64,000 nt of DNA from Streptomyces graminofaciens (lineage in GTDB: Bacteria > Actinomycetota > Actinomycetes > Streptomycetales > Streptomycetaceae): positions 6,168,001 to 6,232,000 of the forward strand of contig NZ_AP018448.1 in assembly GCF_030294945.1 (NCBI RefSeq). Direction: 5' to 3'. Below, in pieces: positions 1-64,000 of this stretch. Position 1 is the stretch's first letter, and every line of letters begins with the position of its first letter. Under the pieces are notes generated by a model. It was given only the letters and a program-made list of their open reading frames with translations. It was not told the origin of the DNA and did not search any database. The translations under genes were made by a program, and so were the position numbers.

Positions 1-2
1 TC

Positions 3-800
3 GACCTGTCCGCCGGTGTCGCGGTCACCACCTCGGCACTGACCGCCGCGATCCTGAGTTTCCAGCTGTCGGTGAACGTGTGGACCGGCGTGATCGTCGC
101 GCTGATCGTGTCCCTCGCCGTCGGCGCCTTCAACGGCTGGCTGCTCATCAAGACCGGCCTGCCGAGCTTCCTGGTCACCCTGGGCTCCTTCCTGATCCTC
201 CAGGGCTCCAATCTCGCCATCACGAAGATCTTCACCGGCAACGTGGCGAGCGACTCGATCGCCGACATGGACGGCTTCGACCAGGCCAAGGCCGTCTTCG
301 CCTCCGAGATCTCCATCGGCGACGTCAACTTCAAGATCACTGTCTTCTACTGGCTCGCCTTCGCCGGCATCGCCACGTGGCTGCTGCTGCGGACGAAGTT
401 CGGCAACTGGATCTTCGCGGTCGGCGGCAACAGGGACAGCGCGCGGGCCGTCGGGGTGCCCGTGAACTTCACGAAGATCGCCCTGTTCATGGGCGTCGGG
501 GCCGGGGCCTGGTTCATCGGTATGCACCTGCTGTTCTCGTTCAACACGGTGCAGTCCGGTGAGGGAGTCGGCAACGAGTTCCTGTACATCATCGCCGCGG
601 TCATCGGCGGCTGCCTGCTGACCGGCGGCTACGGCTCGGCGATCGGCCCGGTGATCGGTGCCTTCATCTTCGGCATGGTCTCCCAGGGCATCGTCTACGC
701 GAACTGGAACCCCGACTGGTTCAAGGCCTTCCTCGGCGTGATGCTCCTGATCGCCGCCCTCGTCAATCTGTGGGTCCGCAGCCAGGCGACCCGGAGGTGA
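3..800 (+). CDS. ABC transporter permease, sugar type (5' truncated by window)
   Basis: Membrane permease of a carbohydrate-type ABC importer (RbsC/XylH family). The reading frame is open from base 3, so the gene begins before the window; 265 residues are visible. The visible part opens with [10 protein letters not shown], which matches the conserved DLSVG-type motif of this family, followed by several hydrophobic helices and a Gly-rich stretch ([19 protein letters not shown]) typical of the coupling region. Its stop codon lies inside the ribosome binding site of the ATPase gene that follows, so the two are one transcription unit. The substrate cannot be told; the binding protein should lie upstream, outside the window. 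Confidence 0.9.
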
Positions 801-808
801 ACCATCCC

Positions 809-1711
809 ATGACAGCCACGAACACAGCCGTCACCCTCGACGGCCCGCCGCCGAAGGACGACGGCGCCGTCGTCGAACTGCGGGACACGGGCAAGGCCTA
901 CGGCAACGTCCGCGCCCTGCACGGCGTGAACCTCAGCGTCCACCCCGGCCGCGTCACCTGCGTGCTGGGCGACAACGGCGCCGGCAAGTCCACCCTCATC
1001 AAAATCATCTCCGGCCTGCACCAGCACACCGAGGGCGAAGTCCTCGTCGACGGCGAGCCGGTGCGCTTCTCCACCCCTCGCGAGGCCCTGGACGCCGGTA
1101 TCGCCACCGTCTACCAGGATCTGGCCACCGTGCCCCTCATGCCGGTCTGGCGGAACTTCTTCCTCGGCTCCGAGTTCACCCGCGGCCCCTGGCCCGTCCG
1201 CCGCCTCGACATCGACAGGATGAAGAAGACCGCGGACACCGAACTGCGGAACATGGGCATCGTCCTGGACGACCTCGACCAGCCCATCGGCACCCTCTCC
1301 GGCGGCCAGCGCCAGTGCGTCGCCATCGCCCGCGCCGTCTACTTCGGCGCGAGGGTCCTGATCCTCGACGAGCCGACGGCCGCCCTCGGCGTCAAGCAGT
1401 CGGGTGTCGTGCTGAAGTACATCGCCGCCGCCCGCGACCGCGGCCTCGGCGTCATCTTCATCACCCACAACCCCCACCACGCCTACATGGTCGGCGACCA
1501 CTTCAGCGTCCTGCGCCTGGGCACCCTCGAACTCTCCGCGTCCCGCGACCAGGTCAGCCTCGAAGAACTCACCAACCACATGGCCGGCGGCACCGAACTC
1601 GCCGCCCTCAAACACGAGTTGGCCCAGGTCCGTGGGGTGGACGTCGAGGAACTCCCGGACGCGGCGGACCTCACCGCACCCGCGTCGGGCTCCGGCCAGG
1701 AAGCCTCCTGA
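809..1711 (+). CDS. ABC transporter ATP-binding protein, sugar type
   Basis: Single-domain ATPase (300 aa) that powers the permease encoded just upstream. Walker [10 protein letters not shown] is at about residues 54-62, the signature LSGGQRQ near 160, and Walker [13 protein letters not shown] near 183-194. It has one ABC domain, unlike the double-domain RbsA/XylG proteins, as in many actinobacterial sugar importers of the FrcA type. The ATG at 809 is chosen because GGAGGTGA sits 9-16 bases before it and overlaps the permease stop; a longer in-frame start at 770 would overlap the permease. It is the last gene of the operon, followed by a strong hairpin terminator. Confidence 0.93.
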
Positions 1712-1732
1712 CCGCCCTCCGGCCGCCTCCTC

Positions 1733-1793
1733 AAGCACTCGAGCCGTGGTGCTCATCCGCTGGACGCGGGTGAGCACCACGGCTCGAGTGCTT
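1733..1793. terminator. very long bidirectional hairpin terminator
   Basis: Bases 1733-1760 and 1766-1793 form a 28-bp stem broken only by one T/G pair, around the 5-base loop TGGAC. It sits between the convergent ABC operon and afsK and can end transcription from both sides. Confidence 0.9.
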
Positions 1794-1824
1794 CTCGTGC
1801 GTGCACCGCACCGTGGCCCGGCGC

Positions 1825-4161
1825 CTACGTCGTACGCGCCGTCCCCGTCCCCTTCTCCGCGTCCAGCGCGTACACGCAGCGGTCCTTGCTGCAGGCGTAC
1901 ACGACACCGTCCTGGACGACGGGGGAGCCGGTGATCTCCCCGCCCGTGGCGAGCTTCCACCTCAGCCGGCCGTCATCGGCCTTGAGGGTGTACAGCAGAT
2001 GGTCCGTGGACCCGAAGTGGATCCGCCCCTCGGCCACCGCAGGCGCCCCCACGATGTCCCCACCCGCCTGGAACCGCCACTTCGGCGTCCCGGTCACCGC
2101 GTCGAGCGTGTACAGCCCCTTGCCGCTCCCCACATGCACATGCCCGGCCGCCACCAGCACCGGCTCCAGGGAGGCCCGCGACTCCGTCGCGATCCGCCAC
2201 CGGTCACGGCCGTCCGACGCGTCGAGGGCGTACACCGTCCCGAGGTAGTCGGCGAGATACACGCCGCCACCCGTGACCGCCGGCCCCGGCGCGAACGTCG
2301 GCGCCGACAGGAACACCGCCGGCGCCTCGAAGTGCCAGCGCACATGCCCGCTCGCCACATCGATGGCGAGGACACGGCTACCGGCGGCGACGTACACGTA
2401 CCCGTCCGAGGCGGGCGTCAGCCGGACCGGCACTCCACCGCAGGAGGCCGCGTCGCCGATGGGGTACGACCAGCGCTCTTCGCCCGTCCGGGCCTCCAGC
2501 GCGCGCAGCCGGGCGTCCTTCCAGATGTACACCGTGCCGTCGTGGACGACCGGCCCGGCCTCGGGGGACTCGAAGTCGGCCTGGGCTCCGGTGGTCTCCC
2601 AGAGCTTCTGCCCGTTGGACGCCTCCCAGCCCTGTACGCCGCCGCCCCGGGTCGCGGTGACCACGGTCCCCCGGTCGGCCTTCAGCGAGTAGACCCAGGC
2701 GTCGGTCGACAGCCGCCAGAGGTCCGCCCCCTCCCGCGCGTCGAGCGCGAAGAGGGTCGGGCCGTCGGAGGCGTGGATACGGCCGTCCGCGACCGCCATC
2801 GACCAGGCGACGTCCCGGGTCTTGAAGCGGCGTCGGCCGGTCGCCACGTCCAGGGCGTGCACCTCGAAGGACGTGACGTAGACGAGGTCGCCCGCGACGG
2901 AAGGCGTGCCCCACACATCGTTCGACATGCGGAAACGCCAGGGCCGCCAGCCGGACGCGGCCGGCTCGGGGGCGGGTACGGGGTGGGCGGTCGCGGGGTC
3001 GGCGCCGTTCACCCCCGCGCGCGGCCGGGACCAGGACGCGGCGAGGCCCGCCTCGGGAGGGGGCGCCTTCACCGCGGCCGCGCGGGCGTCGGCGACACGC
3101 GGCCCGGGGCCGATGGGCACCTGGGCTCCGGCGAGCCGCACGGGGCCCGTGTCGGGCGCGCCGATGGACACGGGCGCGGGGTCGTACGAGGGCGGGGGCG
3201 GCGGAACGGGAGCCGGGGCGGTGGGCCGGCCACCGCCGCCGGAGGTCTGCTGCTTCGGGGCCGGGCGCCCACCCCGACGGGTCTCGATCAGGCCCACGGC
3301 TTTCTCGGGCAGCCACGCGGACGCCGTACCGCTGTCGTCGGACCCGGAGCCGAAGAGATGCGGCGCGAGCTGCGCCTGGAGGTCGGCGGGACCCGGCCGG
3401 GCCGTCGGGTCCATCTGCATACAGGACTCGCTGAGGGGCCGCAGGTCGTCCGGGAGCCCGCTGAGATCCGGGCCTTCCCGCAGCAGCATGAAGACGGTCT
3501 CCACGGGATTGGCACCGTGGAACGGCGCGTGCCCGGTCGCCGCGAACACGAGCATCGACCCGAGCGAGAAGACGTCACTCGCGCCCGTCACACTCCGCGA
3601 GTCCTTCGCCTGCTCGGGCGACATGTACGCGGGCGTACCGACGGCGACGTTCGTCATCGTCAGACGTGTGTTCGACACACCGGATGCGATACCGAAGTCG
3701 ATGACCCGAGGGCCGTCCTCGACCACCAGCACGTTCGACGGCTTCAGGTCGCGGTGGACGAGCCCGGCCCCGTGAATGGACTGGAGCGCCTCGGCGACAC
3801 CCGCGGCGAACCAGCGAACGGCCTGGACCGGCAGCGGCCCGCAGTCATTCACTATCTCCTCGAGCGAGGGCGCGGGGACGTACGCGGTCGCCAGCCACGG
3901 CACGGCGGCGCGCGGGTCGGCGTCGACCACCGCGGCCGTGTAGAAGCCGGACACCGCGCGGGCCGCCTCGACCTCGCGGGTGAAACGGACCCGGAAGAGC
4001 TGGTCCTCCGCCAGTTCCGTCCTGACCGTCTTGATCGCCACGCGTCGACCCGACGCCGAGCGCGCCAGATAGACCAGCCCCATGCCGCCGGCACCCAGCC
4101 GTCCCAGCACCTCGAACGGCCCGATCCGCCGCGGATCGTGCTGCGTCAGCTGATCCACCAC
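1825..4161 (-). CDS. afsK: AfsK-type serine/threonine protein kinase with C-terminal PQQ propeller
   Basis: Kinase of the AfsK-AfsR system that globally controls antibiotic production in Streptomyces and also affects polar growth through DivIVA (established for S. coelicolor AfsK). The N-terminal kinase domain (about residues 1-270) shows the Gly loop GRLGAGGMGLVYLA, catalytic HRDLKPSN, DFGIA and GTPAYMSPEQ. A Pro/Ala-rich linker follows, and then about 360 residues of PQQ/beta-propeller repeats with recurring ALDA and DGTVY-type motifs. No transmembrane helix is evident, as expected for AfsK (about 800 aa; here 778). The GTG at 4161 has GGGGAGG upstream and matches the remembered AfsK start VVDQLTQHDPRR; the open frame extends to a GTG at 4200 without a clear RBS. 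The gene lies beside a VOC gene and a tetR, the order I recall for SCO4423-SCO4421. Confidence 0.85.
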   Translation of the reverse strand: MVDQLTQHDPRRIGPFEVLGRLGAGGMGLVYLARSASGRRVAIKTVRTELAEDQLFRVRFTREVEAARAVSGFYTAAVVDADPRAAVPWLATAYVPAPSLEEIVNDCGPLPVQAVRWFAAGVAEALQSIHGAGLVHRDLKPSNVLVVEDGPRVIDFGIASGVSNTRLTMTNVAVGTPAYMSPEQAKDSRSVTGASDVFSLGSMLVFAATGHAPFHGANPVETVFMLLREGPDLSGLPDDLRPLSESCMQMDPTARPGPADLQAQLAPHLFGSGSDDSGTASAWLPEKAVGLIETRRGGRPAPKQQTSGGGGRPTAPAPVPPPPPSYDPAPVSIGAPDTGPVRLAGAQVPIGPGPRVADARAAAVKAPPPEAGLAASWSRPRAGVNGADPATAHPVPAPEPAASGWRPWRFRMSNDVWGTPSVAGDLVYVTSFEVHALDVATGRRRFKTRDVAWSMAVADGRIHASDGPTLFALDAREGADLWRLSTDAWVYSLKADRGTVVTATRGGGVQGWEASNGQKLWETTGAQADFESPEAGPVVHDGTVYIWKDARLRALEARTGEERWSYPIGDAASCGGVPVRLTPASDGYVYVAAGSRVLAIDVASGHVRWHFEAPAVFLSAPTFAPGPAVTGGGVYLADYLGTVYALDASDGRDRWRIATESRASLEPVLVAAGHVHVGSGKGLYTLDAVTGTPKWRFQAGGDIVGAPAVAEGRIHFGSTDHLLYTLKADDGRLRWKLATGGEITGSPVVQDGVVYACSKDRCVYALDAEKGTGTARTT

Positions 4162-4462
4162 TTGCCCTGCCACCTCCCCGTACCGGACCGCGTCGTCCAC
4201 GTTTTGTACGCGACCCCGTGCAGCGTCTCACCACCGAACCGCCATGGCGGCACGCACCCCGATTCTTCCTGTACCGGGGGCAGGTTGCGAACCCGGGGGC
4301 GGATCGGGGTGTCTCAGGACAAAACCACGTCGTCCGCCCCGTGGGAAGCGGGCGCCCGGATGGTGGGACACCACGGCGGCGCGTGTACCACCGGCGCACG
4401 ACCCCTGCTCCCGGCCGCCGACGGACCACGCGTCGGCCGGCGTCATCCCTGGTCAGCGATGG

Positions 4463-5260
4463 TCAGACCCCCTCGGAACCACTCCCGGCACCTTCACCCT
4501 CCCACTCCTCCCGGGTTTCAGCCACGTCCCGCGGCTGAAGAAGCGCGAAGGAAGCCCCCTGGTTGTCCGTGACGACCGCCACATGCCCGTACGAGGTGTC
4601 GAACGGCGGCACCTGGACGCGTCCGCCGAGCCGGCTGACGGTCCCGAGGGCGGCCTCGCAGTCGACGGTCTGGAAATGAACGAGGAAATGCGGCGGCATC
4701 TCGGCGGGAAACACCTCCGTGAGCGCGGCCCGGCCGAAGTCGGGGCGGGCGTCCGGGCCGAAGAGGGCCTCGTGGAAGAGGTGCGCGTAGAAGGAGTTGG
4801 CGGCCCGGGTGTCGCGGGCGTACAGCTCGGCCCAGGCGAAGGTGCCGGGTTCGTGGCGGCGGCCGAAGCCGGGGTGGGTGCCGGGCTGCCAGAGCCGGAA
4901 GACGGCGCCCTCCGGGTCGGTGGCGAGGGCGGTGACGCCGAGGTCGGCGAGCGGGGTGGGAGGGATGACGATCCGGCCGCCGGCCGCGTGGATGCGGGCG
5001 GAGAGGGTGGTGGCGTCCGGGGTCGCGAAGTACAGCGTCCAGACGGTGGGGAGGCGGCCGTCGGGCTTGGGGGCGAGGGCGGCGACGGGGGTGTCGTGGT
5101 GCAGCGCCCACAGCTCCCGGGCGCCGTCGCCGGGCGCGACCTCGAAGGTCCACCCGAAGAGCGCACCGTAGAAACGCTTGCCCGCCTCGACGTCGGGCAA
5201 CTGCACGTCGATCCAGCAGGGGGTGCCTTCGGCGTACGCGACTCCCGTCTCATGGGCCAT
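4463..5260 (-). CDS. kbpA: VOC (glyoxalase/bleomycin-resistance fold) protein, probable AfsK-binding protein KbpA
   Basis: A 265-aa protein made of two tandem VOC modules (about residues 10-125 and 135-250), each starting with the typical WIDVQLPDVEAGKRFYGALF or WAELYARDTRAANSFYAHLF pattern. By position directly upstream of afsK and by size it fits KbpA, the S. coelicolor protein (about 250 aa) that binds AfsK and inhibits its autophosphorylation. That assignment rests on remembered synteny; from sequence alone only the VOC fold is certain. The gene ends about 300 bp before afsK, so afsK may have its own promoter in 4162-4462. No catalytic role is assigned. Confidence 0.6.
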   Translation of the reverse strand: MAHETGVAYAEGTPCWIDVQLPDVEAGKRFYGALFGWTFEVAPGDGARELWALHHDTPVAALAPKPDGRLPTVWTLYFATPDATTLSARIHAAGGRIVIPPTPLADLGVTALATDPEGAVFRLWQPGTHPGFGRRHEPGTFAWAELYARDTRAANSFYAHLFHEALFGPDARPDFGRAALTEVFPAEMPPHFLVHFQTVDCEAALGTVSRLGGRVQVPPFDTSYGHVAVVTDNQGASFALLQPRDVAETREEWEGEGAGSGSEGV

Positions 5261-5386
5261 AGGCCCAAGCTACGGGCGCCCAGCGCGGGGCGCGCGCCGG
5301 ACGCGTCCGGCTCGGTCACGCGGGAGAGCGCCGGCGGGTGGGGTGCATTGGCGGGTGCGGGTCGTGTGGGGTCGCTCGCATGGTTC

Positions 5387-5431
5387 CCCACGCACCCACG
5401 CACCCACGCACCCACGCACCCACGCACCCAC
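5387..5431. repeat. 8-bp tandem repeat CCCACGCA, about 5.6 copies
   Basis: Perfect copies of CCCACGCA run from 5387 to 5426, with a partial copy to 5431. They lie between the divergent VOC gene and tetR, upstream of both promoters, and could vary in copy number by slippage. Confidence 0.9.
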
Positions 5432-5549
5432 AGCGAAAGAAATAGGACACGGCGCCGTGTCCTCCCCGGCGAACCCCTTGGTGAAGCCCGTACTCCCCAT
5501 TTGCAGTCGGCCGAATCGCGCTCCGATCGCCCCTCGGTAAGCTGACGGC

Positions 5550-6197
5550 ATGACAGGACAAGTGCGTACCGTCGACGGCCGCGTGGCCGGCCGACGTGGG
5601 CAGGCGACCCGGCAGAAGCTGCTTGACTGCCTCAGCGAGATGCTCAGCTCCTCCCCCTACCGGGACGTCAAAGTCATTGATGTCGCCCGGAAGGCGGGCA
5701 CTTCACCCGCGACCTTCTACCAGTACTTCCCGGACGTGGAAGGCGCCGTCCTGGAGATCGCCGAGCAAATGGCCACCGAGGGCGCCACGTTGACCCAGCT
5801 CCTCGAAGGCCGCTCCTGGGTCGGCAAGGCGGGCTGGCAGACGGCTCAGGAACTCGTCGACGGCTTCCTGGAGTTCTGGCGGAAGAACGACGCGATCCTC
5901 CGCGTCGTCGACCTGGGCGCGGCCGAGGGCGACAAACGCTTCTACAAGATCCGCATGAAGATCCTGAACTCGGTCACCAACTCCCTGACGGAGACGGTCA
6001 CCGAACTCCAGAACAGGGGCAAGGTCGACAAGGACGTGACCCCGGCGGCCCTGGCCGGCTCCCTCGTCGCCATGCTCGCCTCGGTCTCCTCGCACCAGAA
6101 GGGCTTCCAGACCTGGGGCGTGAAACAGGCCGAACTCAAGCCCAACCTGGCCCTGTTGGTCCACCTGGGCATCACGGGCAAGAAGCCGACGAAGTAG
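5550..6197 (+). CDS. TetR-family transcriptional regulator
   Basis: A 215-aa one-component repressor. The HTH lies at about residues 18-65 (VIDVARKAGTSPATFYQYFP, the usual TetR recognition-helix pattern), and the remaining helical domain would bind ligand. It is the only TetR gene in the window and therefore a candidate regulator of the palindromes found in the catabolic promoters. The segment before its ATG contains one half-site, TGACGG (5543-5548), overlapping a possible -10 TAAGCT and the start codon, which hints at autoregulation and a very short or absent leader. Against this, the gene also sits in the conserved flank next to afsK/kbpA, so it may serve another function. A hairpin terminator follows at 6238. 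Confidence 0.85.
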   Translation: MTGQVRTVDGRVAGRRGQATRQKLLDCLSEMLSSSPYRDVKVIDVARKAGTSPATFYQYFPDVEGAVLEIAEQMATEGATLTQLLEGRSWVGKAGWQTAQELVDGFLEFWRKNDAILRVVDLGAAEGDKRFYKIRMKILNSVTNSLTETVTELQNRGKVDKDVTPAALAGSLVAMLASVSSHQKGFQTWGVKQAELKPNLALLVHLGITGKKPTK

Positions 6198-6237
6198 CTC
6201 CTGCCGGCAAGGCGATCGACGCACGTCCTGTCCCGCA

Positions 6238-6266
6238 GGCGGCGCCCCTTCCCCCGGGGTGCCGCC
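6238..6266. terminator. hairpin between convergent tetR and oxidoreductase genes
   Basis: GGCGGCGCCCC (6238-6248) pairs with GGGGTGCCGCC (6256-6266), with one G-T pair and a 7-base loop. It lies tail to tail between the two genes. Confidence 0.75.
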
Positions 6267-6298
6267 GGCTGCGTTCACCGGAGCGGTGGGACCACCCG

Positions 6299-6781
6299 TC
6301 ACCGCCGTACGATCCGGAACACCCGGATCTCCCGCTCCACCCGCGCCTGGTAGGTGGCGTACGGCGGCCAGAACGCCAGCAACTCCCGCCACGCGGCGCT
6401 CCGTTCCTCCCCCTCCAGCAGCCGGGCCCTGACCGGGATGTCCTCCCCCTTCCAGCTGACCTCGGCGTCGGGATGGGCCAGCAGGTTGGCGCTCCAGGCG
6501 GGATGGCCGGACCGGCCGAAGTTGGAGCCTATGAGCAGCCAACTCCCGCCGTCCTCCTCGGGCATACAGGCCAGCGGCGTCCGACGCGGCACCCCGCTCT
6601 TCGCCCCGGTCGCCGTCAGCACGACCCCCGGCAGCAGTTGGGCGCTGAGCAGCACCCGCCCCCGCGTCAACCGGTGCACGGCCCGGTCCAGCGCGGGAAT
6701 CACATGCGGCGCGACCCGCGCGAACAACGGTGTCGAGGACACCTTCTGCACCAACCGCACACCCATGTCCTTCACGGCCAT
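6299..6781 (-). CDS. deazaflavin-dependent nitroreductase-family protein (DUF385)
   Basis: A 160-aa protein of the F420/deazaflavin-binding split-barrel family (Ddn-like). The motif LTATGAKSGVPRRTPLACM followed by WLLIGSNFGRSGHPAWSANLLAHP is characteristic: the TxGxKSGxxR segment binds cofactor and the GxxxxPxWxxNLxAxP segment defines the family. Its ATG overlaps the TGA of the upstream acyl-CoA dehydrogenase gene (TGATG), so it is translationally coupled and falls under the operator at 8040. It may reduce an enone or quinone-like intermediate, an inference from family and context. Members of this family often occur in actinobacterial steroid and terpenoid gene clusters. Confidence 0.85.
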   Translation of the reverse strand: MAVKDMGVRLVQKVSSTPLFARVAPHVIPALDRAVHRLTRGRVLLSAQLLPGVVLTATGAKSGVPRRTPLACMPEEDGGSWLLIGSNFGRSGHPAWSANLLAHPDAEVSWKGEDIPVRARLLEGEERSAAWRELLAFWPPYATYQARVEREIRVFRIVRR

Positions 6782-8016
6782 CAGTGCCGCACCTCCTCGC
6801 CGTCGAACTCCGCCCCGAAGACCCCCGCCGCCTCCGCCGTACACCCCCGCAACCGATGCGCCGGCCCGAACAGCAACTCGTCCTGCGCCGCCCGCTTGAA
6901 GTACAGCTGTGCCTCGTGTTCCCAGGTGAACCCGATCCCGCCGTGCAACTGGATCCCCTCGGCGGCGGCGAGCCGCAACGCCTCCAGCGCCTGCGCGAGA
7001 GCGAGCGCCCCCACTCGCTCCCCCCGCACACCACGTACGGTCGCCCAGGCCGCGTAGTACGCCGCCGACCGGGCCGCCCGCACCCCCACATACACATCCG
7101 CCAGCCGATGCTTCACCGCCTGGAACGACCCGATCGGCCGCCCGAACTGCTCCCGCTGCCGTACGTACGCCACGGTCCGCTCCAGCACCCGGTCCGCCGC
7201 CCCCACGGCCTCGGCGGCGAGCACGGCGGCGGCCCCGTCCCCGACGCCGGCGAGAGCGGAGAGAACACCGCCGCCACGGTCCTCCCCCAGCAACTCCGCC
7301 TCCACGTCCCGAAGTTCCAGCCGAGCCATCGGCCGCGTCTCGTCCAACGCGGTCTGCCGCACCCGCACAAGCCCCGCCGCCGACGCCATAGAAGCAGAAG
7401 CAGAAGACGCCCGTACGACGAACAACAGTGTCCGCGACCGCGCGTACCCCCCGGCGTGCGCGGCCACGAGCAGCACCTCCGCGCTGTGCCCGCCGAGTAC
7501 CTGCCCGACCTCCCCGTACAGCCGCCACCCGTCTCCACCGACCCGCCGAGCCTGTACGCCCCCGGCGCGCCCGCCACCCGCCCACGCCCCCCGGTTGTCA
7601 CCGGTGAGCCCGAGCACGGCCCCCAGGCCCGTCCCCGGCACGGCGAGCGCGGCCGTCACCTCGCCGGAGGCGATACGGGGCAACAACTCCCGCCGCTGCC
7701 GCTCGTCACCGAGCGCGAGCACCAGCGGCGCCACCAGCACAGCGGTGGACAGCAGCGGCACGGGCGCCAGCGCCCGCCCCAGTTCCTCTCCCACCAGCGC
7801 CAGTTCGGTCATCGAGCAGCCGACACCGCCGTACGCCTCGGGGAGCGCGAGCCCGGGCAGGCCGAGCTGTTCGGCGAGGACGGTCCACAACCCACGGTCG
7901 TAGCCGTCCGCCGTCGCGACGGCCGCCCGCACCTCCTCCGGGCCGCACCGCTTGATCAGCAACTCCCGTACAGTGCGCCGGATTTCCTCCTGCTCGGCGG
8001 ACAGGCGAGCGTCCAC
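6781..8016 (-). CDS. acyl-CoA dehydrogenase
   Basis: A 411-aa flavoprotein of the acyl-CoA dehydrogenase family. The N-terminal helical domain is seen as LSAEQEEIRRTVRELL, a middle domain is less conserved, and the C-terminal domain carries YVRQREQFGRPIGSFQAVKHRLADVY and IQLHGGIGFTWEHEAQLYFKRA, the FadE-type signature. It introduces a double bond into an acyl-CoA chain and passes electrons to ETF. It starts with GTG, with GGGAGGGGG about 7 bases upstream. The promoter contains a perfect palindrome at 8040-8052. It is the first gene of an operon with the DUF385 gene and is divergent from the thiolase-like gene. Confidence 0.92.
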   Translation of the reverse strand: MDARLSAEQEEIRRTVRELLIKRCGPEEVRAAVATADGYDRGLWTVLAEQLGLPGLALPEAYGGVGCSMTELALVGEELGRALAPVPLLSTAVLVAPLVLALGDERQRRELLPRIASGEVTAALAVPGTGLGAVLGLTGDNRGAWAGGGRAGGVQARRVGGDGWRLYGEVGQVLGGHSAEVLLVAAHAGGYARSRTLLFVVRASSASASMASAAGLVRVRQTALDETRPMARLELRDVEAELLGEDRGGGVLSALAGVGDGAAAVLAAEAVGAADRVLERTVAYVRQREQFGRPIGSFQAVKHRLADVYVGVRAARSAAYYAAWATVRGVRGERVGALALAQALEALRLAAAEGIQLHGGIGFTWEHEAQLYFKRAAQDELLFGPAHRLRGCTAEAAGVFGAEFDGEEVRH

Positions 8017-8039
8017 GGACCGACCCCCTCCCTGAGATC

Positions 8040-8052
8040 TGACGGTCCGTCA
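8040..8052. promoter_or_regulatory. operator palindrome 1, TGACGGTCCGTCA
   Basis: Perfect 13-bp inverted repeat, 24 bp before the acyl-CoA dehydrogenase start, in the 112-bp divergent region. It belongs to the family of sites repeated across the window. Confidence 0.8.
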
Positions 8053-8106
8053 TATTAGGCCCGCGCCGCACACATGCCCAGCCCCGACACCAGTCCCGAC
8101 ACGCGG

Positions 8107-8127
8107 TATCTGATGTACCGTCAGATA
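8107..8127. promoter_or_regulatory. operator palindrome 2, overlapping a leaderless start
   Basis: The core TGATGTACCGTCA (8111-8123) lies within a longer TATCTGA...TCAGATA inverted repeat (8107-8127). It ends one base before the ATG at 8129, so a bound repressor would cover the start of the thiolase-like gene. No ribosome binding site is present. Confidence 0.8.
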
Positions 8128-8128
8128 C

Positions 8129-9334
8129 ATGGCTGCTGCTGCGACGCCGAACCACCGCCGCAAGGTCGCGATCGTCGGCGTCTCCCTCTCCGACTGCGGA
8201 CGCGTGGAGGACTCCACCGGACCGGCGACCCCCTACGCCCTCCACGCCCAGGCCGCCCGCCGCGCCCTCGCCGACGCCGGCCTGGACCGGAGCCTCATCG
8301 ACGGCCTGGCCTCGGCCGGCCTCGGCACGCTCGCACCCGCCGAGGTGGCCGAATATCTCGGTCTACGCCCGAACTGGGTCGACTCGACCTCCGTCGGCGG
8401 CTCCACCTGGGAGGTGATGGCGGCCCACGCGGCGGACGCGATCGCCGCCGGACACGCGAACGCCGTACTCCTCGTCTACGGCTCCACGGCCCGCTCGGAC
8501 ATAAAATCCGGCCGCCGCACCGGCAACCTCTCCTTCGGCGCGCGCGGCCCCCTCCAGTTCGAGGTCCCGTACGGCCACACGCTGATCGCCAAGTACGCCA
8601 TGGCCGCGCGCCGCCACATGCACGAGTACGGCACCACGCTCGAACAGCTGGCCTCGGTCGCCGTACAGGCACGGGCGAACGCGGCGGCGAACCCCGAGGC
8701 GATGTTCCGGACGCCGCTCACCGTCGACGACGTCCTCTCCTCCCCGCCGATCGCCGACCCCTTCACCAAGCTGCACTGCTGTATCCGCTCCGACGGCGGC
8801 GCGGCGGTACTGCTGGCGGCCGAGGAGTACGTACGGGACTGCCGTACGGCCCCGGTGTGGATCCTCGGCACCGGCGAGCACGTCTCCCACACCTCCATGT
8901 CCGAGTGGCCCGACTTCACGGTCTCCCCGGCGGCGGTGAGCGGCCGCCTCGCCTTCGAGCGGGCCGGGGTACGACCGGAGGAGATCGACTTCGCCGAGAT
9001 CTACGACGCCTTCACGTATATGACCCTGGTGACGCTGGAGGACCTGGGGTTCTGCGGGAAAGGGGAGGGCGGGGCGTTCGTGGGGACGAACGCGGAGAAG
9101 GGGCGACTGACCCTGTCCGGCGAGCTGCCGGTGAACACCGACGGGGGCGGGCTGTCCGCCCAGCACCCCGGTATGCGCGGCCTGTTCCTCCTCGTCGAGG
9201 CCGTACGACAGCTGCGCGGCGAGGCCACCGGCCGCCAGGTGCGGGCCCGCGACGGCGACCTGCCCCGGCTGGCGGTCGCCTCCGGCACGGGCGGCTGGTT
9301 CTGCTCGTCGGGGACGGTGGTGCTGGGCCGCTGA
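8129..9334 (+). CDS. thiolase-superfamily lipid-transfer protein (Ltp2-like), lacking the usual nucleophilic Cys
   Basis: A 401-aa member of the thiolase/SCP-x superfamily. It keeps family landmarks: an N-terminal strand KVAIVGVSLSDCG, IYDAFTYMTLVTLEDLGF, and NTDGGGLSAQHPGMRG in place of the thiolase NxxGGxxxxGHPxG. Where canonical thiolases have the active Cys it reads SVGGSTWEVM, with Ser/Gly and no Cys. Homologues with this change, such as mycobacterial Ltp2, are aldolases that split steroid side chains together with a DUF35 protein; a DUF35 gene lies at 21892-22317 under the same type of operator. A retro-aldolase or other C-C lyase role is therefore inferred. The start has no Shine-Dalgarno and abuts the operator, suggesting leaderless mRNA. 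Confidence 0.85.
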   Translation: MAAAATPNHRRKVAIVGVSLSDCGRVEDSTGPATPYALHAQAARRALADAGLDRSLIDGLASAGLGTLAPAEVAEYLGLRPNWVDSTSVGGSTWEVMAAHAADAIAAGHANAVLLVYGSTARSDIKSGRRTGNLSFGARGPLQFEVPYGHTLIAKYAMAARRHMHEYGTTLEQLASVAVQARANAAANPEAMFRTPLTVDDVLSSPPIADPFTKLHCCIRSDGGAAVLLAAEEYVRDCRTAPVWILGTGEHVSHTSMSEWPDFTVSPAAVSGRLAFERAGVRPEEIDFAEIYDAFTYMTLVTLEDLGFCGKGEGGAFVGTNAEKGRLTLSGELPVNTDGGGLSAQHPGMRGLFLLVEAVRQLRGEATGRQVRARDGDLPRLAVASGTGGWFCSSGTVVLGR

Positions 9335-9408
9335 CGGCGACTACCGCGCCCCCGCCCGGCGCTCGCCGTCCGGCGCCCTCGGAGTTCTCGCGCTCAGCGC
9401 GCCGAATC

Positions 9409-10137
9409 TCAGGGAATCCGGAACCTGGCGCACGTCGGCCCGCGCTGTGAGTGCGAGCCACACTCGTCCTGGGTTCCGTCGCCGGCGTTGAGGGCCATGA
9501 TGCTGATGCCTCCGGCCTGTGGTGGAAGGGAAATCGGCATACGCACCCGCTGTTCGACCACGCCCTTGTCGTTGGGTCTGAGTTCACTGGAGTAGTCGTC
9601 GATCGAGTCATCGACAGGCTCGGACAGGTCGGCCCCTACCCGGGTTACGTACACCTCGATGCCGGCCCCCCTCTCGACGCCGTCAGCATGAACATCGAAA
9701 CTCAGTCTCATGTTGGACCGAGGGCCGTCGACTTTGATGTCGGTGATGGTCGGCCGCCCGTTTCCCCCAGCGGCCTTGGCCGCGCCGATGACCGCGACGC
9801 TCAGAGCCACCATGTAGAAGATCACGCCGAGAATGAGCACCACGGTCTCCCACAGGTTGCCCAGCCGTGTGGGGTGGACGAGCAGAGCCACGATGCTGCA
9901 CACGATGGCGAGGATGGCGCAGAGCGAGGCCACATAGATGGGCCACGACTCGTTGTTGAGGGCAACGAACACGATGTCGCTGCTGAGGCCGAGCAGGGTC
10001 ATGACTCCGGCAACGGCGACGAGGGCGCCGGCCAGGATCTTGGCAACGTCGTCCAGGCGCTTTCCGATCCTGGCCTGGATCTCTTCGTGCGTCGGGGCAG
10101 GTTCTCGGTCGCCACCCCTTTGCGGGACCCCGTTCAT
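9409..10137 (-). CDS. predicted membrane protein of unknown function
   Basis: A 242-aa protein with a short charged cytoplasmic N-terminus (about residues 1-33), then about four hydrophobic helices (roughly 33-58, 66-86, 94-116 and one before residue 125), then a soluble C-terminal domain of about 110 residues. The C-terminal part has the pattern of a beta-sandwich (MRLSFDVHADGVERGAGIEVYV) and two late Cys. AGGAG lies before the ATG. I do not recognise the family. It converges with the thiolase-like gene, and its promoter faces the next minus-strand gene about 150 bp away. Function unknown. Confidence 0.7.
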   Translation of the reverse strand: MNGVPQRGGDREPAPTHEEIQARIGKRLDDVAKILAGALVAVAGVMTLLGLSSDIVFVALNNESWPIYVASLCAILAIVCSIVALLVHPTRLGNLWETVVLILGVIFYMVALSVAVIGAAKAAGGNGRPTITDIKVDGPRSNMRLSFDVHADGVERGAGIEVYVTRVGADLSEPVDDSIDDYSSELRPNDKGVVEQRVRMPISLPPQAGGISIMALNAGDGTQDECGSHSQRGPTCARFRIP

Positions 10138-10288
10138 CGCGCTCCTCCTGACCGAAGGTCCGGCCTTCAGCGGCGTACGCCGCCGCCGGGCGGCCCCAGC
10201 GGAAAACGCTAGGTTCGCGCGAGAACCTCGGCGACCCGGGGATGGGCCGAACGGAGGAACGATCCGGGACGAAAGCCTGATCGGCGTC

Positions 10289-11041
10289 TCAGCGGGACGG
10301 GGTCCAGGGCAGTTCGTCCTTGTACGCGTTCACCGGCTTGGCGATCTTCTTGACGGTACGGGCGTCCAGGGCGGCCGGGGCCGAGCCGGTGCCGAGGGTG
10401 CCGCCGGGGTGCCAGGTGCCGGTGACGGAGACCCAGGTGTCGGCGGCCGGGGCCGACGCCCCGTACATCCGTACCTTGACGAACTGGGCGTCGGCCGCGC
10501 AGCAGGAGAAGATCGTCCGGGTCAGCTCCCAGCCGTCGCCGTCCTTGCGGGGCGTGACATAGCCGCTCAGCTGGACGCTGCGCCCCTTGATGGCCCGCTT
10601 CTTGTCCTGCTGCACCCGGCTGGTGAAGTCGGTGAGGGTCATGGGCAGCGGTTTCGTGGTTTTGGGCAGCGGTTCGAAGTCGTCCTGCGCCACGACCGCC
10701 TTGGGGGCCTCCCGGGCGGCGGTGTACGCGCCGAGGGCGGGCGGGGCGAAGAAGAGCAGGCTGAGGGCGGGGAGGAGCAGCAGCCAGGAGATGCGGGGGG
10801 TGGCGGAGTGGTCGTGAGCGTGGCCGTCCCCGTGATCGTCGGGGGCTTCGGTCGTCGCCGTCCTCCTCCTCAGTGACCACGCCTCGGCCAGCCCCAGCAG
10901 GACCAACAACACCCCCGACACCACGAGCAGCGGCCGCATCCCCTCCTTCACGTACCGCAGGCACAGGTCGGTGAAGAGGGACGCGTGGAGTACGCCGAGA
11001 CCGCTGAGGAGGAGCAGGACGGCCTGGACCGGACGTTTCAC
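10289..11041 (-). CDS. TIGR03943/DUF1980 family membrane protein (YcgQ-like)
   Basis: A 250-aa protein with two N-terminal transmembrane helices, a His/Asp-rich loop (DDHGDGHAHDHS, about residues 68-79), a third helix, and a C-terminal domain with VQLSGYVTPRKDG and FSCCAADAQFVKVRM, which are hallmarks of the family. It is always paired with a permease of the DUF318 family; here its GTG start overlaps the permease stop as GTGA. The His-rich loop suggests metal handling, and related pairs have been linked to metal homeostasis, but the transported species is not established. No Zur-like operator was recognised upstream. Confidence 0.85.
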   Translation of the reverse strand: MKRPVQAVLLLLSGLGVLHASLFTDLCLRYVKEGMRPLLVVSGVLLVLLGLAEAWSLRRRTATTEAPDDHGDGHAHDHSATPRISWLLLLPALSLLFFAPPALGAYTAAREAPKAVVAQDDFEPLPKTTKPLPMTLTDFTSRVQQDKKRAIKGRSVQLSGYVTPRKDGDGWELTRTIFSCCAADAQFVKVRMYGASAPAADTWVSVTGTWHPGGTLGTGSAPAALDARTVKKIAKPVNAYKDELPWTPSR

Positions 11042-12075
11042 AGAAGGACCCCTCCCACGAGCACGCTGCAGATGATCGCCACGACGGCCGTGGCGGCGGA
11101 GAAACGGACCGCGAAGGCCCGGCCGAACGTGCCCGTCTGGAGGGCGATCAGCTTCAGGTCGACCATGGGCCCGATCACCATGAACGCCAGCCGCGCGGTC
11201 GGCGAGAACCCGGTGAGCGAGGCGGCCACGAACGCGTCCGCCTCGCTGCACACGGAGAGCAGTACGGCGAGCGCGGCCAGGAACAGTACGGACAGCCAGG
11301 GCGAGCCGGAGAAGGTCTCCAGGACGGAACGGGGGACGGCCACGTTGAAGGTCGCGGCGGCCATGGCTCCGACGACCAGGAAGCCCCCCGCGTGCAGGAA
11401 GTCGTGCTGGAAGCCGAGCCGGAACTCCTCCCAGCGGCTCCGCCCCGGCTGGTGTCCCGTGTGCCTGACCGTCGGCCTGAGCCACTTCTCCTTCCCCAGC
11501 CAGAGCCACAGCCAGCCCATCACGGCGGCGACGACGAGCGAGGCGACCAGCCGGGCCACGACCATCTCGGGGCTGCCGGGAAAGGCGATGGCGGTGGCGG
11601 TCAGCACGACCGGGTTCACGGCGGGCGCCGACAGCAGGAACGCGAACGCGGCGGCCGGGGTGACCCCCCGCCCGATCAGACTGTTCGCCACCGGCACGGA
11701 CGCGCACTCGCACCCCGGCAGCACGACGCCCGCGACCCCGGCGACGGGCACGGCGAGCGCGGGCCGCTTCGGCAGGACCTTGCTGAACACACTGGCGGGC
11801 ACGAAAGCGTTGATCGCACCCGAGAGAGCCGTCCCGAGCAGCAGAAACGGCAACGCCTGCACGCTGATCGCCAGACACACCGTCCGCCAGGCCTGCACGG
11901 CCGGGGCATCCATCCACCGCCCGGCGGCGAAGAGCACGAACCCGGGCACGACGGCCGCGCCGAGCAGGAGGAGGGGCCAGTGGCGGGGCCAGCCGCCGCC
12001 CTCCGACATGGCCTCGTCGTCGGCTCTCCCCGCCTCCGCGACCGGCGGCTCGGCCAGGTCGTCTGTCTTCTGCAC
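11038..12075 (-). CDS. permease of the DUF318/UPF0718 family (YcgR/ArsP-like)
   Basis: A 345-aa integral membrane protein with about eight helices and the family signature GVVLPGCECASVPVANSLI, in which Cys residues sit in a membrane-embedded motif. Members include ArsP and YcgR and are thought to move metal or metalloid species or small organic molecules. It is coupled by a GTGA overlap to the YcgQ-like partner downstream, forming a two-gene operon. I chose the GTG at 12075, which has GGAG five bases upstream; an ATG at 12009 is possible but lacks a good site. The first helix begins soon after residue 30. Confidence 0.85.
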   Translation of the reverse strand: MQKTDDLAEPPVAEAGRADDEAMSEGGGWPRHWPLLLLGAAVVPGFVLFAAGRWMDAPAVQAWRTVCLAISVQALPFLLLGTALSGAINAFVPASVFSKVLPKRPALAVPVAGVAGVVLPGCECASVPVANSLIGRGVTPAAAFAFLLSAPAVNPVVLTATAIAFPGSPEMVVARLVASLVVAAVMGWLWLWLGKEKWLRPTVRHTGHQPGRSRWEEFRLGFQHDFLHAGGFLVVGAMAAATFNVAVPRSVLETFSGSPWLSVLFLAALAVLLSVCSEADAFVAASLTGFSPTARLAFMVIGPMVDLKLIALQTGTFGRAFAVRFSAATAVVAIICSVLVGGVLL

Positions 12076-12222
12076 GCCGGCTCCGATGGTCAGATGTTCG
12101 GATCGACCATATCCGGGGCCTCCGGGTCGACGACCACGACCCGTGCGTGCCGCCGGGATCTGGCGGATTCGGCGGGGAGGGTGGTTACGGATTCGGCCAC
12201 GGTCCCGCGTGACAATCAGGGT

Positions 12223-12903
12223 ATGAGTGCCGACGCCACCTCCGAGTTCCTCAAGTCGCTGCGATCCCTCCGGGTCTGGGACCCCGAGGTCACCGCGCTC
12301 TCCTCCTTCGACCCGGTGGCCGACGCCACCGCCGAGCCGCTGTCCCTGTTCACCCGCTGGTTCGTGGACGCCGTGGCGGCCGGGCAGGTCGAGCCGCACA
12401 CGATGTCGCTGGCCACGGTGGACGAGGAGGGGCGGCCGGACGTGCGTGTCGTGATGCTGCACGACGCCGACACGCGCGGCTGGCACTTCGCCACCCACGC
12501 CGGGAGCCGGAAGGGGCGCCAGCTGGCGGCACAGCCGTACGCCGCCCTCTGCTTCTACTGGACCTCGCTCGGCCGCCAGGTGCGGGTGCGCGGCCGGGTC
12601 ACGGTCGCGCCCGCCGAGGTGGCGCACGCCGATCTGCACGCCCGGTCGACGGGGGCGCTGGCCGCCGCGCTCGTGGGGCACCAGAGCGAGGTCCTGTCCT
12701 CGTACGAGGAGTTGGAGCGGGCGTCGGAGGCGGCGTGGGCCCGGGCCGAGCGGGAGCCGGACGTGCCCGTGCCGTCCTGGACGGCGTATGTGCTGGAGCC
12801 GGAGGAGGTGGAGTTCTTCCAGGGGGATGCCCGGCGACGGCATGTGCGAGTCAGCTACCGCCGCGGCGGCGGGGACTGGGTTCGCGAGCTGCTCTGGCCG
12901 TAG
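12223..12903 (+). CDS. pdxH: pyridoxamine 5'-phosphate oxidase family (PdxH-like)
   Basis: A 226-aa FMN flavoprotein homologous to pyridoxamine/pyridoxine 5'-phosphate oxidase, the last step of pyridoxal phosphate formation and salvage. Visible motifs are PHTMSLATVDEEGRPDVRVVML (FMN-binding barrel), HFATHAGSRKGRQLAAQPYA and the C-terminal VEFFQGDARRRHVRVSYRR, which corresponds to the PdxH RLHDR-type end. The C-terminus is less canonical than E. coli PdxH, so a PdxH-like enzyme with a different amine substrate is possible. It stands alone, divergent from the permease operon, and converges with the next gene across only 18 bp. Confidence 0.8.
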   Translation: MSADATSEFLKSLRSLRVWDPEVTALSSFDPVADATAEPLSLFTRWFVDAVAAGQVEPHTMSLATVDEEGRPDVRVVMLHDADTRGWHFATHAGSRKGRQLAAQPYAALCFYWTSLGRQVRVRGRVTVAPAEVAHADLHARSTGALAAALVGHQSEVLSSYEELERASEAAWARAEREPDVPVPSWTAYVLEPEEVEFFQGDARRRHVRVSYRRGGGDWVRELLWP

Positions 12904-12921
12904 CCCTCGTCGCCGGGTGCC

Positions 12922-14319
12922 TCAGTGGTCGGTCTCCAGGTGGAGCTTGAGGAGGTCGATGCCGTAGTCGCCGCCGTTCGGGGTGCGGATGATGGTGTGG
13001 ATGTGCTGCTGGGTGGGGGTGCCGCCGGGCCCGCCCGCCCCGCCGCCGCTGTTGCCGTCCTTGTTCCCGTAGGCGAGGGGGGACTGGGCGTCGTACTCGA
13101 TGAGGACGACCGGGCTGTGCACGCGGTAGTAGAACGCGGAGTCGTCGTCCGTCTCGCCGATCCAGTAGAAGTACGTGGCGTCGAGGTGGTCCTCGACCTC
13201 CTTCATCTTCACCTCGGCGTGGCCGTCGGCCATGTTGCCGACGTAGGTGCGGACGAGGTCGAGGAGCTTGTCGCGCTGGGTGTCGGTCCAGTCGGCGGCG
13301 GCGAGGCCCTGGTGGGCGAGCTGCAGGTTGTCCTGGCCGGCACCGGCCTTGAGGTTGTCGCCCGCCTTGGACTCGGACGAGATCACCTTCTTGCGCTGGG
13401 CATCGGTGAGGGAACGGAGGACCGTGAGCCCGGCCTTCGTCTCCTTCTTGAAGAGGGTGATCTTCTCGCCGTTGTACGTGGCGGAGGTCGGCTCGGAGCC
13501 CATGAAGGTGGGGGTCATGACGACCTGGTCGCCGAGGACGAAGTAGTTGATGGCCAGGTGGTGGCCCTCGTACTGGAAGCCCCACGGCTTGGTCGTCGAG
13601 GGCGTGCCCATGAAGGTGAAGAAGTAGGCGCCCTCGGTGAGGGTGTCCCTGCCGCCGCCGCTGTAGTCGCCGAGGAACGCGTTGAGCTTCATGATGTTGC
13701 GGGACTGGGTGAGCCCGTCGGCGGACAGGGCGGCGCCGAGGAGGGCGTAGCCGAGGTCGCGCTGCTTGTCGGTGAGGTCGCCCATGCGGGCGCCCTGGCG
13801 TTCGTAGCCGTCGACGTTGCTCCAGGCCAGCCACTCGTCGTCCTCGATGTCGAAGACGGAGGCCTTGCGTTCCTTGGTGGTCAGGCCGTCGAGAAAGGCC
13901 TGGGCCTTCTGGACGACCTTGTCGGTGGAGACGTCTGTGGAGTGGATGGAGTAGAGGTCGCCCGCGACCTTGCCGTCGGTGGTGACGCCGACGAAGTCCG
14001 CGTACTTGACCGCGGAGGCGCCCGGGCCCATGCCGCCTCCGCCGCCTGCGCCGGGGCCTCCGGAGGGCATGCCGTTCGGGGCGGAGGAGGAGGACGCGCT
14101 CGCGGAGGACGAGGTCGAGGACGAGCCCGAGGAGCAGGCGGCGGTCATGGTGGCCATCGCGGCGACACCGCCGGTCAGCAGGGCCTTGTTCATGAACCAG
14201 CGGCGGGTGCGCTCGTGCTCGGGGGTGCGGGGGCGGTGGCCGTGGTCGTGGCCGTGGTCGTGAGGGTGGGGGTGAGCGTGGGAGTGGGGGTGCGTGTGGT
14301 CGTGTCCGTGTCCATGCAT
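12922..14319 (-). CDS. Tat-type lipoprotein, DUF3500 family, with polyhistidine N-terminus
   Basis: A 465-aa exported protein. The first 28 residues have His at every second position from 2 to 28 (14 His), followed by a twin-arginine signal TRRWFMNKALL, a hydrophobic stretch and a lipobox TAAC with a Ser-rich linker. The mature part (about residues 100-460) matches the DUF3500 family, with GAYFFTFMGTPS and YEGHHLAINYFVLGD; its biochemical function is not known. The His tail precedes the Tat signal and would remain on the cytoplasmic side or be cleaved. An internal start just before the signal is possible. It lies downstream of the methyltransferase gene on the same strand. Confidence 0.75.
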   Translation of the reverse strand: MHGHGHDHTHPHSHAHPHPHDHGHDHGHRPRTPEHERTRRWFMNKALLTGGVAAMATMTAACSSGSSSTSSSASASSSSAPNGMPSGGPGAGGGGGMGPGASAVKYADFVGVTTDGKVAGDLYSIHSTDVSTDKVVQKAQAFLDGLTTKERKASVFDIEDDEWLAWSNVDGYERQGARMGDLTDKQRDLGYALLGAALSADGLTQSRNIMKLNAFLGDYSGGGRDTLTEGAYFFTFMGTPSTTKPWGFQYEGHHLAINYFVLGDQVVMTPTFMGSEPTSATYNGEKITLFKKETKAGLTVLRSLTDAQRKKVISSESKAGDNLKAGAGQDNLQLAHQGLAAADWTDTQRDKLLDLVRTYVGNMADGHAEVKMKEVEDHLDATYFYWIGETDDDSAFYYRVHSPVVLIEYDAQSPLAYGNKDGNSGGGAGGPGGTPTQQHIHTIIRTPNGGDYGIDLLKLHLETDH

Positions 14320-14428
14320 GGGCCCAAGCTCGGGGGTGGAGCTGAAGCGATGCTGAAGTGGAGCTGTGGGGTGCCTGTGCCGGGCTCGGGAGGCCGTTGT
14401 CAGGCCTGTTCACCTGGGCTCTCTTCCC

Positions 14429-15283
14429 CTACTCCTTCTCCCACACGGACACGTGCTTGGTGCTCTCGTTCGTGAACGGCTCGCGGTTCCAGTCGGCCCA
14501 GCGGTGGCGCAGTCGCATTCCGGCGAGCCGGGCCATGAGGTCCAGCTCGGCCGGCCAGACGTACCGGAAGGGGAGCGACCACAGCTCTGTACGCCCCGTG
14601 CTCTCGTCGACGACCCGGACATGGTGCGACCGCATCCCCTGCGTGGCCACGTCGTACGTGGTGAACCCCAGCCGCGTCGGCCCCACGTGGAAGGGGACCG
14701 CGTTCTGCCCCGGAGGCAGCCTGCGCAGTTGGGGCACACCGACCTCGATGACGAAGCGCCCGCCCGGTACGAGGTGCGCGGCGGCGTTGCGGAAGCAGTC
14801 GACCTGGGCGTCCTGGGTGGTGAGGTTGTTGATCGTGTTGAAGACGAGGTACGCGAGGGTGTAGTCGCCGTCCACGCGGGTGGTGGCGATGTCGCCGATG
14901 GTCACGCCGATGCCGTCGCCGCCCGGCTTGGCGCGCAGCCGCCGCACCATGGCCTGCGAGATGTCGATGCCGTGCACGGGGATGCCCCGGCGGGCGAGGG
15001 GGAGGGCGAGGCGGCCGGTGCCGATGGCGAGTTCGAGGGCGCGGCCGTGCTCACCGGCGAGCTCGGCCAGAAGGTCGACAGCCGGTTCGACGGCGTCCGG
15101 CTGGAACATCTCGGCGGAGGAGTCGTCGTAACGGGCGGCGATGGCTTCACCGAAGTAACCGTCGGGGTCGTCGGGGGTGAGGTACGCGTCCTGCGGGTCC
15201 TGCGCCTTCTGGTCCTGGCCCCGCTCCCGCTCCTGCTCCTGCTCCTGCTTCCGCTCCTGCTCCTGCTCCCGCTGGTCCATCAC
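14429..15283 (-). CDS. class I SAM-dependent methyltransferase
   Basis: A 284-aa protein. The Rossmann SAM-binding motif I is ALELAIGTGRLALPLA, followed by the acidic end of strand 2 (VHGIDIS) and motif II LVPGGRFVIEVGVP. The first 30 residues are a charged Glu/Gln/Arg repeat encoded by repeated GAGCAG-type codons, probably a low-complexity extension; the globular domain begins near YFGEAIAARYDD. The fold resembles small-molecule methyltransferases of the methyltransf_25 type. The substrate is unknown. It is about 110 bp upstream of the DUF3500 gene on the same strand, and its own upstream region is the start of the mobile zone. Confidence 0.85.
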   Translation of the reverse strand: MMDQREQEQERKQEQEQERERGQDQKAQDPQDAYLTPDDPDGYFGEAIAARYDDSSAEMFQPDAVEPAVDLLAELAGEHGRALELAIGTGRLALPLARRGIPVHGIDISQAMVRRLRAKPGGDGIGVTIGDIATTRVDGDYTLAYLVFNTINNLTTQDAQVDCFRNAAAHLVPGGRFVIEVGVPQLRRLPPGQNAVPFHVGPTRLGFTTYDVATQGMRSHHVRVVDESTGRTELWSLPFRYVWPAELDLMARLAGMRLRHRWADWNREPFTNESTKHVSVWEKE

Positions 15284-15469
15284 TCACACAACAGGCATAC
15301 CGCGACGATCACACATCGTCAGCCCTCAACGACATCACGCCACAAAGGTCAGTAACCCTCACTCATGCCCAGCTGTCGGAGGCACCCCGTGACTGCTTCA
15401 CCGGCCCGGACAACCGGTCCAAGCTCAACCTCAAAGCGCAGCTCAGGACTGCTCAGGCGCTGCCTGTAG

Positions 15470-15796
15470 ATGCCGATCGGCGTGCAGTCGATCATCGCCG
15501 TGGGCCTCGGCGCACTCATCGGATCCCTCGCCCCGGCCGCGGGCGAGCAGATGAAGATCCTCGGTGACGTCTTCCTCAACCTGGTGCAGGTTGTCGTGCT
15601 GCCGCTGGTCTTCCCGCTCATCGTGTTGGGCCGACCTGGGATATCAGCTTCGAGGCGGTGTAGTTTCTATGCACCACCTGCACCTCGGCGAGCCACGTTG
15701 GGTCAGACACTGGTACCCCAACTCATCTACTCCCTGACCGACACCTCCCTGCCGGACGTGGCCTTCCTCGGCGGCCTGGAGATCTTCGACCGGTAG
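15470..15796 (+). pseudogene. fragment of a dicarboxylate/amino-acid:cation symporter
   Basis: From 15470 to about 15630 the frame encodes the start of a DAACS (DctA/GltP) carrier: GLGALIGSLAPAAGEQMKIL followed by LNLVQVVVLPLVFPLIVLG, the expected first two helices. The similarity stops abruptly at about 15630 and the frame continues into an unrelated 55-residue tail ending at 15796. A full carrier has about 420 residues, so this is a truncated remnant. The breakpoint, the lower GC of the next 2.5 kb and the transposons downstream mark this as the edge of an insertion or deletion-prone zone. It is most likely non-functional. Confidence 0.65.
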
Positions 15797-15953
15797 TGGT
15801 CCTGGGCCATATGCGGGGCACGGCATGGCTCGTTCCGTCGCCCAGAAAATCTTCACAAGCGGAATCTGCTCAATGGGCCATCCCTATAGATATGGTCACG
15901 ATCCGCCCAGGTCAGACCCTTGTTACGTGACCTGGCGTCGAGGAGGGGGCTCT

Positions 15954-16619
15954 GTGTACGTACGCGTCACACGAAGTGCAAAGAAGATGTTCACAGTCGC
16001 GGCTATGGTGGGGTCGCTATTCACAGGCACGGTGTTCACGGCGCAGGCTGCTTCGTTCGACAACATGTTCAAGACGGAGAATGCGGACTGGGACTGCTCC
16101 GATGGAGATGCCTGGGACGAATACTGCCGTACTGACAACGGCTACCTGACCTTCGCTATCGAGCCGGGAATGACAGACACCGGCGACGCCGACGTGCGTG
16201 CCTCCCTCCGGGAGGAATACGGCCCTACCGACCTCGAAGTCCACGAACACACCGGCAACGAGATCGAGTACGACGGTTCGTCCGAGACCGACATCATCTT
16301 CGACTACAACGACCCGAGTCTGCCCGCAGGAATACTGGGGATCGCTTGGTGTAACGACGCCACCAGCGATTACGAGTGCGACCAGCACTACGTGTCCTTT
16401 GACAACAGCAATTCGGACCCATGGAAGGCAGTGGTGTGCCACGAGACCGGCCATGCCGTTGGTCTCACCCATGGCCATGAGGCATACCCGAGGCAGAGCC
16501 AGAAGGATTCAGACTTGGGCTGTATGCGTACCGAGGGGGACGAATATGACACCCCGTCCTGGACGGACCTTGGTTCTCACAATGTTGGCGAAATCAACGA
16601 CATATACGTGAAGCCGTGA
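15954..16619 (+). CDS. secreted metzincin-like zinc metalloprotease
   Basis: A 221-aa secreted protein. A signal peptide (basic VRVTRSAKK, hydrophobic core, cleavage near AQA at about residue 30) precedes a small protease domain. The zinc motif HETGHAVGLTHG (HExxHxxGxxH) is complete, and a Met-turn-like LGCMRTE follows about 20 residues later, as in metzincins such as matrixin and snapalysin. Four Cys in the N-terminal half may form disulfides. GTG 15954 is chosen because GGAGGG sits about 8 bases upstream; an upstream frame to 15825 lacks a signal sequence at its start. Base composition is lower in GC than the neighbours, suggesting transfer. The substrate is unknown. Confidence 0.8.
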   Translation: MYVRVTRSAKKMFTVAAMVGSLFTGTVFTAQAASFDNMFKTENADWDCSDGDAWDEYCRTDNGYLTFAIEPGMTDTGDADVRASLREEYGPTDLEVHEHTGNEIEYDGSSETDIIFDYNDPSLPAGILGIAWCNDATSDYECDQHYVSFDNSNSDPWKAVVCHETGHAVGLTHGHEAYPRQSQKDSDLGCMRTEGDEYDTPSWTDLGSHNVGEINDIYVKP

Positions 16620-16705
16620 CTCTCACCACACTGCGGAGAGTCATATCTACTGGAGGCCGTCTCATCGTTGAGCCTCCGGTCTCAGGGGAGGGGACACCAT
16701 CGTTC

Positions 16706-17395
16706 ATGATCCGCAGGAAGAGCAAGTCGTCTGACACCAACACTCGATGGCTGCCTACATCCCGTCGGGGGCGCCTGGTCACTCTCGTTGCTTCGGCCAT
16801 CGCAGTATCGGCTGGAGTGGCCACGGGAACCATCGCCATGGGGAATGAGGAGGACAAAAGGCCTCTGGTGGTAGATGCTCACATGTCCGAGGCGTACCCG
16901 ACCCGTACAGCCTCCGACTGGGTGGCCCATGGGCACCATGCTGCCGTGATCGAGGTCGTGCCCGGTAGCGAGCAGCGGGAGGCTATTCCGGACAGCGAGA
17001 AAGACAACGGCGAGGGACACATCTCTCGCACGGCGACGATGAAGGTCACCCAGGTCCTCTGGTCCAATCCCGAAGCCGAACCGGCGCCGCAGAGCTTTGA
17101 GGTAGAGCTCCCGGGCTGGTGGTGGGACAAGAACGGCGAGCGAGAGTTCGCCTGGAAGGGCCAGCCCCGCTACGAGGAAGGGCACAAGTACATCGCCCTT
17201 CTGGTGAAGGAGGACGGTGCTTGGAATACCACCCTGAACGCTATGCCGTACGACAACGACACTGTGGGAACTGGTGAGCTCGGTGGAGCCATTGCCAAGA
17301 TGAGCACCTCGCAAGGGCCACTCGCGGAAGAGGCCCACGGCAAGAACGCGGCCGCAGTCAAGGAGCTTCTCTCGGAGGCCGACCGAGCACGGTAG
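16706..17395 (+). CDS. membrane-anchored or secreted protein of unknown function
   Basis: A 229-aa protein beginning MIRRKSKSSDTNTRW, then a single hydrophobic segment (VTLVASAIAVSAGVATGTIA, about residues 26-45) that would act as a signal anchor or uncleaved signal, then about 180 polar residues rich in acidic and Trp residues (ELPGWWWDKNGER). I do not recognise the domain. It follows the protease gene by 86 bp on the same strand and may be transcribed with it, which would suggest a partner, inhibitor or substrate of that protease. The frame is open from 16616, but ATG 16706 has AGGGGAGGGG upstream and gives a sensible signal. Confidence 0.6.
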   Translation: MIRRKSKSSDTNTRWLPTSRRGRLVTLVASAIAVSAGVATGTIAMGNEEDKRPLVVDAHMSEAYPTRTASDWVAHGHHAAVIEVVPGSEQREAIPDSEKDNGEGHISRTATMKVTQVLWSNPEAEPAPQSFEVELPGWWWDKNGEREFAWKGQPRYEEGHKYIALLVKEDGAWNTTLNAMPYDNDTVGTGELGGAIAKMSTSQGPLAEEAHGKNAAAVKELLSEADRAR

Positions 17396-17790
17396 GCGCG
17401 GCCAAGCCCTGCTTGTCAGGCCGCTGAGGCGGGTTCGCCGTCTGCCTCCGGACCCGCCTCGAGTAGCTGTTCAGCACAGTTTTCAGGAGCGGGCTAACCC
17501 TGCCGCTGCGGGGCAGGCGACGGCCCTAGTGTGGCCTGTCGAGCAGATCGTCTCCTCGTGGCCCGCACTGGATCTTGTGTTCCGGGCGCCACCGGCTGTG
17601 CACACGATGAGGGCTGAGGGCGACGAGACCTGCCAGGTTGGAGCACTGTCAGAAGACCCGCACAAGACAAGCACTCAACTGCAGGAGGATGACCATGGGC
17701 GAAGGTAACGGGTGGATCACCCGCATTGGGCCACAGCCGTTAAGACAGGCCGGGGTCGAACGGAAAAGGTACCCGCAACGTCTGAGGCAT
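17396..17790. other. intergenic segment, only a hairpin seen
   Basis: No convincing gene lies here. A hairpin terminator is present at 17426-17460. The rest shows no repeat or operator that I can support. Confidence 0.5.
17426..17460 (+). terminator. hairpin after the 16706 gene
   Basis: GAGGCGGGT (17426-17434) pairs perfectly with ACCCGCCTC (17452-17460), with a 17-base loop, about 30 bp after the stop of the upstream gene. Confidence 0.55.
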
Positions 17791-18210
17791 ATGAAACCAT
17801 CGCACCAAACCGCCGTCCTGCTCCTGAGCGCCGGACTGTTGCTCGCTGGCTGCTCGTCCTCGTCCGACGACCCGGGGGACAACGGTGATGGTCCCACCCT
17901 GCCCGCCCGCACCGTTGCGAAGGACAAGTGGCAGGAGGGACCGGCAGAACCCAAGCAGCACAAGCCGTACCCATACGACATCTATACGCACTGCGGGATC
18001 AAATCTGTGCGGTTCGGCGGCCGTTGGTGGGTCCTTGACTCCGTGATCCCCGGCCCTGAGCAGGTCAAGGGGGAGCCTCCCTCACAGGACAGTCAGAAAC
18101 TCGCTGGCTACATGACCCTCATCGGGCCGGACACCGCCAACTTTGACGCTGCCGGAATGCCCACGATGCAATTCATTCCCACCAAGGACGAACCGCCAAG
18201 CTGTGCCTAG
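17791..18210 (+). CDS. small lipoprotein of unknown function
   Basis: A 139-aa predicted lipoprotein: MKPSHQTAVLLLSAGLLLAG followed by Cys gives a clear lipobox LLAGC at about residues 18-22. A Ser/Asp-rich linker follows, then a small domain with two further Cys (THCGIKSVRFGGRWWVLD and PPSCA at the very end) that probably form a disulfide. The frame is open from 17638, but only the ATG at 17791 gives a signal peptide. It belongs to the lower-GC secreted-protein block and directly precedes the IS5-type element, whose left end lies 14 bp after the stop. Function unknown. Confidence 0.75.
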   Translation: MKPSHQTAVLLLSAGLLLAGCSSSSDDPGDNGDGPTLPARTVAKDKWQEGPAEPKQHKPYPYDIYTHCGIKSVRFGGRWWVLDSVIPGPEQVKGEPPSQDSQKLAGYMTLIGPDTANFDAAGMPTMQFIPTKDEPPSCA

Positions 18211-18223
18211 CCTCGATCGTTCA

Positions 18224-19291
18224 TGAGAGCCCGTGAACAAACTGATCGTCGTGGGCGGGCGGGAATCGAAGAAGTGACGTGCACGGCCAGGACCTCTTGG
18301 TAGCAACTGCGGTGTCGAAGCCCAGTCGCGCCAAGAGGTCCTGTCATGCCGTTGTACGCCCCTGCCGCCCCCGCTGTCTCCCCGGATGGGCAAGCCGACT
18401 GCCCGTGTCTGGCCTGCCGGTTCGGCCACGGCCGCCGTCATCCGGCCCGCTCCCGCCGCTACACCTCGGACACCACGGACAGGGAATGGCAGGTCATCGC
18501 AGCTGTACTGCCGTGGCCGGCATGGCTGGACGGCAACGGCGGGCGGCCGGAGGCGTACTGCCGCTGGCTGATCGTGGACGCGATCTTCTACGTCGCGGAC
18601 AACGGCAACAAGTGGCGCAGCCTGCCGGGCGACTTCCCGCACTGGCGCACGGTGCACACCATCTTCACCCGGTGGTGGCAGGACGGAAGCGTCGACGCCA
18701 TCCACAATGACCTGCGCGACGAGGTCCGCCGGTCCGAGGGCCGGGACACCGACCCGACCGCCGCGATCATCGACTCGCAGTCGGTACGCGCCGCCGAGAC
18801 CGTCGGCGCCGACAGCCGCGGGTACGACGCCGGCAAGAAGGTGGCGGGCCGCAAGCGCCACGTGATCGTGGACACGATCGGCCTGCTCCTGATCGTCATG
18901 GTCACCAGCGCCAGCGTGCAGGACCGCGACGGAGCCCGCCCCGCACTGGCACACCTGCGTGACCTTTTCGAATCGATCATTCTGGTCTGGGCCGACGGCG
19001 GTTACGCCGGGAAGCTCGTTACCTGGGCGAAGAAGAAGCTCCAGCTCACGATCGAAATCGTCAAGCGCAACGACGACGTCAAGGGCTTCGTGGTACTGCC
19101 CCGCAGGTGGGTGGTGGAACGCACGCTGTCGTGGATCTTCCAGCGCCGCCGCTGCGTACGCGACTGCGTACGGTTACCCGAACACCACGAAGCCATGGTC
19201 AAGTGGTCCATGATCATGCTGATGTCACGGCGTCTGGCAGGCACGAAGGACGCCAAACACCGGAAATGATCAGTTTGTTCACGGGGTCTCA
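18224..19291 (+). mobile_element. IS5-type insertion sequence, about 1.07 kb, with terminal inverted repeats
   Basis: The left end (18225-18247) and right end (19268-19290) form inverted repeats matching at 22 of 23 positions, with cores GTGAACAAACTGATC and GATCAGTTTGTTCAC. The match extends one base further on each side. One transposase gene fills the element. No clear target-site duplication is visible at these borders. The right end lies only about 10 bp from the stop codon of the disrupted GNAT gene. Confidence 0.85.
18346..19269 (+). CDS. IS5-family transposase (DDE type)
   Basis: A 307-aa DDE transposase. The N-terminal helix-turn-helix part includes TDREWQVIAAVLPWP and GNKWRSLPGDFPHWRTVHTIF, typical of the IS5/IS1031-like group. 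Catalytic regions are visible as IIDSQSVRAAE (first Asp), LVWADGGYAGK (second Asp) and RRWVVERTLSWIFQRRR (Glu in the Y/W-2-R-3-E-6-R/K-type motif). The gene appears complete, with no frameshift, so the element may still be active. The stop codon lies inside the right inverted repeat. The ATG follows GAGGTCCTGTC with a plausible RBS. Confidence 0.92.
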   Translation: MPLYAPAAPAVSPDGQADCPCLACRFGHGRRHPARSRRYTSDTTDREWQVIAAVLPWPAWLDGNGGRPEAYCRWLIVDAIFYVADNGNKWRSLPGDFPHWRTVHTIFTRWWQDGSVDAIHNDLRDEVRRSEGRDTDPTAAIIDSQSVRAAETVGADSRGYDAGKKVAGRKRHVIVDTIGLLLIVMVTSASVQDRDGARPALAHLRDLFESIILVWADGGYAGKLVTWAKKKLQLTIEIVKRNDDVKGFVVLPRRWVVERTLSWIFQRRRCVRDCVRLPEHHEAMVKWSMIMLMSRRLAGTKDAKHRK

Positions 19292-19301
19292 GTTCTCCTC
19301 C

Positions 19302-19548
19302 TCAGGAAATCCCACTCGGCTCGGGGTCGGTGACGAGCCGCGCATGGAAATGAGCGTCCCGGAACGCGTCATGCCGCTCGGCCTCGAACATCGCCCCACG
19401 CATGGTCCCCTCGTACGCGTACCCACATCGCTCGGCGACCCGACAGGACGCGTCATGCCCGACGGCGTGGTCCAGCTCCAGCCGGTGGAGGCCGAGTTCG
19501 GTGAAGGCCCAGCGGGTGAGAACCTCGAGGGACCGGGTGGCGACCGTT
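19302..19548 (-). pseudogene. 3' part of a GNAT acetyltransferase gene cut by a TnpB element
   Basis: Translated on the minus strand, this piece gives the C-terminal half of a RimJ/RimL-type GNAT: VATRSLEVLTRWAFTEL, LHRLELDHAVGHDASCRVAE, CGYAYEGTMRGAMFEAERHD and a stop at 19302. The matching N-terminal half is at 21361-21895, and the sequence between is a TnpB-type element. The joint would read LPEARGRG-VATRSLEVL, the normal acetyl-CoA-binding loop, which shows a single gene was interrupted. Without start or RBS this part cannot be expressed on its own. Confidence 0.85.
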
Positions 19549-21366
19549 CCTAGAGACTGAGCGGGAGTGAGTCCTGTTGCCAGAACCCATGCTCAGTCGA
19601 ACGCCCCGGACGGTGTTGGGCGTTCTGGTTGCCCGCGTTCACTCCGCGCCCAGCGCCTACGGATCGTGTCCGTGGTCCGGGGATGCGGGGGCGGGTTTCC
19701 TCACGCCCGGGAACACGCCGATCGGCCTGGACGGTCCGATGCCCCACCGCATCACTCCGGTGTGGTGGGGGCGGTGTCGTCCGTCGCCGGATCGGGTGTC
19801 CCTGGGCGCGCCTTCCGATCGCCACGGCGGCAGCCTCATGGCGAGTGGTCTTACGTGTCGTGCTGGTGAGGGGTTTGTGCCAGTGGTGGGCTCCCCAGCG
19901 GCTGGTGTAGGCGGGGTCGACGGCGATGACCGCGATCCCCGTGGCGTCGGTCATCGAGGACAGGCGGGCGCGGAGTTTGCCGGTGGGCATGCCGGAGATC
20001 AGCTGCCGGAAGCGTTTCCTGCGGCCGTGCTTCTCCCGGGTCTTCTCGGCGGCGAAGTCCAGGTCCTCCACCGCGATCGCGCGCACGCCGCGCGTGTTCG
20101 CCCAGTGCAGGAGGCGGGTGAGGGCGTGGCGGACCTGGGCGTCGCGGTGTTCGGCGGTGCCGGTGAGGTCGTAGGAGAAGCGGCGCGGGCTGCCGGTGGG
20201 GTTGCCGTGGGGGTCGAGGTGCCAGGCGGCGAGGTGGTCGGCGTTCATGTCGACGCCGATCACCCCGTGGGCGAGCGCGGCCTCGATGGGCAGGGTCGGG
20301 GTGGGCGGGAGCTGCCAGGACGCGGTCACATACCAGCGGTCCCGGCTCGTATCGAGGTGGATACGGTAGGCGATCGCCCGGTCGGCCGCGACGCGGTCGG
20401 CCCACTCCTCACCCCGGTGCGCGAACGCGACCCGGCAGGCCAGGACATAGCGGCCGTGCGGGGCGTTGGCCAGATGAGCGAGCGGTGCGGGGAGTTTGAG
20501 GCTCACCTCGCCGTCGGGGGTGACACGGATCGTCTCGTTGCCGTAGCGCTTGCCGGACTCACCGTCCGCCTGGCAGAACCAGCGCTCCGCCTCCCACCGC
20601 CCACGCCATCCGGACTCCGTCAGCCCGGCTGCCTCCAGGTGGTGCCGGGCGCGGGCCAGCCGTTTGCCGCCACGCACGACACGGACGATGCCGGCCTCGC
20701 GGTCGGCCCGCACGGCAGCCAGCTGGTCTTCCAGTACCCGCAGCCGCCGCGACTTCGCATGCCACTCCCGTCGGGACCGGTAACCGCCCGGGTCGTGCTT
20801 GGTCCCTTTGTGCCCGACCGGCAGGGACAGCCGGTGCTCGATGGTGCGGATGCCGGCTTCCAGGTTCTGCAGGTGCGCCGACTGGCAGCGGCGGGCCAGC
20901 GCCCACTGGTCGTGCGTGGCCTTGGTGATCGACCCCGCCCACCGCGACGACGACAACGGCGTCAGCTCCCGCTTACGCACCGCCCACGCCTGACCGGAAT
21001 GCGAAAGACCGTCCCGGCAGCGCGCCTTGAGGTCCTTCGCCGCCAGCGACCCCAGATGCGCACCCACCAGACGCAGCACCTTCTCATCCCCGGGCGTCAG
21101 GGGCCCGAGGCGGGCCCGGACGGCCACACCAGACGGACCGGGAGTGACGAACGACGCCGCGATACTCCGCAGCTCACCCACCCCTGTCACCCCCTGCCCG
21201 AACCCACCCGAAGAACCCGTCGCCATGAACAACGAGCGCCACCCGTGCAGGTCACCCATTCGATGCAAGAACGTCAGTACCCCGCTGAAACCCGCCCCCA
21301 CGGCCCAGACACGCGACCCGGCACAGACCACCCACACTCACTCCCACTCACCAGAACGCTCTTGAA
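19546..21366 (-). mobile_element. IS200/IS605-superfamily TnpB-only element inserted in a GNAT gene
   Basis: The element lies between the two halves of the GNAT gene and contains only tnpB; no TnpA (Y1 transposase) is present. Borders are set by where the GNAT reading resumes: one end near GTTCAAGAGCG (minus strand, about 21360) and the other near CTAGGAAC (about 19546). A base or two is ambiguous because the flanks share GGT. No terminal inverted repeats or target duplication are seen, as expected for this superfamily. The end after tnpB should encode the omega RNA that guides TnpB. Confidence 0.8.
19550..21337 (-). CDS. tnpB: TnpB-family RNA-guided nuclease homologue
   Basis: The open frame is up to 595 aa; the first 30-50 residues are doubtful and the start is not certain. 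RuvC motifs: GVDMNADHLAAWH (first Asp, about residue 361), IAVEDLDF (Glu, about 422) and the region VDPAYTSRWGAHHW. The usual zinc-ribbon CxxC...CxxC between the last two motifs is missing. The expected third acidic residue lies in TRHEAAAVAIGRR, where Glu stands in place of Asp. This is the Streptomyces TnpB-related type. The frame runs to within four bases of the element end, so it overlaps the presumed omega RNA. Nuclease activity is uncertain. Confidence 0.8.
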   Translation of the reverse strand: MWVVCAGSRVWAVGAGFSGVLTFLHRMGDLHGWRSLFMATGSSGGFGQGVTGVGELRSIAASFVTPGPSGVAVRARLGPLTPGDEKVLRLVGAHLGSLAAKDLKARCRDGLSHSGQAWAVRKRELTPLSSSRWAGSITKATHDQWALARRCQSAHLQNLEAGIRTIEHRLSLPVGHKGTKHDPGGYRSRREWHAKSRRLRVLEDQLAAVRADREAGIVRVVRGGKRLARARHHLEAAGLTESGWRGRWEAERWFCQADGESGKRYGNETIRVTPDGEVSLKLPAPLAHLANAPHGRYVLACRVAFAHRGEEWADRVAADRAIAYRIHLDTSRDRWYVTASWQLPPTPTLPIEAALAHGVIGVDMNADHLAAWHLDPHGNPTGSPRRFSYDLTGTAEHRDAQVRHALTRLLHWANTRGVRAIAVEDLDFAAEKTREKHGRRKRFRQLISGMPTGKLRARLSSMTDATGIAVIAVDPAYTSRWGAHHWHKPLTSTTRKTTRHEAAAVAIGRRAQGHPIRRRTTPPPPHRSDAVGHRTVQADRRVPGREETRPRIPGPRTRSVGAGRGVNAGNQNAQHRPGRSTEHGFWQQDSLPLSL

Positions 21367-21895
21367 CCCCCCGACCACGGGCTTCGGGCAGCACCCAGTA
21401 CCCGACGACGGCCCGACGCATGAACGTATCGATGCCGTTCAGCCCGATCTGCCCGAGCGTGGCCCCGGTCTCCGCGTCGACGATCCGGAAGGCGCAGGAC
21501 TTCCCGTCCGCGTCCCAGCGCGCCCGCTCCCGCAACGACTCCCGGGCGTCCTCGACCGTCTCCTCCAGGGAGATGGGCGTGTTCCACCGCCTGAACTCCG
21601 GATCGGTACGCCCCCGGAACCACGCGTCGACATCGGCGTCGGACTCGGCGTCCCAGGAGCAGAAACGCAGGCCGAGGCCGTGGGGCTCGGGGCGGGAGGG
21701 GTTCTCTGTGCGGGGGGCTTCGAAGGCCGCCTGGGGGCCTTCGAGGGTTCCGGAAACTCCGGGCGCTTCAGGTGGGCCGGGCGCTTCAGGTGCTTCAGGT
21801 GGGCCGGGCACTTCAGTCGCTTCGGGTGCTTCAGGCGCTTCGGGTGCTCGCTCATCCGTCTCATTCACCGGGTCATTGAAACCCGTACACGTCAC
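21361..21895 (-). pseudogene. 5' part of the GNAT acetyltransferase gene with PEAP-repeat N-terminus
   Basis: The N-terminal half of the split GNAT. It starts with a GTG at 21895 that overlaps the TGA of the DUF35 gene (GTGA), so it was the third gene of the DoxX-DUF35 operon. A low-complexity segment of PEAPEAPGP-type repeats (encoded at about 21768-21850) precedes the GNAT fold: LGLRFCSWDAESDADVDAW, RWNTPISLEETVEDA, GQIGLNGID and VVGYWVLPEARGRG. After GRG the frame enters the TnpB element and ends within about 20 bp. The product lacks half of the acetyl-CoA site and is probably inactive. Confidence 0.85.
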
Positions 21896-22317
21896 TCACA
21901 GGGCTTGAATTTCGGCACGACGAACCCCTCCACGTCCTCGAACACCATCTCGAGCCCCATCCCCACCCGCAGCCCCACCCCTGCCTTCGCGCCCGGCGGC
22001 ACATCGCACTCCACGACCTCGGTCATCATCCGGGGCCCCTCGTCGAGATCCACGACGGCGGCGACGTACGGCGTGCGCTGCCCGAAGGGCGGCAGGTCGT
22101 TGCGGTGGACGACGGACCAGGTGTAGAGCGTGGCGCGCCCGCAGGCCCGCTCCCAGGCCACGTCCTCGCTCCAGCAGTACGGGCAGAACTCCCGGGGATA
22201 GTGGTGAGGCCGCCCACAGGCAGCACACCGCCGCAGCAACAGCACGCCCTCGGCCGCCGCGTCCCAGTAGGTACGGGTGAAGGCATCGACATCGGGAAGA
22301 TCGAACCGCGCGCTCAC
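21892..22317 (-). CDS. DUF35 OB-fold / zinc-ribbon protein, partner of a thiolase-like enzyme
   Basis: A 141-aa protein with an N-terminal rubredoxin-like zinc ribbon, CAACGRPHHYPREFCPYCWS (four Cys), followed by an OB-fold domain (TLYTWSVVHRNDLPPFGQRT, PYVAAVVDLDEGPRMMTEVV). Proteins of this family form complexes with thiolase-like proteins, for example ChsH2-DUF35 with Ltp2 in steroid side-chain cleavage or acetyltransferases in other pathways. The most likely partner here is the Ltp2-like protein encoded at 8129-9334. It starts with GTG overlapping the DoxX stop (GTGA) and ends overlapping the GNAT start in the same way, giving tight coupling. Confidence 0.9.
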   Translation of the reverse strand: MSARFDLPDVDAFTRTYWDAAAEGVLLLRRCAACGRPHHYPREFCPYCWSEDVAWERACGRATLYTWSVVHRNDLPPFGQRTPYVAAVVDLDEGPRMMTEVVECDVPPGAKAGVGLRVGMGLEMVFEDVEGFVVPKFKPCE

Positions 22318-22763
22318 CGGAACAACCCGAGGAGGTTGTCGACCGACCAGTCCTGCCAGGCCATCCCGAACAACCCCACGACCGAGATGAGCGCCATCAT
22401 CGAGTTCTGCCCCTGCTCGGCCCAGTCGTGGATCATCAGCACGAGATAGACGAGGTTGAGCAGCAGCCCCCCGACGAGGGCGACGGGGGTGAGAAACCCG
22501 AGGATGAGCCCGAGCCCGAGAGCCAGCTCCGCGTACAACACGACGTACGCCATGACCTTCGGCCGAGGCTTCACGACCACCGCGAACCCGCTCCGCACCA
22601 CCTCCCACCGATGCTTTGCCGCCACATCGGCCGCCCAGGCGATCCCGCTCCCCTCGAACCAGGCCTTCTTGTCCTTGTGCCGCCAACTCTCCAGCCACCA
22701 GACCCCGAGCCCGATACGGAGAACGGCCAGCCATTCGCCACCGGTGAGCCAGATCGTGTCCAT
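22314..22763 (-). CDS. DoxX-family membrane protein
   Basis: A 149-aa integral membrane protein with about four helices: EWLAVLRIGLGVWWLESW at the start, AYVVLYAELALGLGLILGF in the middle and two near the C-terminus. The RIGLGxxxLxxG-like start and the central Glu helix fit the DoxX/DoxD family, redox-related membrane proteins of varied roles. It is the first gene of a coupled operon with DUF35 and GNAT genes, with an operator 32 bp before its ATG. It may supply or dispose of electrons for the pathway, which is speculation. ATG 22763 is the only start giving a clean first helix. Confidence 0.8.
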   Translation of the reverse strand: MDTIWLTGGEWLAVLRIGLGVWWLESWRHKDKKAWFEGSGIAWAADVAAKHRWEVVRSGFAVVVKPRPKVMAYVVLYAELALGLGLILGFLTPVALVGGLLLNLVYLVLMIHDWAEQGQNSMMALISVVGLFGMAWQDWSVDNLLGLFR

Positions 22764-22794
22764 GGGGTGCGTCCTTCCGCATCCGCGCGGTTTC

Positions 22795-22807
22795 TGACGG
22801 TACGTCA
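22795..22807. promoter_or_regulatory. operator palindrome 3, TGACGGTACGTCA
   Basis: Near-perfect inverted repeat in TTTCTGACGGTACGTCAG, 32 bp upstream of the DoxX start. Confidence 0.8.
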
Positions 22808-22864
22808 GTTCAGCGGATGGGGGGTGCGGGCGCAAGAGTGGCGTCAGCTCCAGCAAGCACGCCC

Positions 22865-22928
22865 GCAGCACCCACGGAGCACTCCGGCGTAGCCCAGCAG
22901 CACCCACGCAGCACTCCGGCGTATCCCC
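22865..22928. repeat. 32-bp direct repeat, two copies
   Basis: 22865-22896 and 22897-22928 are nearly identical (they share GCAGCACCCACG and GCACTCCGGCGTA). They lie in the divergent region between the DoxX operon and the FAD monooxygenase gene, which otherwise holds no gene. Confidence 0.75.
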
Positions 22929-23088
22929 GCAGGACCCCCGGCCCCCCGAAGCGCGCCACAGCCTCGCCACATTCCGACCGCCCTACGCCACGAGCCCCAC
23001 CCACACCTCCTACAGCCGTGATCAATCCGCAACCAATTCCGGTCTTGACCGAGACCCATCAAGTGAGCTGGTGATTACCCTCAGCCAT

Positions 23089-24312
23089 ATGACCGACTTG
23101 ACCGACCCCACCGCGTCCCCGGCCCCGGCCCCCGCCGACCGCCCCGTCTACGTCATCGGCGGCGGCCCCGGCGGCCTCGCCGCGGCGCACGCGCTGCGGG
23201 CGCAGGGTGTGCGGGCGGTCGTGCTGGAGAAGTCGGACAAGGTCGGGGCGTCGTGGCGGGGGCACTACGACCGGCTCCATCTGCACACGACCCGGCGGCT
23301 GTCGGCCCTGCCCGGCCTGCCCATGCCGCGCCGCTTCGGGCGGTGGGTGTCCCGGGACAACGTGGTCCGGTATCTGGAGAAGTACGCCGAGCACCATGAG
23401 CTGGAGATCGTCACCGGTGTCGAGGTGTCGCGCGTCGAGCGGGCGGAGGACGGCAACAGCTGGCTGCTGCACGCCACCGGCGGTCGCGAACTGGCCGCCG
23501 GCGCGGTCGTTGTCGCCACCGGGTACAACCACACCCCGCACCTCCCCGAGTGGCCCGGCCGGGACTCGTACTCGGGCGAACTCGTGCACGCCTCCGCCTA
23601 CCGCAACCCCGAGCCCTACACCGGCCGCGACGTCCTCGTCGTCGGCGTCGGCAACACCGGCGCCGAGATCGCCGTCGATCTGGTGGAGGGGGGCGCGGGG
23701 AGCGTACGGCTGTCCGTGCGGACCGCTCCGCACATCGTGCGCCGGTCCACCGCCGGGTGGGCCGCCCAGTACACCGGCGTCCTCGTACGGCGGCTCCCGG
23801 TCGCCCTCGTGGACCGGCTCGCCAAGCCGATGGCGAAGCTCAGCGTGCCCGACCTGTCGGCGCACGGCCTGCCCCGGCCCGCCACCGGGCTCTACTCCCG
23901 CGTCAAGGAGGGCGCCGTCCCCGTGCAGGACGTCGGCCTCATCGACGCCGTGAAGAAGGGGCGGGTCGAGATCGTCGGCGCGGTCGAGGGCTTCGAGGAC
24001 GGCAAGGTCGCGCTCGCCGACGGCGGCCGCGTCGAGGTCGACGCGGTGATCGCCGCCACCGGCTACCGGCGCGCCCTGGAGGGGCTCGTCGGGCACCTCG
24101 ACGTCCTCGACGGGCGCGGCAAGCCCGTCGTCCACGGCCCGCGCTCCCCCAAGAACGCGCCCGGCCTCTACTTCACCGGCTTCACCAACCCCATCTCCGG
24201 CATGTTCCGCGAACTCGCCCTCGACGCCGAGAAGATCGCCAAGGCCGTCGCCCGCGCGGGCGGGGTCGCCACGCGCGACGCGGTCACCGTGGAGGGCCGC
24301 ACCGCGCGCTGA
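23089..24312 (+). CDS. flavin-containing monooxygenase-like NAD(P)/FAD oxidoreductase
   Basis: A 407-aa two-dinucleotide-binding flavoprotein. The FAD motif GGGPGGLAAAHAL is near residue 20, the NADPH motif VGVGNTGAEIA near residue 185, and between them is YSGELVHASAY, a variant of the FMO/Baeyer-Villiger fingerprint FxGxxxHxxxY. A C-terminal ATGYR motif closes the FAD site. It probably hydroxylates a soft nucleophile or inserts oxygen next to a ketone; the substrate is unknown. It is divergent from the DoxX operon but has no operator copy close to its own start. The RBS is weak, and an alternative GTG lies at 23071. Confidence 0.85.
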   Translation: MTDLTDPTASPAPAPADRPVYVIGGGPGGLAAAHALRAQGVRAVVLEKSDKVGASWRGHYDRLHLHTTRRLSALPGLPMPRRFGRWVSRDNVVRYLEKYAEHHELEIVTGVEVSRVERAEDGNSWLLHATGGRELAAGAVVVATGYNHTPHLPEWPGRDSYSGELVHASAYRNPEPYTGRDVLVVGVGNTGAEIAVDLVEGGAGSVRLSVRTAPHIVRRSTAGWAAQYTGVLVRRLPVALVDRLAKPMAKLSVPDLSAHGLPRPATGLYSRVKEGAVPVQDVGLIDAVKKGRVEIVGAVEGFEDGKVALADGGRVEVDAVIAATGYRRALEGLVGHLDVLDGRGKPVVHGPRSPKNAPGLYFTGFTNPISGMFRELALDAEKIAKAVARAGGVATRDAVTVEGRTAR

Positions 24313-24323
24313 ACCCCGAGCCC

Positions 24324-24440
24324 CTATGGCTGATCGCCGCGCGCTGAGCGCCGAGCCGCTACGACTGGTTCCCCGCGCGCTGGACACCGAGCCCCTACGG
24401 CTGGTTCCCCGCGCGCTGGACACCGAGCCCCTACGGCTAG
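24324..24440. repeat. 36-bp tandem repeat, about 3.3 copies, between convergent genes
   Basis: Units 24359-24394 and 24395-24430 differ by one base and contain TTCCCCGCGCGCTGGACACC. A diverged 35-bp unit precedes (24324-24358) and a partial one follows. It fills the gap between the monooxygenase and secreted-protein genes. Confidence 0.9.
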
Positions 24441-25768
24441 TTCACGGTCAGCACCGCCGTGTTGTTGCTCTTGTCCGGGTCGAACGTGAACTGCCCGAAC
24501 TCCGGGTGGATGCTGATCTCGCCGGTCGCCCCGGCGGTCACCGTGTCTATCCGGAGCTTGAAGGCGAACGTCCGTTCCGTGTCCTCAAGGACCCAGTACG
24601 GCATGGCGCAGTCGTAGCGCGGGGCGCCCGTGCGGTTCGGGTAGGAGCCGCCGGAGAGGGTGCGCGGCTCGCAGTCCTCGGGGGCGGTGGTGACCGTCGT
24701 GCCCGACGGGACCACGAAGCGGACGTTGGCCACCGGGTCGCCGGAGCCGAGGTTGCCCAGCCAGGCCGGGCCGTTGTTCTTGAACGTGACCGGGGCCGTG
24801 ACCGTCTCGCCCGCCGCCCCCGTGACCGCCGCGCCCCGGGCCGAGAAGTCGGCGGTGTTGTCGGCGCCTATCTGCAGGGCCAGGTAGTTGTCCCCGTCCT
24901 CGATGTCGGCGACGCCGCCGCCCGGCTCGACGCTGATGTCCAGCCGCTCCTTCATCGCGTACCCGGCGAGCGCCACCCGCAGCGGCTCGGGCAGCTCGAA
25001 GGACTCACCGGGTGCCAGCTCCTGGTCGAAGACACAGGTCGCGTTCCTGAACGGCGCGTACTCCGTGCCGCCCGTCGTCGTGTACGTGCACGCGTCGTAC
25101 CTGGTCAGGTACTCCAGCCCGTACGACCCCATGAACCTCACCTTGAAGCCATGGGCCGTCTCGACGCCCTTGTTGGTGAGGGCGAAGGGGATCGTCTGTG
25201 TGCCGCCGGGCCGCGCGTGCTCGATCGGGTCGACGTCGGCGAGCGCGAGGTCGGGGCCGCCGGCGATCCTGAGCGTGCTGTCGAAGCTGTCCGCGGGCGC
25301 GGTGAGCGTGCCCTCCGGGCCGCCGGTCGCCGTCGCCCCGTAGGTGATCCGGCCCTGCGCCCCGGCCTCCGCGCCCTCGGCGGCCCGGACCGTGAGCTGG
25401 ATCTGCTCGTCGTAGTCGGGCCCGATCACCGGCACCTCGGGCACGTCGCACACCGCCGTCGTACCGCTCGGCGCGCAGTTCTCCGGCCAGGTCACGTCCG
25501 CGATCCCGGCCAGCCCGGAGACGTCCACGGTGACCTTGCCGTCGGTCACGGTGAAGTTGTCGTTGTCGTGGTAGAGGCCGATGTCGAGCGTACGGCTCTG
25601 GCCCTGCTCGCCGTCCGCCCCGATCGGCAGGCTCTGCTCGTACGGCACGCCGATCCACAGCTGGTCGGTCTGCGGTTCGTCGGCGGCGAGCGCGGGCGTG
25701 GCGAATCCCGCCGCCAACAGCCCGGCCGCGGCCGCGACCGCCGTGGCGGCGACTGCGAGTCGTCTCAT
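24437..25768 (-). CDS. secreted protein with CARDB/DUF11-like beta-sandwich domains
   Basis: A 443-aa exported protein. A signal peptide (MRRLAVAATAVAAAAGLLAA, cleavage after TPALAA near residue 29) precedes repeated immunoglobulin-like segments with patterns such as VTFKNNGPAWLGNL, FALTNKGVETAHGFKVRF and SNNTAVLTVN, typical of CARDB/DUF11-type adhesive or stalk domains. No sortase signal, C-terminal helix or catalytic motif is present, so it is likely released or wall-associated. GGGGGAAC precedes the ATG. It is divergent from the acyl-CoA synthetase gene and shares the 290-bp region holding two operators, although those lie closer to the synthetase promoter. Confidence 0.75.
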   Translation of the reverse strand: MRRLAVAATAVAAAAGLLAAGFATPALAADEPQTDQLWIGVPYEQSLPIGADGEQGQSRTLDIGLYHDNDNFTVTDGKVTVDVSGLAGIADVTWPENCAPSGTTAVCDVPEVPVIGPDYDEQIQLTVRAAEGAEAGAQGRITYGATATGGPEGTLTAPADSFDSTLRIAGGPDLALADVDPIEHARPGGTQTIPFALTNKGVETAHGFKVRFMGSYGLEYLTRYDACTYTTTGGTEYAPFRNATCVFDQELAPGESFELPEPLRVALAGYAMKERLDISVEPGGGVADIEDGDNYLALQIGADNTADFSARGAAVTGAAGETVTAPVTFKNNGPAWLGNLGSGDPVANVRFVVPSGTTVTTAPEDCEPRTLSGGSYPNRTGAPRYDCAMPYWVLEDTERTFAFKLRIDTVTAGATGEISIHPEFGQFTFDPDKSNNTAVLTVN

Positions 25769-25951
25769 GTGTTCCCCCTGGTTCTTGTCCTGTGGTTCAG
25801 CAGTTCGACGATCAAGGTGGTGCGAAAGTTGTAGCCGTGGCGGGCGTAAACGACTGACCGTCGTCCGGCGCGGGTACACCCCTCGTACCGCCTTAGCGCC
25901 ACCTCGTACCGACCCGTACCGCTCCGTAACTTTGCCCGCACGACCCATTCC

Positions 25952-25964
25952 TGACATTGCGTCA
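25952..25964. promoter_or_regulatory. operator palindrome 4, TGACATTGCGTCA
   Basis: Within CCTGACATTGCGTCAG, about 95 bp before the acyl-CoA synthetase start. Its centre is 31 bp, or three helical turns, from site 5. Confidence 0.7.
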
Positions 25965-25982
25965 GTTCAGTAGTCTGAAATC

Positions 25983-25995
25983 TGACGCTGTGTCA
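25983..25995. promoter_or_regulatory. operator palindrome 5, TGACGCTGTGTCA
   Basis: Within AATCTGACGCTGTGTCAG. It is the second of two sites before the acyl-CoA synthetase operon. Confidence 0.7.
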
Positions 25996-26058
25996 GCTAC
26001 GGATCGCGTAGCCGTGCCTCGTCAGTGAATTGGCTGTCACACAGGAGCGGGCGGACCG

Positions 26059-28311
26059 ATGCTTGGATCAACCCACGGCACCCTCACCACCGACTCCCGC
26101 CGGGCCCGGGCCATCGCCTGCGGCGAGCATCCGGCACAGGTCGTGCACGGCAGGCCCGCTGAGGACGGCGACCTGGACGTCAGCGGGCGCCCGCTGTACG
26201 CCGCCGTCCCCGACCTCGACCGGTTTTTCCGGCCCGAGTCCGTGGCCGTGATCGGCGCCTCGGACACCGACGGGCGGCCGAACACGGGCATCACCCGCCA
26301 GTTGCTCGCCTGGGCCGAACGGGTCGGCGCCCGGCTGCATCCGGTGCACCCCACTCGTCAGTCCGTCTTCGGCATCCCCTGCTCCCCTTCCGTCGCCGAC
26401 CTGCCCGAACAGGTCGACCTGGCCGTACTGCTCGTCTCCGATCCCCTTCCTCTGGTGGGCGAACTGGCCGAGGCCAAGGTGAAGTTCGCCGTCGCCTTCG
26501 CCTCCGGTTTCGCGGAGACGGGGGAGGCGGGCGCGGCCGCGCAGGAGCGGCTCGCCGCCGCCGTGGCCGGCTCCGGCGGGTTGCGGCTGCTCGGCCCGAA
26601 CACCAACCTCAACGCCTTCGAACGCTTCCGCGACGATCTCGACGGACCGGCGATCGCGCTGATCACCCAGTCCGGCCACCAGGGCCGCCCCGTCTTCTCC
26701 CTCCAGGAACTCGGCATCCGCCTCTCCCACTGGGCCCCCACCGGCAACGAGGCCGACCTGGAGACCGCCGACTTCATCTCCTACTTCGCCGAACGCCCCG
26801 AGGTCGGCGCCATCGCCGCCTATGTCGAGGGCCTCAAGGACGGCCGCGCGTTCCTCCTCGCCGCCGACCGGGCCGCCCGGCGCGGCGTCCCCGTCGTCGC
26901 CGTCAAGGTCGGCCGCACCGAGACCGGCGCCCGCACCGCCGCCTCCCACACCGGCAAGCTGACCGGCGCGGACGCGGTGGTCGACGCGGCGATGCGGCAG
27001 TACGGGGTGATCCGCGTCGACGGGCTCGACGAACTCCAGGACACGGCCACCCTGTTGGCGCGCTCACGCCGCCCCCGCACTCCGGCTTCGGCTCAACCGA
27101 GGGCCGAAGGCGTCGTCGTCTATTCGATCTCGGGCGGCACGGGCGCGCACTTCGCCGACCTGGCCACGGAGGCCGGGCTGCCCCTGCCCACGCTCTCGGA
27201 GGCCAAGCAGGCCGAGCTGCACCAGTGGATCCCGGACTATCTGAGCGTGGCCAACCCCGTCGACAACGGGGGCCACCCCGTGGGCGACTGGCGCGGTCCC
27301 CGCATCCTCGACGCGATCCTCGACGACCCGGAGGTCGGGGTGCTGATCTGCCCCATCACCGGGCCCTTCCCGCCGATGAGCGACAAGCTCGCCCAGGACC
27401 TGGTGGACGCGGCGGAGCGGACGGACAAGCTGGTGTGCGTGGTGTGGGGGTCGCCGGTGGGCACCGAGGCCGCGTACCGCGAGACCCTGCTCGGCTCGTC
27501 CCGCGTGGCGACCTTCCGCACCTTCGCCAACTGCATCACGGCCGTGCGCGCCCACCTCGACCACACCCGCTTCACCACCGCCTACCGCTCCCCCTTCGAC
27601 GAGGCACCGCGCACCCCCTCCCCCTCCTTCCGCAAGGCGAAGGCACTGATGCGGCCCGGTCAGCAGCTGAGCGAGCACGCGGCCAAGCAGCTGCTGCGCG
27701 CCTACGGGATACGGGTGCCGCGCGAGCAGTTGGTGACCAGCGCGGCGGCGGCCGTACGCGCGGCGAGCCTCGTCGGCTACCCCGTGGTGATGAAGGCGTC
27801 CGGCGCTCGGATCGCCCACAAGACGGAGCTCGGCCTGGTGAAGGTCGGCCTGACCTCCGCCAGCCAGATCCGCGACGCCTATCGCGAGCTGACCGACATC
27901 GCCCGCTACGAGGACGTCTCCCTCGACGGCGTGCTCGTCTGCCAGATGGTCGAGCGGGGTGTGGAGATGGTCGTGGGCGTCACGCACGACGACCTCTTCG
28001 GCCCGACGGTCACGGTCGGCCTCGGCGGGGTCCTCGTCGAGGTCCTGCGCGACTCCGCCGTGCTTGTGCCGCCCTTCGGCGAGGACCAGGCCCGCGCCAT
28101 GCTCACCGAACTGCGCGGGCGGGCCCTGCTGGACGGGGTCCGCGGGGCTCCCCCGGCCGACGTGGACGCCCTGGTGGAGGTCGTGCTCCGCGTGCAGCGC
28201 ATGGCGCTCGAACTGGGGGACGACATCGCCGAGTTGGACATCAATCCGCTGATGGTGCTGCCGAGGGGGCAGGGGGCCGTGGCCCTGGACGCGCTGGCGA
28301 TATGCCGCTGA
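26059..28311 (+). CDS. ADP-forming acyl-CoA synthetase (acetate-CoA ligase family, fused alpha/beta)
   Basis: A 750-aa enzyme of the NDP-forming acyl-CoA synthetase superfamily, which couples ATP hydrolysis to ADP with acyl-CoA formation. In order it has a CoA-binding domain (about 55-150, SVAVIGASDTDGRPN), succinyl-CoA-synthetase-like domains (about 185-480, with ALITQSGHQGRPVFSLQEL and SHTGKLTGADAVVDAA) and a C-terminal ATP-grasp domain (about 530-750, YPVVMKASGARIAHKTELGLV, ELDINPLMVLP). Its range in other bacteria includes acetate, aryl and branched acids, so here it is probably the first activation step for a carboxylic acid. Two operators lie upstream. AGGAG is 12 bases before the ATG. 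The enoyl-CoA hydratase gene follows on the same transcript. Confidence 0.9.
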   Translation: MLGSTHGTLTTDSRRARAIACGEHPAQVVHGRPAEDGDLDVSGRPLYAAVPDLDRFFRPESVAVIGASDTDGRPNTGITRQLLAWAERVGARLHPVHPTRQSVFGIPCSPSVADLPEQVDLAVLLVSDPLPLVGELAEAKVKFAVAFASGFAETGEAGAAAQERLAAAVAGSGGLRLLGPNTNLNAFERFRDDLDGPAIALITQSGHQGRPVFSLQELGIRLSHWAPTGNEADLETADFISYFAERPEVGAIAAYVEGLKDGRAFLLAADRAARRGVPVVAVKVGRTETGARTAASHTGKLTGADAVVDAAMRQYGVIRVDGLDELQDTATLLARSRRPRTPASAQPRAEGVVVYSISGGTGAHFADLATEAGLPLPTLSEAKQAELHQWIPDYLSVANPVDNGGHPVGDWRGPRILDAILDDPEVGVLICPITGPFPPMSDKLAQDLVDAAERTDKLVCVVWGSPVGTEAAYRETLLGSSRVATFRTFANCITAVRAHLDHTRFTTAYRSPFDEAPRTPSPSFRKAKALMRPGQQLSEHAAKQLLRAYGIRVPREQLVTSAAAAVRAASLVGYPVVMKASGARIAHKTELGLVKVGLTSASQIRDAYRELTDIARYEDVSLDGVLVCQMVERGVEMVVGVTHDDLFGPTVTVGLGGVLVEVLRDSAVLVPPFGEDQARAMLTELRGRALLDGVRGAPPADVDALVEVVLRVQRMALELGDDIAELDINPLMVLPRGQGAVALDALAICR

Positions 28312-28369
28312 GGGCACCCACCAGCGCCGTAGGACTTCCCTCACTCCCCGTAAGAAAAGGGCAACCAAC

Positions 28370-29197
28370 ATGTCCGACTCCCCCCTTGAACCTCCCGAAA
28401 AATCCCGTGACTCATTGATACTGCACGCCACTGACAACGCGATCTCGTGGATCACCCTCAACCGGCCGGAGGCGATGAACGCCATCACCACTGACCAGCG
28501 AGAACGTCTGATTCACCTGCTTTCCGAAGCCTCCGCAGACCCCGCCGTGCGCGCGGTCGTGATCACCGCGACGGGCCGCGGCTTCTGCGCGGGCGCGGAC
28601 CTTCGCGGGGCGTCGGCAGCCGTCGGCGAACGGATCCCCGGCGACGTGTCGCGCGTCATCCGCCTCGGCGCCCAGCGCCTGATCGCGGCCGTACTGGACT
28701 GCGAGAAACCGGTGATCGCGGCGGTGAACGGCACCGCGGCCGGCATCGGCGCGCACCTCGCCTTCGCCTGCGACCTGGTCCTCGCGACCGAACAGGCCCG
28801 CTTCATCGAGGTGTTCGTACGTCGCGGCCTCGTCCCCGACGGCGGCGGCGCCTATCTCCTGCCCCGCCTGATCGGCCCCCAGCGGGCGAAGGAACTGATG
28901 TTCTTCGGCGACGCGCTCACGGCCCCCGACGCGGAACGGCTCGGCCTGGTCAACCGCGTGCTCCCCGCCGAGGACCTGGAGAAGACCGCCCGCGCATGGG
29001 CCGAACGCCTCGCCGCGGGCCCCACCCGCACCCTCGCCCTCACCAAACAGCTCGTGAACGCCTCCCTCGACACCGACCGCACCACCGCCTTCACCGCCGA
29101 GGCCGCCGCCCAGGAGATCAACATGACGACGGCGGACGCGCGGGAGGGCGTGGCGAGCTTCGCGGAGCGGCGCACACCGAGGTTCGAGGGCCGTTAG
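28370..29197 (+). CDS. enoyl-CoA hydratase/isomerase
   Basis: A 275-aa crotonase-fold protein that would hydrate a 2-enoyl-CoA produced by the acyl-CoA dehydrogenases. Landmarks: ISWITLNRPEAMNAI at the start, the oxyanion-hole segment GRGFCAGADLRG, KPVIAAVNGTAAGIGAHLAFACDL, and the loop GLVPDGGGAYLLPRLIG. The second catalytic Glu of bona fide hydratases appears replaced by Asp in LVPDGGG, as in many divergent paralogues, so an isomerase or other crotonase reaction is possible. It starts 58 bp after the synthetase gene with AAAAGGG before the ATG, and no operator lies in that gap. Confidence 0.88.
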   Translation: MSDSPLEPPEKSRDSLILHATDNAISWITLNRPEAMNAITTDQRERLIHLLSEASADPAVRAVVITATGRGFCAGADLRGASAAVGERIPGDVSRVIRLGAQRLIAAVLDCEKPVIAAVNGTAAGIGAHLAFACDLVLATEQARFIEVFVRRGLVPDGGGAYLLPRLIGPQRAKELMFFGDALTAPDAERLGLVNRVLPAEDLEKTARAWAERLAAGPTRTLALTKQLVNASLDTDRTTAFTAEAAAQEINMTTADAREGVASFAERRTPRFEGR

Positions 29198-29259
29198 GGC
29201 CTGTCACGAACAGAACACGACGATCCCCAGGTGACCGGGCCCGCGCGGCCCTTCACTTC

Positions 29260-29272
29260 TGATGCACCGTCA
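29260..29272. promoter_or_regulatory. operator palindrome 6, TGATGCACCGTCA
   Basis: Within TTCTGATGCACCGTCAG, 18 bp upstream of the flavin reductase start. Confidence 0.8.
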
Positions 29273-29290
29273 GGTTCACTGGGTGATGTG

Positions 29291-29911
29291 ATGGGACACG
29301 CGGGAATGGCAGCGGCGGCCGTCCGTTTTCTGAGGTCGGCCGGTACGGGTACGGCGCCGGTGGATGCCTTGCCGCGCCCCGAGTTGCGCTGTGTACGCGA
29401 AGACGAACGCGCCCCCGTCGCCCCGGCCGAGTTCCGCCGCGTCCTGGGCGACTTCGCGACGGGCGTGACCGTGATCACCGCCCCGGCGGCCGAGGACGAC
29501 GGCGAGAACGGAACCGGCGCGACGGGCCCCGCCGGCTTCGCCTGCCAGTCCTTCTCCTCCCTCTCCCTCGACCCGCCCCTCGTCGTGTTCATGGTCGGCC
29601 GTACGTCGACGACCTGGCCGCGCATCGCCCGGGCGGGCGTGTTCTGCGTGAACGTGCTGAGCGCCGACCAGGCCGAGCTGTGCCGGGGCTTCGCGGTGAG
29701 CGGGGCGGACAAGTTCGGCGGCGTCGCCTACGACGCGACACCCGTCTCCGGTTCCCCCCGCCTCGCGGGCACCCTGGCCTGGATCGACTGCACGATCCAG
29801 GCGGTGCACACGGGCGGCGACCACCTCATCGTGGTCGGCCGGGTGAACGCGCTGGGCAGCGAGAACCCCGACGGCTCGCCCCTGCTGTTCCACAGAGGCC
29901 GACTCGGCTGA
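29291..29911 (+). CDS. flavin reductase (HpaC/HsaB-like FMN-binding split barrel)
   Basis: A 206-aa flavin reductase of the type that supplies reduced FMN or FAD to a two-component monooxygenase. The domain (about residues 45-205) shows EFRRVLGDFATGVTVITA, FACQSFSSLSLDPPLVVFMV, FCVNVLSADQAELCRGFA and the C-terminal HLIVVGRVNAL, all diagnostic. About 40 extra N-terminal residues are unique. It carries its own operator, so it belongs to the candidate regulon, yet no large-subunit flavin monooxygenase partner (HpaB/HsaA type) is encoded in the window. The partner may be elsewhere, or reduced flavin may serve the acyl-CoA dehydrogenases or the FAD monooxygenase. Confidence 0.88.
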   Translation: MGHAGMAAAAVRFLRSAGTGTAPVDALPRPELRCVREDERAPVAPAEFRRVLGDFATGVTVITAPAAEDDGENGTGATGPAGFACQSFSSLSLDPPLVVFMVGRTSTTWPRIARAGVFCVNVLSADQAELCRGFAVSGADKFGGVAYDATPVSGSPRLAGTLAWIDCTIQAVHTGGDHLIVVGRVNALGSENPDGSPLLFHRGRLG

Positions 29912-30014
29912 GCCCCCGCAACGGCACGCCGCCTCTCCTCCACCACGCGCCCGCAACGGCACGCCGCCGCTCCTCCTCCGAGCCCCCACAACAGCACGCC
30001 GCCGCTCCTCCTCG
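29911..30014. repeat. 33-37 bp direct repeat, three copies
   Basis: Units start at 29911, 29948 and 29981 and share CCCGCAACGGCACGCCGCC-like cores followed by CTCCTCC. They lie just after the flavin reductase stop, in a gap of about 290 bp that holds no other supported feature. Confidence 0.8.
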
Positions 30015-30202
30015 CGGCAACCCTCTGGGGCGACTCCACAACGGGCCGGCCGAATCGACAGCAGCGCGGCAGCGCAGCAGCCCGCGATCGAGGAGCTACT
30101 GCGCTCTCGGGAGCCCTTCGCGGAGGACCTCTTCGACACGCTGCTGGACGAGCTGCTTTCCGACAGCCACCGAGCCCCCACCAGAGCCATGAGAAACGAC
30201 GA

Positions 30203-31582
30203 CTAGTGCCCCGCTGCCGCCGGCCGCACCCCCCTGACACGTGGCCGCCGGATCACCAGTGCCATCAGTGTCGCCACCGCGCACAGTGCCCCGGAGGCGT
30301 ACCAGACGACGTCGTACGAGCCGAACGTGTCGCGGGCGGCGCCGGCGAGGAAGGCCACGAGGGCGGCGCCCAGCTGGTGCGAGGCGAGGACCCAGCCGAA
30401 GACGATGGCGCTGTCGTCGCCGTAGTGCGCACGGCACAGGGCCATGGTCGGCGGGACCGTGGCGACCCAGTCGAGGCCGTAGAAGACGATGAAGAAGACC
30501 ATCGGGAGGTGCACCGAGGGGGCGAGCAGGATGGGGAGGAAGAGCAGCGAGATGCCTCTGAACGCGTAGTACACCGCCAGCAGTCGGCGTGGCTCGAAAC
30601 GGTCGGTGACCCAGCCGGAGGCGATCGTGCCGAGGACGTCGAAGACGCCGATGACCGCGAGGAGCGAGGCGGCGGCCGTGATGGGCATGCCGTGGTCGTG
30701 GGCGGCGGGCACGAAGTGGGTCTGGACGAGGCCGTTCGTGGAGGCGCCGCAGATCGCGAAGGTGCCGGCCAGCAGCCAGAAGGGGCCCGTGCGCACCGCC
30801 GAGAACAGCACCTTCAGCGCACGGCGGGCCGCCCCCGTCACCGGCGCCGGCTTCGGCACGAACTCCTTCGCCCCGTACGGCTTCAGGCCCACATCCGCCG
30901 GGTGGTCGCGCAGCAGCAACCAGACGAAGGGGACGACGGTCAGGGCCGCGAGGGCGACCGTGACGGCGGCCGGGCGCCAGCGGTACTCGTCGACCAGCCA
31001 GGACAGCAACGGCAGGAAGATCAGCTGCCCGGACGCCGAGGCGGCGGTCAGGATGCCCGACACCAGGCCGCGCCGCTCGGTGAACCAGCGGTTGGTGACC
31101 GTCGCCGCGAAGGCCAGCGCCATCGAACCGGAGCCGAGGCCCACCAACAGGCCCCAGCAGAGCATCAACTGCCAGGCCGCGGTCATCCACACCGTCGTAC
31201 CCGAGCCGAGCGCGATCACCACCAGGGCGAACGCGACCACGCGCCGGATGCCGAAGCGGTCCATGAGCGCGGCGGCGAAGGGTGCCGTCAGGCCGTACAG
31301 CGCGAGGTTGATCGAGACCGCCGCGGAGATCGTGCCGCGCGACCAGTCGAACTCCTGGTGCAGCGGGTCGATGAGCAGCCCCGGCAACGACCGGAAGGCC
31401 GCCGCGCCGGTGATCGTCACGAAGGTGACAGCGGCGACGAACCAGGCCCGGTGGACCCCGGAAAGAGACCGGGATGCGCGGTGGTCCGTGGGCTCCTGAG
31501 CGGTCGACTCCTGAGCGGTTGGCTCCTGAGCGGTCGACTCCTGATCCGTGGGCCCGGTGTGCGATGCGGCTGCCTGCTTCAT
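30203..31582 (-). CDS. MFS transporter
   Basis: A 459-aa major facilitator with about 12 predicted helices. After a polar N-terminus of about 40 residues made of STAQEPTAQE repeats it shows GLTAPFAAALMDRFGIRRVV (the loop 2-3 Asp-Arg motif), a long central loop (about 225-250) and ASGWVTDRFEPRRLLAVYY (the equivalent motif in the second half). It resembles the oxalate/formate-antiporter-like and monocarboxylate groups, so uptake of a carboxylic acid substrate for the surrounding pathway is plausible. It is divergent from the GlxA-type regulator gene with only 70 bp between them, and no copy of the operator is found there. Confidence 0.85.
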   Translation of the reverse strand: MKQAAASHTGPTDQESTAQEPTAQESTAQEPTDHRASRSLSGVHRAWFVAAVTFVTITGAAAFRSLPGLLIDPLHQEFDWSRGTISAAVSINLALYGLTAPFAAALMDRFGIRRVVAFALVVIALGSGTTVWMTAAWQLMLCWGLLVGLGSGSMALAFAATVTNRWFTERRGLVSGILTAASASGQLIFLPLLSWLVDEYRWRPAAVTVALAALTVVPFVWLLLRDHPADVGLKPYGAKEFVPKPAPVTGAARRALKVLFSAVRTGPFWLLAGTFAICGASTNGLVQTHFVPAAHDHGMPITAAASLLAVIGVFDVLGTIASGWVTDRFEPRRLLAVYYAFRGISLLFLPILLAPSVHLPMVFFIVFYGLDWVATVPPTMALCRAHYGDDSAIVFGWVLASHQLGAALVAFLAGAARDTFGSYDVVWYASGALCAVATLMALVIRRPRVRGVRPAAAGH

Positions 31583-31652
31583 GCCATCAGCTTCAAGCCA
31601 TCACCACCGACGCGCGAGTGGCCGAAAAGACAGCCTTCGCTAGGATCGGGCC

Positions 31653-32864
31653 CTGCCCACGGATGCCGCGGCCCGGCAGGCCGCCCCCTCCGCCCGCCAC
31701 CGCGTCGTCGTCCTCGCCCTCGACGGCCTGCTCCCCTTCGAGCTGGGCATCCCGCAGCGCATCTTCGGCAAGGCCCGGGACACGGGGGGACAGCCGCTGT
31801 ACGACATCGTCACCTGCTCGATCCGGCCGCCGGGCCCGGTGGAGACGGACGCCGACTTCGCGATCCTCGTCCCGAACGGCCCGGAGGCCCTCGCCACCGC
31901 CGACACGGTCGTCGTCCCGGCCTCGTACGAGCTGGGACCCGTGTACGAGGAGGGGGTCCTCACCCCGGAACTGACCGCCGCCCTCGCCCACATCCGCCCC
32001 GGCACCCGCCTCGTCTCCATCTGCACCGGCGGCTACCTCCTGGCCGCCGCCGGCTATCTGGACGGCCGCCCGGCGACCACGCACTGGTACCACGCCGAGC
32101 ACTTCCAACGCCTCTTCCCCAAGATCAAGGTCAACGCGGACGTCCTCTTCGTCGACGACGGGGACGTCCTGACCTCCGCCGGCGTGGCGTCCGGGATCGA
32201 CCTGTGCCTGCATCTCGTACGGCGCGACCACGGCACGGCGGTCGCCAACGACGTGGCCCGGCGCACGGTCGTACCGCCGCACCGTGACGGGGGCCAGGCC
32301 CAGTACATCCAGCGTCCCCTTCCCGAGCCGCAGACAGCGACCACCACCGCCGCGCGCGCCTGGGCGCTGGGCCGCCTGCACGAACCGATCCAGCTCCGCG
32401 ACATGGCCGAGCAGGAGTCCATGTCGGTGCGCACCTTCACCCGCCGCTTCCGCGAGGAGGCCGGCATCAGCCCCGGCCAGTGGCTCACCCGGCAACGCGT
32501 CGAACGTGCCCGTCACCTCCTGGAGTCCACCGACCTCTCCATGGACCAGATCGCCCACGACGCGGGCTTCGGCACGGCCCAGTCGATGCGACAGCACCTA
32601 CAGGCAGCGCTCGGAGTCACACCGACCAGCTATCGGCGCACCTTCCGGGCCGGGGCCGCGGCCGGCACCGAGGTCGACAGCCGCCCCGATCTCACCGGCG
32701 GCACCGAAGTCGCCAGCCGTACCCAGACCACCGGCGGCACCGGGATCGACAGCAGTACCGAGACCACCGGCGGCACCAGGATCCATAGCCGTTCCGGGAT
32801 CGACAGCCGTACCCAGATCGTCGGCGGTGCCGAGACCAACGCACAGCCCCACACCCGCCCTTGA
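31653..32864 (+). CDS. GlxA-type regulator: DJ-1/PfpI domain plus AraC helix-turn-helix, probable CTG start
   Basis: A 403-aa regulator. The N-terminal class I glutamine-amidotransferase-like domain (about 15-190: VVVLALDGLLPFELGIPQRI, SICTGGYLLAAAGYLDGRPA with the nucleophile-elbow Cys) is followed by an AraC DNA-binding domain (about 225-330: MSVRTFTRRFREEAGISPGQ, IAHDAGFGTAQSMRQHLQ). The last 65 residues are a repetitive tail encoded by 36-bp repeats. An in-frame TAG lies at 31641, and no ATG, GTG or TTG occurs before the conserved start of the domain, so CTG 31653 is the likely start. A -10-like TAGGAT sits 6 bases upstream, consistent with leaderless mRNA. It may control the divergent MFS gene. 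Confidence 0.82.
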   Translation: MPTDAAARQAAPSARHRVVVLALDGLLPFELGIPQRIFGKARDTGGQPLYDIVTCSIRPPGPVETDADFAILVPNGPEALATADTVVVPASYELGPVYEEGVLTPELTAALAHIRPGTRLVSICTGGYLLAAAGYLDGRPATTHWYHAEHFQRLFPKIKVNADVLFVDDGDVLTSAGVASGIDLCLHLVRRDHGTAVANDVARRTVVPPHRDGGQAQYIQRPLPEPQTATTTAARAWALGRLHEPIQLRDMAEQESMSVRTFTRRFREEAGISPGQWLTRQRVERARHLLESTDLSMDQIAHDAGFGTAQSMRQHLQAALGVTPTSYRRTFRAGAAAGTEVDSRPDLTGGTEVASRTQTTGGTGIDSSTETTGGTRIHSRSGIDSRTQIVGGAETNAQPHTRP

Positions 32865-34025
32865 GCCGTCACGACGAACCTCCCCCCACCAGCCGAGCCC
32901 CGTCAGCAGCAGCGTCACCAGCACGCCGGCCAGAACGGCCGTGGACGGCGCCACCACCTGGAGAAGACCTCCGGCGAGGGAACCCGTAGCCGCGTAACCC
33001 GCGCCCGCCGCCGCGTACATCACGGAGTACCCGGCGGCGACCGCGCCCGGCGGCACGGCCTCGCGCAGGGACAGGTTGCGGGTGATCAGCGCGCCCGACT
33101 GCAGTGTGCCCGCGAGGACGAGGGCGACCGCGATTCCGGCCGCGCCGGGTATCAGCGCGGCGAGGGTCACGAAGACCGACATGCCGCACATCAGCACCAC
33201 ACTGCGCGCGCGGAGCCGCCCCGGCCAGGGCTTGAGGCCGTACACGAACGCCCCCAGCCCCGCCCCGACCGCCAGGCCCGCCAGCATCGGGCCGGACCAG
33301 CCGACGGCGATGCCACGCTGTTCGAGAAGGGCGGGCAGGGTGAGCTCGGTCAGGCCGAGCAGGGTGAGGCTGGCCGCGCCCGTGACGTACACCGGCCAGG
33401 CGCGTATCAGGACACGGAGCTTCGACCGGTCCGTCTGCCCGTCCTGCTCCCCCTTGTCCCAGCCGGCGGGCAGCAGCCACATGCCCGCGACCGACGCCGC
33501 CATCAGGACGGCCGCGAGGAGCAGCGGCACGCGCGGCGCGACACCGAGGGCGAGACCGGCGACCGCGACCGGGGAGACCGCCCACACCCCGGACATCAGC
33601 ATCGACTCGGCGGACAGCGCCTGCGCCACGGCCCGCTCCGGGACGAGCGAGGTCAGCATCGCCCGCTGACCACCGGCGACCGCCGCCGGGGCCGCACCGG
33701 CCAGGAACGCGAACGCCGCCAGCACGACGGGGTGCGCGTCGGCCAGCACGCCGAGTCCCACGAACCCCACGGTCCCGCCCACGAGCCCGGCGGCCAGATG
33801 GCGGCGGCCGTGCGCCGGGTCCAACCGCATCCCGAGCACCGGGGCACAGATGATCTCGCCGATCACATAGGCCGCCGCGAGCGCCGCTCCCAGCGTGTAG
33901 CCGCCGGGCCGCTCCCGTACCAGGAAGACCAGGGCCAATGGCGCCATGGCGACCGGCATACGGGAGGCGACGGCTGTGCAGGCCCAGATCAGGACCTGTT
34001 TGGAGGCGACGTCTCGGTAGGTCAT
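32598..34025 (-). CDS. MFS transporter, overlapping the convergent regulator gene
   Basis: A 475-aa major facilitator with about 12 helices in residues 1-385 (start MTYRDVASKQVLIWACTAVA; FVYGLKPWPGRLRARSVVLM in the middle), similar to drug/solute exporters of DHA1 type. The transporter core ends near GLGWWGEVRRDGS, but no stop follows until 32598, so about 90 Gly/Ala/Asp-rich residues (VDPGAAGGLGTA repeats) are added. This tail is encoded by the antisense strand of the 36-bp repeats that end the regulator gene, giving a 267-bp tail-to-tail overlap. Both frames remain open through the repeats. Confidence 0.8.
   Translation of the reverse strand: MTYRDVASKQVLIWACTAVASRMPVAMAPLALVFLVRERPGGYTLGAALAAAYVIGEIICAPVLGMRLDPAHGRRHLAAGLVGGTVGFVGLGVLADAHPVVLAAFAFLAGAAPAAVAGGQRAMLTSLVPERAVAQALSAESMLMSGVWAVSPVAVAGLALGVAPRVPLLLAAVLMAASVAGMWLLPAGWDKGEQDGQTDRSKLRVLIRAWPVYVTGAASLTLLGLTELTLPALLEQRGIAVGWSGPMLAGLAVGAGLGAFVYGLKPWPGRLRARSVVLMCGMSVFVTLAALIPGAAGIAVALVLAGTLQSGALITRNLSLREAVPPGAVAAGYSVMYAAAGAGYAATGSLAGGLLQVVAPSTAVLAGVLVTLLLTGLGWWGEVRRDGSRAGVGLCVGLGTADDLGTAVDPGTAMDPGAAGGLGTAVDPGAAGGLGTAGDFGAAGEIGAAVDLGAGRGPGPEGAPIAGRCDSERCL
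32676..32837. repeat. 36-bp tandem repeats coding on both strands
   Basis: Four full units (32676, 32712, 32748, 32802) and one 18-bp half unit (32784-32801). They share ACCGGCGGCACCG. They encode the C-terminal tails of both convergent genes. Confidence 0.85.
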
Positions 34026-34105
34026 GCGATGACGGTAGGCGGTGGCACCGACAACGCGTCAGCGAATATCCAGCCCTGCGGACAACTTCGGATCGGCTCC
34101 CGACC

Positions 34106-35155
34106 TCAGAAAGTCAACACCCCCCGAGCCACCTTCCCCGCCTCCGCGTCCGCCGCCGCCCGCTCGAACTCCTCCACCGGATACGTCTGCGTCACCAGCT
34201 CGTCGAGGAGCAGCCGCCCGTCCCGGTACAGCTCGGCGTACAGCGCGATGTCCCGTTGCGGCCGTGACGAGCCGTAACGGCAACCCAGGATCGACTTGTC
34301 CAGGTACATGGACGCGACGGCGAACGACGCCTCGGCCCCGGCCGGTGGCACCCCGAGCAGGATCGCCTGGCCGTGCCGGTCCAGCAGGTCGATCGCCTGC
34401 CGGACGAGCTCCACGCGCCCGACGCACTCGAACGCGTGGTCCACCCCGGTCGGCAGCAGATCCCGCACCCCCTCGGTCGACGTCAGGAAGTCGGTCGCCC
34501 CGAACTGCCGCGCCACCGCCTCCTTCGCCGGATTGGCGTCGACGGCGACGATCCGCGACGCACCCGCGATCCGAGCGCCCTGCAGAACATTGAGCCCGAT
34601 CCCACCCGTACCGATCACGAGCACACTGTCCCCGTGATCCACCTTCGCCCGGTTGAGCACGGCGCCGACCCCGGTCAGCACCCCGCACCCGATGAGCGCG
34701 GCGGACGCCATCGGGATGTCCTCCGGGACACGTACCGCCTGCACCGCCCGCACCACGGTCCGTTCCGCGAACGCGGAGTTGCAGGCGAACTGGAAGACGG
34801 GACGCCCCTCTTGGGAGAACGGCTGCCCCGGCCGCCCGATCGCCCGACGGCACATGGTCGGCCGCCCCCGGCCGCAGTCGGCGCACGCACCGCAGCTGGC
34901 GAGCGTGGACAGGGCCACATGGTCACCGACCCGGACATGGGCGACCCCCGCACCCACCGCCTCGACGACCCCCGCGCCCTCATGCCCGAGCACCACCGGC
35001 ACAGGAAAGGGAATGGTCCCGTCCACCACTGACAGATCGCTGTGACAGAGCCCGGCCGCAGCCACCGCGACCAGCACCTCACCGGGCCCTGGCTCCCGCA
35101 CCTCCAGGTCGCCCACGACCTCGACCCGCTTCCCGTCGAACACCACGCCGCGCAT
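34106..35155 (-). CDS. zinc-dependent alcohol dehydrogenase (MDR family)
   Basis: A 349-aa medium-chain dehydrogenase. The catalytic zinc site is GLCHSDLSVVDG plus GHEGAGVVEAVG, the structural zinc site is CGACADCGRGRPTMC (four Cys), and the NAD site is VIGTGGIGLNVLQGARIAGA. It belongs to the class often annotated as Zn-dependent ADH in actinobacterial steroid and terpene clusters, and should oxidise a hydroxyl formed in the pathway, or reduce an aldehyde. Its ATG overlaps the stop of the upstream acyl-CoA dehydrogenase gene (TGATG), so the two are coupled. No operator lies at its own start; expression probably comes from the SDR promoter at 37.4 kb or a local one. Confidence 0.92.
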   Translation of the reverse strand: MRGVVFDGKRVEVVGDLEVREPGPGEVLVAVAAAGLCHSDLSVVDGTIPFPVPVVLGHEGAGVVEAVGAGVAHVRVGDHVALSTLASCGACADCGRGRPTMCRRAIGRPGQPFSQEGRPVFQFACNSAFAERTVVRAVQAVRVPEDIPMASAALIGCGVLTGVGAVLNRAKVDHGDSVLVIGTGGIGLNVLQGARIAGASRIVAVDANPAKEAVARQFGATDFLTSTEGVRDLLPTGVDHAFECVGRVELVRQAIDLLDRHGQAILLGVPPAGAEASFAVASMYLDKSILGCRYGSSRPQRDIALYAELYRDGRLLLDELVTQTYPVEEFERAAADAEAGKVARGVLTF

Positions 35156-36309
35156 CAAACGACCCCCTTGGGCTCCCTGGGCAGACCGAGCACCCGCTCG
35201 GCGATGATCGTGCGCTGCACCTCGTCCGAACCGCCGTAGATGGTGTCGGCCCGGCTGAACAGGAACAGCTGCTGCAACGGATCGAGCACGTACGGCGCGC
35301 CGGCCGACCAGTCCTCCGGCCCCACGGCCGCCCGCGCGCCCCGCACCTCCATGGCCAGCTCCCCGAGCCGCCGGTGCCACCGCCCCCACAGCAGCTTGGC
35401 CACACTGGGCGCGCCCGGCTCCCCCGAACCCCCCAGCGTCCGCAGCGCGTTCCACCGCATCACCCGCAGCTCGGCCCACTGCCGCACGAGCCGCTCCCGT
35501 ACGACGGGGTCCGCCACGGCACCACTGTCCACGGCCGCTCGTACGACGAGCCCCAACTCCTGCTCGAAACCGATCTGTTGGGCAAGGGTGGACACCCCCC
35601 GCTCGAACCCGAGCAGGCTCATGGCGACCCGCCACCCGTTCCCCTCACCCCCCACGACGTGCTCCACGCGCGCGCGTGCCCCGTCGAAGAACACCTCGTT
35701 GAACTCGCTCGTCCCGGTCATCTGCCGGATCGGCCGCACCTCGACGCGCCCCGGCTGATCCATCGGTACGAGCAGGAACGACAGCCCGTGGTGCCGCCGC
35801 GAGCCCTCCTCCGTACGGGCCAGCACGAAGCACCAGTCGGCCTCATGGGCGAGGGAGGTCCAGATCTTCTGACCGGTGACGCGGTACGTCCCGTCGCCCG
35901 CGCGCTCGGCCCTGGTACTCACCCCGGCGAGATCGGAACCGGCCCCCGGCTCGCTGTACCCCTGGCACCACAGCTCCTCGCCCCGCGCGACAGCGGGCAG
36001 GAAGCGCCGCTTCTGCTCCTCGCTGCCGTGCGCGATGAGGGTCGGCGCCAACAGCTTCTCCCCGATGTGCCCCGACCGGGCGGGTACACCGGCCCGGGCG
36101 TACTCCTCGGCCCACAGCACCTGCTGAATGAGCGTGGCGGTGCGGTTGCCGTACCCGCCTTCATCCCAACCCAGCCCGATCCACCCGGCGGCACCGAGCC
36201 TGCGCTCCCAGGCGCGCCGATCCGAGACACCGCCGCCACGGGCCGCCTCCAGCCAAGCCCTGGCCTCGCCCCGAAACGCCTCGTCCTCTTCGCTGAACCC
36301 GAAGTCCAT
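35155..36309 (-). CDS. acyl-CoA dehydrogenase
   Basis: A 384-aa flavoprotein. The N-terminal part has MDFGFSEEDEAFRGEARAWL, the FAD/substrate region LWCQGYSEPGAGSDLAGVST and WTSLAHEADWCFVLART, and the C-terminal end RADTIYGGSDEVQRTIIAERVLGLP, which matches long-subunit FadE proteins of steroid type (FadE17/FadE26-like pattern). It likely desaturates a bulky acyl-CoA. GGAGG lies 3 bases from the ATG at 36309, a close but usable spacing. It is coupled to the Zn-alcohol dehydrogenase gene, and 155 bp separates it from the upstream SDR gene, with a dispersed Streptomyces repeat in the gap. Confidence 0.9.
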   Translation of the reverse strand: MDFGFSEEDEAFRGEARAWLEAARGGGVSDRRAWERRLGAAGWIGLGWDEGGYGNRTATLIQQVLWAEEYARAGVPARSGHIGEKLLAPTLIAHGSEEQKRRFLPAVARGEELWCQGYSEPGAGSDLAGVSTRAERAGDGTYRVTGQKIWTSLAHEADWCFVLARTEEGSRRHHGLSFLLVPMDQPGRVEVRPIRQMTGTSEFNEVFFDGARARVEHVVGGEGNGWRVAMSLLGFERGVSTLAQQIGFEQELGLVVRAAVDSGAVADPVVRERLVRQWAELRVMRWNALRTLGGSGEPGAPSVAKLLWGRWHRRLGELAMEVRGARAAVGPEDWSAGAPYVLDPLQQLFLFSRADTIYGGSDEVQRTIIAERVLGLPREPKGVV

Positions 36310-36362
36310 GCCACCTCCACGGTGAACCGCTACGGATGCCGAACAACCGGAGTCGCGCAGTC

Positions 36363-36466
36363 CGGATCTTTCAGGGGCGCGGGGAACTGCGCGACCAGCC
36401 ACAACGCACCCACACCCGCCCCACACCCCACACCCCGCACCCCGCACCCCGCACCCCCGAGCTGTC
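36363..36466. repeat. dispersed intergenic repeat, copy A
   Basis: It contains GGATCTTTCAGGGGCGCGGG, then GAACTGCGCGACCAGCCACA and, after a CACCCCGC-rich part, GCACCCCCGAGC. Copy B is at 48480-48565, and an inverted partial copy C is at 55672-55742. Confidence 0.75.
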
Positions 36467-37382
36467 AGGCGCCCGCGTTCGGCCGCTCCCCAGCCGCCGC
36501 AGCCCTCCCCATCGCCTCCACCCGCTCAAGCATCGGCATCGGATCCACCCCCACCGACCCCGGCAAGATCTCCGCGACCCGCTCCGGTGTCCAACCGCCC
36601 TCGGCATACGCGGCCCGCAGCTCCCGCGGCTGCGCCCAAACCGCAAGCTTCTGGCCCGCGATCGTGTACACCTGCCCGGTGATCCCCTCCTCGGAGGCCC
36701 GAGACGACAGCAGATACACGACCACCGCAGCCACGTCCTCCGGCTCACCGATCTCCGTCAGCTCCATCGGCACTCCCGCCGACATCCGCGTACGGGCGAC
36801 CGGCGCCACCGCGTTCGCGGTCACCCCGTACTTGTGCAGGCCCAGCGCGGCGCTCCGCACCAGCGAAATGACCCCACCCTTCGCCGCGCTGTAGTTCGCC
36901 TGCGAAACAGACCCCTGATGGTTCCCGCTCGTAAAACCGATCAAGGTGCCGGCCCTCTGCCGACGCATGACCGCCGACGCAGCCCGGAACACCGTGAACG
37001 TGCCCTTGAGATGCGTGGCGACCACCGGGTCCCACTCCTCCTCGGACATGTTGAACAGCATCCGCTCCCGCAGGATCCCGGCGACGCACACCACCCCGTC
37101 GATACGCCCGTACGACGCCAGCGCCACGTCCACGACCCGCTGCCCGCCCGCCATCGTCGACACGTCGTCGGCGACGGCGACGGCCTCACCCCCGGCCGCC
37201 TCGATCTCCTTGACCACGGCCTCGGCGACTTCACTCGTGGGCGAAACGCCGTCCACGGACACCCCGTAGTCGCTGACGACGACCCGCGCCCCCTCCGCCG
37301 CCGCCGCGAGAGCCACCGCCCGGCCGATCCCGCGTCCCGCTCCCGTGACGGCCACGACCTTGCCTGCCAAGAAGTTCGCCAC
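36465..37382 (-). CDS. short-chain dehydrogenase/reductase, MFE-2/17-beta-HSD4-like
   Basis: A 305-aa classical SDR. The cofactor motif TGAGRGIGRAVAL (TGxxxGxG) is at about residues 13-25, the catalytic Ser is in GFTSGNHQG, and the catalytic Tyr-Lys is in NYSAAKGG. The length and the long C-terminal extension (WAQPRELRAAYAEGGWTPER) resemble the 3-hydroxyacyl-CoA dehydrogenase unit of multifunctional enzyme 2 rather than simple SDRs, so it probably oxidises a 3-hydroxyacyl-CoA to the 3-oxo form. GTG start with AGGGGAAGGGG upstream. Operator site 7 lies 30 bp before the start. It is divergent from the cyclase gene. Confidence 0.9.
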   Translation of the reverse strand: MANFLAGKVVAVTGAGRGIGRAVALAAAAEGARVVVSDYGVSVDGVSPTSEVAEAVVKEIEAAGGEAVAVADDVSTMAGGQRVVDVALASYGRIDGVVCVAGILRERMLFNMSEEEWDPVVATHLKGTFTVFRAASAVMRRQRAGTLIGFTSGNHQGSVSQANYSAAKGGVISLVRSAALGLHKYGVTANAVAPVARTRMSAGVPMELTEIGEPEDVAAVVVYLLSSRASEEGITGQVYTIAGQKLAVWAQPRELRAAYAEGGWTPERVAEILPGSVGVDPMPMLERVEAMGRAAAAGERPNAGA

Positions 37383-37411
37383 CGACGACCCCTTCCCCTC
37401 ACCGCAGTTTC

Positions 37412-37424
37412 TGACGGACCGTTA
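37412..37424. promoter_or_regulatory. operator palindrome 7, TGACGGACCGTTA
   Basis: Within TTTCTGACGGACCGTTAGA, 30 bp before the SDR start. 12 of 13 positions fit the consensus. Confidence 0.75.
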
Positions 37425-37442
37425 GATTTCCCAACTCGGATT

Positions 37443-37455
37443 CTACGACCCGTCA
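37443..37455. promoter_or_regulatory. weak operator-like site 8, CTACGACCCGTCA
   Basis: The right half is perfect (CCGTCA) and the left half matches at 3 of 6. It lies 31 bp from the centre of site 7 and 31 bp upstream of the cyclase gene start. Confidence 0.4.
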
Positions 37456-37485
37456 GACGCAGTCCCACAAGCCCCGGGAGGGCCG

Positions 37486-38430
37486 ATGTCACTACCCACC
37501 CTTCATCCGGAGTTCCGCGACATAGCCAAGCGCGTCAACAACTGGGGCCGCTGGGGCGCGGACGACGAGATCGGCACCCTCAACCTGATCACCGACGAGG
37601 TCGTACGCGAGGCCGCCGCGACCGTCCGAAGCGGCCGGCGCGTCCCGCTCGCCCTCCCCCTCCAACACGACGGCGTGCAGACGGGGATGCTTCCGGGCCG
37701 GGTCAACCCGCTCCATGTCATGGTGCAGATCAACCAGGAGCTCTTCGGCCCGGGCACGGTCGCGTGCAGCGACGACGCCGTGACCATGGGGCTCCAGGCG
37801 GCCACCCACTGGGACGCCCTCACCCATGTCTCGCACTCGGGCCGCATCTACAACGGCCGCCCGGCGGACACGATCACCCCGCACGGCGGTGCCACCTTCG
37901 CCGGGATCGACAAGGCACGGCACATCGTCTCGCGCGGCGTCCTCCTCGACATCCCCCGCGCCCTGGGCCTCGGCGCCGGCGACCGGCTGCCCGGCGGCCA
38001 TGCGATCAGCCCCGAAGACCTGGACGCGGCGGAGGAGTTGGCGGGCACCCGCGTTCGCGCGGGCGACATCGTGCTCGTCCGCACGGGGCAGGTCCAGGCC
38101 CTCCTCGCGGGGGACAAGCACGCGTACGCGTTCCCGTCGCCGGGGCTGTCGCTGCGTACGCCGGAGTGGTTCCACGCGCGCGATGTGGCCGCCGTCGCCA
38201 ACGACACGATGACGTTCGAGATCTTCCCGCCGGAGATCGAGGACCTGTGGCTGCCTGTGCACGCCCTGGACCTGGTCGAGATGGGGATGCCACAGGGCCA
38301 GAACTGGAATCTCGAAGAGTTGTCCACAGCCTGTGGAGAAACCGGCGGCTACGACTTCCTGCTGTCGGCGATGCCCGAGCCGTTCGTCGGCGGCACGGGA
38401 ACACCCGTGGCACCGGTGGCCATCCTGTAG
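37486..38430 (+). CDS. cyclase-family (kynurenine formamidase-like) metal hydrolase
   Basis: A 314-aa protein of the Cyclase/KynB family. The metal-binding region is ATHWDALTHVSHSGRIYNG, equivalent to the HxxTHxDxPxH signature with Thr/Gly changes, and VHALDLVEMGMPQGQN near the C-terminus supplies the family's second conserved block. Members hydrolyse or lactonise small cyclic amides and esters, and they recur beside acyl-CoA dehydrogenases and amidohydrolases in actinobacterial degradation clusters. It may open a lactone or ring intermediate. GGGAGG lies 5 bases before the ATG. It is divergent from the SDR gene across a 103-bp region with operators. Confidence 0.85.
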   Translation: MSLPTLHPEFRDIAKRVNNWGRWGADDEIGTLNLITDEVVREAAATVRSGRRVPLALPLQHDGVQTGMLPGRVNPLHVMVQINQELFGPGTVACSDDAVTMGLQAATHWDALTHVSHSGRIYNGRPADTITPHGGATFAGIDKARHIVSRGVLLDIPRALGLGAGDRLPGGHAISPEDLDAAEELAGTRVRAGDIVLVRTGQVQALLAGDKHAYAFPSPGLSLRTPEWFHARDVAAVANDTMTFEIFPPEIEDLWLPVHALDLVEMGMPQGQNWNLEELSTACGETGGYDFLLSAMPEPFVGGTGTPVAPVAIL

Positions 38431-39009
38431 GGACCCGGACCCCCGCCCCGTGCGAGTCGGCTGGCGGCGCGCCTCCCCCACGCGTGCGCGCCGCCATCCG
38501 GCTCCGGCGTTCCCACCCCTGGCTCCCTGGGCCCTGTCGGGAGCCGACGCCGGAACACGACCCACACTCGCCGAGGACTTCCGTCACCGAAGCCCTCGGC
38601 GTCCCCTCGCAGCGAATCGTTGAACACAAGCGTGATCAAACGGACACGACCCGTCAACACCACTTCGGGGATTTGCCCCCATGGGTCGGTTTTATGACGG
38701 CGCGTACGGAAGCACATCCGGGCGCACCGGATCAGCCCCGCCCAGAGCGATGTTCAGGCTCGTGCACCAGCGCGCAGGCGCGCGCGTCGCGAACCGCACA
38801 CAAGCAGAGCGACCCCGCACGCCGCACGCCGTACGCAGTACGCGGTGCGCGGTGCGCGGTGCGCGCGGCAGACGGCAGACGGCAGACGGCAGACGGCACG
38901 CCGTCAACGCGAAGCCCAGCCCACGACGCAAGCCCAGCCCACGACGCGCAGTACGGCCGACAACGCAAACCCGAGCCCCGGGCCCCGAGCCCGAGGGACC
39001 CCAGCCGCC
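38431..39009. other. 579-bp intergenic region with short tandem repeats
   Basis: No gene is supported between these convergent genes. The segment 38844-38947 is packed with short repeats (listed separately). The remainder shows nothing that I can assign. Confidence 0.5.
38844..38947. repeat. cluster of three tandem repeats
   Basis: GGTGCGC three times (38844-38864), GGCAGAC four times (38867-38894), and an 18-bp unit AAGCCCAGCCCACGACGC twice (38912-38929, 38930-38947). Confidence 0.9.
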
Positions 39010-39537
39010 CTACACCGCCCCGAACGCGAACCCCTCGCGCGCCACCACCGCGATCCCCACACCCGTGGGCACCCCGGCACTCGCCGGATACATCCCGGGC
39101 GCCGCCACAGCCCCCGCACCCGACGCCCCCGGCGCACACCGGTCCAGCTCGCACCAGATGCGCTTACCGACGCCCTCGGGGCTCCAGCCCCAGCGGTCGG
39201 CGAGGCCCTCGACGAGCGCCAGACCGCGGCCGCCCGTCTCGTCGCCCTCGGCGCAGCGCGGGGCCGGCGGACACGTACTCGCGTCGACGACCTCCAGCCG
39301 GACCGTGCTGACGGAGCCGTCACGGCCACCGGACAGCAGCAGTCGCAGGACCGCGGGGCGGCCGGTGTGGACCACGGCGTTGGTGACCAGCTCGGAGACG
39401 AGCAGGATCAATGTCTCGACGAGGGGTTCATCGGGCCCTATCCCCGACCCGGAGAGCCGTGAACGGGCCCATCTCCGGGCGCCACCCACCTCTGTGGGGT
39501 CGGGCCGGATCTCCAGCTGCACTTGAAGCACCTGCAC
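39010..39537 (-). CDS. ATP-binding protein, RsbW-like anti-sigma/HATPase family
   Basis: A 175-aa GHKL-fold protein. The N-box ELVTNAVVHTG (about residues 49-59), G1 box EVVDAS and G2 box GGRGLALVEGLADRWGW are intact, so it should bind ATP. This is the small RsbW/SpoIIAB-like family that is heavily expanded in Streptomyces, where members act as anti-sigma factors or kinases of STAS antagonists. The last 45 residues are a family-unrelated Ala/Gly-rich tail. A STAS gene is found 6 kb away (45543), but pairing is not implied. It is isolated between repeats and a nearly empty region. Confidence 0.85.
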   Translation of the reverse strand: MQVLQVQLEIRPDPTEVGGARRWARSRLSGSGIGPDEPLVETLILLVSELVTNAVVHTGRPAVLRLLLSGGRDGSVSTVRLEVVDASTCPPAPRCAEGDETGGRGLALVEGLADRWGWSPEGVGKRIWCELDRCAPGASGAGAVAAPGMYPASAGVPTGVGIAVVAREGFAFGAV

Positions 39538-40040
39538 CGCTCACACCATCCGAACCGGCGGACACATCGCCTCGCACCGTGCGAGGGCCGCGATCGTGGT
39601 CGTCTTCTGCCTGGCCGACTCCACCGTCGTCGGCACCGGAATCACGGAACGTGATCCCCTTACAAGACAGCATGGTTGACGTACAGTCACCCCAACAAGC
39701 GCTTCGGGCATATTCCAGCGCGAAGGAGTACGCATGCGGCATACTGTGCGACGCTCATTGCGGGGAGTCGAACAGGCCGGATCACCACTCCGACCCATCG
39801 TGCGAGCAGCGCGCATCGCCAAACCGGGGGCCGCCACGGGGGCGACACCGGACGGGCTCGACACCGAATCCGCTCGCATCCCCCAGAAGGTACCGGAGCG
39901 CACTCACGACTCCAGGCCGTGACAAGTCACACCTAGGACACAACCCGGTATCAACGCTCGGTAATTCCGGTATGCCACGTTCCGTGACATTCACCCGGCA
40001 ACGACCCGCCCGCCCCATCGAAGCTCCTGTTCAGCGGCAT
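39538..40040. other. 503-bp region with at most one small ORF
   Basis: Apart from a possible 62-codon ORF (39734-39922), nothing is recognised here. It separates the ATPase gene from the distal end of the acyl-CoA dehydrogenase operon. Confidence 0.5.
39734..39922 (+). CDS. possible small basic protein, 62 aa
   Basis: ATG 39734 is preceded by GAAGGAG at a spacing of 5 bases, an unusually good site for an otherwise empty region. The product starts MRHTVRRSLRGVEQAG and is Arg/Pro-rich, with no recognised domain or membrane segment. Codon choice is not strongly Streptomyces-like at third positions. It may be a small protein or a chance ORF. Confidence 0.3.
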   Translation: MRHTVRRSLRGVEQAGSPLRPIVRAARIAKPGAATGATPDGLDTESARIPQKVPERTHDSRP

Positions 40041-40925
40041 TCAGGCCGGCTCCCCCAATAGATCACCCGCCAACAGCTCCTCACTCTCCGTCACCGATCC
40101 ACCACATTGGGCCCGTACCCACGCACGCTTCAGACACAGGTGTACGTCGGCCTCCCACGTGAACCCCATGCCGCCGTGCACCTGGAGGCAGTCACGAGCC
40201 CCGCGCACCGCCGCCTCGTCGGCGAGCAGCCGGGCCGCCGCCATGTCCACCGGGTCGGCGGTCACGGCCGCCGCGTACACCGCGGCCCGCGCCACCTCCA
40301 CCCGCACCAACGACTCGGCACACAGCCGCTGCACCGCCTGGAACGCCCCGATCGGCCGCCCGAACTGCTCCCGGGTCCGCGCGTATCGCACCGCCAGCTC
40401 ACCGGCCCGCCCGGCCGTCCCCAGCTGCTCGGCCGCCGTCAGCAGCATGAACAACGGGTCCGGCGCACCCGCGACCGCCGCCCGGTGCAGCGGCGTCAGA
40501 GGATCCACCGACCTGAGCGGTACGGCCCCGGCCGCGTCCCCCCGTACGACGTCCGCCCCGTCCAGCCACGTCACCAGCCCGCCGTGCACGGCGGTCACCA
40601 CGGTCTCCCCGGTGGCGGCCCCCGGTACGGTGCCGGCCGCGAGATGCGTGGCCACGAGGGGTCCCGGCAGCAGGGCACGGCCCGCCTCCTCGAACGCCAA
40701 CACGGCCTCCGGCAGCCCGAGTCCGACCCCGCCCTCCGCCTCCGGCAGGCGCAACGCGAAGAACCCGGCCTCGCCCAGCTCCCGCCACAGCCTGCGGTCG
40801 AGCCCTCCCGAGTCCACTGCCGCCCGCAGCGCGTCCCGCCCGAAGCGCCGCTCCAACAGCCCGCGCACCCCGGCCCGCAACGCCAGCTGGTCCTCCGTCG
40901 GTTGGAAACGCATCGAAGAGATCAC
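40041..40925 (-). CDS. short acyl-CoA dehydrogenase subunit
   Basis: A 294-aa member of the acyl-CoA dehydrogenase family, about 80-90 residues shorter than usual. The N-terminal helices (PTEDQLALRAGVRGLLERRF) and C-terminal domain (YARTREQFGRPIGAFQAVQR, LQVHGGMGFTWEADVHLCLKRA) are present, while the middle beta-domain is reduced. In steroid degraders such short chains form alpha2-beta2 heterotetramers with a neighbouring full-length chain, as in FadE26-27 or FadE28-29. The gene overlaps its full-length partner by GTGA (GTG 40925); an ATG at 40913 is the alternative. It is the last gene of the amidohydrolase-ACAD-ACAD operon. Confidence 0.88.
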   Translation of the reverse strand: MISSMRFQPTEDQLALRAGVRGLLERRFGRDALRAAVDSGGLDRRLWRELGEAGFFALRLPEAEGGVGLGLPEAVLAFEEAGRALLPGPLVATHLAAGTVPGAATGETVVTAVHGGLVTWLDGADVVRGDAAGAVPLRSVDPLTPLHRAAVAGAPDPLFMLLTAAEQLGTAGRAGELAVRYARTREQFGRPIGAFQAVQRLCAESLVRVEVARAAVYAAAVTADPVDMAAARLLADEAAVRGARDCLQVHGGMGFTWEADVHLCLKRAWVRAQCGGSVTESEELLAGDLLGEPA

Positions 40926-42055
40926 CGCCCTTTCGGCAGGCCCAGGATCCGCTCGGCCACGATGTTCCGCTGGATCTCGGAGGTCCCGGCCGCGATGGTG
41001 TACGAGAGGGAGGACAGCCGGTCGAGGACCCAGCGGCGGTCGAGGTCGAGCGAGGCCGCGCCCAGGACCTCGGCGGCGGCGTCGTACAGCTCCTGACGCG
41101 CGCGCGAGTACCTCAGTTTGAAAACCGAACCCCCGACACCGGGCATTCCACCACTGGCTTCCGCCTCGCTGACGTTCCACTGCGTCAGCCGCCACAGCGC
41201 ACGGAACTCGGCGTTCAGCCGCCCGAGCCGACGGCGTACGGCCGGGTCGTCCCAACGCCCGTTCGCCCGCGCCTCCCGCGCGACCTCGCCCAACACGCGC
41301 CGACAGGCCACCACTTCCCCCACGAACGCCGTACCGCGCTCGAACGACAGGGTCACCATGGTCACGCGCCAGCCGTCGTTCTCCTCCCCGACCCGGTTGG
41401 CCACCGGGACCCGCACCTCGTCGAGGAAGACCTCGGCGAACTCGGTGGAACCGGCGAGGGTCCGCAGGGGCCGTACGGTCACGCCGGGCGCGTCCATGGG
41501 CATGGCCAGCCAGGTGATCCCGCGATGCCTGGGGGCGTCCCCGTCCGTGCGGACCAACAACTCGCACCAGTCGGCGACTTCGGCGTGGGAGGTCCAGATC
41601 TTGGAACCGCTCACCACATAGTGGTCACCGTCCTTACGGGCACGCGTGCGAAGTGAGGCCAGGTCCGACCCGGCGTCCGGCTCGCTGAACCCCTGACACC
41701 AGACCTCGTCGCCGCGCAGGATCGGCGGCAGCCACCGGGCCCGCTGCCCGGCCGTGCCCTCGGCGGCGATCGTGGGCCCGGCGTGCAGCAGGCCCACGAA
41801 GTTCGCGCCGACATAGGGCGCGCCCGCCTTCTCCGTCTCCTCCAGGAAGATCAACCGGGTGGTCGGCGAGGCGTCCCAGTGGACGTCGGCGTACCCGGCG
41901 TCGTACAGCATCCGCTGCCAGCCGAGGTCGTACGCGCGCCGTCCGGGCCAGTCGTCGGGCGACGGCTTCGGCGGCAGCGAGGGCAGCGCCTTCGCCAGCC
42001 ACTCCCGCAGCCGCGCCCGGAACTCGTCCTCCTCCGGGGTGTGGGCGAGGTCCAT
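40922..42055 (-). CDS. acyl-CoA dehydrogenase, full-length subunit
   Basis: A 377-aa flavoprotein. Landmarks: MDLAHTPEEDEFRARLREWL, VWCQGFSEPDAGSDLASLRT, KIWTSHAEVADWCELLVRT, LSFERGTAFVGEVVACR and the C-terminal AAGTSEIQRNIVAERILGLP. It matches the long partner of heteromeric steroid-type acyl-CoA dehydrogenases, with the short partner encoded immediately downstream. Its ATG overlaps the TAA of the amidohydrolase gene (TAATG). Together they would form a bifunctional FAD enzyme acting on a bulky, probably branched or ring-bearing acyl-CoA, an inference from subunit architecture. Expression should come from the operator-controlled promoter at 43.28 kb. Confidence 0.92.
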   Translation of the reverse strand: MDLAHTPEEDEFRARLREWLAKALPSLPPKPSPDDWPGRRAYDLGWQRMLYDAGYADVHWDASPTTRLIFLEETEKAGAPYVGANFVGLLHAGPTIAAEGTAGQRARWLPPILRGDEVWCQGFSEPDAGSDLASLRTRARKDGDHYVVSGSKIWTSHAEVADWCELLVRTDGDAPRHRGITWLAMPMDAPGVTVRPLRTLAGSTEFAEVFLDEVRVPVANRVGEENDGWRVTMVTLSFERGTAFVGEVVACRRVLGEVAREARANGRWDDPAVRRRLGRLNAEFRALWRLTQWNVSEAEASGGMPGVGGSVFKLRYSRARQELYDAAAEVLGAASLDLDRRWVLDRLSSLSYTIAAGTSEIQRNIVAERILGLPKGR

Positions 42056-43251
42056 TACTTGTCGAAGTCCAGGTCGAGCATGCGGATCGCGTTGCCGCGC
42101 ATCAGCTTGTAGACCGTCTCGTCGTCGAGGCCCTTCACATGGTCGAGGGCGACCTCCTTGGTGTGCGGGAAGGTCGAGTCGACGTGCGGATAGTCGGTCT
42201 CGAAGGTGGCGTTGTCCCGGCCGACCACGTCCAGGGACGCGACCCCGTGCTTGTCCCGGAAGAAGCAGCAGTACATCTGCCGGTAGTAGTACGTGGACGG
42301 CGGCTCGGGGATCAGATCGCGGACGCCGCCCCAGGCGCGGTGCTCCTCCCAGACGTCGTCGGCGCGTTCGAGGGCGTACGGGATCCAGCCCATCTGGCCC
42401 TCGCTGTACGCCAGCTTGAGGCGCGGGTGGCGCACCAGGACCCCGCTGAAGAGGAAGTCCATCATCGACGCCATCGCGTTGTTGAAGGAGAGGGAGGCCT
42501 GGACGGCGGGGGGCGCGTCCGGTGAGGCGGCGGGCATCTGGGAGCTGGACCCGATGTGCATGTTGATCACCGTCCCGGTCTCCTCGCACACCCCGAAGAA
42601 GGGGTCCCAGTAACCGGAGTGGATGGACGGCAGCCCCAGATGGGTCGGGATCTCGGAGAAGGTGACCGCGCGCACGCCCCGGGCCGCGTTCCGGCGGATC
42701 TCCGCCACCGCGAGGTCGATGTCCCACAGCGGGATCAGGCACAGCGGGATGAGCCTGCCGCCGCTGTCGCCGCACCACTCCTCGACCATCCAGTCGTTGT
42801 AGGCGCGCACACAGGCCAGCGCGACCTCCTTGTCGTGCGCCTCGGCGAAGGTCTGCCCGCAGAAGCGCGGGAAGGAGGGGAAGCAGAGGGAGGCCTCGAC
42901 GTGGTTGAGGTCCATGTCCGCGAGCCGCGCCTTGGGGTCCCAGCAGCCGCGCCGCATCTCCTCCCGGGTGATCCCCTCCAGCGTCATCTCGTCCCGGTCG
43001 AAACCGACGGCGGCGATGTTCCGCTTGTACGGGAACTTCAGGTCCTCGTAGATCCACCAGTCGGTCGGCTGCCCCTCCGGATCCATCGTGATCTGGTACT
43101 TCCCGGCGACGTACGCGAGCTCCCCGATCCCGGCGGTGAGGGCCTGCGGCCCGCGCTCGCGGTACTTCTCGGGCAGCCAGGTCTCGAAGAGATGCGCGGG
43201 CTCAATCACATGGTCGTCGACGCTGATGATGCGGGGCAGTTCGGTCGTCAT
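42055..43251 (-). CDS. amidohydrolase of the ACMSD-like TIM-barrel family
   Basis: A 398-aa metal-dependent hydrolase or decarboxylase of the amidohydrolase_2 family. The metal-site start SVDDHVIEPAHLFETWLP is a VDxHxxEP variant, and later blocks are NHVEASLCFPSFPRFCGQTF, INMHIGSSSQMP (a His ligand) and FETDYPHVDSTFPHT (the C-terminal Asp). Members include ACMSD and gamma-resorcylate decarboxylase. Similar genes are frequent next to acyl-CoA dehydrogenases in actinobacterial steroid or aromatic clusters, where they may hydrolyse ring lactones or thioesters; the exact reaction is unknown. It is the first gene of the operon, with two operators in the 85-bp divergent promoter. Confidence 0.88.
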   Translation of the reverse strand: MTTELPRIISVDDHVIEPAHLFETWLPEKYRERGPQALTAGIGELAYVAGKYQITMDPEGQPTDWWIYEDLKFPYKRNIAAVGFDRDEMTLEGITREEMRRGCWDPKARLADMDLNHVEASLCFPSFPRFCGQTFAEAHDKEVALACVRAYNDWMVEEWCGDSGGRLIPLCLIPLWDIDLAVAEIRRNAARGVRAVTFSEIPTHLGLPSIHSGYWDPFFGVCEETGTVINMHIGSSSQMPAASPDAPPAVQASLSFNNAMASMMDFLFSGVLVRHPRLKLAYSEGQMGWIPYALERADDVWEEHRAWGGVRDLIPEPPSTYYYRQMYCCFFRDKHGVASLDVVGRDNATFETDYPHVDSTFPHTKEVALDHVKGLDDETVYKLMRGNAIRMLDLDFDK

Positions 43252-43279
43252 GGGTCCCCTCCGCCGGACGGTATCGATC

Positions 43280-43292
43280 TGATGGTCCGTCA
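43280..43292. promoter_or_regulatory. operator palindrome 9, TGATGGTCCGTCA
   Basis: Within GATCTGATGGTCCGTCAGAT, 29 bp from the amidohydrolase start. Confidence 0.8.
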
Positions 43293-43306
43293 GATAGCAT
43301 CGCATC

Positions 43307-43319
43307 TGACGAGTCGTCA
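43307..43319. promoter_or_regulatory. operator palindrome 10, TGACGAGTCGTCA (perfect)
   Basis: Within ATCTGACGAGTCGTCAG, just before the RBS of the AMP-forming ligase gene. Its centre is 27 bp from that of site 9. Confidence 0.8.
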
Positions 43320-43336
43320 GCCAAGGAGGGGTGGCC

Positions 43337-44836
43337 GTGAACGAGACCCCGAACTCCCTGAGTTCCGCGCCGACGTTGTGGGACCTGCTCGCCCGCCGCG
43401 CCGACCTCACCCCCGATCGCCCGGTCCTCCTCCAGGACGACCGCTCCCTGACCTTCGGGGAACTGCGCGCGCGTGCCGAACGCGTCGCGGCCGGCCTCCA
43501 CGACCTGGGCGTCCGCCCCGGCACGGTCGTCGCCTGGCAGCTGCCCACCCGGATCGAGACGGCCGTGCTGTCCTTCGCCCTGGCCCGCCTCGGCGCCGTG
43601 CAGTCACCGGTCATCCCCTTCTACCGCGACCGCGAGGTCGGCTTCGCGCTGCGCGAGTCCAAGGCCGAGTTCTTCGCCGTACCCGGGACCTGGCGGGACT
43701 TCGACCACACGGAGATGGCACGTCGGCTCGGCGCCAAGGGCGTCTTCGAGGCGTACGACCGCCTGCCCGAAGGGGACGCGGGCATACTGCCCCCACCACC
43801 CGCCGACGGCACGACCGTCCGCTGGATCTACTGGACCTCGGGCACCACCTCCGACCCCAAGGGCGTCCTCCACACGGACCGTTCGCTGATCGCGGGCGGC
43901 TCCTGCCTCGCCCACGCGCTACGGCTCACGGCGTCCGACGTCGGCTCGATCGCCTTCCCTTACGCCCACATAGGCGGCCCCGACTACATGGTGATGCTCC
44001 TGCTGTACGGCTTCCCGGCCGTGCTGTTCGAGCACTTCGCGCTGCCGGCCGCGCTGGACGGCTACCGCAGGCACGGGGTGACGGTGGCGGGCGGGTCGAC
44101 GGCGTTCTACTCGATGTTCCTCGCCGAGCAGCGCAGACAGCCGGGGTCCCCGGTCGTGCCCTCGCTACGGCTCCTCGCGGGCGGCGGGGCACCGAAGCCG
44201 CCGGAGGTCTACCACGCGGTCGTACGCGAGATGGGCGTCCAGCTCACCCACGGGTACGGCATGACCGAGGTGCCGATGATCACCATGGGGTCGCCGGGCG
44301 ACACGGCGGAGCAACTGGCGACGACCGAGGGGCGGCCGCCGTCGGGGATGGAGATACGGATCGCGGAGGGCGGGGAGGTGCGGTTGCGCGGTGAGGCCGT
44401 CTGCCAGGGGTATCTGGACCCGGCGCAGACCGCTGCGGCCTTCGACGAGGACGGGTTCCTGCGCACCGGTGACCTGGGGCGGGTGACGGACAGCGGGCAC
44501 CTCGTGCTCACCGGGCGGCTGAAGGACGTGATCATCCGCAAGGGGGAGAACATCTCGGCGAAGGAGATCGAGGACCTGCTGGCCGCGCATCCGGCGGTGG
44601 GCGACGTGGCCGTCATCGGGCTGCCGAACGCCGAGCGCGGGGAGCTGGTGTGCGCGGTGGTCGAGCAGCCGCCGGGGGCCGGCCCCCTGACGCTGAAGCA
44701 GGTCACCGACCATCTGCGCGCTGAAGGGCTGTCCGTCCACAAGCTGCCGGAGCGGCTGGAGGTGGTGGACGCCCTTCCGCGCAACGACACCCTGCGGAAG
44801 GTGCTCAAGTACAAGCTGAGGGAACGCTATTCATGA
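43337..44836 (+). CDS. AMP-forming acyl-CoA synthetase/ligase (ANL superfamily)
   Basis: A 499-aa adenylate-forming enzyme that activates a carboxylic acid as acyl-AMP and then acyl-CoA. Motifs: YWTSGTTSDPKGVLHT (A3, P-loop-like), HGYGMTEVPM (A5), GFLRTGDLGRV (A7), KDVIIRKGENISAKEIEDLL (A8) and the catalytic Lys in RNDTLRKVLKYKLRE (A10). It resembles the cyclohexanecarboxylate/3-oxocholest-type ligases (FadD17/FadD19-like groups) more than acetyl-CoA synthetase, but the substrate is not readable. GTG 43337 lies 8 bases after AAGGAGG; GTG 43331 would be too close. It is divergent from the amidohydrolase operon under two shared operators. Confidence 0.92.
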   Translation: MNETPNSLSSAPTLWDLLARRADLTPDRPVLLQDDRSLTFGELRARAERVAAGLHDLGVRPGTVVAWQLPTRIETAVLSFALARLGAVQSPVIPFYRDREVGFALRESKAEFFAVPGTWRDFDHTEMARRLGAKGVFEAYDRLPEGDAGILPPPPADGTTVRWIYWTSGTTSDPKGVLHTDRSLIAGGSCLAHALRLTASDVGSIAFPYAHIGGPDYMVMLLLYGFPAVLFEHFALPAALDGYRRHGVTVAGGSTAFYSMFLAEQRRQPGSPVVPSLRLLAGGGAPKPPEVYHAVVREMGVQLTHGYGMTEVPMITMGSPGDTAEQLATTEGRPPSGMEIRIAEGGEVRLRGEAVCQGYLDPAQTAAAFDEDGFLRTGDLGRVTDSGHLVLTGRLKDVIIRKGENISAKEIEDLLAAHPAVGDVAVIGLPNAERGELVCAVVEQPPGAGPLTLKQVTDHLRAEGLSVHKLPERLEVVDALPRNDTLRKVLKYKLRERYS

Positions 44837-44852
44837 GCTGCCGCGGGAGCGG

Positions 44853-45365
44853 CTACTCGGGAACCGTGAAATAGCGCGCGAACGCCGTCACGACCTCCGT
44901 CTCGTTCACCTTGCCGTCGGCGTCGGCGTCGAGGGCGGCCGCGGCCGAGGAGGCGATGTGCTCGGGGGCGCCGAGGGCCTTGATGACGCGGGCGACCTCG
45001 TCCACGGTGGCCGAGCCGTCCCCGTCGGTGTCCGCGACGGCGAGGGCCGCGTGCAGGAAGGGGCGGGCGATCTCGGCGAAACGGTCGGGGTTGTCGCGCA
45101 GCCGTTTGACCGCGCCGTTCACGAACTCGTCCCGGGTGATGCGCTGGTCGCCGTCCCGGTCCGCTATCCCGGCCATGCCCTGCCAGAAGGCCTCCGCACC
45201 GATGTACAGGGCCTGGCCCTTGTCGCACCGGGCGGTGGTGCCGAACTCGGCGAGCACCGCCTTGGTCGCCGCGCTGAAGTCCTCGCGGTCGATATAGCCG
45301 TTGCCGTCCTGGTCGAAGGTGGCGAACCGGGCGGCGATCCTGTGCTCGTACTCGCTGCTGACCAT
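44853..45365 (-). CDS. calerythrin-like EF-hand calcium-binding protein
   Basis: A 170-aa cytoplasmic protein with four EF-hand loops: DQDGNGYIDRED (about residues 18-29), DRDGDQRITRDE (about 68-79), DTDGDGSATVDE (about 111-122) and DADADGKVNETE (about 145-156). All have acidic residues at positions 1, 3, 5 and 12, so calcium binding is likely. Length and spacing match calerythrin of Saccharopolyspora and Streptomyces homologues, which serve as calcium buffers or sensors. It converges with the ligase gene over 16 bp. A palindrome GTCAG-N6-CTGAC lies upstream at 45410-45425. Confidence 0.92.
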   Translation of the reverse strand: MVSSEYEHRIAARFATFDQDGNGYIDREDFSAATKAVLAEFGTTARCDKGQALYIGAEAFWQGMAGIADRDGDQRITRDEFVNGAVKRLRDNPDRFAEIARPFLHAALAVADTDGDGSATVDEVARVIKALGAPEHIASSAAAALDADADGKVNETEVVTAFARYFTVPE

Positions 45366-45409
45366 GTCTTTCAGGCCCGCCTTACGTGAAGAGAGATGCG
45401 TCTCGTCCG

Positions 45410-45425
45410 TCAGTTGCGTCTGACA
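45410..45425. promoter_or_regulatory. inverted repeat GTCAGTTGCGTCTGAC upstream of the EF-hand gene
   Basis: Perfect 5-bp arms with a 6-bp spacer, 45 bp before the EF-hand start. It contains operator half-sites in reversed order, so it may be a degenerate relative of the catabolic operators or unrelated. Confidence 0.35.
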
Positions 45426-45542
45426 TACCTGGCGGTACGTCTGCGTCGGAGCGTACGACGTCGGGGGCCCTCGGCGGGCGGGAAAGCGGCGCTTGTACCA
45501 AGACTGCGGGAATCCTGAAACAACAGTGTGGCTTCCGGGGTG

Positions 45543-45929
45543 TCACGCGGAGAGGGAATCGTCCTCCGCCACCGCCGAGGTGACGTCCGGGTGGACGTCG
45601 AAGAGGCGGCGGACGCCGAGGGCTGCGAGGACGCGGTTGACGTGCGCGCCGTCGGACGGGCCGCCGCCCGGCCGCACGTCCGGCGGCAGGATCAGCCGCA
45701 GCCGGCCCCGGCAGGAGCGCATGAGCCTACGGGTGGCGATGAGCACCCCCACTCCGCTGGAGTCGCAGAAGACGACCGCCGAGAGGTCGAGAACGAGACT
45801 TCGCCGGCCGTCGGCCACCGCTCTGTGCACCCGCTGACGGAGCACCGGTGAGGTGACCAGATCCATCTCCCCCGACACCCGCAGCACGGCCCAGTCACCC
45901 TGCTCGTCGTCGGTCACTTCGAACGCCAC
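45543..45929 (-). CDS. STAS-domain anti-sigma factor antagonist
   Basis: A 128-aa SpoIIAA/RsbV-type protein. The STAS core has VSGEMDLVTSPVLRQRV, LVLDLSAVVFCDSSGVGVLI with the phosphorylatable Ser in CDSSG, and a C-terminal helix. Such proteins bind RsbW-like kinases and free a sigma factor when unphosphorylated. An ECF-type sigma gene lies divergently 430 bp away, and remembered synteny places a similar STAS/sigma pair in S. coelicolor (SCO4410/SCO4409), so the arrangement is probably conserved. Start is GTG 45929. Its direct partners are not encoded immediately beside it. Confidence 0.9.
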   Translation of the reverse strand: MAFEVTDDEQGDWAVLRVSGEMDLVTSPVLRQRVHRAVADGRRSLVLDLSAVVFCDSSGVGVLIATRRLMRSCRGRLRLILPPDVRPGGGPSDGAHVNRVLAALGVRRLFDVHPDVTSAVAEDDSLSA

Positions 45930-46135
45930 CGCGATGCCTCTCAGTCGCCGAACCGGAAGCTACTGCACCACTTCCTGCTGCGCGGCTGCCCCGCCCTCGT
46001 TCCATGAAACACCCGCCGGCGAGCGAGGGACCGTGCCAAGCGAGCCATTTCACGGGCCTTTTCGGTGCGATTTCAATCGACTACGGTCACGCGTGCTCAC
46101 ATACTGATCATCAAGAGAGCGAATACGGGCCAGGT

Positions 46136-46166
46136 GTGGTCGCCTTCATGCAGGGCAGGCGACCAC
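46136..46166. other. 10-bp inverted repeat in the sigma/STAS divergent region
   Basis: GTGGTCGCCT (46136-46145) and AGGCGACCAC (46157-46166) are perfect complements with an 11-base loop, about 195 bp before the sigma gene. It is an RNA hairpin or an operator. The rest of 45930-46359 shows no gene that I can support. Confidence 0.55.
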
Positions 46167-46359
46167 GAGAGAGTGCCCCAAGGGGTGAAGTGCCCTACCA
46201 CCTTTGGACTTGTGAGGGGCGCACAATGCCACAAAGGGGCGTGCGCGGTCGGCGGTGCCGACTACATTCGAGAAGGCAGTGCACTCAGGCTGGACACACA
46301 CGACACACACGGGCCGACACCAGGAACGGCGCAGTACGACCAGGGGGTGAGGGAGCCGT

Positions 46360-46941
46360 ATGCCGACGAAGGACGCACCGCCTCGCTGGGACCGCAGGAT
46401 GCAGCAACGACTGGCCCACGGCGAGGCGGCCGCCCTCGGCGAGCTGTACGACCGGTTCGCGACGCTCGTGCGCGGCCTCGCCCACCGCGTCCTCGGTGAC
46501 GAACCCGCCGCCGACTCCCTCACCCGCGAGGTGTTCCTCCGGATCTGGGAGAACCCCGAGGCGTACGACCCCAAGCAGGGCCCCCTGCGTTCCTGGGTCG
46601 CCGCGCTGACCCACCGCCTGGCCGTGCAGCGCCTGCGCGCCACCGAGACCGCCGCGCTCGCCCGGGGCGGCACCGGCACCAGCGAGGACCTGGAGCGCAA
46701 GGTCCACCGCGCCTCGGTCGCCGCCCGCGCCGACTACATAGTCCAGGCGATGCCGGCGCCCCTGCGCGCCGCCCTGGAACTGGCGTACTTCGAGCGCCGC
46801 GACTACCGCCAGACCGCCACCGACCTCGGCGTCACGGCGGACGAGGCCCGCCGCCGGCTCCGCCTCGGCCTCCAACTCCTCTCCACCGCCCACGACACGG
46901 GCTCCTCCGGCGCCCCGCCCGAACACGGCGGTGCCGTGTGA
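46360..46941 (+). CDS. ECF-type RNA polymerase sigma factor
   Basis: A 193-aa sigma-70-family factor. Region 2 is present as AAALGELYDRFATLVRGLAHRVLGDEPAADSLTREVFLRIWE, shown here as its parts GELYDRFATLVRG and TREVFLRIWENP, and region 4 as LRAALELAYFERRDYRQTAT plus DLGVTADEARRRLRLGL. It pairs with the zinc-finger protein whose GTG start overlaps its stop (GTGA), the standard sigma/anti-sigma layout. GAGGGAG precedes the ATG. The promoter region contains an inverted repeat at 46136. The regulon is unknown; the presence of an MDMPI domain in the partner suggests a thiol or redox signal. Confidence 0.88.
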   Translation: MPTKDAPPRWDRRMQQRLAHGEAAALGELYDRFATLVRGLAHRVLGDEPAADSLTREVFLRIWENPEAYDPKQGPLRSWVAALTHRLAVQRLRATETAALARGGTGTSEDLERKVHRASVAARADYIVQAMPAPLRAALELAYFERRDYRQTATDLGVTADEARRRLRLGLQLLSTAHDTGSSGAPPEHGGAV

Positions 46942-48461
46942 ACGGGGGCGCGGACCGCTTCGAGGCGTACGACGACGGGGAGGACCGGGAGCCGTACGGG
47001 CACGGCACGGGCGTACCGGCGCCCCGGGACGGCTTCGAGCGGGACAGGGACCCGAGCGACTCGGGCCGGGCTTCGGGCTCCGACGACGTACGAGGCGACG
47101 CCGGTGATGGCGACGACGGCGATGGCGGCGGCGACCGTGGTTCGGCGGGAGGCGGCGCAGGAGGTGCGGGAGGCGGAGGCACGGGCGGGGACGGGGGCGG
47201 CTCCGAGGCCGGCGGAGGACCGCCCCGCATCCCGCTGCCACGGGCCTCCGTCGAGGACACCGGGCTGCCGTTGCCCGAACCGGGCCCCCTCGGCCCCCTC
47301 CCCGATCCGCCGCCGGTGGCACTCGTGCCGCTCGTGCTGGAGCACCGGGTGCTCAAGGCTCTGCTCGGCGCCTGGGCCCTGGCGGCCTGCTCGCCGGAGG
47401 AGGCACTGGCCGTCGAGGACCACCTCGGTTCGTGCGGCTCCTGCGCCGACGAGGCCCGGCGGCTGCGCGAGGCCGTGGGCCTGCTGCACCCGCCCGAGAG
47501 CCTCGACCTCGACCCGTCCCTGCGCACCCAGGTCCTGGAGAACTGTTTGGGCCGCCGCCCCGCCCGTATCCCCGTACCGCGCTGGGCGGCCCCGTACGAC
47601 GCGGAGACCGCCCGGCTGGACGCGTTGCTCCAGGACATCGGCGACGCGGAGTGGCACGCTCCGGTGCGGCTGCGGTGGTTCGAGGGCGAGGGCCCGGTGA
47701 GCCGGCGTACGACCGTCGCCGGGGTCATCGCCCACCTGCTGACGGTCGACGGGATCGTGGCGGTCGCGCTCGGCCTGGACGACCCGATCGGCCCGCTCGA
47801 CGAGGCGCCCGAGGCGACGACGCCCGAAGCGCGCACGGAGGCGTACTGGAAGGCGTCGCACTATCCGCCGACCCGGGCGATCCGGGTGCCCTGGCGGGAG
47901 CAGAGCCACACGATCGTCCGTACGACGTCGTTCACGGACGGCGACTCCGACGGCTCGGGGCGCCTGGCCGTCCCGTACGGCGGTTTCACGCTGCCGCTGC
48001 GGGACGCGATGCTCGACCGGGCGTTCGAATGCTGGATCCATGCGGAGGACATCGCGGAGGCGGTGGACTACCCCTACGAGGCGCCCTCGGCACGGCATCT
48101 GCACGGCATGATCGACCTGGCGGCACGGATGCTGCCCGGCGCGCTGGCCGAGCGCCGCCGGGGCGGGTTCGCGCCGCCGCCCGCGGAGGGCCGCCATCTG
48201 GTGCCGGCCGGGGCACCCGGGCGCAGCCTGCGGCTGGAGATCGAGGGCTCCGGCGGCGGCGAGTGGTTCATCCCCCTCGACTCCCCCGCGGCCGCGGGCT
48301 CCGCCGAGCACGAGGTGGCCCACGTGGCCCTGGACGGCGTCGAATTCTGCCGCCTGGCCGCGGGCCACGTCCCCCCGGAGGAGGCGGCCGCAGGCCAGGG
48401 AGGCGACCGCCAGGCGATCAAGGACGTGTTGTTCGCGGCGGCGTCGCTGAGCCGGATGTAG
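46938..48461 (+). CDS. zinc-finger anti-sigma factor fused to an MDMPI (DinB/mycothiol-dependent) domain
   Basis: A 507-aa protein. After a Gly/Asp-rich, probably disordered segment (about residues 1-95) comes a ZAS-type zinc finger: EHRVLKALLGAWALAACSPE, then EDHLGSCGSCADEARRLREA with the HxxxCxxC ligands (about 160-168). The second half (about 215-505) matches the mycothiol maleylpyruvate isomerase N-terminal (DinB-like helical) and C-terminal domains, seen in TVAGVIAHLLTVDGIVAVAL and FECWIHAEDIAEAVDYP. It is translationally coupled to the sigma gene and should sequester that factor; the MDMPI part may sense mycothiol or a related ligand. No transmembrane segment is evident, so the complex is cytoplasmic. 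Confidence 0.85.
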   Translation: MNGGADRFEAYDDGEDREPYGHGTGVPAPRDGFERDRDPSDSGRASGSDDVRGDAGDGDDGDGGGDRGSAGGGAGGAGGGGTGGDGGGSEAGGGPPRIPLPRASVEDTGLPLPEPGPLGPLPDPPPVALVPLVLEHRVLKALLGAWALAACSPEEALAVEDHLGSCGSCADEARRLREAVGLLHPPESLDLDPSLRTQVLENCLGRRPARIPVPRWAAPYDAETARLDALLQDIGDAEWHAPVRLRWFEGEGPVSRRTTVAGVIAHLLTVDGIVAVALGLDDPIGPLDEAPEATTPEARTEAYWKASHYPPTRAIRVPWREQSHTIVRTTSFTDGDSDGSGRLAVPYGGFTLPLRDAMLDRAFECWIHAEDIAEAVDYPYEAPSARHLHGMIDLAARMLPGALAERRRGGFAPPPAEGRHLVPAGAPGRSLRLEIEGSGGGEWFIPLDSPAAAGSAEHEVAHVALDGVEFCRLAAGHVPPEEAAAGQGGDRQAIKDVLFAAASLSRM

Positions 48462-48479
48462 CTGAACCGACCCGCGCCC

Positions 48480-48565
48480 CGGATCTTTCAGAGGCGCCGG
48501 GAACCGCGCGAGCAACCACAACGCAGCCGCACCCGCAGCCGCGACACCACACGCACCCCCGAGCC
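48480..48565. repeat. dispersed intergenic repeat, copy B
   Basis: It shares with copy A (36363-36466) the blocks GGATCTTTCAG, GGCGC, GGGAAC, ACCACAACGCA and GCACCCCCGAGC, with similar spacing. It fills the gap between convergent genes. Confidence 0.75.
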
Positions 48566-48608
48566 ATTGGGCTCACCCGTGCCGCCCCAGCGGCACGACT
48601 GCCCGCGG

Positions 48609-49490
48609 CTAAGCGAAGACGACCGTCCGGCGACCGTTCATCAGGATCCGGCGCTCGGCGTGCCACTTGACCGCCCGCGCCAGCGCCTGGCACTCCACGT
48701 CGCGGCCGATCGCGACGAGCTCCTCGGGGGTCACCCCGTGGCCCACCCGCTCGACCTCCTGCTCGATGATCGGGCCCTCGTCGAGATCCGCCGTCACATA
48801 GTGCGCCGTCGCACCGATCAGCTTCACACCCCGCGTATGCGCCTGGTGGTAGGGCTTCGCGCCCTTGAAGCTCGGCAGGAAGGAGTGGTGGATGTTGATG
48901 ATCCGGCCGCTGAGCTGCTTGCAGAGGTCGTCGGAGAGGACCTGCATATAGCGCGCCAGCACCACCAGCTCGACATCCTCCTCGCGCACGATCTCCAGCA
49001 GCCGCGCCTCCGCGTCCGCCTTCGTGTCCCGCGTCACCGGAATGTGGTGGAAGGGAATGTCGTACGACCCCACCAGCTCGGCGAAGTCCGTGTGGTTGGA
49101 CACCACCGCCGCGATCTCCACCGGCAGCGCCCCGATCCGCGCCCGGAACAGCAGGTCGTTCAGGCAGTGGCCGAACTTGCTGACCAGCAGGACGATGCGC
49201 ATCTTCTCGTCGGCCCGGTTGATCTGCCACTCCATGTGGAAGGAGTCACCGATCGCCGCGAAGCTCGCCCGCAGCTTGTCCACCGTCACCGGCGCCTCGG
49301 CCGAGAAGTGGACACGCATGAAGAACAGGCCCGTGTCGTGGTCGCCGAACTGCTGACTGTCCTCGATGTTGCAGCCGGTCATGAACAAGTAGCTCGACAC
49401 GGCGTGCACGATGCCCTGTTTGTCCGGGCAGGCGAGGGTCAGGACGTACTGCTCGGCGGGCACCGCGGCTCCAGTGGACTGCTCAGTCAT
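48609..49490 (-). CDS. purU: formyltetrahydrofolate deformylase
   Basis: A 293-aa enzyme that hydrolyses 10-formyl-tetrahydrofolate to formate and tetrahydrofolate, balancing one-carbon pools. An N-terminal ACT domain (about 15-90: YVLTLACPDKQGIVHAVSSY) precedes the formyltransferase-like domain (about 95-290) with the catalytic Asn-His pair in INIHHSFLPSFKGA and the Asp in TADLDEGPIIEQEV. The length matches PurU (about 280-290). It stands alone with its own promoter, convergent with the anti-sigma gene. The ATG at 49490 is the first start of the frame, and the sequence before ACT is the usual short tail. Confidence 0.96.
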   Translation of the reverse strand: MTEQSTGAAVPAEQYVLTLACPDKQGIVHAVSSYLFMTGCNIEDSQQFGDHDTGLFFMRVHFSAEAPVTVDKLRASFAAIGDSFHMEWQINRADEKMRIVLLVSKFGHCLNDLLFRARIGALPVEIAAVVSNHTDFAELVGSYDIPFHHIPVTRDTKADAEARLLEIVREEDVELVVLARYMQVLSDDLCKQLSGRIINIHHSFLPSFKGAKPYHQAHTRGVKLIGATAHYVTADLDEGPIIEQEVERVGHGVTPEELVAIGRDVECQALARAVKWHAERRILMNGRRTVVFA

Positions 49491-49536
49491 GCAGGACAGG
49501 GTCTCACGTCCACAGGCACCCTCCCCAGGGCGTCCG

Positions 49537-50037
49537 CTACGCGGACCGCGTCATGATCCGCAGCACCTCGAGCGTCCTCGGCGGTGTGTCCGGCTCCTCA
49601 CCGTCGGCCGCCGAGAGCCGCATATGGGCCTCCCGGGCCGCCCGGACCGCCTCGGGCCAGGCGGGGTGGTCCACGTACGCGGACACTGGCGCGTCCGGCC
49701 CGACCTGGTGCATGATCCGCAGCACACGCAGCACGGCGGTGTCGACCAGGGCCGCCTCCTGCGCGTCACGGAAGATCGTGCCCACGTACTTCTCGGCGGA
49801 CCAGTTGTCGAGCCAGGTGTCCTCGACGAGGCGGTACACGGCGTCGGTGACGTCCCCGTACCCCTCGCCGCCGGCCAGCCAGACGTCTCGCTGGAACACC
49901 GGGTCGGAGAGCATGTGCAGCGCGGAGCGCACATTGCTGCGCCAGCGCCACCACGGCATGTCGTTCAGTGGCATGCCGCCCATGGTGGATGAGCGACGCC
50001 CGCGACGGGAAGAGTTCTCCGCACCTTGCACGGTCAT
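49537..50037 (-). CDS. SCO4402-family protein, function unknown
   Basis: A 166-aa protein of a family found in actinobacteria and named after the S. coelicolor gene SCO4402. A polar N-terminus (MTVQGAENSSRRGRRSSTMG) precedes an all-helical domain with MPWWRWRSNVRSALHMLSDP, DAVYRLVEDTWLDNWS and YVDHPAWPEAVRAAREAH. There are no catalytic or membrane motifs. ATG 50037 is preceded by GAGAGGAAAG; an upstream in-frame start at 50097 would extend into the promoter of the divergent binding-protein gene. Position next to purU is consistent with the order I remember for the SCO4402-SCO4403 locus. No function is assigned. Confidence 0.85.
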   Translation of the reverse strand: MTVQGAENSSRRGRRSSTMGGMPLNDMPWWRWRSNVRSALHMLSDPVFQRDVWLAGGEGYGDVTDAVYRLVEDTWLDNWSAEKYVGTIFRDAQEAALVDTAVLRVLRIMHQVGPDAPVSAYVDHPAWPEAVRAAREAHMRLSAADGEEPDTPPRTLEVLRIMTRSA

Positions 50038-50165
50038 CGATCGTACTTTCCTCTCGATTTCTCTCGAAAAACGCGATCGTAGCTCCCCGCAATTCACCTC
50101 CCGGTCACCTCCTGTTGCCCATCCGTCACACGCGGGTTGGCGATGTGGCGGAATCGTGCGGGGTC

Positions 50166-51455
50166 ATGACCGGCTTCCAGGCACCACGGACCGCCCTTTC
50201 CCACGGCCTCGCCCGGGGATTCGCCCGAGCCACCGCGCTGGCGGCATGCGCCTCGCTCGCCGCCGGGTGCGGGGTCATCCCTGGTACCACGGGGGGTTCC
50301 GGGGATGACCCCGTCACCGTCATGACCTGGGCCCCGGAGAAGACCGCCGCGACCAACAAGCCCGGCATGCCGGCCATGGCCAAGGCGTACGCGCGCTGGA
50401 TCAACTCCCAGGGCGGCATCAACGGCCGCAAGCTGAAGGTCATCACCTGCAACGACCACAACGACACCGTCGCCGCCACGAAGTGCGCCCGGCGCGCGGC
50501 CGAGAACGACGTCGTCGCCGTCGTCGGCTCCTACAGCCAGCACAGCCGCTCGTTCCTCGGCCCCCTGGAGTCCTCGGGCATCCCGTACATCGGCGGCTAC
50601 GGCGTCACCAGCGACGAGTTCTCCAGCGCCGCCTCCTACCCCGTCAACGGCGGCCAGGCCGCGCTCATGGCCGGCCTCGGCGAGCAGCTCTCCAAGCAGT
50701 GCGGGCCCATCAGCCTCGTACGCCCCGACTCGATCGCCGGCGACCAGCTGCCCCTGCTGCTGAACTCGGGGCTGCGCTCGGGCGGCCACGCCACGGCCGC
50801 GGACCAGCTGGCCGCCGAGGACGCCACCGAGTACGGCGGCCAGACCCGGCAGGCCCTGACGCGGGTCACCTCCGACCCGGCGGCCACGGGCTGTGTGGTG
50901 CCCGCCCTCGGCGACCGCACCTCCACCTTCATGGACTCCTTCCGCCGCGACCGCGCCGGCTACCGCGCGGTGCGCACGGGGTCCGTGCTCGGCAGCGTCG
51001 ACCAGTCGCTGATCGACGAGACCGGCGGCAGGTCGAGCCCGTACGAGGGGGCGTACGTCACCGGCTGGTACCCGGTGACGAACGACAAGAGCTGGGACCC
51101 CATGAAAAAGGTGATCAAGGATCACGCCTTCGGCGACAACCGGATCGACCCGGCGGACCCCGGGGTGCAGACCACCTGGATCGCGTACTCCGTACTCACG
51201 GCCGTGATCGAGAAGATCGGCGACGGCGAGGTGACGACCACCTCGATCCGCCGCGTCCTCGACGACGGCTTCAAGATCGACACCGGCGGGCTGACCCCCA
51301 CGCTGAGCTGGCGTCTGGACGACCAGTTCGCCGCCGCCGACCTGCCCCGCCTGGTCAACCCGGAGGTCACCTTCCAGGTCGTCCGCAAGGGCCGGCTGGT
51401 CGCGGCGCGCAAGGGCTTCGTGAACGTGGAGAAGACCCTCGTGGAAGCCTACTGA
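50166..51455 (+). CDS. ABC-type branched-chain amino acid-like substrate-binding lipoprotein
   Basis: A 429-aa extracytoplasmic binding protein of periplasmic-binding fold type I (LivJ/LivK-like). A signal peptide ends in the lipobox LAAGC (about residues 31-35). The mature part has YARWINSQGGINGRKLKVIT, CARRAAENDVVAVVGSYSQH and VTGWYPVTNDKSWDPMKKVI, patterns typical of LIV-type receptors. No permease or ATPase genes are adjacent, so it may work with a distant transporter or as a sensor. It is divergent from the SCO4402-like gene and converges tightly (16 bp) with the Pro-rich membrane protein gene. The ligand is unknown. Confidence 0.88.
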   Translation: MTGFQAPRTALSHGLARGFARATALAACASLAAGCGVIPGTTGGSGDDPVTVMTWAPEKTAATNKPGMPAMAKAYARWINSQGGINGRKLKVITCNDHNDTVAATKCARRAAENDVVAVVGSYSQHSRSFLGPLESSGIPYIGGYGVTSDEFSSAASYPVNGGQAALMAGLGEQLSKQCGPISLVRPDSIAGDQLPLLLNSGLRSGGHATAADQLAAEDATEYGGQTRQALTRVTSDPAATGCVVPALGDRTSTFMDSFRRDRAGYRAVRTGSVLGSVDQSLIDETGGRSSPYEGAYVTGWYPVTNDKSWDPMKKVIKDHAFGDNRIDPADPGVQTTWIAYSVLTAVIEKIGDGEVTTTSIRRVLDDGFKIDTGGLTPTLSWRLDDQFAAADLPRLVNPEVTFQVVRKGRLVAARKGFVNVEKTLVEAY

Positions 51456-51471
51456 CCTGCGCCGACGCGCC

Positions 51472-53070
51472 CTACAGCTGGCCCGCCTGGCGCTCTGTGA
51501 GGCCGTACTTCGCGGCGATGGCGTTCCACAGCTGGGCGGCCTTCGCCTTCTGGGCGCTCGCGGTGGTGCTGGCCTTGTTGCCGGCGAGGGTCTGCCCAGT
51601 GGTGCGGGCCTGGCCCTTGCGGCAGCCCTTCTTGCCGGCGACCTGGTCGGCCCAGGCCGCGTAGTGGTTGTCGGCGGAGGCGGACGCCTTCCAGGCGTTG
51701 GTGAGGGCAGTGGTCAGGGCCGCGTGGTCCGGCAGCTTGTCGACGGACAGCCCGCCCAGCTTGGTCACCAGCTCGCCCCGCTGCCCGGCCGCGTCCCGCA
51801 GATCGGTGGCCGCCTGGCCCAGTTCGTTGCACGCCTTGATGTTCGCGACCGCTTTGACCACCGCGGCCCGGCTGTCGCCACTGTCCGCGAGCAGCTTGTC
51901 CAGCGCGACGGCCTGCTCCTTCGCCGGGTCGACGGCCTCCGACGCCGACTTCTCGGGCGCGGGCCCGGTCGCCGACACCGGCGCGTCCTCGCTCTTCCGG
52001 TCGTCCTTCGACCCACCGCTCATCAGCGCGCCCGCACCGATGCCGAGCACGGCGATACCGATCCCGACAGCCGCGATGACCGGCACCCGCGACCGCGTAC
52101 GACGGCCGCCGCCGCCCCCGCTCTCGTGCCGCGCGGCGGCCCGCCCGCCCGAGGGCGGCCCCTGCGGGGCGGTGTTCACGGTCGGCCCCGGCTGGACCCG
52201 CGGCATCTGCCGTGTGGCCCCGGCCGGGCCTGCGGCCCCCGGCTCGCTCCGGAAGAGGCTGTCGAACACGTCCGGCTCCTGCCGGGCCTGCGGCGCCCCG
52301 AACGACGGCTGCGCGGACCCCGCCGGCACCGGCGGTATGTACTGCGTGGCCTGGGCGTCGGGATGCACGGCACCGGCGGTGGGCGGCAGCGGACCGCTTC
52401 CGCCCGGCACCCGCCCCAGGTACGTCGTCGCGTCCGAGGCCGCCTCGGGCGGCAGCGCCCCCGGCCCCACCGGCGGCAGGAACTGCGTGGCGGCCTCGGC
52501 CATGGGGGCGCCGGTCATCACGGGCGGGATGAACTGCGTCGCCCCCTCGTCCATCGACGGCACCGGCGGTATGTACTGGGTGGCCGCCTCGTCCGCCACC
52601 GGAGGCAGCGGCGCGCTCGGCACGGCGGCGGGCGGCAACGTCACCTCACCGGCGACGGGCGGCGGCGGCGCCGACGCCTGGCCGTATCCGCCGACGCCAC
52701 CGTAGGCGGCGTCGGGCGGCATCGGGGCCCCCTGATACCCGTCGTAGCCCTGGTGCCCCTGGTGCCCCTGGTGCCCCTGCTGACCTTGGTGACTCTGCTG
52801 ACCCTGGTGTCCCTGGTCGCCCCACCCCGGCATGGGCGCGCTGTTCCAGGCGTCGGCGGGTGCCGCGGGCGGCTGGGCCGGGAGCGCGGACGGCTCGGGC
52901 CCCCACGACTGCTGCTGCTCCCAGCGCTGGACCGGCGACTGCGGCTGGACCGGAACCGGAGCCGGCGGCAGATCACCCGGCAGCAGGGGCGCGCCACCGT
53001 CGGAGGGCAGCACGATGCCTTCGCGCGCGGGCCGCGCCGAGGGCTCCTCGCCCTGTCCACTCTGCGTCAC
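51472..53070 (-). CDS. single-pass membrane protein with Pro-rich cytoplasmic part and TQ[YF]IPPV repeats
   Basis: A 532-aa protein. The cytoplasmic 330 residues are Pro/Gln/Gly-rich, with a run of HQGQQ-like repeats (about 82-110) and four copies of ATQ[YF][IL]PPV (about 170-260) spaced 17-60 residues apart, plus a related ATTYLGRV. One transmembrane helix (VPVIAAVGIGIAVLGIGAGA, about 325-345) follows, then an external domain of about 185 residues. The repeated Thr-Gln motifs look like Ser/Thr kinase target sites, common in Streptomyces kinase-linked membrane proteins. GTG start with AGGAG upstream. Function unknown. Confidence 0.72.
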   Translation of the reverse strand: MTQSGQGEEPSARPAREGIVLPSDGGAPLLPGDLPPAPVPVQPQSPVQRWEQQQSWGPEPSALPAQPPAAPADAWNSAPMPGWGDQGHQGQQSHQGQQGHQGHQGHQGYDGYQGAPMPPDAAYGGVGGYGQASAPPPPVAGEVTLPPAAVPSAPLPPVADEAATQYIPPVPSMDEGATQFIPPVMTGAPMAEAATQFLPPVGPGALPPEAASDATTYLGRVPGGSGPLPPTAGAVHPDAQATQYIPPVPAGSAQPSFGAPQARQEPDVFDSLFRSEPGAAGPAGATRQMPRVQPGPTVNTAPQGPPSGGRAAARHESGGGGGRRTRSRVPVIAAVGIGIAVLGIGAGALMSGGSKDDRKSEDAPVSATGPAPEKSASEAVDPAKEQAVALDKLLADSGDSRAAVVKAVANIKACNELGQAATDLRDAAGQRGELVTKLGGLSVDKLPDHAALTTALTNAWKASASADNHYAAWADQVAGKKGCRKGQARTTGQTLAGNKASTTASAQKAKAAQLWNAIAAKYGLTERQAGQL

Positions 53071-53287
53071 CGGGACTCCTACGAATGGGGGACTTTCGGA
53101 ATCGTCGGTTCACGCTACCGGGTCCCGGTTGCGCGGCGCCAAGCAGGACGGGCGCCCCACGCCCGTAGAGGCGCGGGGCTGTCTTGACATGCGGCTCCGC
53201 CGCGCGGGCGCGACCGGCCACAAACAACCCGCAGCCGCAGATGAACCCCGGTGGAACGGCGCCTCCCTCGCGCCCGCAGCGGAGCGC

Positions 53288-54670
53288 CTACGCCGCCTGC
53301 AACTCCATCCGCGCCCCGAACTCCCTGACCACCGCCTCCTCCCGAAACGGCTCAAGCCTCTGCTGGAAGTCCTCCAAGTACTCGGCCCCCCGGTTGGACC
53401 GAAGCGTCCCCAGCAACTCCACCGCCTTCAGCCCCGTATGACAGGCCTGCTCGACCTCCCGCTGCTGCACCTGTGCGGTGGCGAGCAGCACATATCCGAT
53501 CGCCCGCCGCCGCGCCCGCGACTCCGGATGCCTGGCCAGCGACTCCTCGGCCCGCCGCGCGGCCGCCTCCGCCTGTCCGAGATCCCGGTGGCAGTGCGCC
53601 AACTCGTCGGCCAGATAGGCCTCGTCGAAGTGCCTGATCCACGTCGGGTCGTCCCCGGCCGCCGGATCCGCCGCCTCCAACGCCGCCACGGCCCGCCCGG
53701 ACGCGATCTGCGCCGACCGCGCGTCACCCATCAGCGCGTGCCCGCGCGCCTCGGCCGCGTGGAACATCGACTCCGCGCGCGGAGTCACCCGCCCCCGCGC
53801 CCCTTCCTGCGCCGCGCGCGCCAACTGCGCGATCTCCCGGGGGTTCCCGAGCTGCGCCGCCAGATGACTCATGGACGCGGCGAGCACGTACCCGCCGTAA
53901 CCACGGTCGCCCGCGGCCTGTGCGAGCCGCAGCGCCTGGATGTAGTACCGCTGGGCGAGGCCGGGTTGACCGGTGTCGACGGCCATGTACCCGGAGAGTT
54001 CCGTCAACCGGGCGACAGCCGCGAACAGTTCGCGCCCCACCGCCTCCCGGTACGAGCCGGCCAGCAGCCCGGAGACGACGCTGTTCAGGTAGTGCACGAC
54101 GACCGGGCGCACATGCCCGCTGCCGTACTGGTGGTCGAGGTCGACGAGCGCCTGGGTCATCGCGCGTACGGCCGCCACGTCGGACAGCCCGACCCGCGGT
54201 CCCGCCGAGCGCGCCACCTGGGAGTCGGGCGAGGAGATCAGCCAGTCGCGGCTGGGCTCGACGAGCGCGGAGGCGGCGACGGACGACCCGGAGAGGAAGT
54301 CCCGCCTCCCCACGTCACTGCGCCACAGCTCGCACACCTGCTCGATGGCACCGAGGACGGTCGGCGAGAACTGCAGGCCGACGCCCGACGCGAGGTTCTT
54401 TCCGTTGGCCATGCCGATCTCGTCGATCGTGACCGTACGGCCCAGCTTGCGCCCCAGGGCCTCGGCGATGATCGCGGGCGCCCGGCCCCGCGGCTGCTGT
54501 CCGCGCAGCCAACGCGCCACGGACGTCTTGTCGTAGCGCAGATCGAGGCCGTGCTCCGCGCCGCACATGTTGACCCGACGAGCCAGCCCCGCGTTGGAGC
54601 AGCCCGCTTCCTGGATGAGCGCCTGCAGCCGTTCGTTCGGTTGCCGCGCGACGAGAGGCCTGGCGGCCAT
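53288..54670 (-). CDS. NsdA-type regulator with N-terminal helix-turn-helix and TPR-like repeats
   Basis: A 460-aa protein. The N-terminal HTH-like segment is NERLQALIQEAGCSNAGLARRVN and the nearby SVARWLRGQQPRGRAPAIIA. From about residue 150 on, alpha-helical repeat blocks (YIQALRLAQAAGDRGYGGYV, ARAAQEGARGRVTPRAESMF, HFDEAYLADELAHCHRDLGQ) match the tetratricopeptide-like family of Streptomyces regulators that includes NsdA, a repressor of development and antibiotic synthesis in S. coelicolor. No signal or membrane helix. AGGGGGT precedes the ATG. An inverted repeat lies upstream at 54742-54765. The precise paralogue is not settled. Confidence 0.8.
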   Translation of the reverse strand: MAARPLVARQPNERLQALIQEAGCSNAGLARRVNMCGAEHGLDLRYDKTSVARWLRGQQPRGRAPAIIAEALGRKLGRTVTIDEIGMANGKNLASGVGLQFSPTVLGAIEQVCELWRSDVGRRDFLSGSSVAASALVEPSRDWLISSPDSQVARSAGPRVGLSDVAAVRAMTQALVDLDHQYGSGHVRPVVVHYLNSVVSGLLAGSYREAVGRELFAAVARLTELSGYMAVDTGQPGLAQRYYIQALRLAQAAGDRGYGGYVLAASMSHLAAQLGNPREIAQLARAAQEGARGRVTPRAESMFHAAEARGHALMGDARSAQIASGRAVAALEAADPAAGDDPTWIRHFDEAYLADELAHCHRDLGQAEAAARRAEESLARHPESRARRRAIGYVLLATAQVQQREVEQACHTGLKAVELLGTLRSNRGAEYLEDFQQRLEPFREEAVVREFGARMELQAA

Positions 54671-54741
54671 GGCGTACCCCCTGTGCCTGCGGTGCCTGCC
54701 CGAGCACCTAGTTGACGTGTCCTCAGAGCAGCCGGACCCCG

Positions 54742-54765
54742 TCGGGTACGCGGTCGGCGTACCGA
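54742..54765. promoter_or_regulatory. inverted repeat upstream of the TPR-regulator gene
   Basis: GGTACGC (54745-54751) and GCGTACC (54757-54763) are perfect complements around 5 bases, and the flanks TCG...CGA extend the symmetry. It lies 75 bp before the regulator start. The remainder of 54671-54999 is promoter space with no gene. Confidence 0.45.
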
Positions 54766-54999
54766 AAAGATCCGGCCTCGAAGATCAATGCCCCGCAGAC
54801 ATACCGAAGATGCGAGACATGCCAGGATTGCCGGGGTAAACACGCATGCTGTCCCCCACACGTGACTACCCGGCACACTCCTCGGTTCCTCTCGAGCGCC
54901 CCCGCCCGTGCACCCATGCGCCCCGGGTCCCGAAGAGATGCTCCTCCCCCGCGCATGTGACTTCCGTAACCCCTGATGACCGCTAGAGTTGTGTTCATC

Positions 55000-55659
55000 G
55001 TGGAAGAGACCATCGCGGGCCCTGAAGCTGCCCAAATTCCGAAGCAGCGTGGCGAATCGCTGCTGGACACTGCCGTTCGATACGCCGAAGAGCGCCACTG
55101 GGACGTGTTCCCCGGCACCTGGCTGGAAGCCGTCGACGGGGTACAGCACTGCTCCTGCGGCAACCCGGCGTGCGCCGTCCCCGGCGCGCACCCGGCGCGC
55201 GAGGACTGGGCGACCCAGGCGACCGGTAGCGCGACCGTCGCGCGCCGCCTCTGGGCCGCACAGCCGACCGCGTCGATCCTGCTCCCGACCGGGCACACGT
55301 TCGACGCGATCGACGTTCCCGAGACCGCCGGCCTCCTGGCCCTGGCCCGGATGGAGCGCATGGAGTTGACACTCGGGCCGGTGACCTGGACGCCGGACCG
55401 CCGCATGCAGTTCTTCGTGCTGCCCGGCGCCTCGGCCAAGGTCCCTGATCTGGTACGGAAGTTGGGCTGGTCCCCGCTGGCGCTGGACCTCAAGGCGCAG
55501 GGCGAGGGCGAGTACGTGGCGGCCCCGCCGACGCGGTACGGGTCCCGCGGTGCCGTGCAGTGGGCCCGGCGCCCCACACCGGCGAACCGGTGGCTGCCGG
55601 ACGCCGAAGAGTTGATCTCGCCGCTTGCCTACGCGTGCGGCAGGGACGGGCGCCGATAA
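55000..55659 (+). CDS. bifunctional DNA primase/polymerase N-terminal-domain protein
   Basis: A 219-aa stand-alone prim-pol-like domain. LLDTAVRYAEERHWDVFPG, GNPACAVPGAHP and the segment TASILLPTGHTFDAIDVPE with AA-APPTRYGSRGAVQWAR-type ending match the domain otherwise found in phage and plasmid replication enzymes, but here it is a chromosomal Streptomyces protein of unknown role. The catalytic acidic pair appears as DAIDVP. The frame is open from 54976; GTG 55000 is chosen since the -10-like TAGAGT at 54984 would leave almost no leader and conserved homologues begin near EETIAG. A leaderless mRNA is likely. The function is not established. Confidence 0.75.
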   Translation: MEETIAGPEAAQIPKQRGESLLDTAVRYAEERHWDVFPGTWLEAVDGVQHCSCGNPACAVPGAHPAREDWATQATGSATVARRLWAAQPTASILLPTGHTFDAIDVPETAGLLALARMERMELTLGPVTWTPDRRMQFFVLPGASAKVPDLVRKLGWSPLALDLKAQGEGEYVAAPPTRYGSRGAVQWARRPTPANRWLPDAEELISPLAYACGRDGRR

Positions 55660-55671
55660 CGCTCCGGGTGG

Positions 55672-55742
55672 AGTGCTTCGGTCGTTGCGCGACTGCGGGT
55701 CGGATGTGGCTTGTCACGCCAGTTCCCCGCGCCCCTGAAAGA
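55672..55742. repeat. dispersed intergenic repeat, partial inverted copy C
   Basis: On the minus strand it reads TCTTTCAGGGGCGCGGGGAA followed by CTGGCGTGACAAGCCACA, matching the first half of copy A at 36363. Confidence 0.65.
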
Positions 55743-55768
55743 GACCGGGCTGCGCCCCGGTCTCTTTC
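55737..55768. terminator. perfect 13-bp hairpin between convergent genes
   Basis: GAAAGAGACCGGG (55737-55749) and CCCGGTCTCTTTC (55756-55768) around a 6-base loop, able to end both the prim-pol and hydrolase transcripts. Confidence 0.85.
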
Positions 55769-55851
55769 GGGTTCGCGGGGCCGTTGACTTCAGGGCGGCG
55801 AGCAGCGGCAGGCCGTCGCCCTCGGGCGCGCGGGCAACCGCACGGGCGCCG

Positions 55852-56757
55852 TCAGTCCGTGAAGGTGTCGAGGAACGGCTCTATCGCGGCGCGCCACGCG
55901 TTCGGCTGGTCGTAGTGGACGAGGTGGCCGGCGTCGGCGACCTCGGCGTACTGGCCGTGGGGCAGGACGCGGACCATCTCCTGGGACTCGGCGCGGCCCA
56001 GTTCGCCGTCGAGGCCGCGGACGACGAGGGCCGGGCACCGGACCTGGGTCAGCTCCTCCCAGTGCGCGTCGTACACCCATGTCTCGCGGGTCTTCAGCAT
56101 CTGCTCGGGGTCGAAGACGGGCCGCCAGCCGTCCGGGCCCTCGTGCATCACCTCGGCGTAGAACTCACCGCGTGAGGGGTTGGGGCGCTCCACCCAGGGG
56201 TCGTCCTCGCCGAACCACTTGCGGACGTCGGCGAGCGTGTCGAACGGCAGCGGCCACGCCTTGAACCAGTTCTCCCACTCGCGCTGCGAGGCGGCGCCCA
56301 GCGCCGAGGCCCGCATGTCGCAGATGATCAGGCCGCGCACCAGGTCGGGCCGTTTCGCGGCGAGCTGCCACGCGGTCAGCGCGCCCATGGCGTGGCCGAT
56401 GAGGACGACGGGGGCGAGACCGAGCTGTTCGACGGCCGCCTCGGCGTCCTCGACGTAGGCCTCACGGGTGTACGCGGCCTGCGGCGGCTTCTCGCTCCGG
56501 CCATGGCCACGCTGGTCGAGGGCGACGGCGCGGTGCCGCTCCGCGAGCCAGCGGGCGGTGGGGGCCCAGTGCGAGGCGCGGCCCATCAGGCCGTGCAATA
56601 ACAGCACCCCGGGCCTCGACGCGCTCTCGCCGGTGGCGTCCCCGCTCCCGCCCCCCGTCGCGTCCTCGGTCGTGTTCCCGTTCTTGGGCGGGTCGCCGAA
56701 CTCCCAGGCAGCGAGACTCACGCCGCCCGCACCGCTCACGTCGATGCGCCGCATCAT
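55852..56757 (-). CDS. alpha/beta hydrolase-fold protein with Ala at the nucleophile position
   Basis: A 301-aa alpha/beta hydrolase fold. The oxyanion region LLLHGLMGRASHWAPTARWL, the DQRGHGRSE motif, the acid VVRGLDGELG and the catalytic His in DAGHLVHYDQP are present. The nucleophile elbow, normally GxSxG, reads IGHAMGAL: the Ser is replaced by Ala (codon GCC on the minus strand near 56383-56388). Ester hydrolysis by the usual triad should therefore be impossible. It may be a pseudo-enzyme, a binding protein or a cofactor-free enzyme of another chemistry. ATG 56757 follows a GGGGGG run; ATG 56754 and GTG 56763 are alternatives. Confidence 0.85.
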   Translation of the reverse strand: MMRRIDVSGAGGVSLAAWEFGDPPKNGNTTEDATGGGSGDATGESASRPGVLLLHGLMGRASHWAPTARWLAERHRAVALDQRGHGRSEKPPQAAYTREAYVEDAEAAVEQLGLAPVVLIGHAMGALTAWQLAAKRPDLVRGLIICDMRASALGAASQREWENWFKAWPLPFDTLADVRKWFGEDDPWVERPNPSRGEFYAEVMHEGPDGWRPVFDPEQMLKTRETWVYDAHWEELTQVRCPALVVRGLDGELGRAESQEMVRVLPHGQYAEVADAGHLVHYDQPNAWRAAIEPFLDTFTD

Positions 56758-56763
56758 TGGCAC

Positions 56764-57550
56764 CCCCCAGACTCCCGCACGGACCGCTCACCGCCGTCTC
56801 GCCGTCGTCGCTCTCGCTCCCGCCGCGAGCCGGCCGGTCCACTCGTCCTCTACCGCTGTCGTACTGGCTACTGCCGCTTGCTCCTGCTGTTGTTGCTGTC
56901 GCGCGCGCCGCTCGGGACGGTGAGCGCCTGTTGTTACAGCGTGCGTCTCGCCCGGCACGTTACGTACGCGGAACGTACGCCGTCCAGGCGCGGCCCGCGC
57001 GGTCGTGCGCGGCTCACGCGCCGGTGGGCTCGTGGCGGGCAGTTCATCGGGCTGTTCTCCCGCCCACGCCGCCCACGGTATCGAAATTACGTTCGAAGAT
57101 ACCGTTGTTGGCGACAACACCCCTCGTTCGAGTGACCCACCTCAGGGATTGCCCGCCGCCACCGAGGGGAGATCTTCAACGGGAGGCGGACCGCTCGGGG
57201 AAAACGGTCCGAGGGGAATGACCCTGGGAGCTCGGGGCTCCGGGTCAGCACAGGGGAGGACAGGCCCCGGCGCCATACGGCGCCGGGGCCCTCCTCACGT
57301 ATACGGCACATCCGCCCCGCCCCCTCCCCGGTCACCGCGAGAACGCTGTCTCGGGCGGCCAAGAGCCCCTCAGGTCATATGCCTCACGCGCAAGCCTCGC
57401 ACGCGAACGGCCCGAGCGCTGCGATTCGGCACACTGAATCTTGGATTCGGTGACATCACGGACACGCCACAACTGCCCCACGCCGCCCAGGAGTTGAGGC
57501 GGCGTCGGGCAGCTCCGGATCGGCCTTGGTCAGGTCCGGGGCGGTCGCCG
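56764..57550. other. 787-bp non-coding or weakly coding region with hairpins
   Basis: No reliable gene is present. A minus-strand frame (56788-57120) with a Gln-run is open, but without clear support. Two structured elements are visible: CGGACCG...CGGTCCG (57187-57211) and the strong hairpin at 57263-57290. It may hold a small RNA or a riboswitch-like leader; I could not identify a family. Confidence 0.45.
57263..57290. terminator. 12-bp perfect GC hairpin
   Basis: GGCCCCGGCGCC (57263-57274) pairs with GGCGCCGGGGCC (57279-57290) around ATAC. It lies 260 bp after the dmdR1 stop and more than 450 bp before the hydrolase promoter region, so it may end dmdR1 read-through or an unannotated RNA. 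Confidence 0.7.
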
Positions 57551-58243
57551 TCAGCGCTTGGCCACGAACACGTGGGAGGCCACGTCCGTGCCCAGCTCCG
57601 CGGCCTCGCCGCCGCTGCCGACGAGCACCCCGCCCGCCGCCTCCGTCACGCTCACCACGGAGCCGGGCTGCACGCCCGCCCGCCGAAGCGTGTACATCAG
57701 CTGCGCGTCCGTCTGGATGGGCTCGCCGATACGGCGTACGACGACGGTCTTGCCGTCCGTGCCCGGGTCCAGGTCGGCCAGCGACACCATGCCCTCGTCC
57801 AGGAACGGGTCCGCGCCGTCCTTCTCGCCCAGCTCCTCGAGGCCCGGGATCGGGTTGCCGTACGGCGACTCGGTGGGGTGGCGGAGCAGTTCGAGCACGC
57901 GGCGCTCGACGGCCTCGCTCATCACGTGCTCCCAGCGACACGCCTCCGCGTGCACCTGCTCCCACTCCAGACCGATCACGTCGACCAGCAGGCACTCCGC
58001 GAGGCGGTGCTTGCGCATCACCCGCGTGGCGAGACGGCGGCCCTCGTCGGTGAGCTCCAGGTGGCGGTCCGGGGCGACCGACACCAGGCCGTCGCGCTCC
58101 ATGCGCGCGACCGTCTGGCTGACCGTCGGGCCGCTCTGGTCGAGCCGCTCGGCGATCCGGGCGCGCATGGGGACCACGCCTTCCTCCTCCAGCTCGAGGA
58201 TGGTGCGGAGATACATCTCCGTCGTGTCGATCAGTCCGGACAT
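57551..58243 (-). CDS. dmdR1: iron-dependent DtxR-family repressor (DmdR1/IdeR type)
   Basis: A 230-aa metalloregulator. The N-terminal winged helix (IDTTEMYLRTILELEEEGVV, RIAERLDQSGPTVSQTVARM), the metal-binding and dimer domain (HRLAECLLVDVIGLEWEQVHAEACRWEHVM, cited as parts HRLAECLLVDVIG and HAEACRWEHVMSE with the conserved metal ligands) and a C-terminal SH3-like domain are all present. It is 230 aa like S. coelicolor DmdR1 (SCO4394), which represses siderophore genes in iron-replete cells. GAGGGG lies before ATG 58243. A dre site lies 306 bp upstream in the shared divergent region, and DasR control of this gene has been reported in S. coelicolor. A full-length antisense frame overlaps it. 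Confidence 0.93.
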   Translation of the reverse strand: MSGLIDTTEMYLRTILELEEEGVVPMRARIAERLDQSGPTVSQTVARMERDGLVSVAPDRHLELTDEGRRLATRVMRKHRLAECLLVDVIGLEWEQVHAEACRWEHVMSEAVERRVLELLRHPTESPYGNPIPGLEELGEKDGADPFLDEGMVSLADLDPGTDGKTVVVRRIGEPIQTDAQLMYTLRRAGVQPGSVVSVTEAAGGVLVGSGGEAAELGTDVASHVFVAKR

Positions 58244-58259
58244 ACATGCCCCTCGATGA
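57558..58259 (+). CDS. possible antisense gene over dmdR1 (adm-like)
   Basis: An open frame of 233 codons lies exactly opposite dmdR1, starting 7 bp inside its 3' end and ending 16 bp beyond its start. The product is Ser/Arg/Thr-rich with no recognised domain. In S. coelicolor an overlapping antiparallel gene, adm, has been reported to be expressed and to influence siderophore and antibiotic production, so the conserved layout deserves mention. Long antisense frames are common in high-GC DNA, so the coding claim is weak. Confidence 0.3.
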   Translation: MATNTWEATSVPSSAASPPLPTSTPPAASVTLTTEPGCTPARRSVYISCASVWMGSPIRRTTTVLPSVPGSRSASDTMPSSRNGSAPSFSPSSSRPGIGLPYGDSVGWRSSSSTRRSTASLITCSQRHASACTCSHSRPITSTSRHSARRCLRITRVARRRPSSVSSRWRSGATDTRPSRSMRATVWLTVGPLWSSRSAIRARMGTTPSSSSSRMVRRYISVVSISPDIHAPR

Positions 58260-58376
58260 GATTCAGCCGGAGGCTTCGATTTGGGCCCACCGGCTTGCGC
58301 TGGCCCTGAACCCAATTCTTGCGCATCCCACTGACAACCGTGCCGCGGCGGTGAAACCAAAGGGTTTCGGCTACCG

Positions 58377-58411
58377 CCGAGGGGGCCGTCCGAGGGGGCC
58401 GTCCGAGGGGG
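58377..58411. repeat. 13-bp tandem repeat CCGAGGGGGCCGT, about 2.7 copies
   Basis: Copies begin at 58377, 58390 and 58403 in the divergent region between dmdR1 and the SIS gene. Confidence 0.85.
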
Positions 58412-58548
58412 TTTCGCACCCCGCCGCGCCTGAAGGCCCGGGGGAGCGGTCGGTTCGACGGGTGCGGGATCGTCGTACGTCGCCCGCGCGGTTCCCCGCA
58501 CCTCTTACGGGGCTCGGCCCAGCCCGCCCGTTGCCGTATTGACACCCC

Positions 58549-58564
58549 ACTGGTCCAGACCACT
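58549..58564. promoter_or_regulatory. DasR-responsive element (dre), ACTGGTCCAGACCACT
   Basis: Matches the known dre consensus ACTGGTCTAGACCACT at 15 of 16 positions. It sits between a -35-like TTGACA (58539-58544) and a possible -10 near 58562-58567, 48 bp before the SIS gene, so DasR would block that promoter. It can also act on the divergent dmdR1. Confidence 0.85.
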
Positions 58565-58612
58565 AACGTGAGCCGCGCTGTGGAGTGTCGGCGATGGAGA
58601 GGGGTTTCGCGA

Positions 58613-59371
58613 ATGGGTGACGGTAAGGCGGCGCTGGGCGGGCGGTTTCTCGACGCGGCGATCGGGCTGCTGCGGCGAGTGCGGGACGAGGACGGTGATG
58701 CGCTCGCGGCGGCCGGGGAACTGGTCGCCGACACCGTCGTCGCCGGCGGGCGACTGTTCGCGTACGGGGCCGGGCACTCCTCCCTACCCGCACAGGACCT
58801 CGTCTACCGGGCCGGCGGCCTCGCACTGATGAACCTCCTCGCCGTACCGGGCGCCGTCGGCGTCGAGGCGCCCGCCACGCTCGGCTCCGCCCTGGAACGG
58901 ATCGACGGCCTCGCGAGCGCGGTGCTCGACACCAGCCCGCTGCGCTCCGGCGACCTGCTCGTGATCATCTCCCTCTCCGGGCGCAACCCCCTTCCCGTCG
59001 AGATGGCCATGAAGGCACGGGCGACGGGCGTGAAGGTCATCGGACTCACCTCCGTCGCATACACCACCGAGACCGAGTCCCGGCACTCCTCCGGCACCTT
59101 CCTCAAGGACCACTGCGACCTCGTCCTCGACTCGAAGATCGCCGTCGGCGACGCGGAACTCACCCTCGACGGCATCCCCGCCCCCTTCGCCCCCGCCTCC
59201 ACCGTCGTCACCTCCGCCATCCTCCAGGCGGTCATGGCCACGGCCGCCGGATCCCTCGCGGACCGGGGCGTCGAGCCTCCGCTGCTGCGCTCGGGGAACG
59301 TGGACGAAGGCCACGACTGGAACGAGCGGATCATGCGCGAGTACGGAGACCGAATCTTCTACCTGCGCTGA
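58613..59371 (+). CDS. SIS (sugar isomerase) domain protein
   Basis: A 252-aa SIS-fold protein. The phosphosugar-binding segments are LFAYGAGHSSLPAQDLVYRA (about residues 49-68) and DLLVIISLSGRNPLPVEMAMKARA (about 119-142; SISxSGxT-like). Members of this stand-alone group are probably phosphosugar isomerases or sensors. The dre site in the promoter ties it to DasR and thus to N-acetylglucosamine metabolism. ATG 58613 has GGAGAGG about 11 bases upstream; a GTG at 58568 would overlap the promoter. It is divergent from dmdR1. The exact reaction is unknown, and a MurNAc-6-P or GlcNAc-linked substrate is an inference. Confidence 0.88.
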   Translation: MGDGKAALGGRFLDAAIGLLRRVRDEDGDALAAAGELVADTVVAGGRLFAYGAGHSSLPAQDLVYRAGGLALMNLLAVPGAVGVEAPATLGSALERIDGLASAVLDTSPLRSGDLLVIISLSGRNPLPVEMAMKARATGVKVIGLTSVAYTTETESRHSSGTFLKDHCDLVLDSKIAVGDAELTLDGIPAPFAPASTVVTSAILQAVMATAAGSLADRGVEPPLLRSGNVDEGHDWNERIMREYGDRIFYLR

Positions 59372-59553
59372 CCCGCCTCCCGGCACCCCCGGTGCAACGA
59401 TTTCGTCCAATCTTGCGGGAACCAGATGTGGGCTGGGTCACGTTCGAGTTGAATGATTACAAGAGAGCGAACGACGAACCGACGAGAACCAGCGAACCGA
59501 AGCGAACCGGCGCGCCGTACGTGCGGACGCAACGCAGCCTGCAGGGGGTTCAG

Positions 59554-61026
59554 GTGAGTGCTTCCCGGCGTAGTGGGACCACAGACGAGCTGGGACCGGA
59601 CGGGCCCGAACCCGAGCCCGGGCGGGACAGCCCAGCTCAGGGCAAGAGCCAGGGCCAGGACCAGGAGCAGAGCCCGGCTCCGGAGGAGTTCGGCGGCTCC
59701 GATCTGCTCGCCGCGCTGCTCGACGGAATGGACGCGGCGCTCTGCGCCTTCGACGCGGACGGCGTCGTCACCCACTGGAACCGCGAGGCCGAGCGGATCC
59801 TCGGCTGGAGCACCGAGGAGGCCGTCGGGCGCAGAGGCTTCGCCGGCTGGGCCGTGCGAACCGCCGACGCCGAGGAGGTCGAGGGGCGGCTGATGGCCGC
59901 CATGCACGCGCCCGGACGACAGGTCCACGAATTCGCCCTGGTCACCAAGGACGGGGGGCGGGTGCTCGTACGGACCCAGTCCGCCGCCGTACGGGGACCC
60001 GAGGGCAAGCCCGCCGGGCTGTACTGCGCCTTCAGCGAGGTGCACGCGCAGATCGATCTCGAACGGTCCATCGCCCTCAGTGAGGCGCTGTTCGAGGACG
60101 CGTCGTGGGGTGTCGTCCTCGTCGACGCCGACCTGCGGGCCGCCGTCGTCAACGCGCACGCCGCCCGCTCCCTCGGCATCGGCCGTACAGCCGTCCTCGG
60201 GCGCCCGCTCGGCGAACTCCTCACCCAGGGCGTCGAGGAACTGGAGAGCGCCCTCACCCACGTACTCGCCGAAGGCGCCCCGCCCGCACCCGCCGAGATC
60301 TGGGTCGGCGTGCGCACCCCCGACGGCGAGAAGCGGCGCTGCTGGCGCAGCGGCTTCCTGCGGCTCGCCTCGCCGCTCGCCGAGGAACCCGTACCGCTGG
60401 GCGTCGGCTGGCTCTTCCAGGACGTCACCGAGGCCAGGCAGAGCGAGCAGGAGGCCGCCCAGCTGCGCTTCCGGGTCAACCAACTGCACCGTGCCGCGCG
60501 TGCCGCCGCCGAGTGCGAGGACCCGGCGGAGGCCGCCACCGTCCACCTCGACTTCGCCCTCGCCGGCTTCTCCGACCACGCCCTCATCGACCGGGTGGCG
60601 GGCGGTTCGATGGCCGACGGCGAGGGACCGGTACGGCTCGTACGCGCCGCCGCCACCCCCTCCGGCGCCCCCGGCCCCAGCCAGCTCTCCGGCCACGCGG
60701 GCCTCCCCGTCCGCTACGGCCACGGGCACCCCGCGCTCCAGTGCGTCGAACGGGCGGGCTCCGTGCGCGCCAGCGCCGGCGCCGCCACCCCGGAGGCCGG
60801 CCGCGAGTGGGCCACGGGCCGCCAGTGGCCGCCGGACGCGGTCCACGCCCTGTGCGCCGTACTCCGCAGCCGGGGCCGCACCCTCGGCGTCGTCACCTTC
60901 CTACGGGGCGCCGGACGCACCCAGTTCGAACGCTCGGACGCCGTGTACGCGGAGGACGTGGCCGTACGGATCGCCGCCGCGCTGGACCTGGAGGCGCTGG
61001 AGAGGTCGACGGGAAACGGCGAATAG
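59554..61026 (+). CDS. PAS/GAF-domain sensory protein
   Basis: A 490-aa cytoplasmic sensor-like protein. A PAS domain begins near residue 55 (LLDGMDAALCAFDADGVVTH, ERILGWSTEEAVGRRGF, with the PAC part YCAFSEVHAQ), a second PAS is around 175-300 (VGVGWLFQDVTEAR), and the C-terminal 180 residues resemble a GAF domain (VHALCAVLRSRGRTLGVVTF). No kinase, GGDEF or output domain is present. This architecture is typical of Streptomyces PP2C-like or anti-sigma sensors that have lost the catalytic part. GTG 59554 has GGGGG 7 bases upstream; the frame is open back to 59392. Ligand and partner unknown. Confidence 0.82.
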   Translation: MSASRRSGTTDELGPDGPEPEPGRDSPAQGKSQGQDQEQSPAPEEFGGSDLLAALLDGMDAALCAFDADGVVTHWNREAERILGWSTEEAVGRRGFAGWAVRTADAEEVEGRLMAAMHAPGRQVHEFALVTKDGGRVLVRTQSAAVRGPEGKPAGLYCAFSEVHAQIDLERSIALSEALFEDASWGVVLVDADLRAAVVNAHAARSLGIGRTAVLGRPLGELLTQGVEELESALTHVLAEGAPPAPAEIWVGVRTPDGEKRRCWRSGFLRLASPLAEEPVPLGVGWLFQDVTEARQSEQEAAQLRFRVNQLHRAARAAAECEDPAEAATVHLDFALAGFSDHALIDRVAGGSMADGEGPVRLVRAAATPSGAPGPSQLSGHAGLPVRYGHGHPALQCVERAGSVRASAGAATPEAGREWATGRQWPPDAVHALCAVLRSRGRTLGVVTFLRGAGRTQFERSDAVYAEDVAVRIAAALDLEALERSTGNGE

Positions 61027-61097
61027 TCGGACGGGCCGGAGCCACCGGCGAGAGACAAGGGCTCGCTCCGCTCGACCGGGCGGACGAGAATCCCGGT

Positions 61098-61757
61098 ATG
61101 GCGATCATCCACAACACCACCCTCAAGCCCACCAAGCTCGAACTCCTCACCGACTGGCTGCCCACCCGCCCCTGGTACCGCCCCGGCACCGGCGCGCCCC
61201 GGCTCACCCGCGTCGGCGGCTTCCGCCTCGACGACCCCGAGGGCGAGGTCGGCATCGAGTTCATGGTGACCACGGACGCCTCCGCCCCCGAACCGGTCCA
61301 CTACCTGGTCCCCCTCACCTACCGCGGCGCCCCCCTCGACGACGCCGACCACGCCCTCGTCGGCACGATGGAACACGGCGTCCTCGGCAAGCGCTGGGCC
61401 TACGACGGCGTCCACGACCCCGTACTGCTCACCCAGTTCCTCGCCCTGTTCGAGGGCCGCGCCCAGGCCCAGGCCCAGAGCATCAGCGACGAACTCGACC
61501 GGGAGGTCACGCGCTCGTACACGGGCGAGGGGCTCACGGCGGCGGGCGTGACGGTCACGGAGGACATGGACGCCACCGACGTGACCCTCGCGAGCGGCGG
61601 CTCACTGCGGCTGCACCGAGTACTGCGCCCCGTACCGGACGGGTCCCTCACCCTCCCGGAGGACGTGGCTGGGCATGTCTCCGGCACGTGGGGGGCGTCG
61701 GACGGGAGGCGGGAACGGGCCCTGTTCGCCGTGGTGCGCACCGACTCACAGGCCTGA
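61098..61757 (+). CDS. maltokinase N-terminal cap-like domain protein
   Basis: A 219-aa protein similar to the N-terminal cap of mycobacterial and streptomycete maltokinases (Pep2/Mak), found here without the kinase. Patterns: MAIIHNTTLKPTKLELLTDW, IEFMVTTDASAPEPVHYLVP and YRGAPLDDADHALVGTMEHG. Such stand-alone cap proteins occur in many Streptomyces; their role is unknown, though carbohydrate or kinase regulation has been suggested. It lies 71 bp after the PAS/GAF gene on the same strand and may be co-transcribed. A hairpin terminator follows at 61785. Confidence 0.82.
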   Translation: MAIIHNTTLKPTKLELLTDWLPTRPWYRPGTGAPRLTRVGGFRLDDPEGEVGIEFMVTTDASAPEPVHYLVPLTYRGAPLDDADHALVGTMEHGVLGKRWAYDGVHDPVLLTQFLALFEGRAQAQAQSISDELDREVTRSYTGEGLTAAGVTVTEDMDATDVTLASGGSLRLHRVLRPVPDGSLTLPEDVAGHVSGTWGASDGRRERALFAVVRTDSQA

Positions 61758-61784
61758 GCAGGGGCCCTGAAGGTCCTGCGCCTC

Positions 61785-61814
61785 GGTCGGGCCGGCAATC
61801 GGCCCGGCCCGACC
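61785..61814 (+). terminator. 11-bp hairpin after the maltokinase-cap gene
   Basis: GGTCGGGCCGG (61785-61795) pairs with CCGGCCCGACC (61804-61814) across an 8-base loop, 27 bp after the stop. Confidence 0.75.
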
Positions 61815-62276
61815 CGGCGTAGTCGCGCTCCAGCAATGTTTCACGGGCATCGCCCCACGGCGGGCCACCGTGCCTTTCGGTAAGCGTGCGGGCGCATGGA
61901 CAGACATCACCGAGTAATTCCCTCGGAAAATCGCTTGAGCACCCCTGGTACCGGTTCTTAAGGTAGGTGGCACCGAGGAAGGGAGGTGGTTCGGAGCATG
62001 TATGCACACCGGACGTCGGAGGTGGCTGCGGGCTAGCGCCCGTCACCACACTCAGTGCGGTGCCGGACCCGCGTGCGATCTGCGTGCGCAGCCGGCCCAA
62101 TCTCAAGCAGTCACCCGACCCGCGGGCTCGCCGGTACGTCCGGCCGGCTCCCTCGTCGTTCAGACGAGGGGACCAGAGCCTGCGGGTCGTCTGCGTTTCC
62201 TGGGGCCTGTGACAGGGTTTCCCCTAGGAATCCTCAGTCTGTGATGCGAGGCACTTTCGGAATCTCGGGAACGCAG

Positions 62277-62282
62277 TATCCT
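62277..62282 (+). promoter_or_regulatory. -10 element TATCCT of the leader peptide
   Basis: TATCCT ends 7 bases before the ATG at 62290, so the transcript probably starts at or next to the ATG, giving a leaderless leader peptide. Confidence 0.5.
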
Positions 62283-62289
62283 TGTGATC

Positions 62290-62367
62290 ATGCTTCCGAT
62301 ACTCGTCCGACGTCGGCACGTGGACTACGTGCGCGTCACGAGCATGGGCTGTCAGCGCTCCGTCTGA
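62290..62367 (+). CDS. 25-aa leader peptide with RRxHVDxxR motif and one Cys
   Basis: A short ORF whose core is RRRHVDYVRVTSMGCQ. It belongs to a family of Streptomyces leader peptides with the pattern RRxHVDxxRVxSxxC, usually found just upstream of sulfur or cysteine-related genes, where a Cys codon near the end is thought to sense Cys-tRNA. It ends 41 bp before the oxygenase start and the ATG is immediately downstream of a -10 box. It is too short to be seen by usual gene finders. The regulatory mechanism here is inferred from the family. Confidence 0.7.
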   Translation: MLPILVRRRHVDYVRVTSMGCQRSV

Positions 62368-62408
62368 CCCCGGCCCTCCCTTTCCTTCACCTTCTCCGGA
62401 CGCATCTC

Positions 62409-63419
62409 ATGACGATCAGCACGCAGCTTCCGATCATCGATCTCTCCGCCGCCGAGCGCGGGCCCGAGGCGCGGGCCCTGTTGCGGGCGCAGCTTCACAG
62501 TGCCGCCCATGACGTGGGGTTCTTTCAGCTCGTCGGGCATGGGGTGAGTGAGGGGGAGATCCAGAGGCTCAACCGTGTCATGCGGGAGTTCTTCGCTCTG
62601 CCCGAGCATGAGCGGCTCGCCATCGACAACGTCAACTCGCCGCATTTCCGGGGGTACACACGCACCGGGGACGAGCGGACCGGGGGGCGGCAGGACTGGC
62701 GGGACCAGTTGGACATCGGGGCCGAGCGGGCTGCTCGGGTGCCGGGGGCCGATGAGCCTTCGTACTGGTGGCTCGAAGGGCCCAATCAGTGGCCCGAGGC
62801 CCTGCCTGAGCTGCGGAGCGTTGCCCTTGCGTGGGTCGATCGGCTCAGCGGTGTCGCCGAGCGGCTGCTGCGGGAGTTGCTTGTGTCCATCGGGGCGCGG
62901 GCCGACTTCTACGATCCGATCTTCGGGGAGCGGGCGCATCCGCATCTGAAGCTTGTGCGGTATCCGGGGAGCGCGGGGAGCGGGGCCGATCAGGGCGTGG
63001 GGGCCCATAAGGACTATGGGTTCTTGACTCTCCTGCTGCAGGACCAGGTCGGTGGGCTTCAGGTCGAGCGGGAGGACGGGGTGTTCCATGACGTGCCGCC
63101 CATCCCTGGGGCGTTCGTCGTCAATCTTGGTGAGCTGCTGGAAGTGGCCACCAATGGGTATTTGGTTGCCACCAATCATCGGGTGGTGTCTCCGCCGCAC
63201 GCCGTCGAGCGGTTCTCCGTGCCGTTCTTCTACAACCCCCGGCTCGATGCGCGGGTCGAGCCGCTGGTGTTTCCGTATGCGTCCGGCGCGCCCGGTGTCA
63301 CCGACGATCCGGCGAATCCGCTGTTCGCGGAGTACGGGTTCAATGAGCTGAAGGGCAAGCTGCGGGCGCATCCGCTCGTTGCCGAGCGGCATCACGCGGG
63401 GCTGCTCAGCCCCGCGTGA
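62409..63419 (+). CDS. isopenicillin N synthase-family 2-oxoglutarate/Fe(II) dioxygenase
   Basis: A 336-aa non-haem iron oxygenase. The DIOX_N part (PIIDLSAAERGPEARALLRA, HDVGFFQLVGHGVSEGEI) precedes the double-stranded beta-helix with the iron ligands His and Asp in GAHKDYGFLT (about residues 200-202) and His in ATNHRVV (about 257), and the 2OG/substrate Arg-x-Ser in ERFSVPFFYNP (about 267-269). Family members hydroxylate or oxidise small molecules, often with sulfur. The preceding cysteine-containing leader peptide suggests a link to sulfur metabolism. The RBS before the ATG is weak (CGGACG), consistent with control through the leader. Many third positions are G or T rather than C, unlike the neighbours. 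Confidence 0.88.
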   Translation: MTISTQLPIIDLSAAERGPEARALLRAQLHSAAHDVGFFQLVGHGVSEGEIQRLNRVMREFFALPEHERLAIDNVNSPHFRGYTRTGDERTGGRQDWRDQLDIGAERAARVPGADEPSYWWLEGPNQWPEALPELRSVALAWVDRLSGVAERLLRELLVSIGARADFYDPIFGERAHPHLKLVRYPGSAGSGADQGVGAHKDYGFLTLLLQDQVGGLQVEREDGVFHDVPPIPGAFVVNLGELLEVATNGYLVATNHRVVSPPHAVERFSVPFFYNPRLDARVEPLVFPYASGAPGVTDDPANPLFAEYGFNELKGKLRAHPLVAERHHAGLLSPA

Positions 63420-63435
63420 CGGCCGCCGGGAGGCG

Positions 63436-64000
63436 CTAGCGCGCGATGTCGCCGTAGCCCTCGATCTCGCGGGGGTTGCGCGGGCCGGGGCCGATGTAGC
63501 GGGCGGAGGGGCGGACCAGGCGGCCGGTGCGCTTCTGTTCCAGGATGTGTGCCGACCAGCCGGCCGTGCGGGCGCAGGTGAACATCGAGGTGAACATGTG
63601 TGCCGGGACCTCGGCGAAGTCGAGGACGATGGCGGCCCAGAACTCGACGTTCGTGGCGAGGACGCGGTCGGGGCGGCGGGCGTGGAGTTCCGCCAGGGCC
63701 GCCTTTTCGAGGGCCTCGGCCACCTCGAAGCGGGGGGCGCCGAGGTCGCGGGCGGTGCGGCGGAGGACCCGGGCGCGGGGGTCCTCGGCGCGGTAGACGC
63801 GGTGGCCGAAGCCCATCAGGCGTTCGCCCTTGTCGAGGGCTTGCTTGACGTATGCGTCCGCGTCGCCCGTGCGTTCGATCTCCTCGATCATGCCGAGGAC
63901 TCGGGAGGGGGCGCCGCCGTGCAGGGGGCCTGACATGGCGCCTACGGCACCCGAGAGCGCTGCTGCCACGTCCGCGCCCGTGGACGCGATGACGCGCGCC
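63436..64000 (-). CDS. citrate synthase family (5' end outside window)
   Basis: The C-terminal 188 residues of a citrate or 2-methylcitrate synthase. Conserved active-site blocks are visible: SGPLHGGAPSRVLGM (first catalytic His), GFGHRVYRAEDPRARVL (second His and CoA Arg), and NVEFWAAIVLDFAEVP (catalytic Asp region). The end PSARYIGPGPRNPREI is typical of the family. The frame is open to the window edge, so the gene starts beyond base 64000. It converges with the oxygenase gene over 16 bp. The S. coelicolor counterpart is, as I recall, the citrate synthase-like gene SCO4388. Whether the acceptor is oxaloacetate or another keto acid is not readable. Confidence 0.9.
   Translation of the reverse strand, partial: ARVIASTGADVAAALSGAVGAMSGPLHGGAPSRVLGMIEEIERTGDADAYVKQALDKGERLMGFGHRVYRAEDPRARVLRRTARDLGAPRFEVAEALEKAALAELHARRPDRVLATNVEFWAAIVLDFAEVPAHMFTSMFTCARTAGWSAHILEQKRTGRLVRPSARYIGPGPRNPREIEGYGDIAR

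Follow-up and report, generated by a model that had tools for sequence, protein, structure and literature searches.

A 17-bp palindrome before dispersed catabolic genes of Streptomyces is the probable operator of a TetR-family regulator with a PF19352 domain

In a 64,000-nucleotide stretch of a Streptomyces chromosome (the window), a 17-bp palindrome recurs before catabolic genes and is probably the operator of the TetR-family regulator encoded at 5550–6197, which would repress a dispersed, acyl-CoA-linked catabolic regulon until a pathway intermediate releases it. The sequences themselves show the operator pattern, the clustering of its copies and their position close to gene starts; they also show that it co-occurs with the TetR gene across the phylum and that its target classes are conserved. 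The consensus derived from 17 sites of this genome is TCTGACGG-N-CCGTCAGA. The first-pass annotation had described nine cores, eight of them flanked by CT...AG, and a weaker tenth; all nine lie at the positions and have the letters it gave, and a C...G flank is present in 8 of them, core 8040 having the left C only, in line with its description. The sites are as follows, without strand; the letters of all nine cores were checked, and all nine were recovered in the held-out scan.

8038..8054, operator site, core 8040
8109..8125, operator site, core 8111
22793..22809, operator site, core 22795
25950..25966, operator site, core 25952, twin site 31 bp from 25983
25981..25997, operator site, core 25983
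29258..29274, operator site, core 29260
37410..37426, operator site, core 37412
37441..37457, weak candidate 37443, one half-site intact, score 7.8
43278..43294, operator site, core 43280, twin site 27 bp from 43307
43305..43321, operator site, core 43307

With a scoring matrix trained on eight sites, all of them outside the window, ranks 1–9 in the window were exactly the nine sites, with scores of 17.2–29.0. In 40 Markov-shuffled windows, the best score had a mean of 13.4 and a maximum of 17.3, and 0.25 sites per window scored above 15. The best shuffle thus attains the level of the weakest site, 25952, at 17.2. The candidate at 37443, of which only the right half-site is intact, did not rise above background.

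Across the 11.6-Mb chromosome, TCTGAYN5RTCA occurs at 68 distinct places, 14 of which lie within 6.104–6.211 Mb, that is, in 0.9% of the genome (binomial p 2.6e-15); the window holds 7 against 0.4 expected. This dense cluster spans 107 kb, and additional sites are scattered over the rest of the chromosome. The earlier estimate of about 17 genes over 35 kb fell short: the dense array continues approximately 64 kb upstream of the window, and the gene number was underestimated. The motif is not equally common elsewhere, an outcome that the first-pass annotation had named as fatal to the idea: 20 control stretches of 20 kb each (400 kb) contained nothing above 18 and one site at 18.0. With one mismatch allowed, the loose pattern CTGACGNNNCGTCAG matched 139 places in the genome versus 44 for its reversed control. 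A reversed-pattern control of the genome search (2 versus 79 matches) is not a fair one, because half of its forms contain CTAG, a word that is rare in such genomes; the control stretches and shuffled windows take its place. Several sites of this genome have no evident catabolic neighbour, which counts against the operator–regulon explanation.

The genes that the sites in the window would control, with their operon partners, are the following:

6781..8016, minus strand, acyl-CoA dehydrogenase ACAD1, target (Pfam)
8129..9334, plus strand, Ltp2-like thiolase-fold protein Ltp2a, target (Pfam Thiolase_C_1)
21892..22320, minus strand, DUF35/ChsH2-like protein with zinc ribbon and OB fold; start uncertain, ORF to 22782
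22314..22763, minus strand, DoxX-family protein, first gene after site 22795
26059..28311, plus strand, NDP-forming-type acyl-CoA synthetase, target (Pfam ATP-grasp_5, Succ_CoA_lig, CoA_binding_2)
28370..29197, plus strand, enoyl-CoA hydratase/isomerase, likely in one operon with the 26059 gene
29291..29911, plus strand, HsaB-like flavin reductase (188 bits, below the model cut-off of 230); start inferred
35155..36447, minus strand, acyl-CoA dehydrogenase ACAD2, likely in an operon with SDR1
36465..37382, minus strand, short-chain dehydrogenase SDR1, target
37486..38430, plus strand, cyclase-family (PF04199) hydrolase, target; one PDB relative, the uncharacterised 5ibz
40041..41567, minus strand, acyl-CoA dehydrogenase ACAD3, downstream of Amido1; true start later than the ORF start
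42055..43251, minus strand, DitZ/PtmU3-like amidohydrolase-fold protein Amido1, target; start inferred
43331..44836, plus strand, AMP-forming acyl-CoA synthetase ACSamp1, target

The claim that the sites lie upstream of catabolic genes fails for the minus-strand neighbour of 25952 (24437–25957). This gene was rejected as a target because its product reads as a secreted-type protein whose one domain match, to DUF11, is below the cut-off; the most probable target of the twin site 25952/25983 is therefore the plus-strand gene at 26059. A 579-aa ORF at 6137467 was likewise rejected as a target. The ACAD1 and Ltp2a pair is kept together with its site in 7 of 10 Streptomyces stretches, and in ten distant genomes a catabolic or uptake gene follows 25 of the 28 sites examined. 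In four distant genomes, the gene directly after a site encodes a relative of Amido1 (63–69% identity) in five cases. This conservation of target gene classes across genomes agrees with the proposal of a catabolic regulon.

The TetR gene and the candidate site at its start are

5550..6197, plus strand, TetR-family regulator and proposed repressor, TetR_N plus TetR_C_38/PF19352
5541..5557, without strand, degenerate operator over the TetR start codon, candidate autoregulatory site with one good and one poor half-site

The N-terminal helix-turn-helix matches PF00440 with 26.8 bits (cut-off 24), and the C-terminal ligand/dimer domain matches PF19352 with 243 bits over positions 1–135 of 135. No NCBIfam model scored above its cut-off for this protein, the best being of FabR, SlmA and ScbR types, and its PDB relatives are related at the level of the helix-turn-helix only. 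The TetR was detected in 197 of 199 genomes of its own genus. The site over its start ranked tenth in the held-out window scan (score 13.8), and all 66 of the named Streptomyces loci share its letters, a conservation that by itself proves little because the whole block from -55 to +11 is conserved.

This TetR and the palindrome are linked by their co-occurrence. Of 396 genomes in the phylum, 27 are TetR-positive, and 21 of these contain the strict operator TCTGACGNNNCGTCAGA; of the 369 TetR-negative genomes, 5 contain it. Sites scoring above 18 surround the TetR gene in 17 of the 20 stretches examined (20 kb each) and in 63 of 80 named loci. Against the pairing, two TetR-carrying strains have the looser pattern in 1 and 3 copies only. 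A different regulator might bind the palindrome, with the TetR merely co-inherited in the same catabolic neighbourhood, and we regard this as improbable. In its favour are a LuxR-type regulator encoded in the cluster and seven genomes that carry the motif with no detected TetR. Two of these, the Streptomyces assemblies G526 and G564, hold 9 and 10 copies of CTGACGNNNCGTCAG; neither yielded the kinase gene that stands close to the TetR in each of 76 loci, in a search run partly without a positive-control genome. Since both assemblies are fragmented and did not yield this neighbouring gene, the missing TetR is likely, though not proven, to be an assembly gap. The other five (G021, G057, G064, G153 and G263) carry the strict operator, but G064 is 62% complete and belongs to the same genus as the TetR-positive G052, and G021 is in the family of G036. 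Two further observations argue against a different regulator: (i) with the own genus left out, the strict operator is found in 13 of 15 TetR-positive versus 5 of 369 TetR-negative genomes, over eight families; and (ii) of 17 distant loci, 4 have a site no more than approximately 130 bp from the TetR gene. The TetR at 5550–6197, which the first-pass annotation had put forward as the binder, is thus a well-supported candidate through co-occurrence, adjacency in distant genomes and its standing as the sole PF19352 protein of the genome.

This TetR could also bind the sites and mainly activate, or mix activation and repression by target. Some TetRs do activate, for example AtrA, which raised the expression of its neighbour, but in the same paper TetRs with short intergenic regions were repressors (PMC3511530). 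The sites here, such as 8111, 43307 and 22795, are separated from the start codon by a very short distance, an arrangement suited to blocking RNA polymerase, and we give activation only a slim chance. That the repeats are left over from a mobile element, or cluster by chance, and play no part in regulation is suggested by a DDE transposase and a TnpB-like gene in the region, and can practically be dismissed: the held-out matrix places the nine sites first, the bases surrounding them differ, and the idea is already contradicted by other families of the phylum, in which this operator precedes genes of the same classes.

Repression by the TetR at 5550–6197 would resemble the logic of KstR (Rv3574/MSMEG_6042), the TetR repressor of cholesterol and lipid catabolism in mycobacteria, as described in PMC1995591: (i) one TetR and a short palindrome at many dispersed promoters; (ii) twin sites between divergent genes; (iii) autoregulation, here a candidate feature; and (iv) acyl-CoA-linked ring or lipid catabolism. 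The operators differ (KstR TnnAACnnGTTnnA versus TCTGACGNNNCGTCAGA here), and comparison of the former with TCTGACGG-N-CCGTCAGA rules out the KstR operator as the identity of the palindrome (PMC1995591). No KstR-type NCBIfam model matched the TetR at 5550–6197, whose C-terminal domain is PF19352. The best reading by analogy is a KstR-like logic that would be carried out by a probably different regulator on a different operator. In PMC3511530, the tested Streptomyces TetRs (ActR, SCO3367, SCO4099, SCO7222, SGR3979 and others) similarly use short intergenic palindromes, mostly for repression; they were tested on one divergent neighbour each, in contrast to the many site-bearing loci here, and no operator in the table passage has the present consensus. 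Searches of open-licence papers for the operator strings, the half-sites, TetR_C_38 and TetR regulators of catabolism listed no paper that describes this operator.

Amido1 and Amido3 match PtmU3 (E 4e-39 and 8e-37) and a PDB chain named DitZ (E 5e-55 and 3e-57), and in these alignments both keep the metal ligands Asp-x-His, His, Glu and Asp..His; a metal-ligand list for AibH2, like PtmU3 an amidohydrolase-fold diiron oxygenase, is given in PMC7782822. According to that paper PtmU3 serves diterpenoid biosynthesis, whereas the genes of Amido1 and Amido3, putative enzymes of this kind, lie in catabolic-looking units. The closest PDB relative of Ltp2a is the uncharacterised thiolase 4u4e; 9myr and 6ok1 are further relatives. 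Both protein types of the Ltp2/DUF35 steroid side-chain aldolases (Ltp2–ChsH2 and Sal–Shy), Ltp2-like thiolase-fold proteins and DUF35 proteins, are encoded here under one operator, but in the window the genes of this putative aldolase are 13 kb apart. At 6.648 Mb, a FAS1_DH–DUF35 fusion is encoded near an Ltp2b-like gene.

We infer binding by the TetR at 5550–6197, repression, autoregulation, and the classes of ligand and substrate. A TetR dimer would sit on the palindrome with one half-site per subunit, on or beside the promoters of the dispersed catabolic regulon, and block transcription. The ligand would be a pathway intermediate that binds the C-terminal domain and takes the TetR off the DNA, most likely a CoA thioester whose acid is cyclic or branched and resembles a terpenoid or steroid. 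Release would jointly induce acyl-CoA ligases, acyl-CoA dehydrogenases, monooxygenases, hydratases and Ltp2/DUF35-type aldolase parts. A bolder and rather doubtful possibility is that this undescribed regulator–operator pair, whose range extends from Streptomyces as far as uncultured Acidimicrobiales-type actinobacteria, acts as the master switch of a so far unrecognised pathway for cyclic terpenoid-like compounds that depends on oxygen and is linked to CoA. In it, PtmU3-type diiron enzymes would hydroxylate acyl-CoAs before Ltp2/DUF35-type aldolases cut the side chains.

A TetR that is near-universal in the sampled Streptomyces can thereby be assigned an operator, a set of targets and a likely role. 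As a search key, the operator marks the oxygenases, CoA ligases, transporters and aldolase parts of one pathway, also in uncultured actinobacteria, where such genes are known by general family only, and the role of paralogous catabolic genes becomes testable through a single knockout. If the reading as a terpenoid-pathway master switch were true, this regulator would be given its function.

The window covers bases 6168001–6232000 of the source genome, a single contig of 11,602,651 bases. All nine operator cores reported in the first-pass annotation (8040, 8111, 22795, 25952, 25983, 29260, 37412, 43280, and 43307) were found as written. A first matrix, built from these nine sites and run over 264 kb around the window, revealed strong sites beyond it, including eight at 6.104–6.153 Mb (6104042, 6136506, 6136583, 6137399, 6143630, 6147279, 6153074, and 6153101). 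A held-out second matrix was trained solely on these eight, excluding the lone matches above 15 (6054489 and 6245503) and all weaker matches. On the window, its ranks 1–9 were exactly the nine noted sites, with scores of 17.2–29.0, and rank 10 (13.8) was a site that overlaps the TetR gene's start codon. In 40 Markov-shuffled windows, the best score averaged 13.4 and reached a maximum of 17.3, slightly exceeding the weakest of the nine sites; the weaker core also proposed at 37443 scored 7.8 and lies within this background. Three full twin pairs, spaced 27 or 31 bp, were seen (25952/25983, 43280/43307, and 6153074/6153101). The sites lie ahead of the genes listed below, their predicted targets; putative operon membership is based on gene order and strand.

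Predicted target genes in and upstream of the window
Window, 6781–8016 (−) and 8129–9334 (+): acyl-CoA dehydrogenase ACAD1 and Ltp2-like protein Ltp2a, divergent
Window: DoxX gene, then DUF35
Window: NDP-forming-type acyl-CoA synthetase with enoyl-CoA hydratase
Window: HsaB-like flavin reductase (match under the model's cut-off)
Window: SDR with a second acyl-CoA dehydrogenase
Window: cyclase-family hydrolase
Window, 42055–43251 (−): amidohydrolase-fold protein Amido1 with a third acyl-CoA dehydrogenase
Window: AMP-forming acyl-CoA synthetase
Upstream: two luciferase-like monooxygenases
Upstream: second SDR
Upstream: another amidohydrolase-fold protein
Upstream: another AMP-forming synthetase
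Upstream: second Ltp2-like protein, then an enoyl-CoA hydratase-domain protein
Upstream, 6104042: ORF in which no Pfam family was found

The site of the ACAD1/Ltp2a pair is kept in 7 of 10 Streptomyces stretches, and the 27-bp twin of the ACSamp2/Ltp2b pair in 6 of 10. The predicted regulon genes are interrupted by a DDE transposase (18346–19269) and a TnpB-like gene (19550–21337, under the NCBIfam cut-off). A DUF3500 protein (12922–14319) adjoins an ArsP-type permease (11038–12843) and a methyltransferase (14429–15283). Immediately upstream of the window (6157156–6163301; L025:9156–15301) is a series of genes for a PfkB kinase, a Cgl0159-like protein, KduI/IolB, a TPP enzyme, and an aldehyde dehydrogenase, which looks like myo-inositol catabolism and holds just one weak operator-like match (11.1).

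Genome-wide, the pattern TCTGAYN5RTCA occurs at 68 distinct places, 14 of them within 6.104–6.211 Mb. The motif was not as common elsewhere: 12 control stretches from the same genome (240 kb) and 8 from three other genomes (160 kb) yielded none above 18 (one scored 18.0) and two above 14. Another 20 stretches of 20 kb from the source genome, picked for a prior pattern match, held 20 sites above 18. Seven of these 20, the clearer ones, are at genes for a P450, an aldehyde dehydrogenase, a luciferase-like monooxygenase, an Ltp2-like thiolase, a FAS1_DH-DUF35 fusion (close to an Ltp2b-like gene), and, with a twin site, a periplasmic binding protein. The remaining sites neighbor a primase-like gene, a lectin-domain protein, a histidine kinase, or family-less proteins, or lie within an ORF, so that an evident catabolic neighbor is missing at some sites. 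Two near-identical strong sites lie on opposite chromosome arms (L225:9403 at 0.988 Mb and L224:3905 at 10.826 Mb), beside genes that are non-catabolic in appearance or oriented away from the site.

The TetR protein (5550–6197, + strand), the proposed repressor, carries TetR_N and TetR_C_38 domains; no other PF19352 protein was found in the source genome. Searches detected it in 197 of 199 same-genus genomes and, at E 1e-20, in 27 of 396 genomes sampled from the phylum. At least 80 named loci encode it; among the matches listed, 66 are from Streptomyces and 14 from others, which by record title alone are MAGs of uncultured actinobacterium, Actinomycetota, Acidimicrobiales, Ilumatobacteraceae, and Aquihabitans, two Bifidobacterium breve, and one Acidobacteria. 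A serine/threonine-kinase-like gene (1825–4200) is near the TetR gene in all 76 Streptomyces loci examined.

Operator and regulator tend to occur together across genomes. Within the 396-genome sample, the strict operator pattern was found in 21 of 27 TetR-positive versus 5 of 369 TetR-negative genomes (Fisher 4e-25), and in 13 of 15 versus 5 of 369 without the own genus (2e-18), both p-values being too small because the genomes are non-independent. The 13 genomes outside the genus cover eight families, and G050, one of the two misses, has a site narrowly failing the strict pattern ahead of an Amido1 relative. Sites above 18 were present in 17 of 20 stretches (up to 20 kb) around the TetR gene (8/10 outside the genus, 9/10 in Streptomyces) and, among the matches listed, in 63 of 80 named loci (13/14 non-Streptomyces and 50/66 Streptomyces, some contigs being short). 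Four of 17 distant orthologue loci (L077, L078, L080, and L082) carry such sites no more than ~130 bp from the TetR gene, and in L074 they lie ~670 bp upstream of it.

Twenty stretches around part of the strict matches in ten distant genomes contained 28 sites above 18, each with a possible ORF start no more than ~105 bp away (the first start after the site was taken, which favors short distances). Of the 28, 25 have a catabolic- or uptake-type neighbor: Amidohydro_3, class III CoA-transferase, DUF35, acyl-CoA dehydrogenase, acyl-CoA synthetase, Ltp2-like thiolase, luciferase-like monooxygenase, aldehyde dehydrogenase, SDR, periplasmic binding protein, alpha/beta hydrolase, alkyl sulfatase-type, or Amido1. 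Of the other three, two had no family match and one was outside the family scan; divergent partners also include subtilase, glycerol-3-phosphate dehydrogenase, and DUF1326. In G374 (twice), G382, G050, and G294, the gene immediately after a site encodes an Amido1 relative of 63–69% identity. In both the own genome (twin at L233:9392 and 9424, 3.309 Mb) and distant G374 (L260:3012), the operator is followed by a gene for a periplasmic binding protein (Peripla_BP_6), which points to a putative importer of the regulon's substrate.

Some genomes depart from this pairing. The genome search did not find the TetR in G526 and G564, despite 9 and 10 copies of CTGACGNNNCGTCAG. These assemblies comprise 1010 and 620 contigs, and the TetR-neighboring kinase gene was also not found in them (E 1e-150; search without a positive-control genome), which together suggest a missing assembly piece. 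The strict operator occurs once or twice in G021, G057, G064, G153, and G263, where the TetR was not found; G064 is 62% complete and shares its genus label with TetR-positive G052, and G021 shares its family label with G036. TetR-positive G369 and G334 carry just 1 and 3 copies of a looser pattern, so regulon size varies.

The start-codon site is a candidate autoregulatory site composed of one good and one poor half-site. It overlaps TAAGCT, which we take to be a −10-like promoter element; its position immediately 5′ of the ATG would suit a leaderless TetR transcript. The gene start reads TAAGCTGAC[GT][GA]CATGACAG in all 66 named Streptomyces loci among the matches listed, and the site is present in 38 of 39 comparison-genome loci (L116 counted through L136; exception L070); since the whole of 5495–5561 (−55 to +11 of the gene) is near-invariant in 66 Streptomyces loci, conservation of this site alone is little proof. 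The same stretch includes, further upstream, a CCCCATTTGCA block unaccounted for by the operator.

The best matches of Amido1 and Amido3 are a PDB chain named DitZ, followed by PtmU3, and alignment to both revealed that the metal-ligand positions are kept. PtmU3 is described (PMC7782822) as a diiron β-hydroxylase from diterpenoid biosynthesis that takes CoA-ligated substrates. Considered together with the CoA ligases, the acyl-CoA dehydrogenases, the Ltp2/DUF35 parts, and several monooxygenases, the most likely role of the regulon would be the oxidative, CoA-linked degradation of terpenoid- or steroid-like acids with cyclic or branched structures. A literature search of mainly open-licence papers found no description of the operator or family, and the operators compared from a table in PMC3511530 also differ from it. 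The proposed regulatory logic equals that of KstR (PMC1995591), whereas the operator is distinct and the C-terminal domain of the TetR belongs to a separate Pfam family. Comparative support for the proposed regulator–operator pair is strong.
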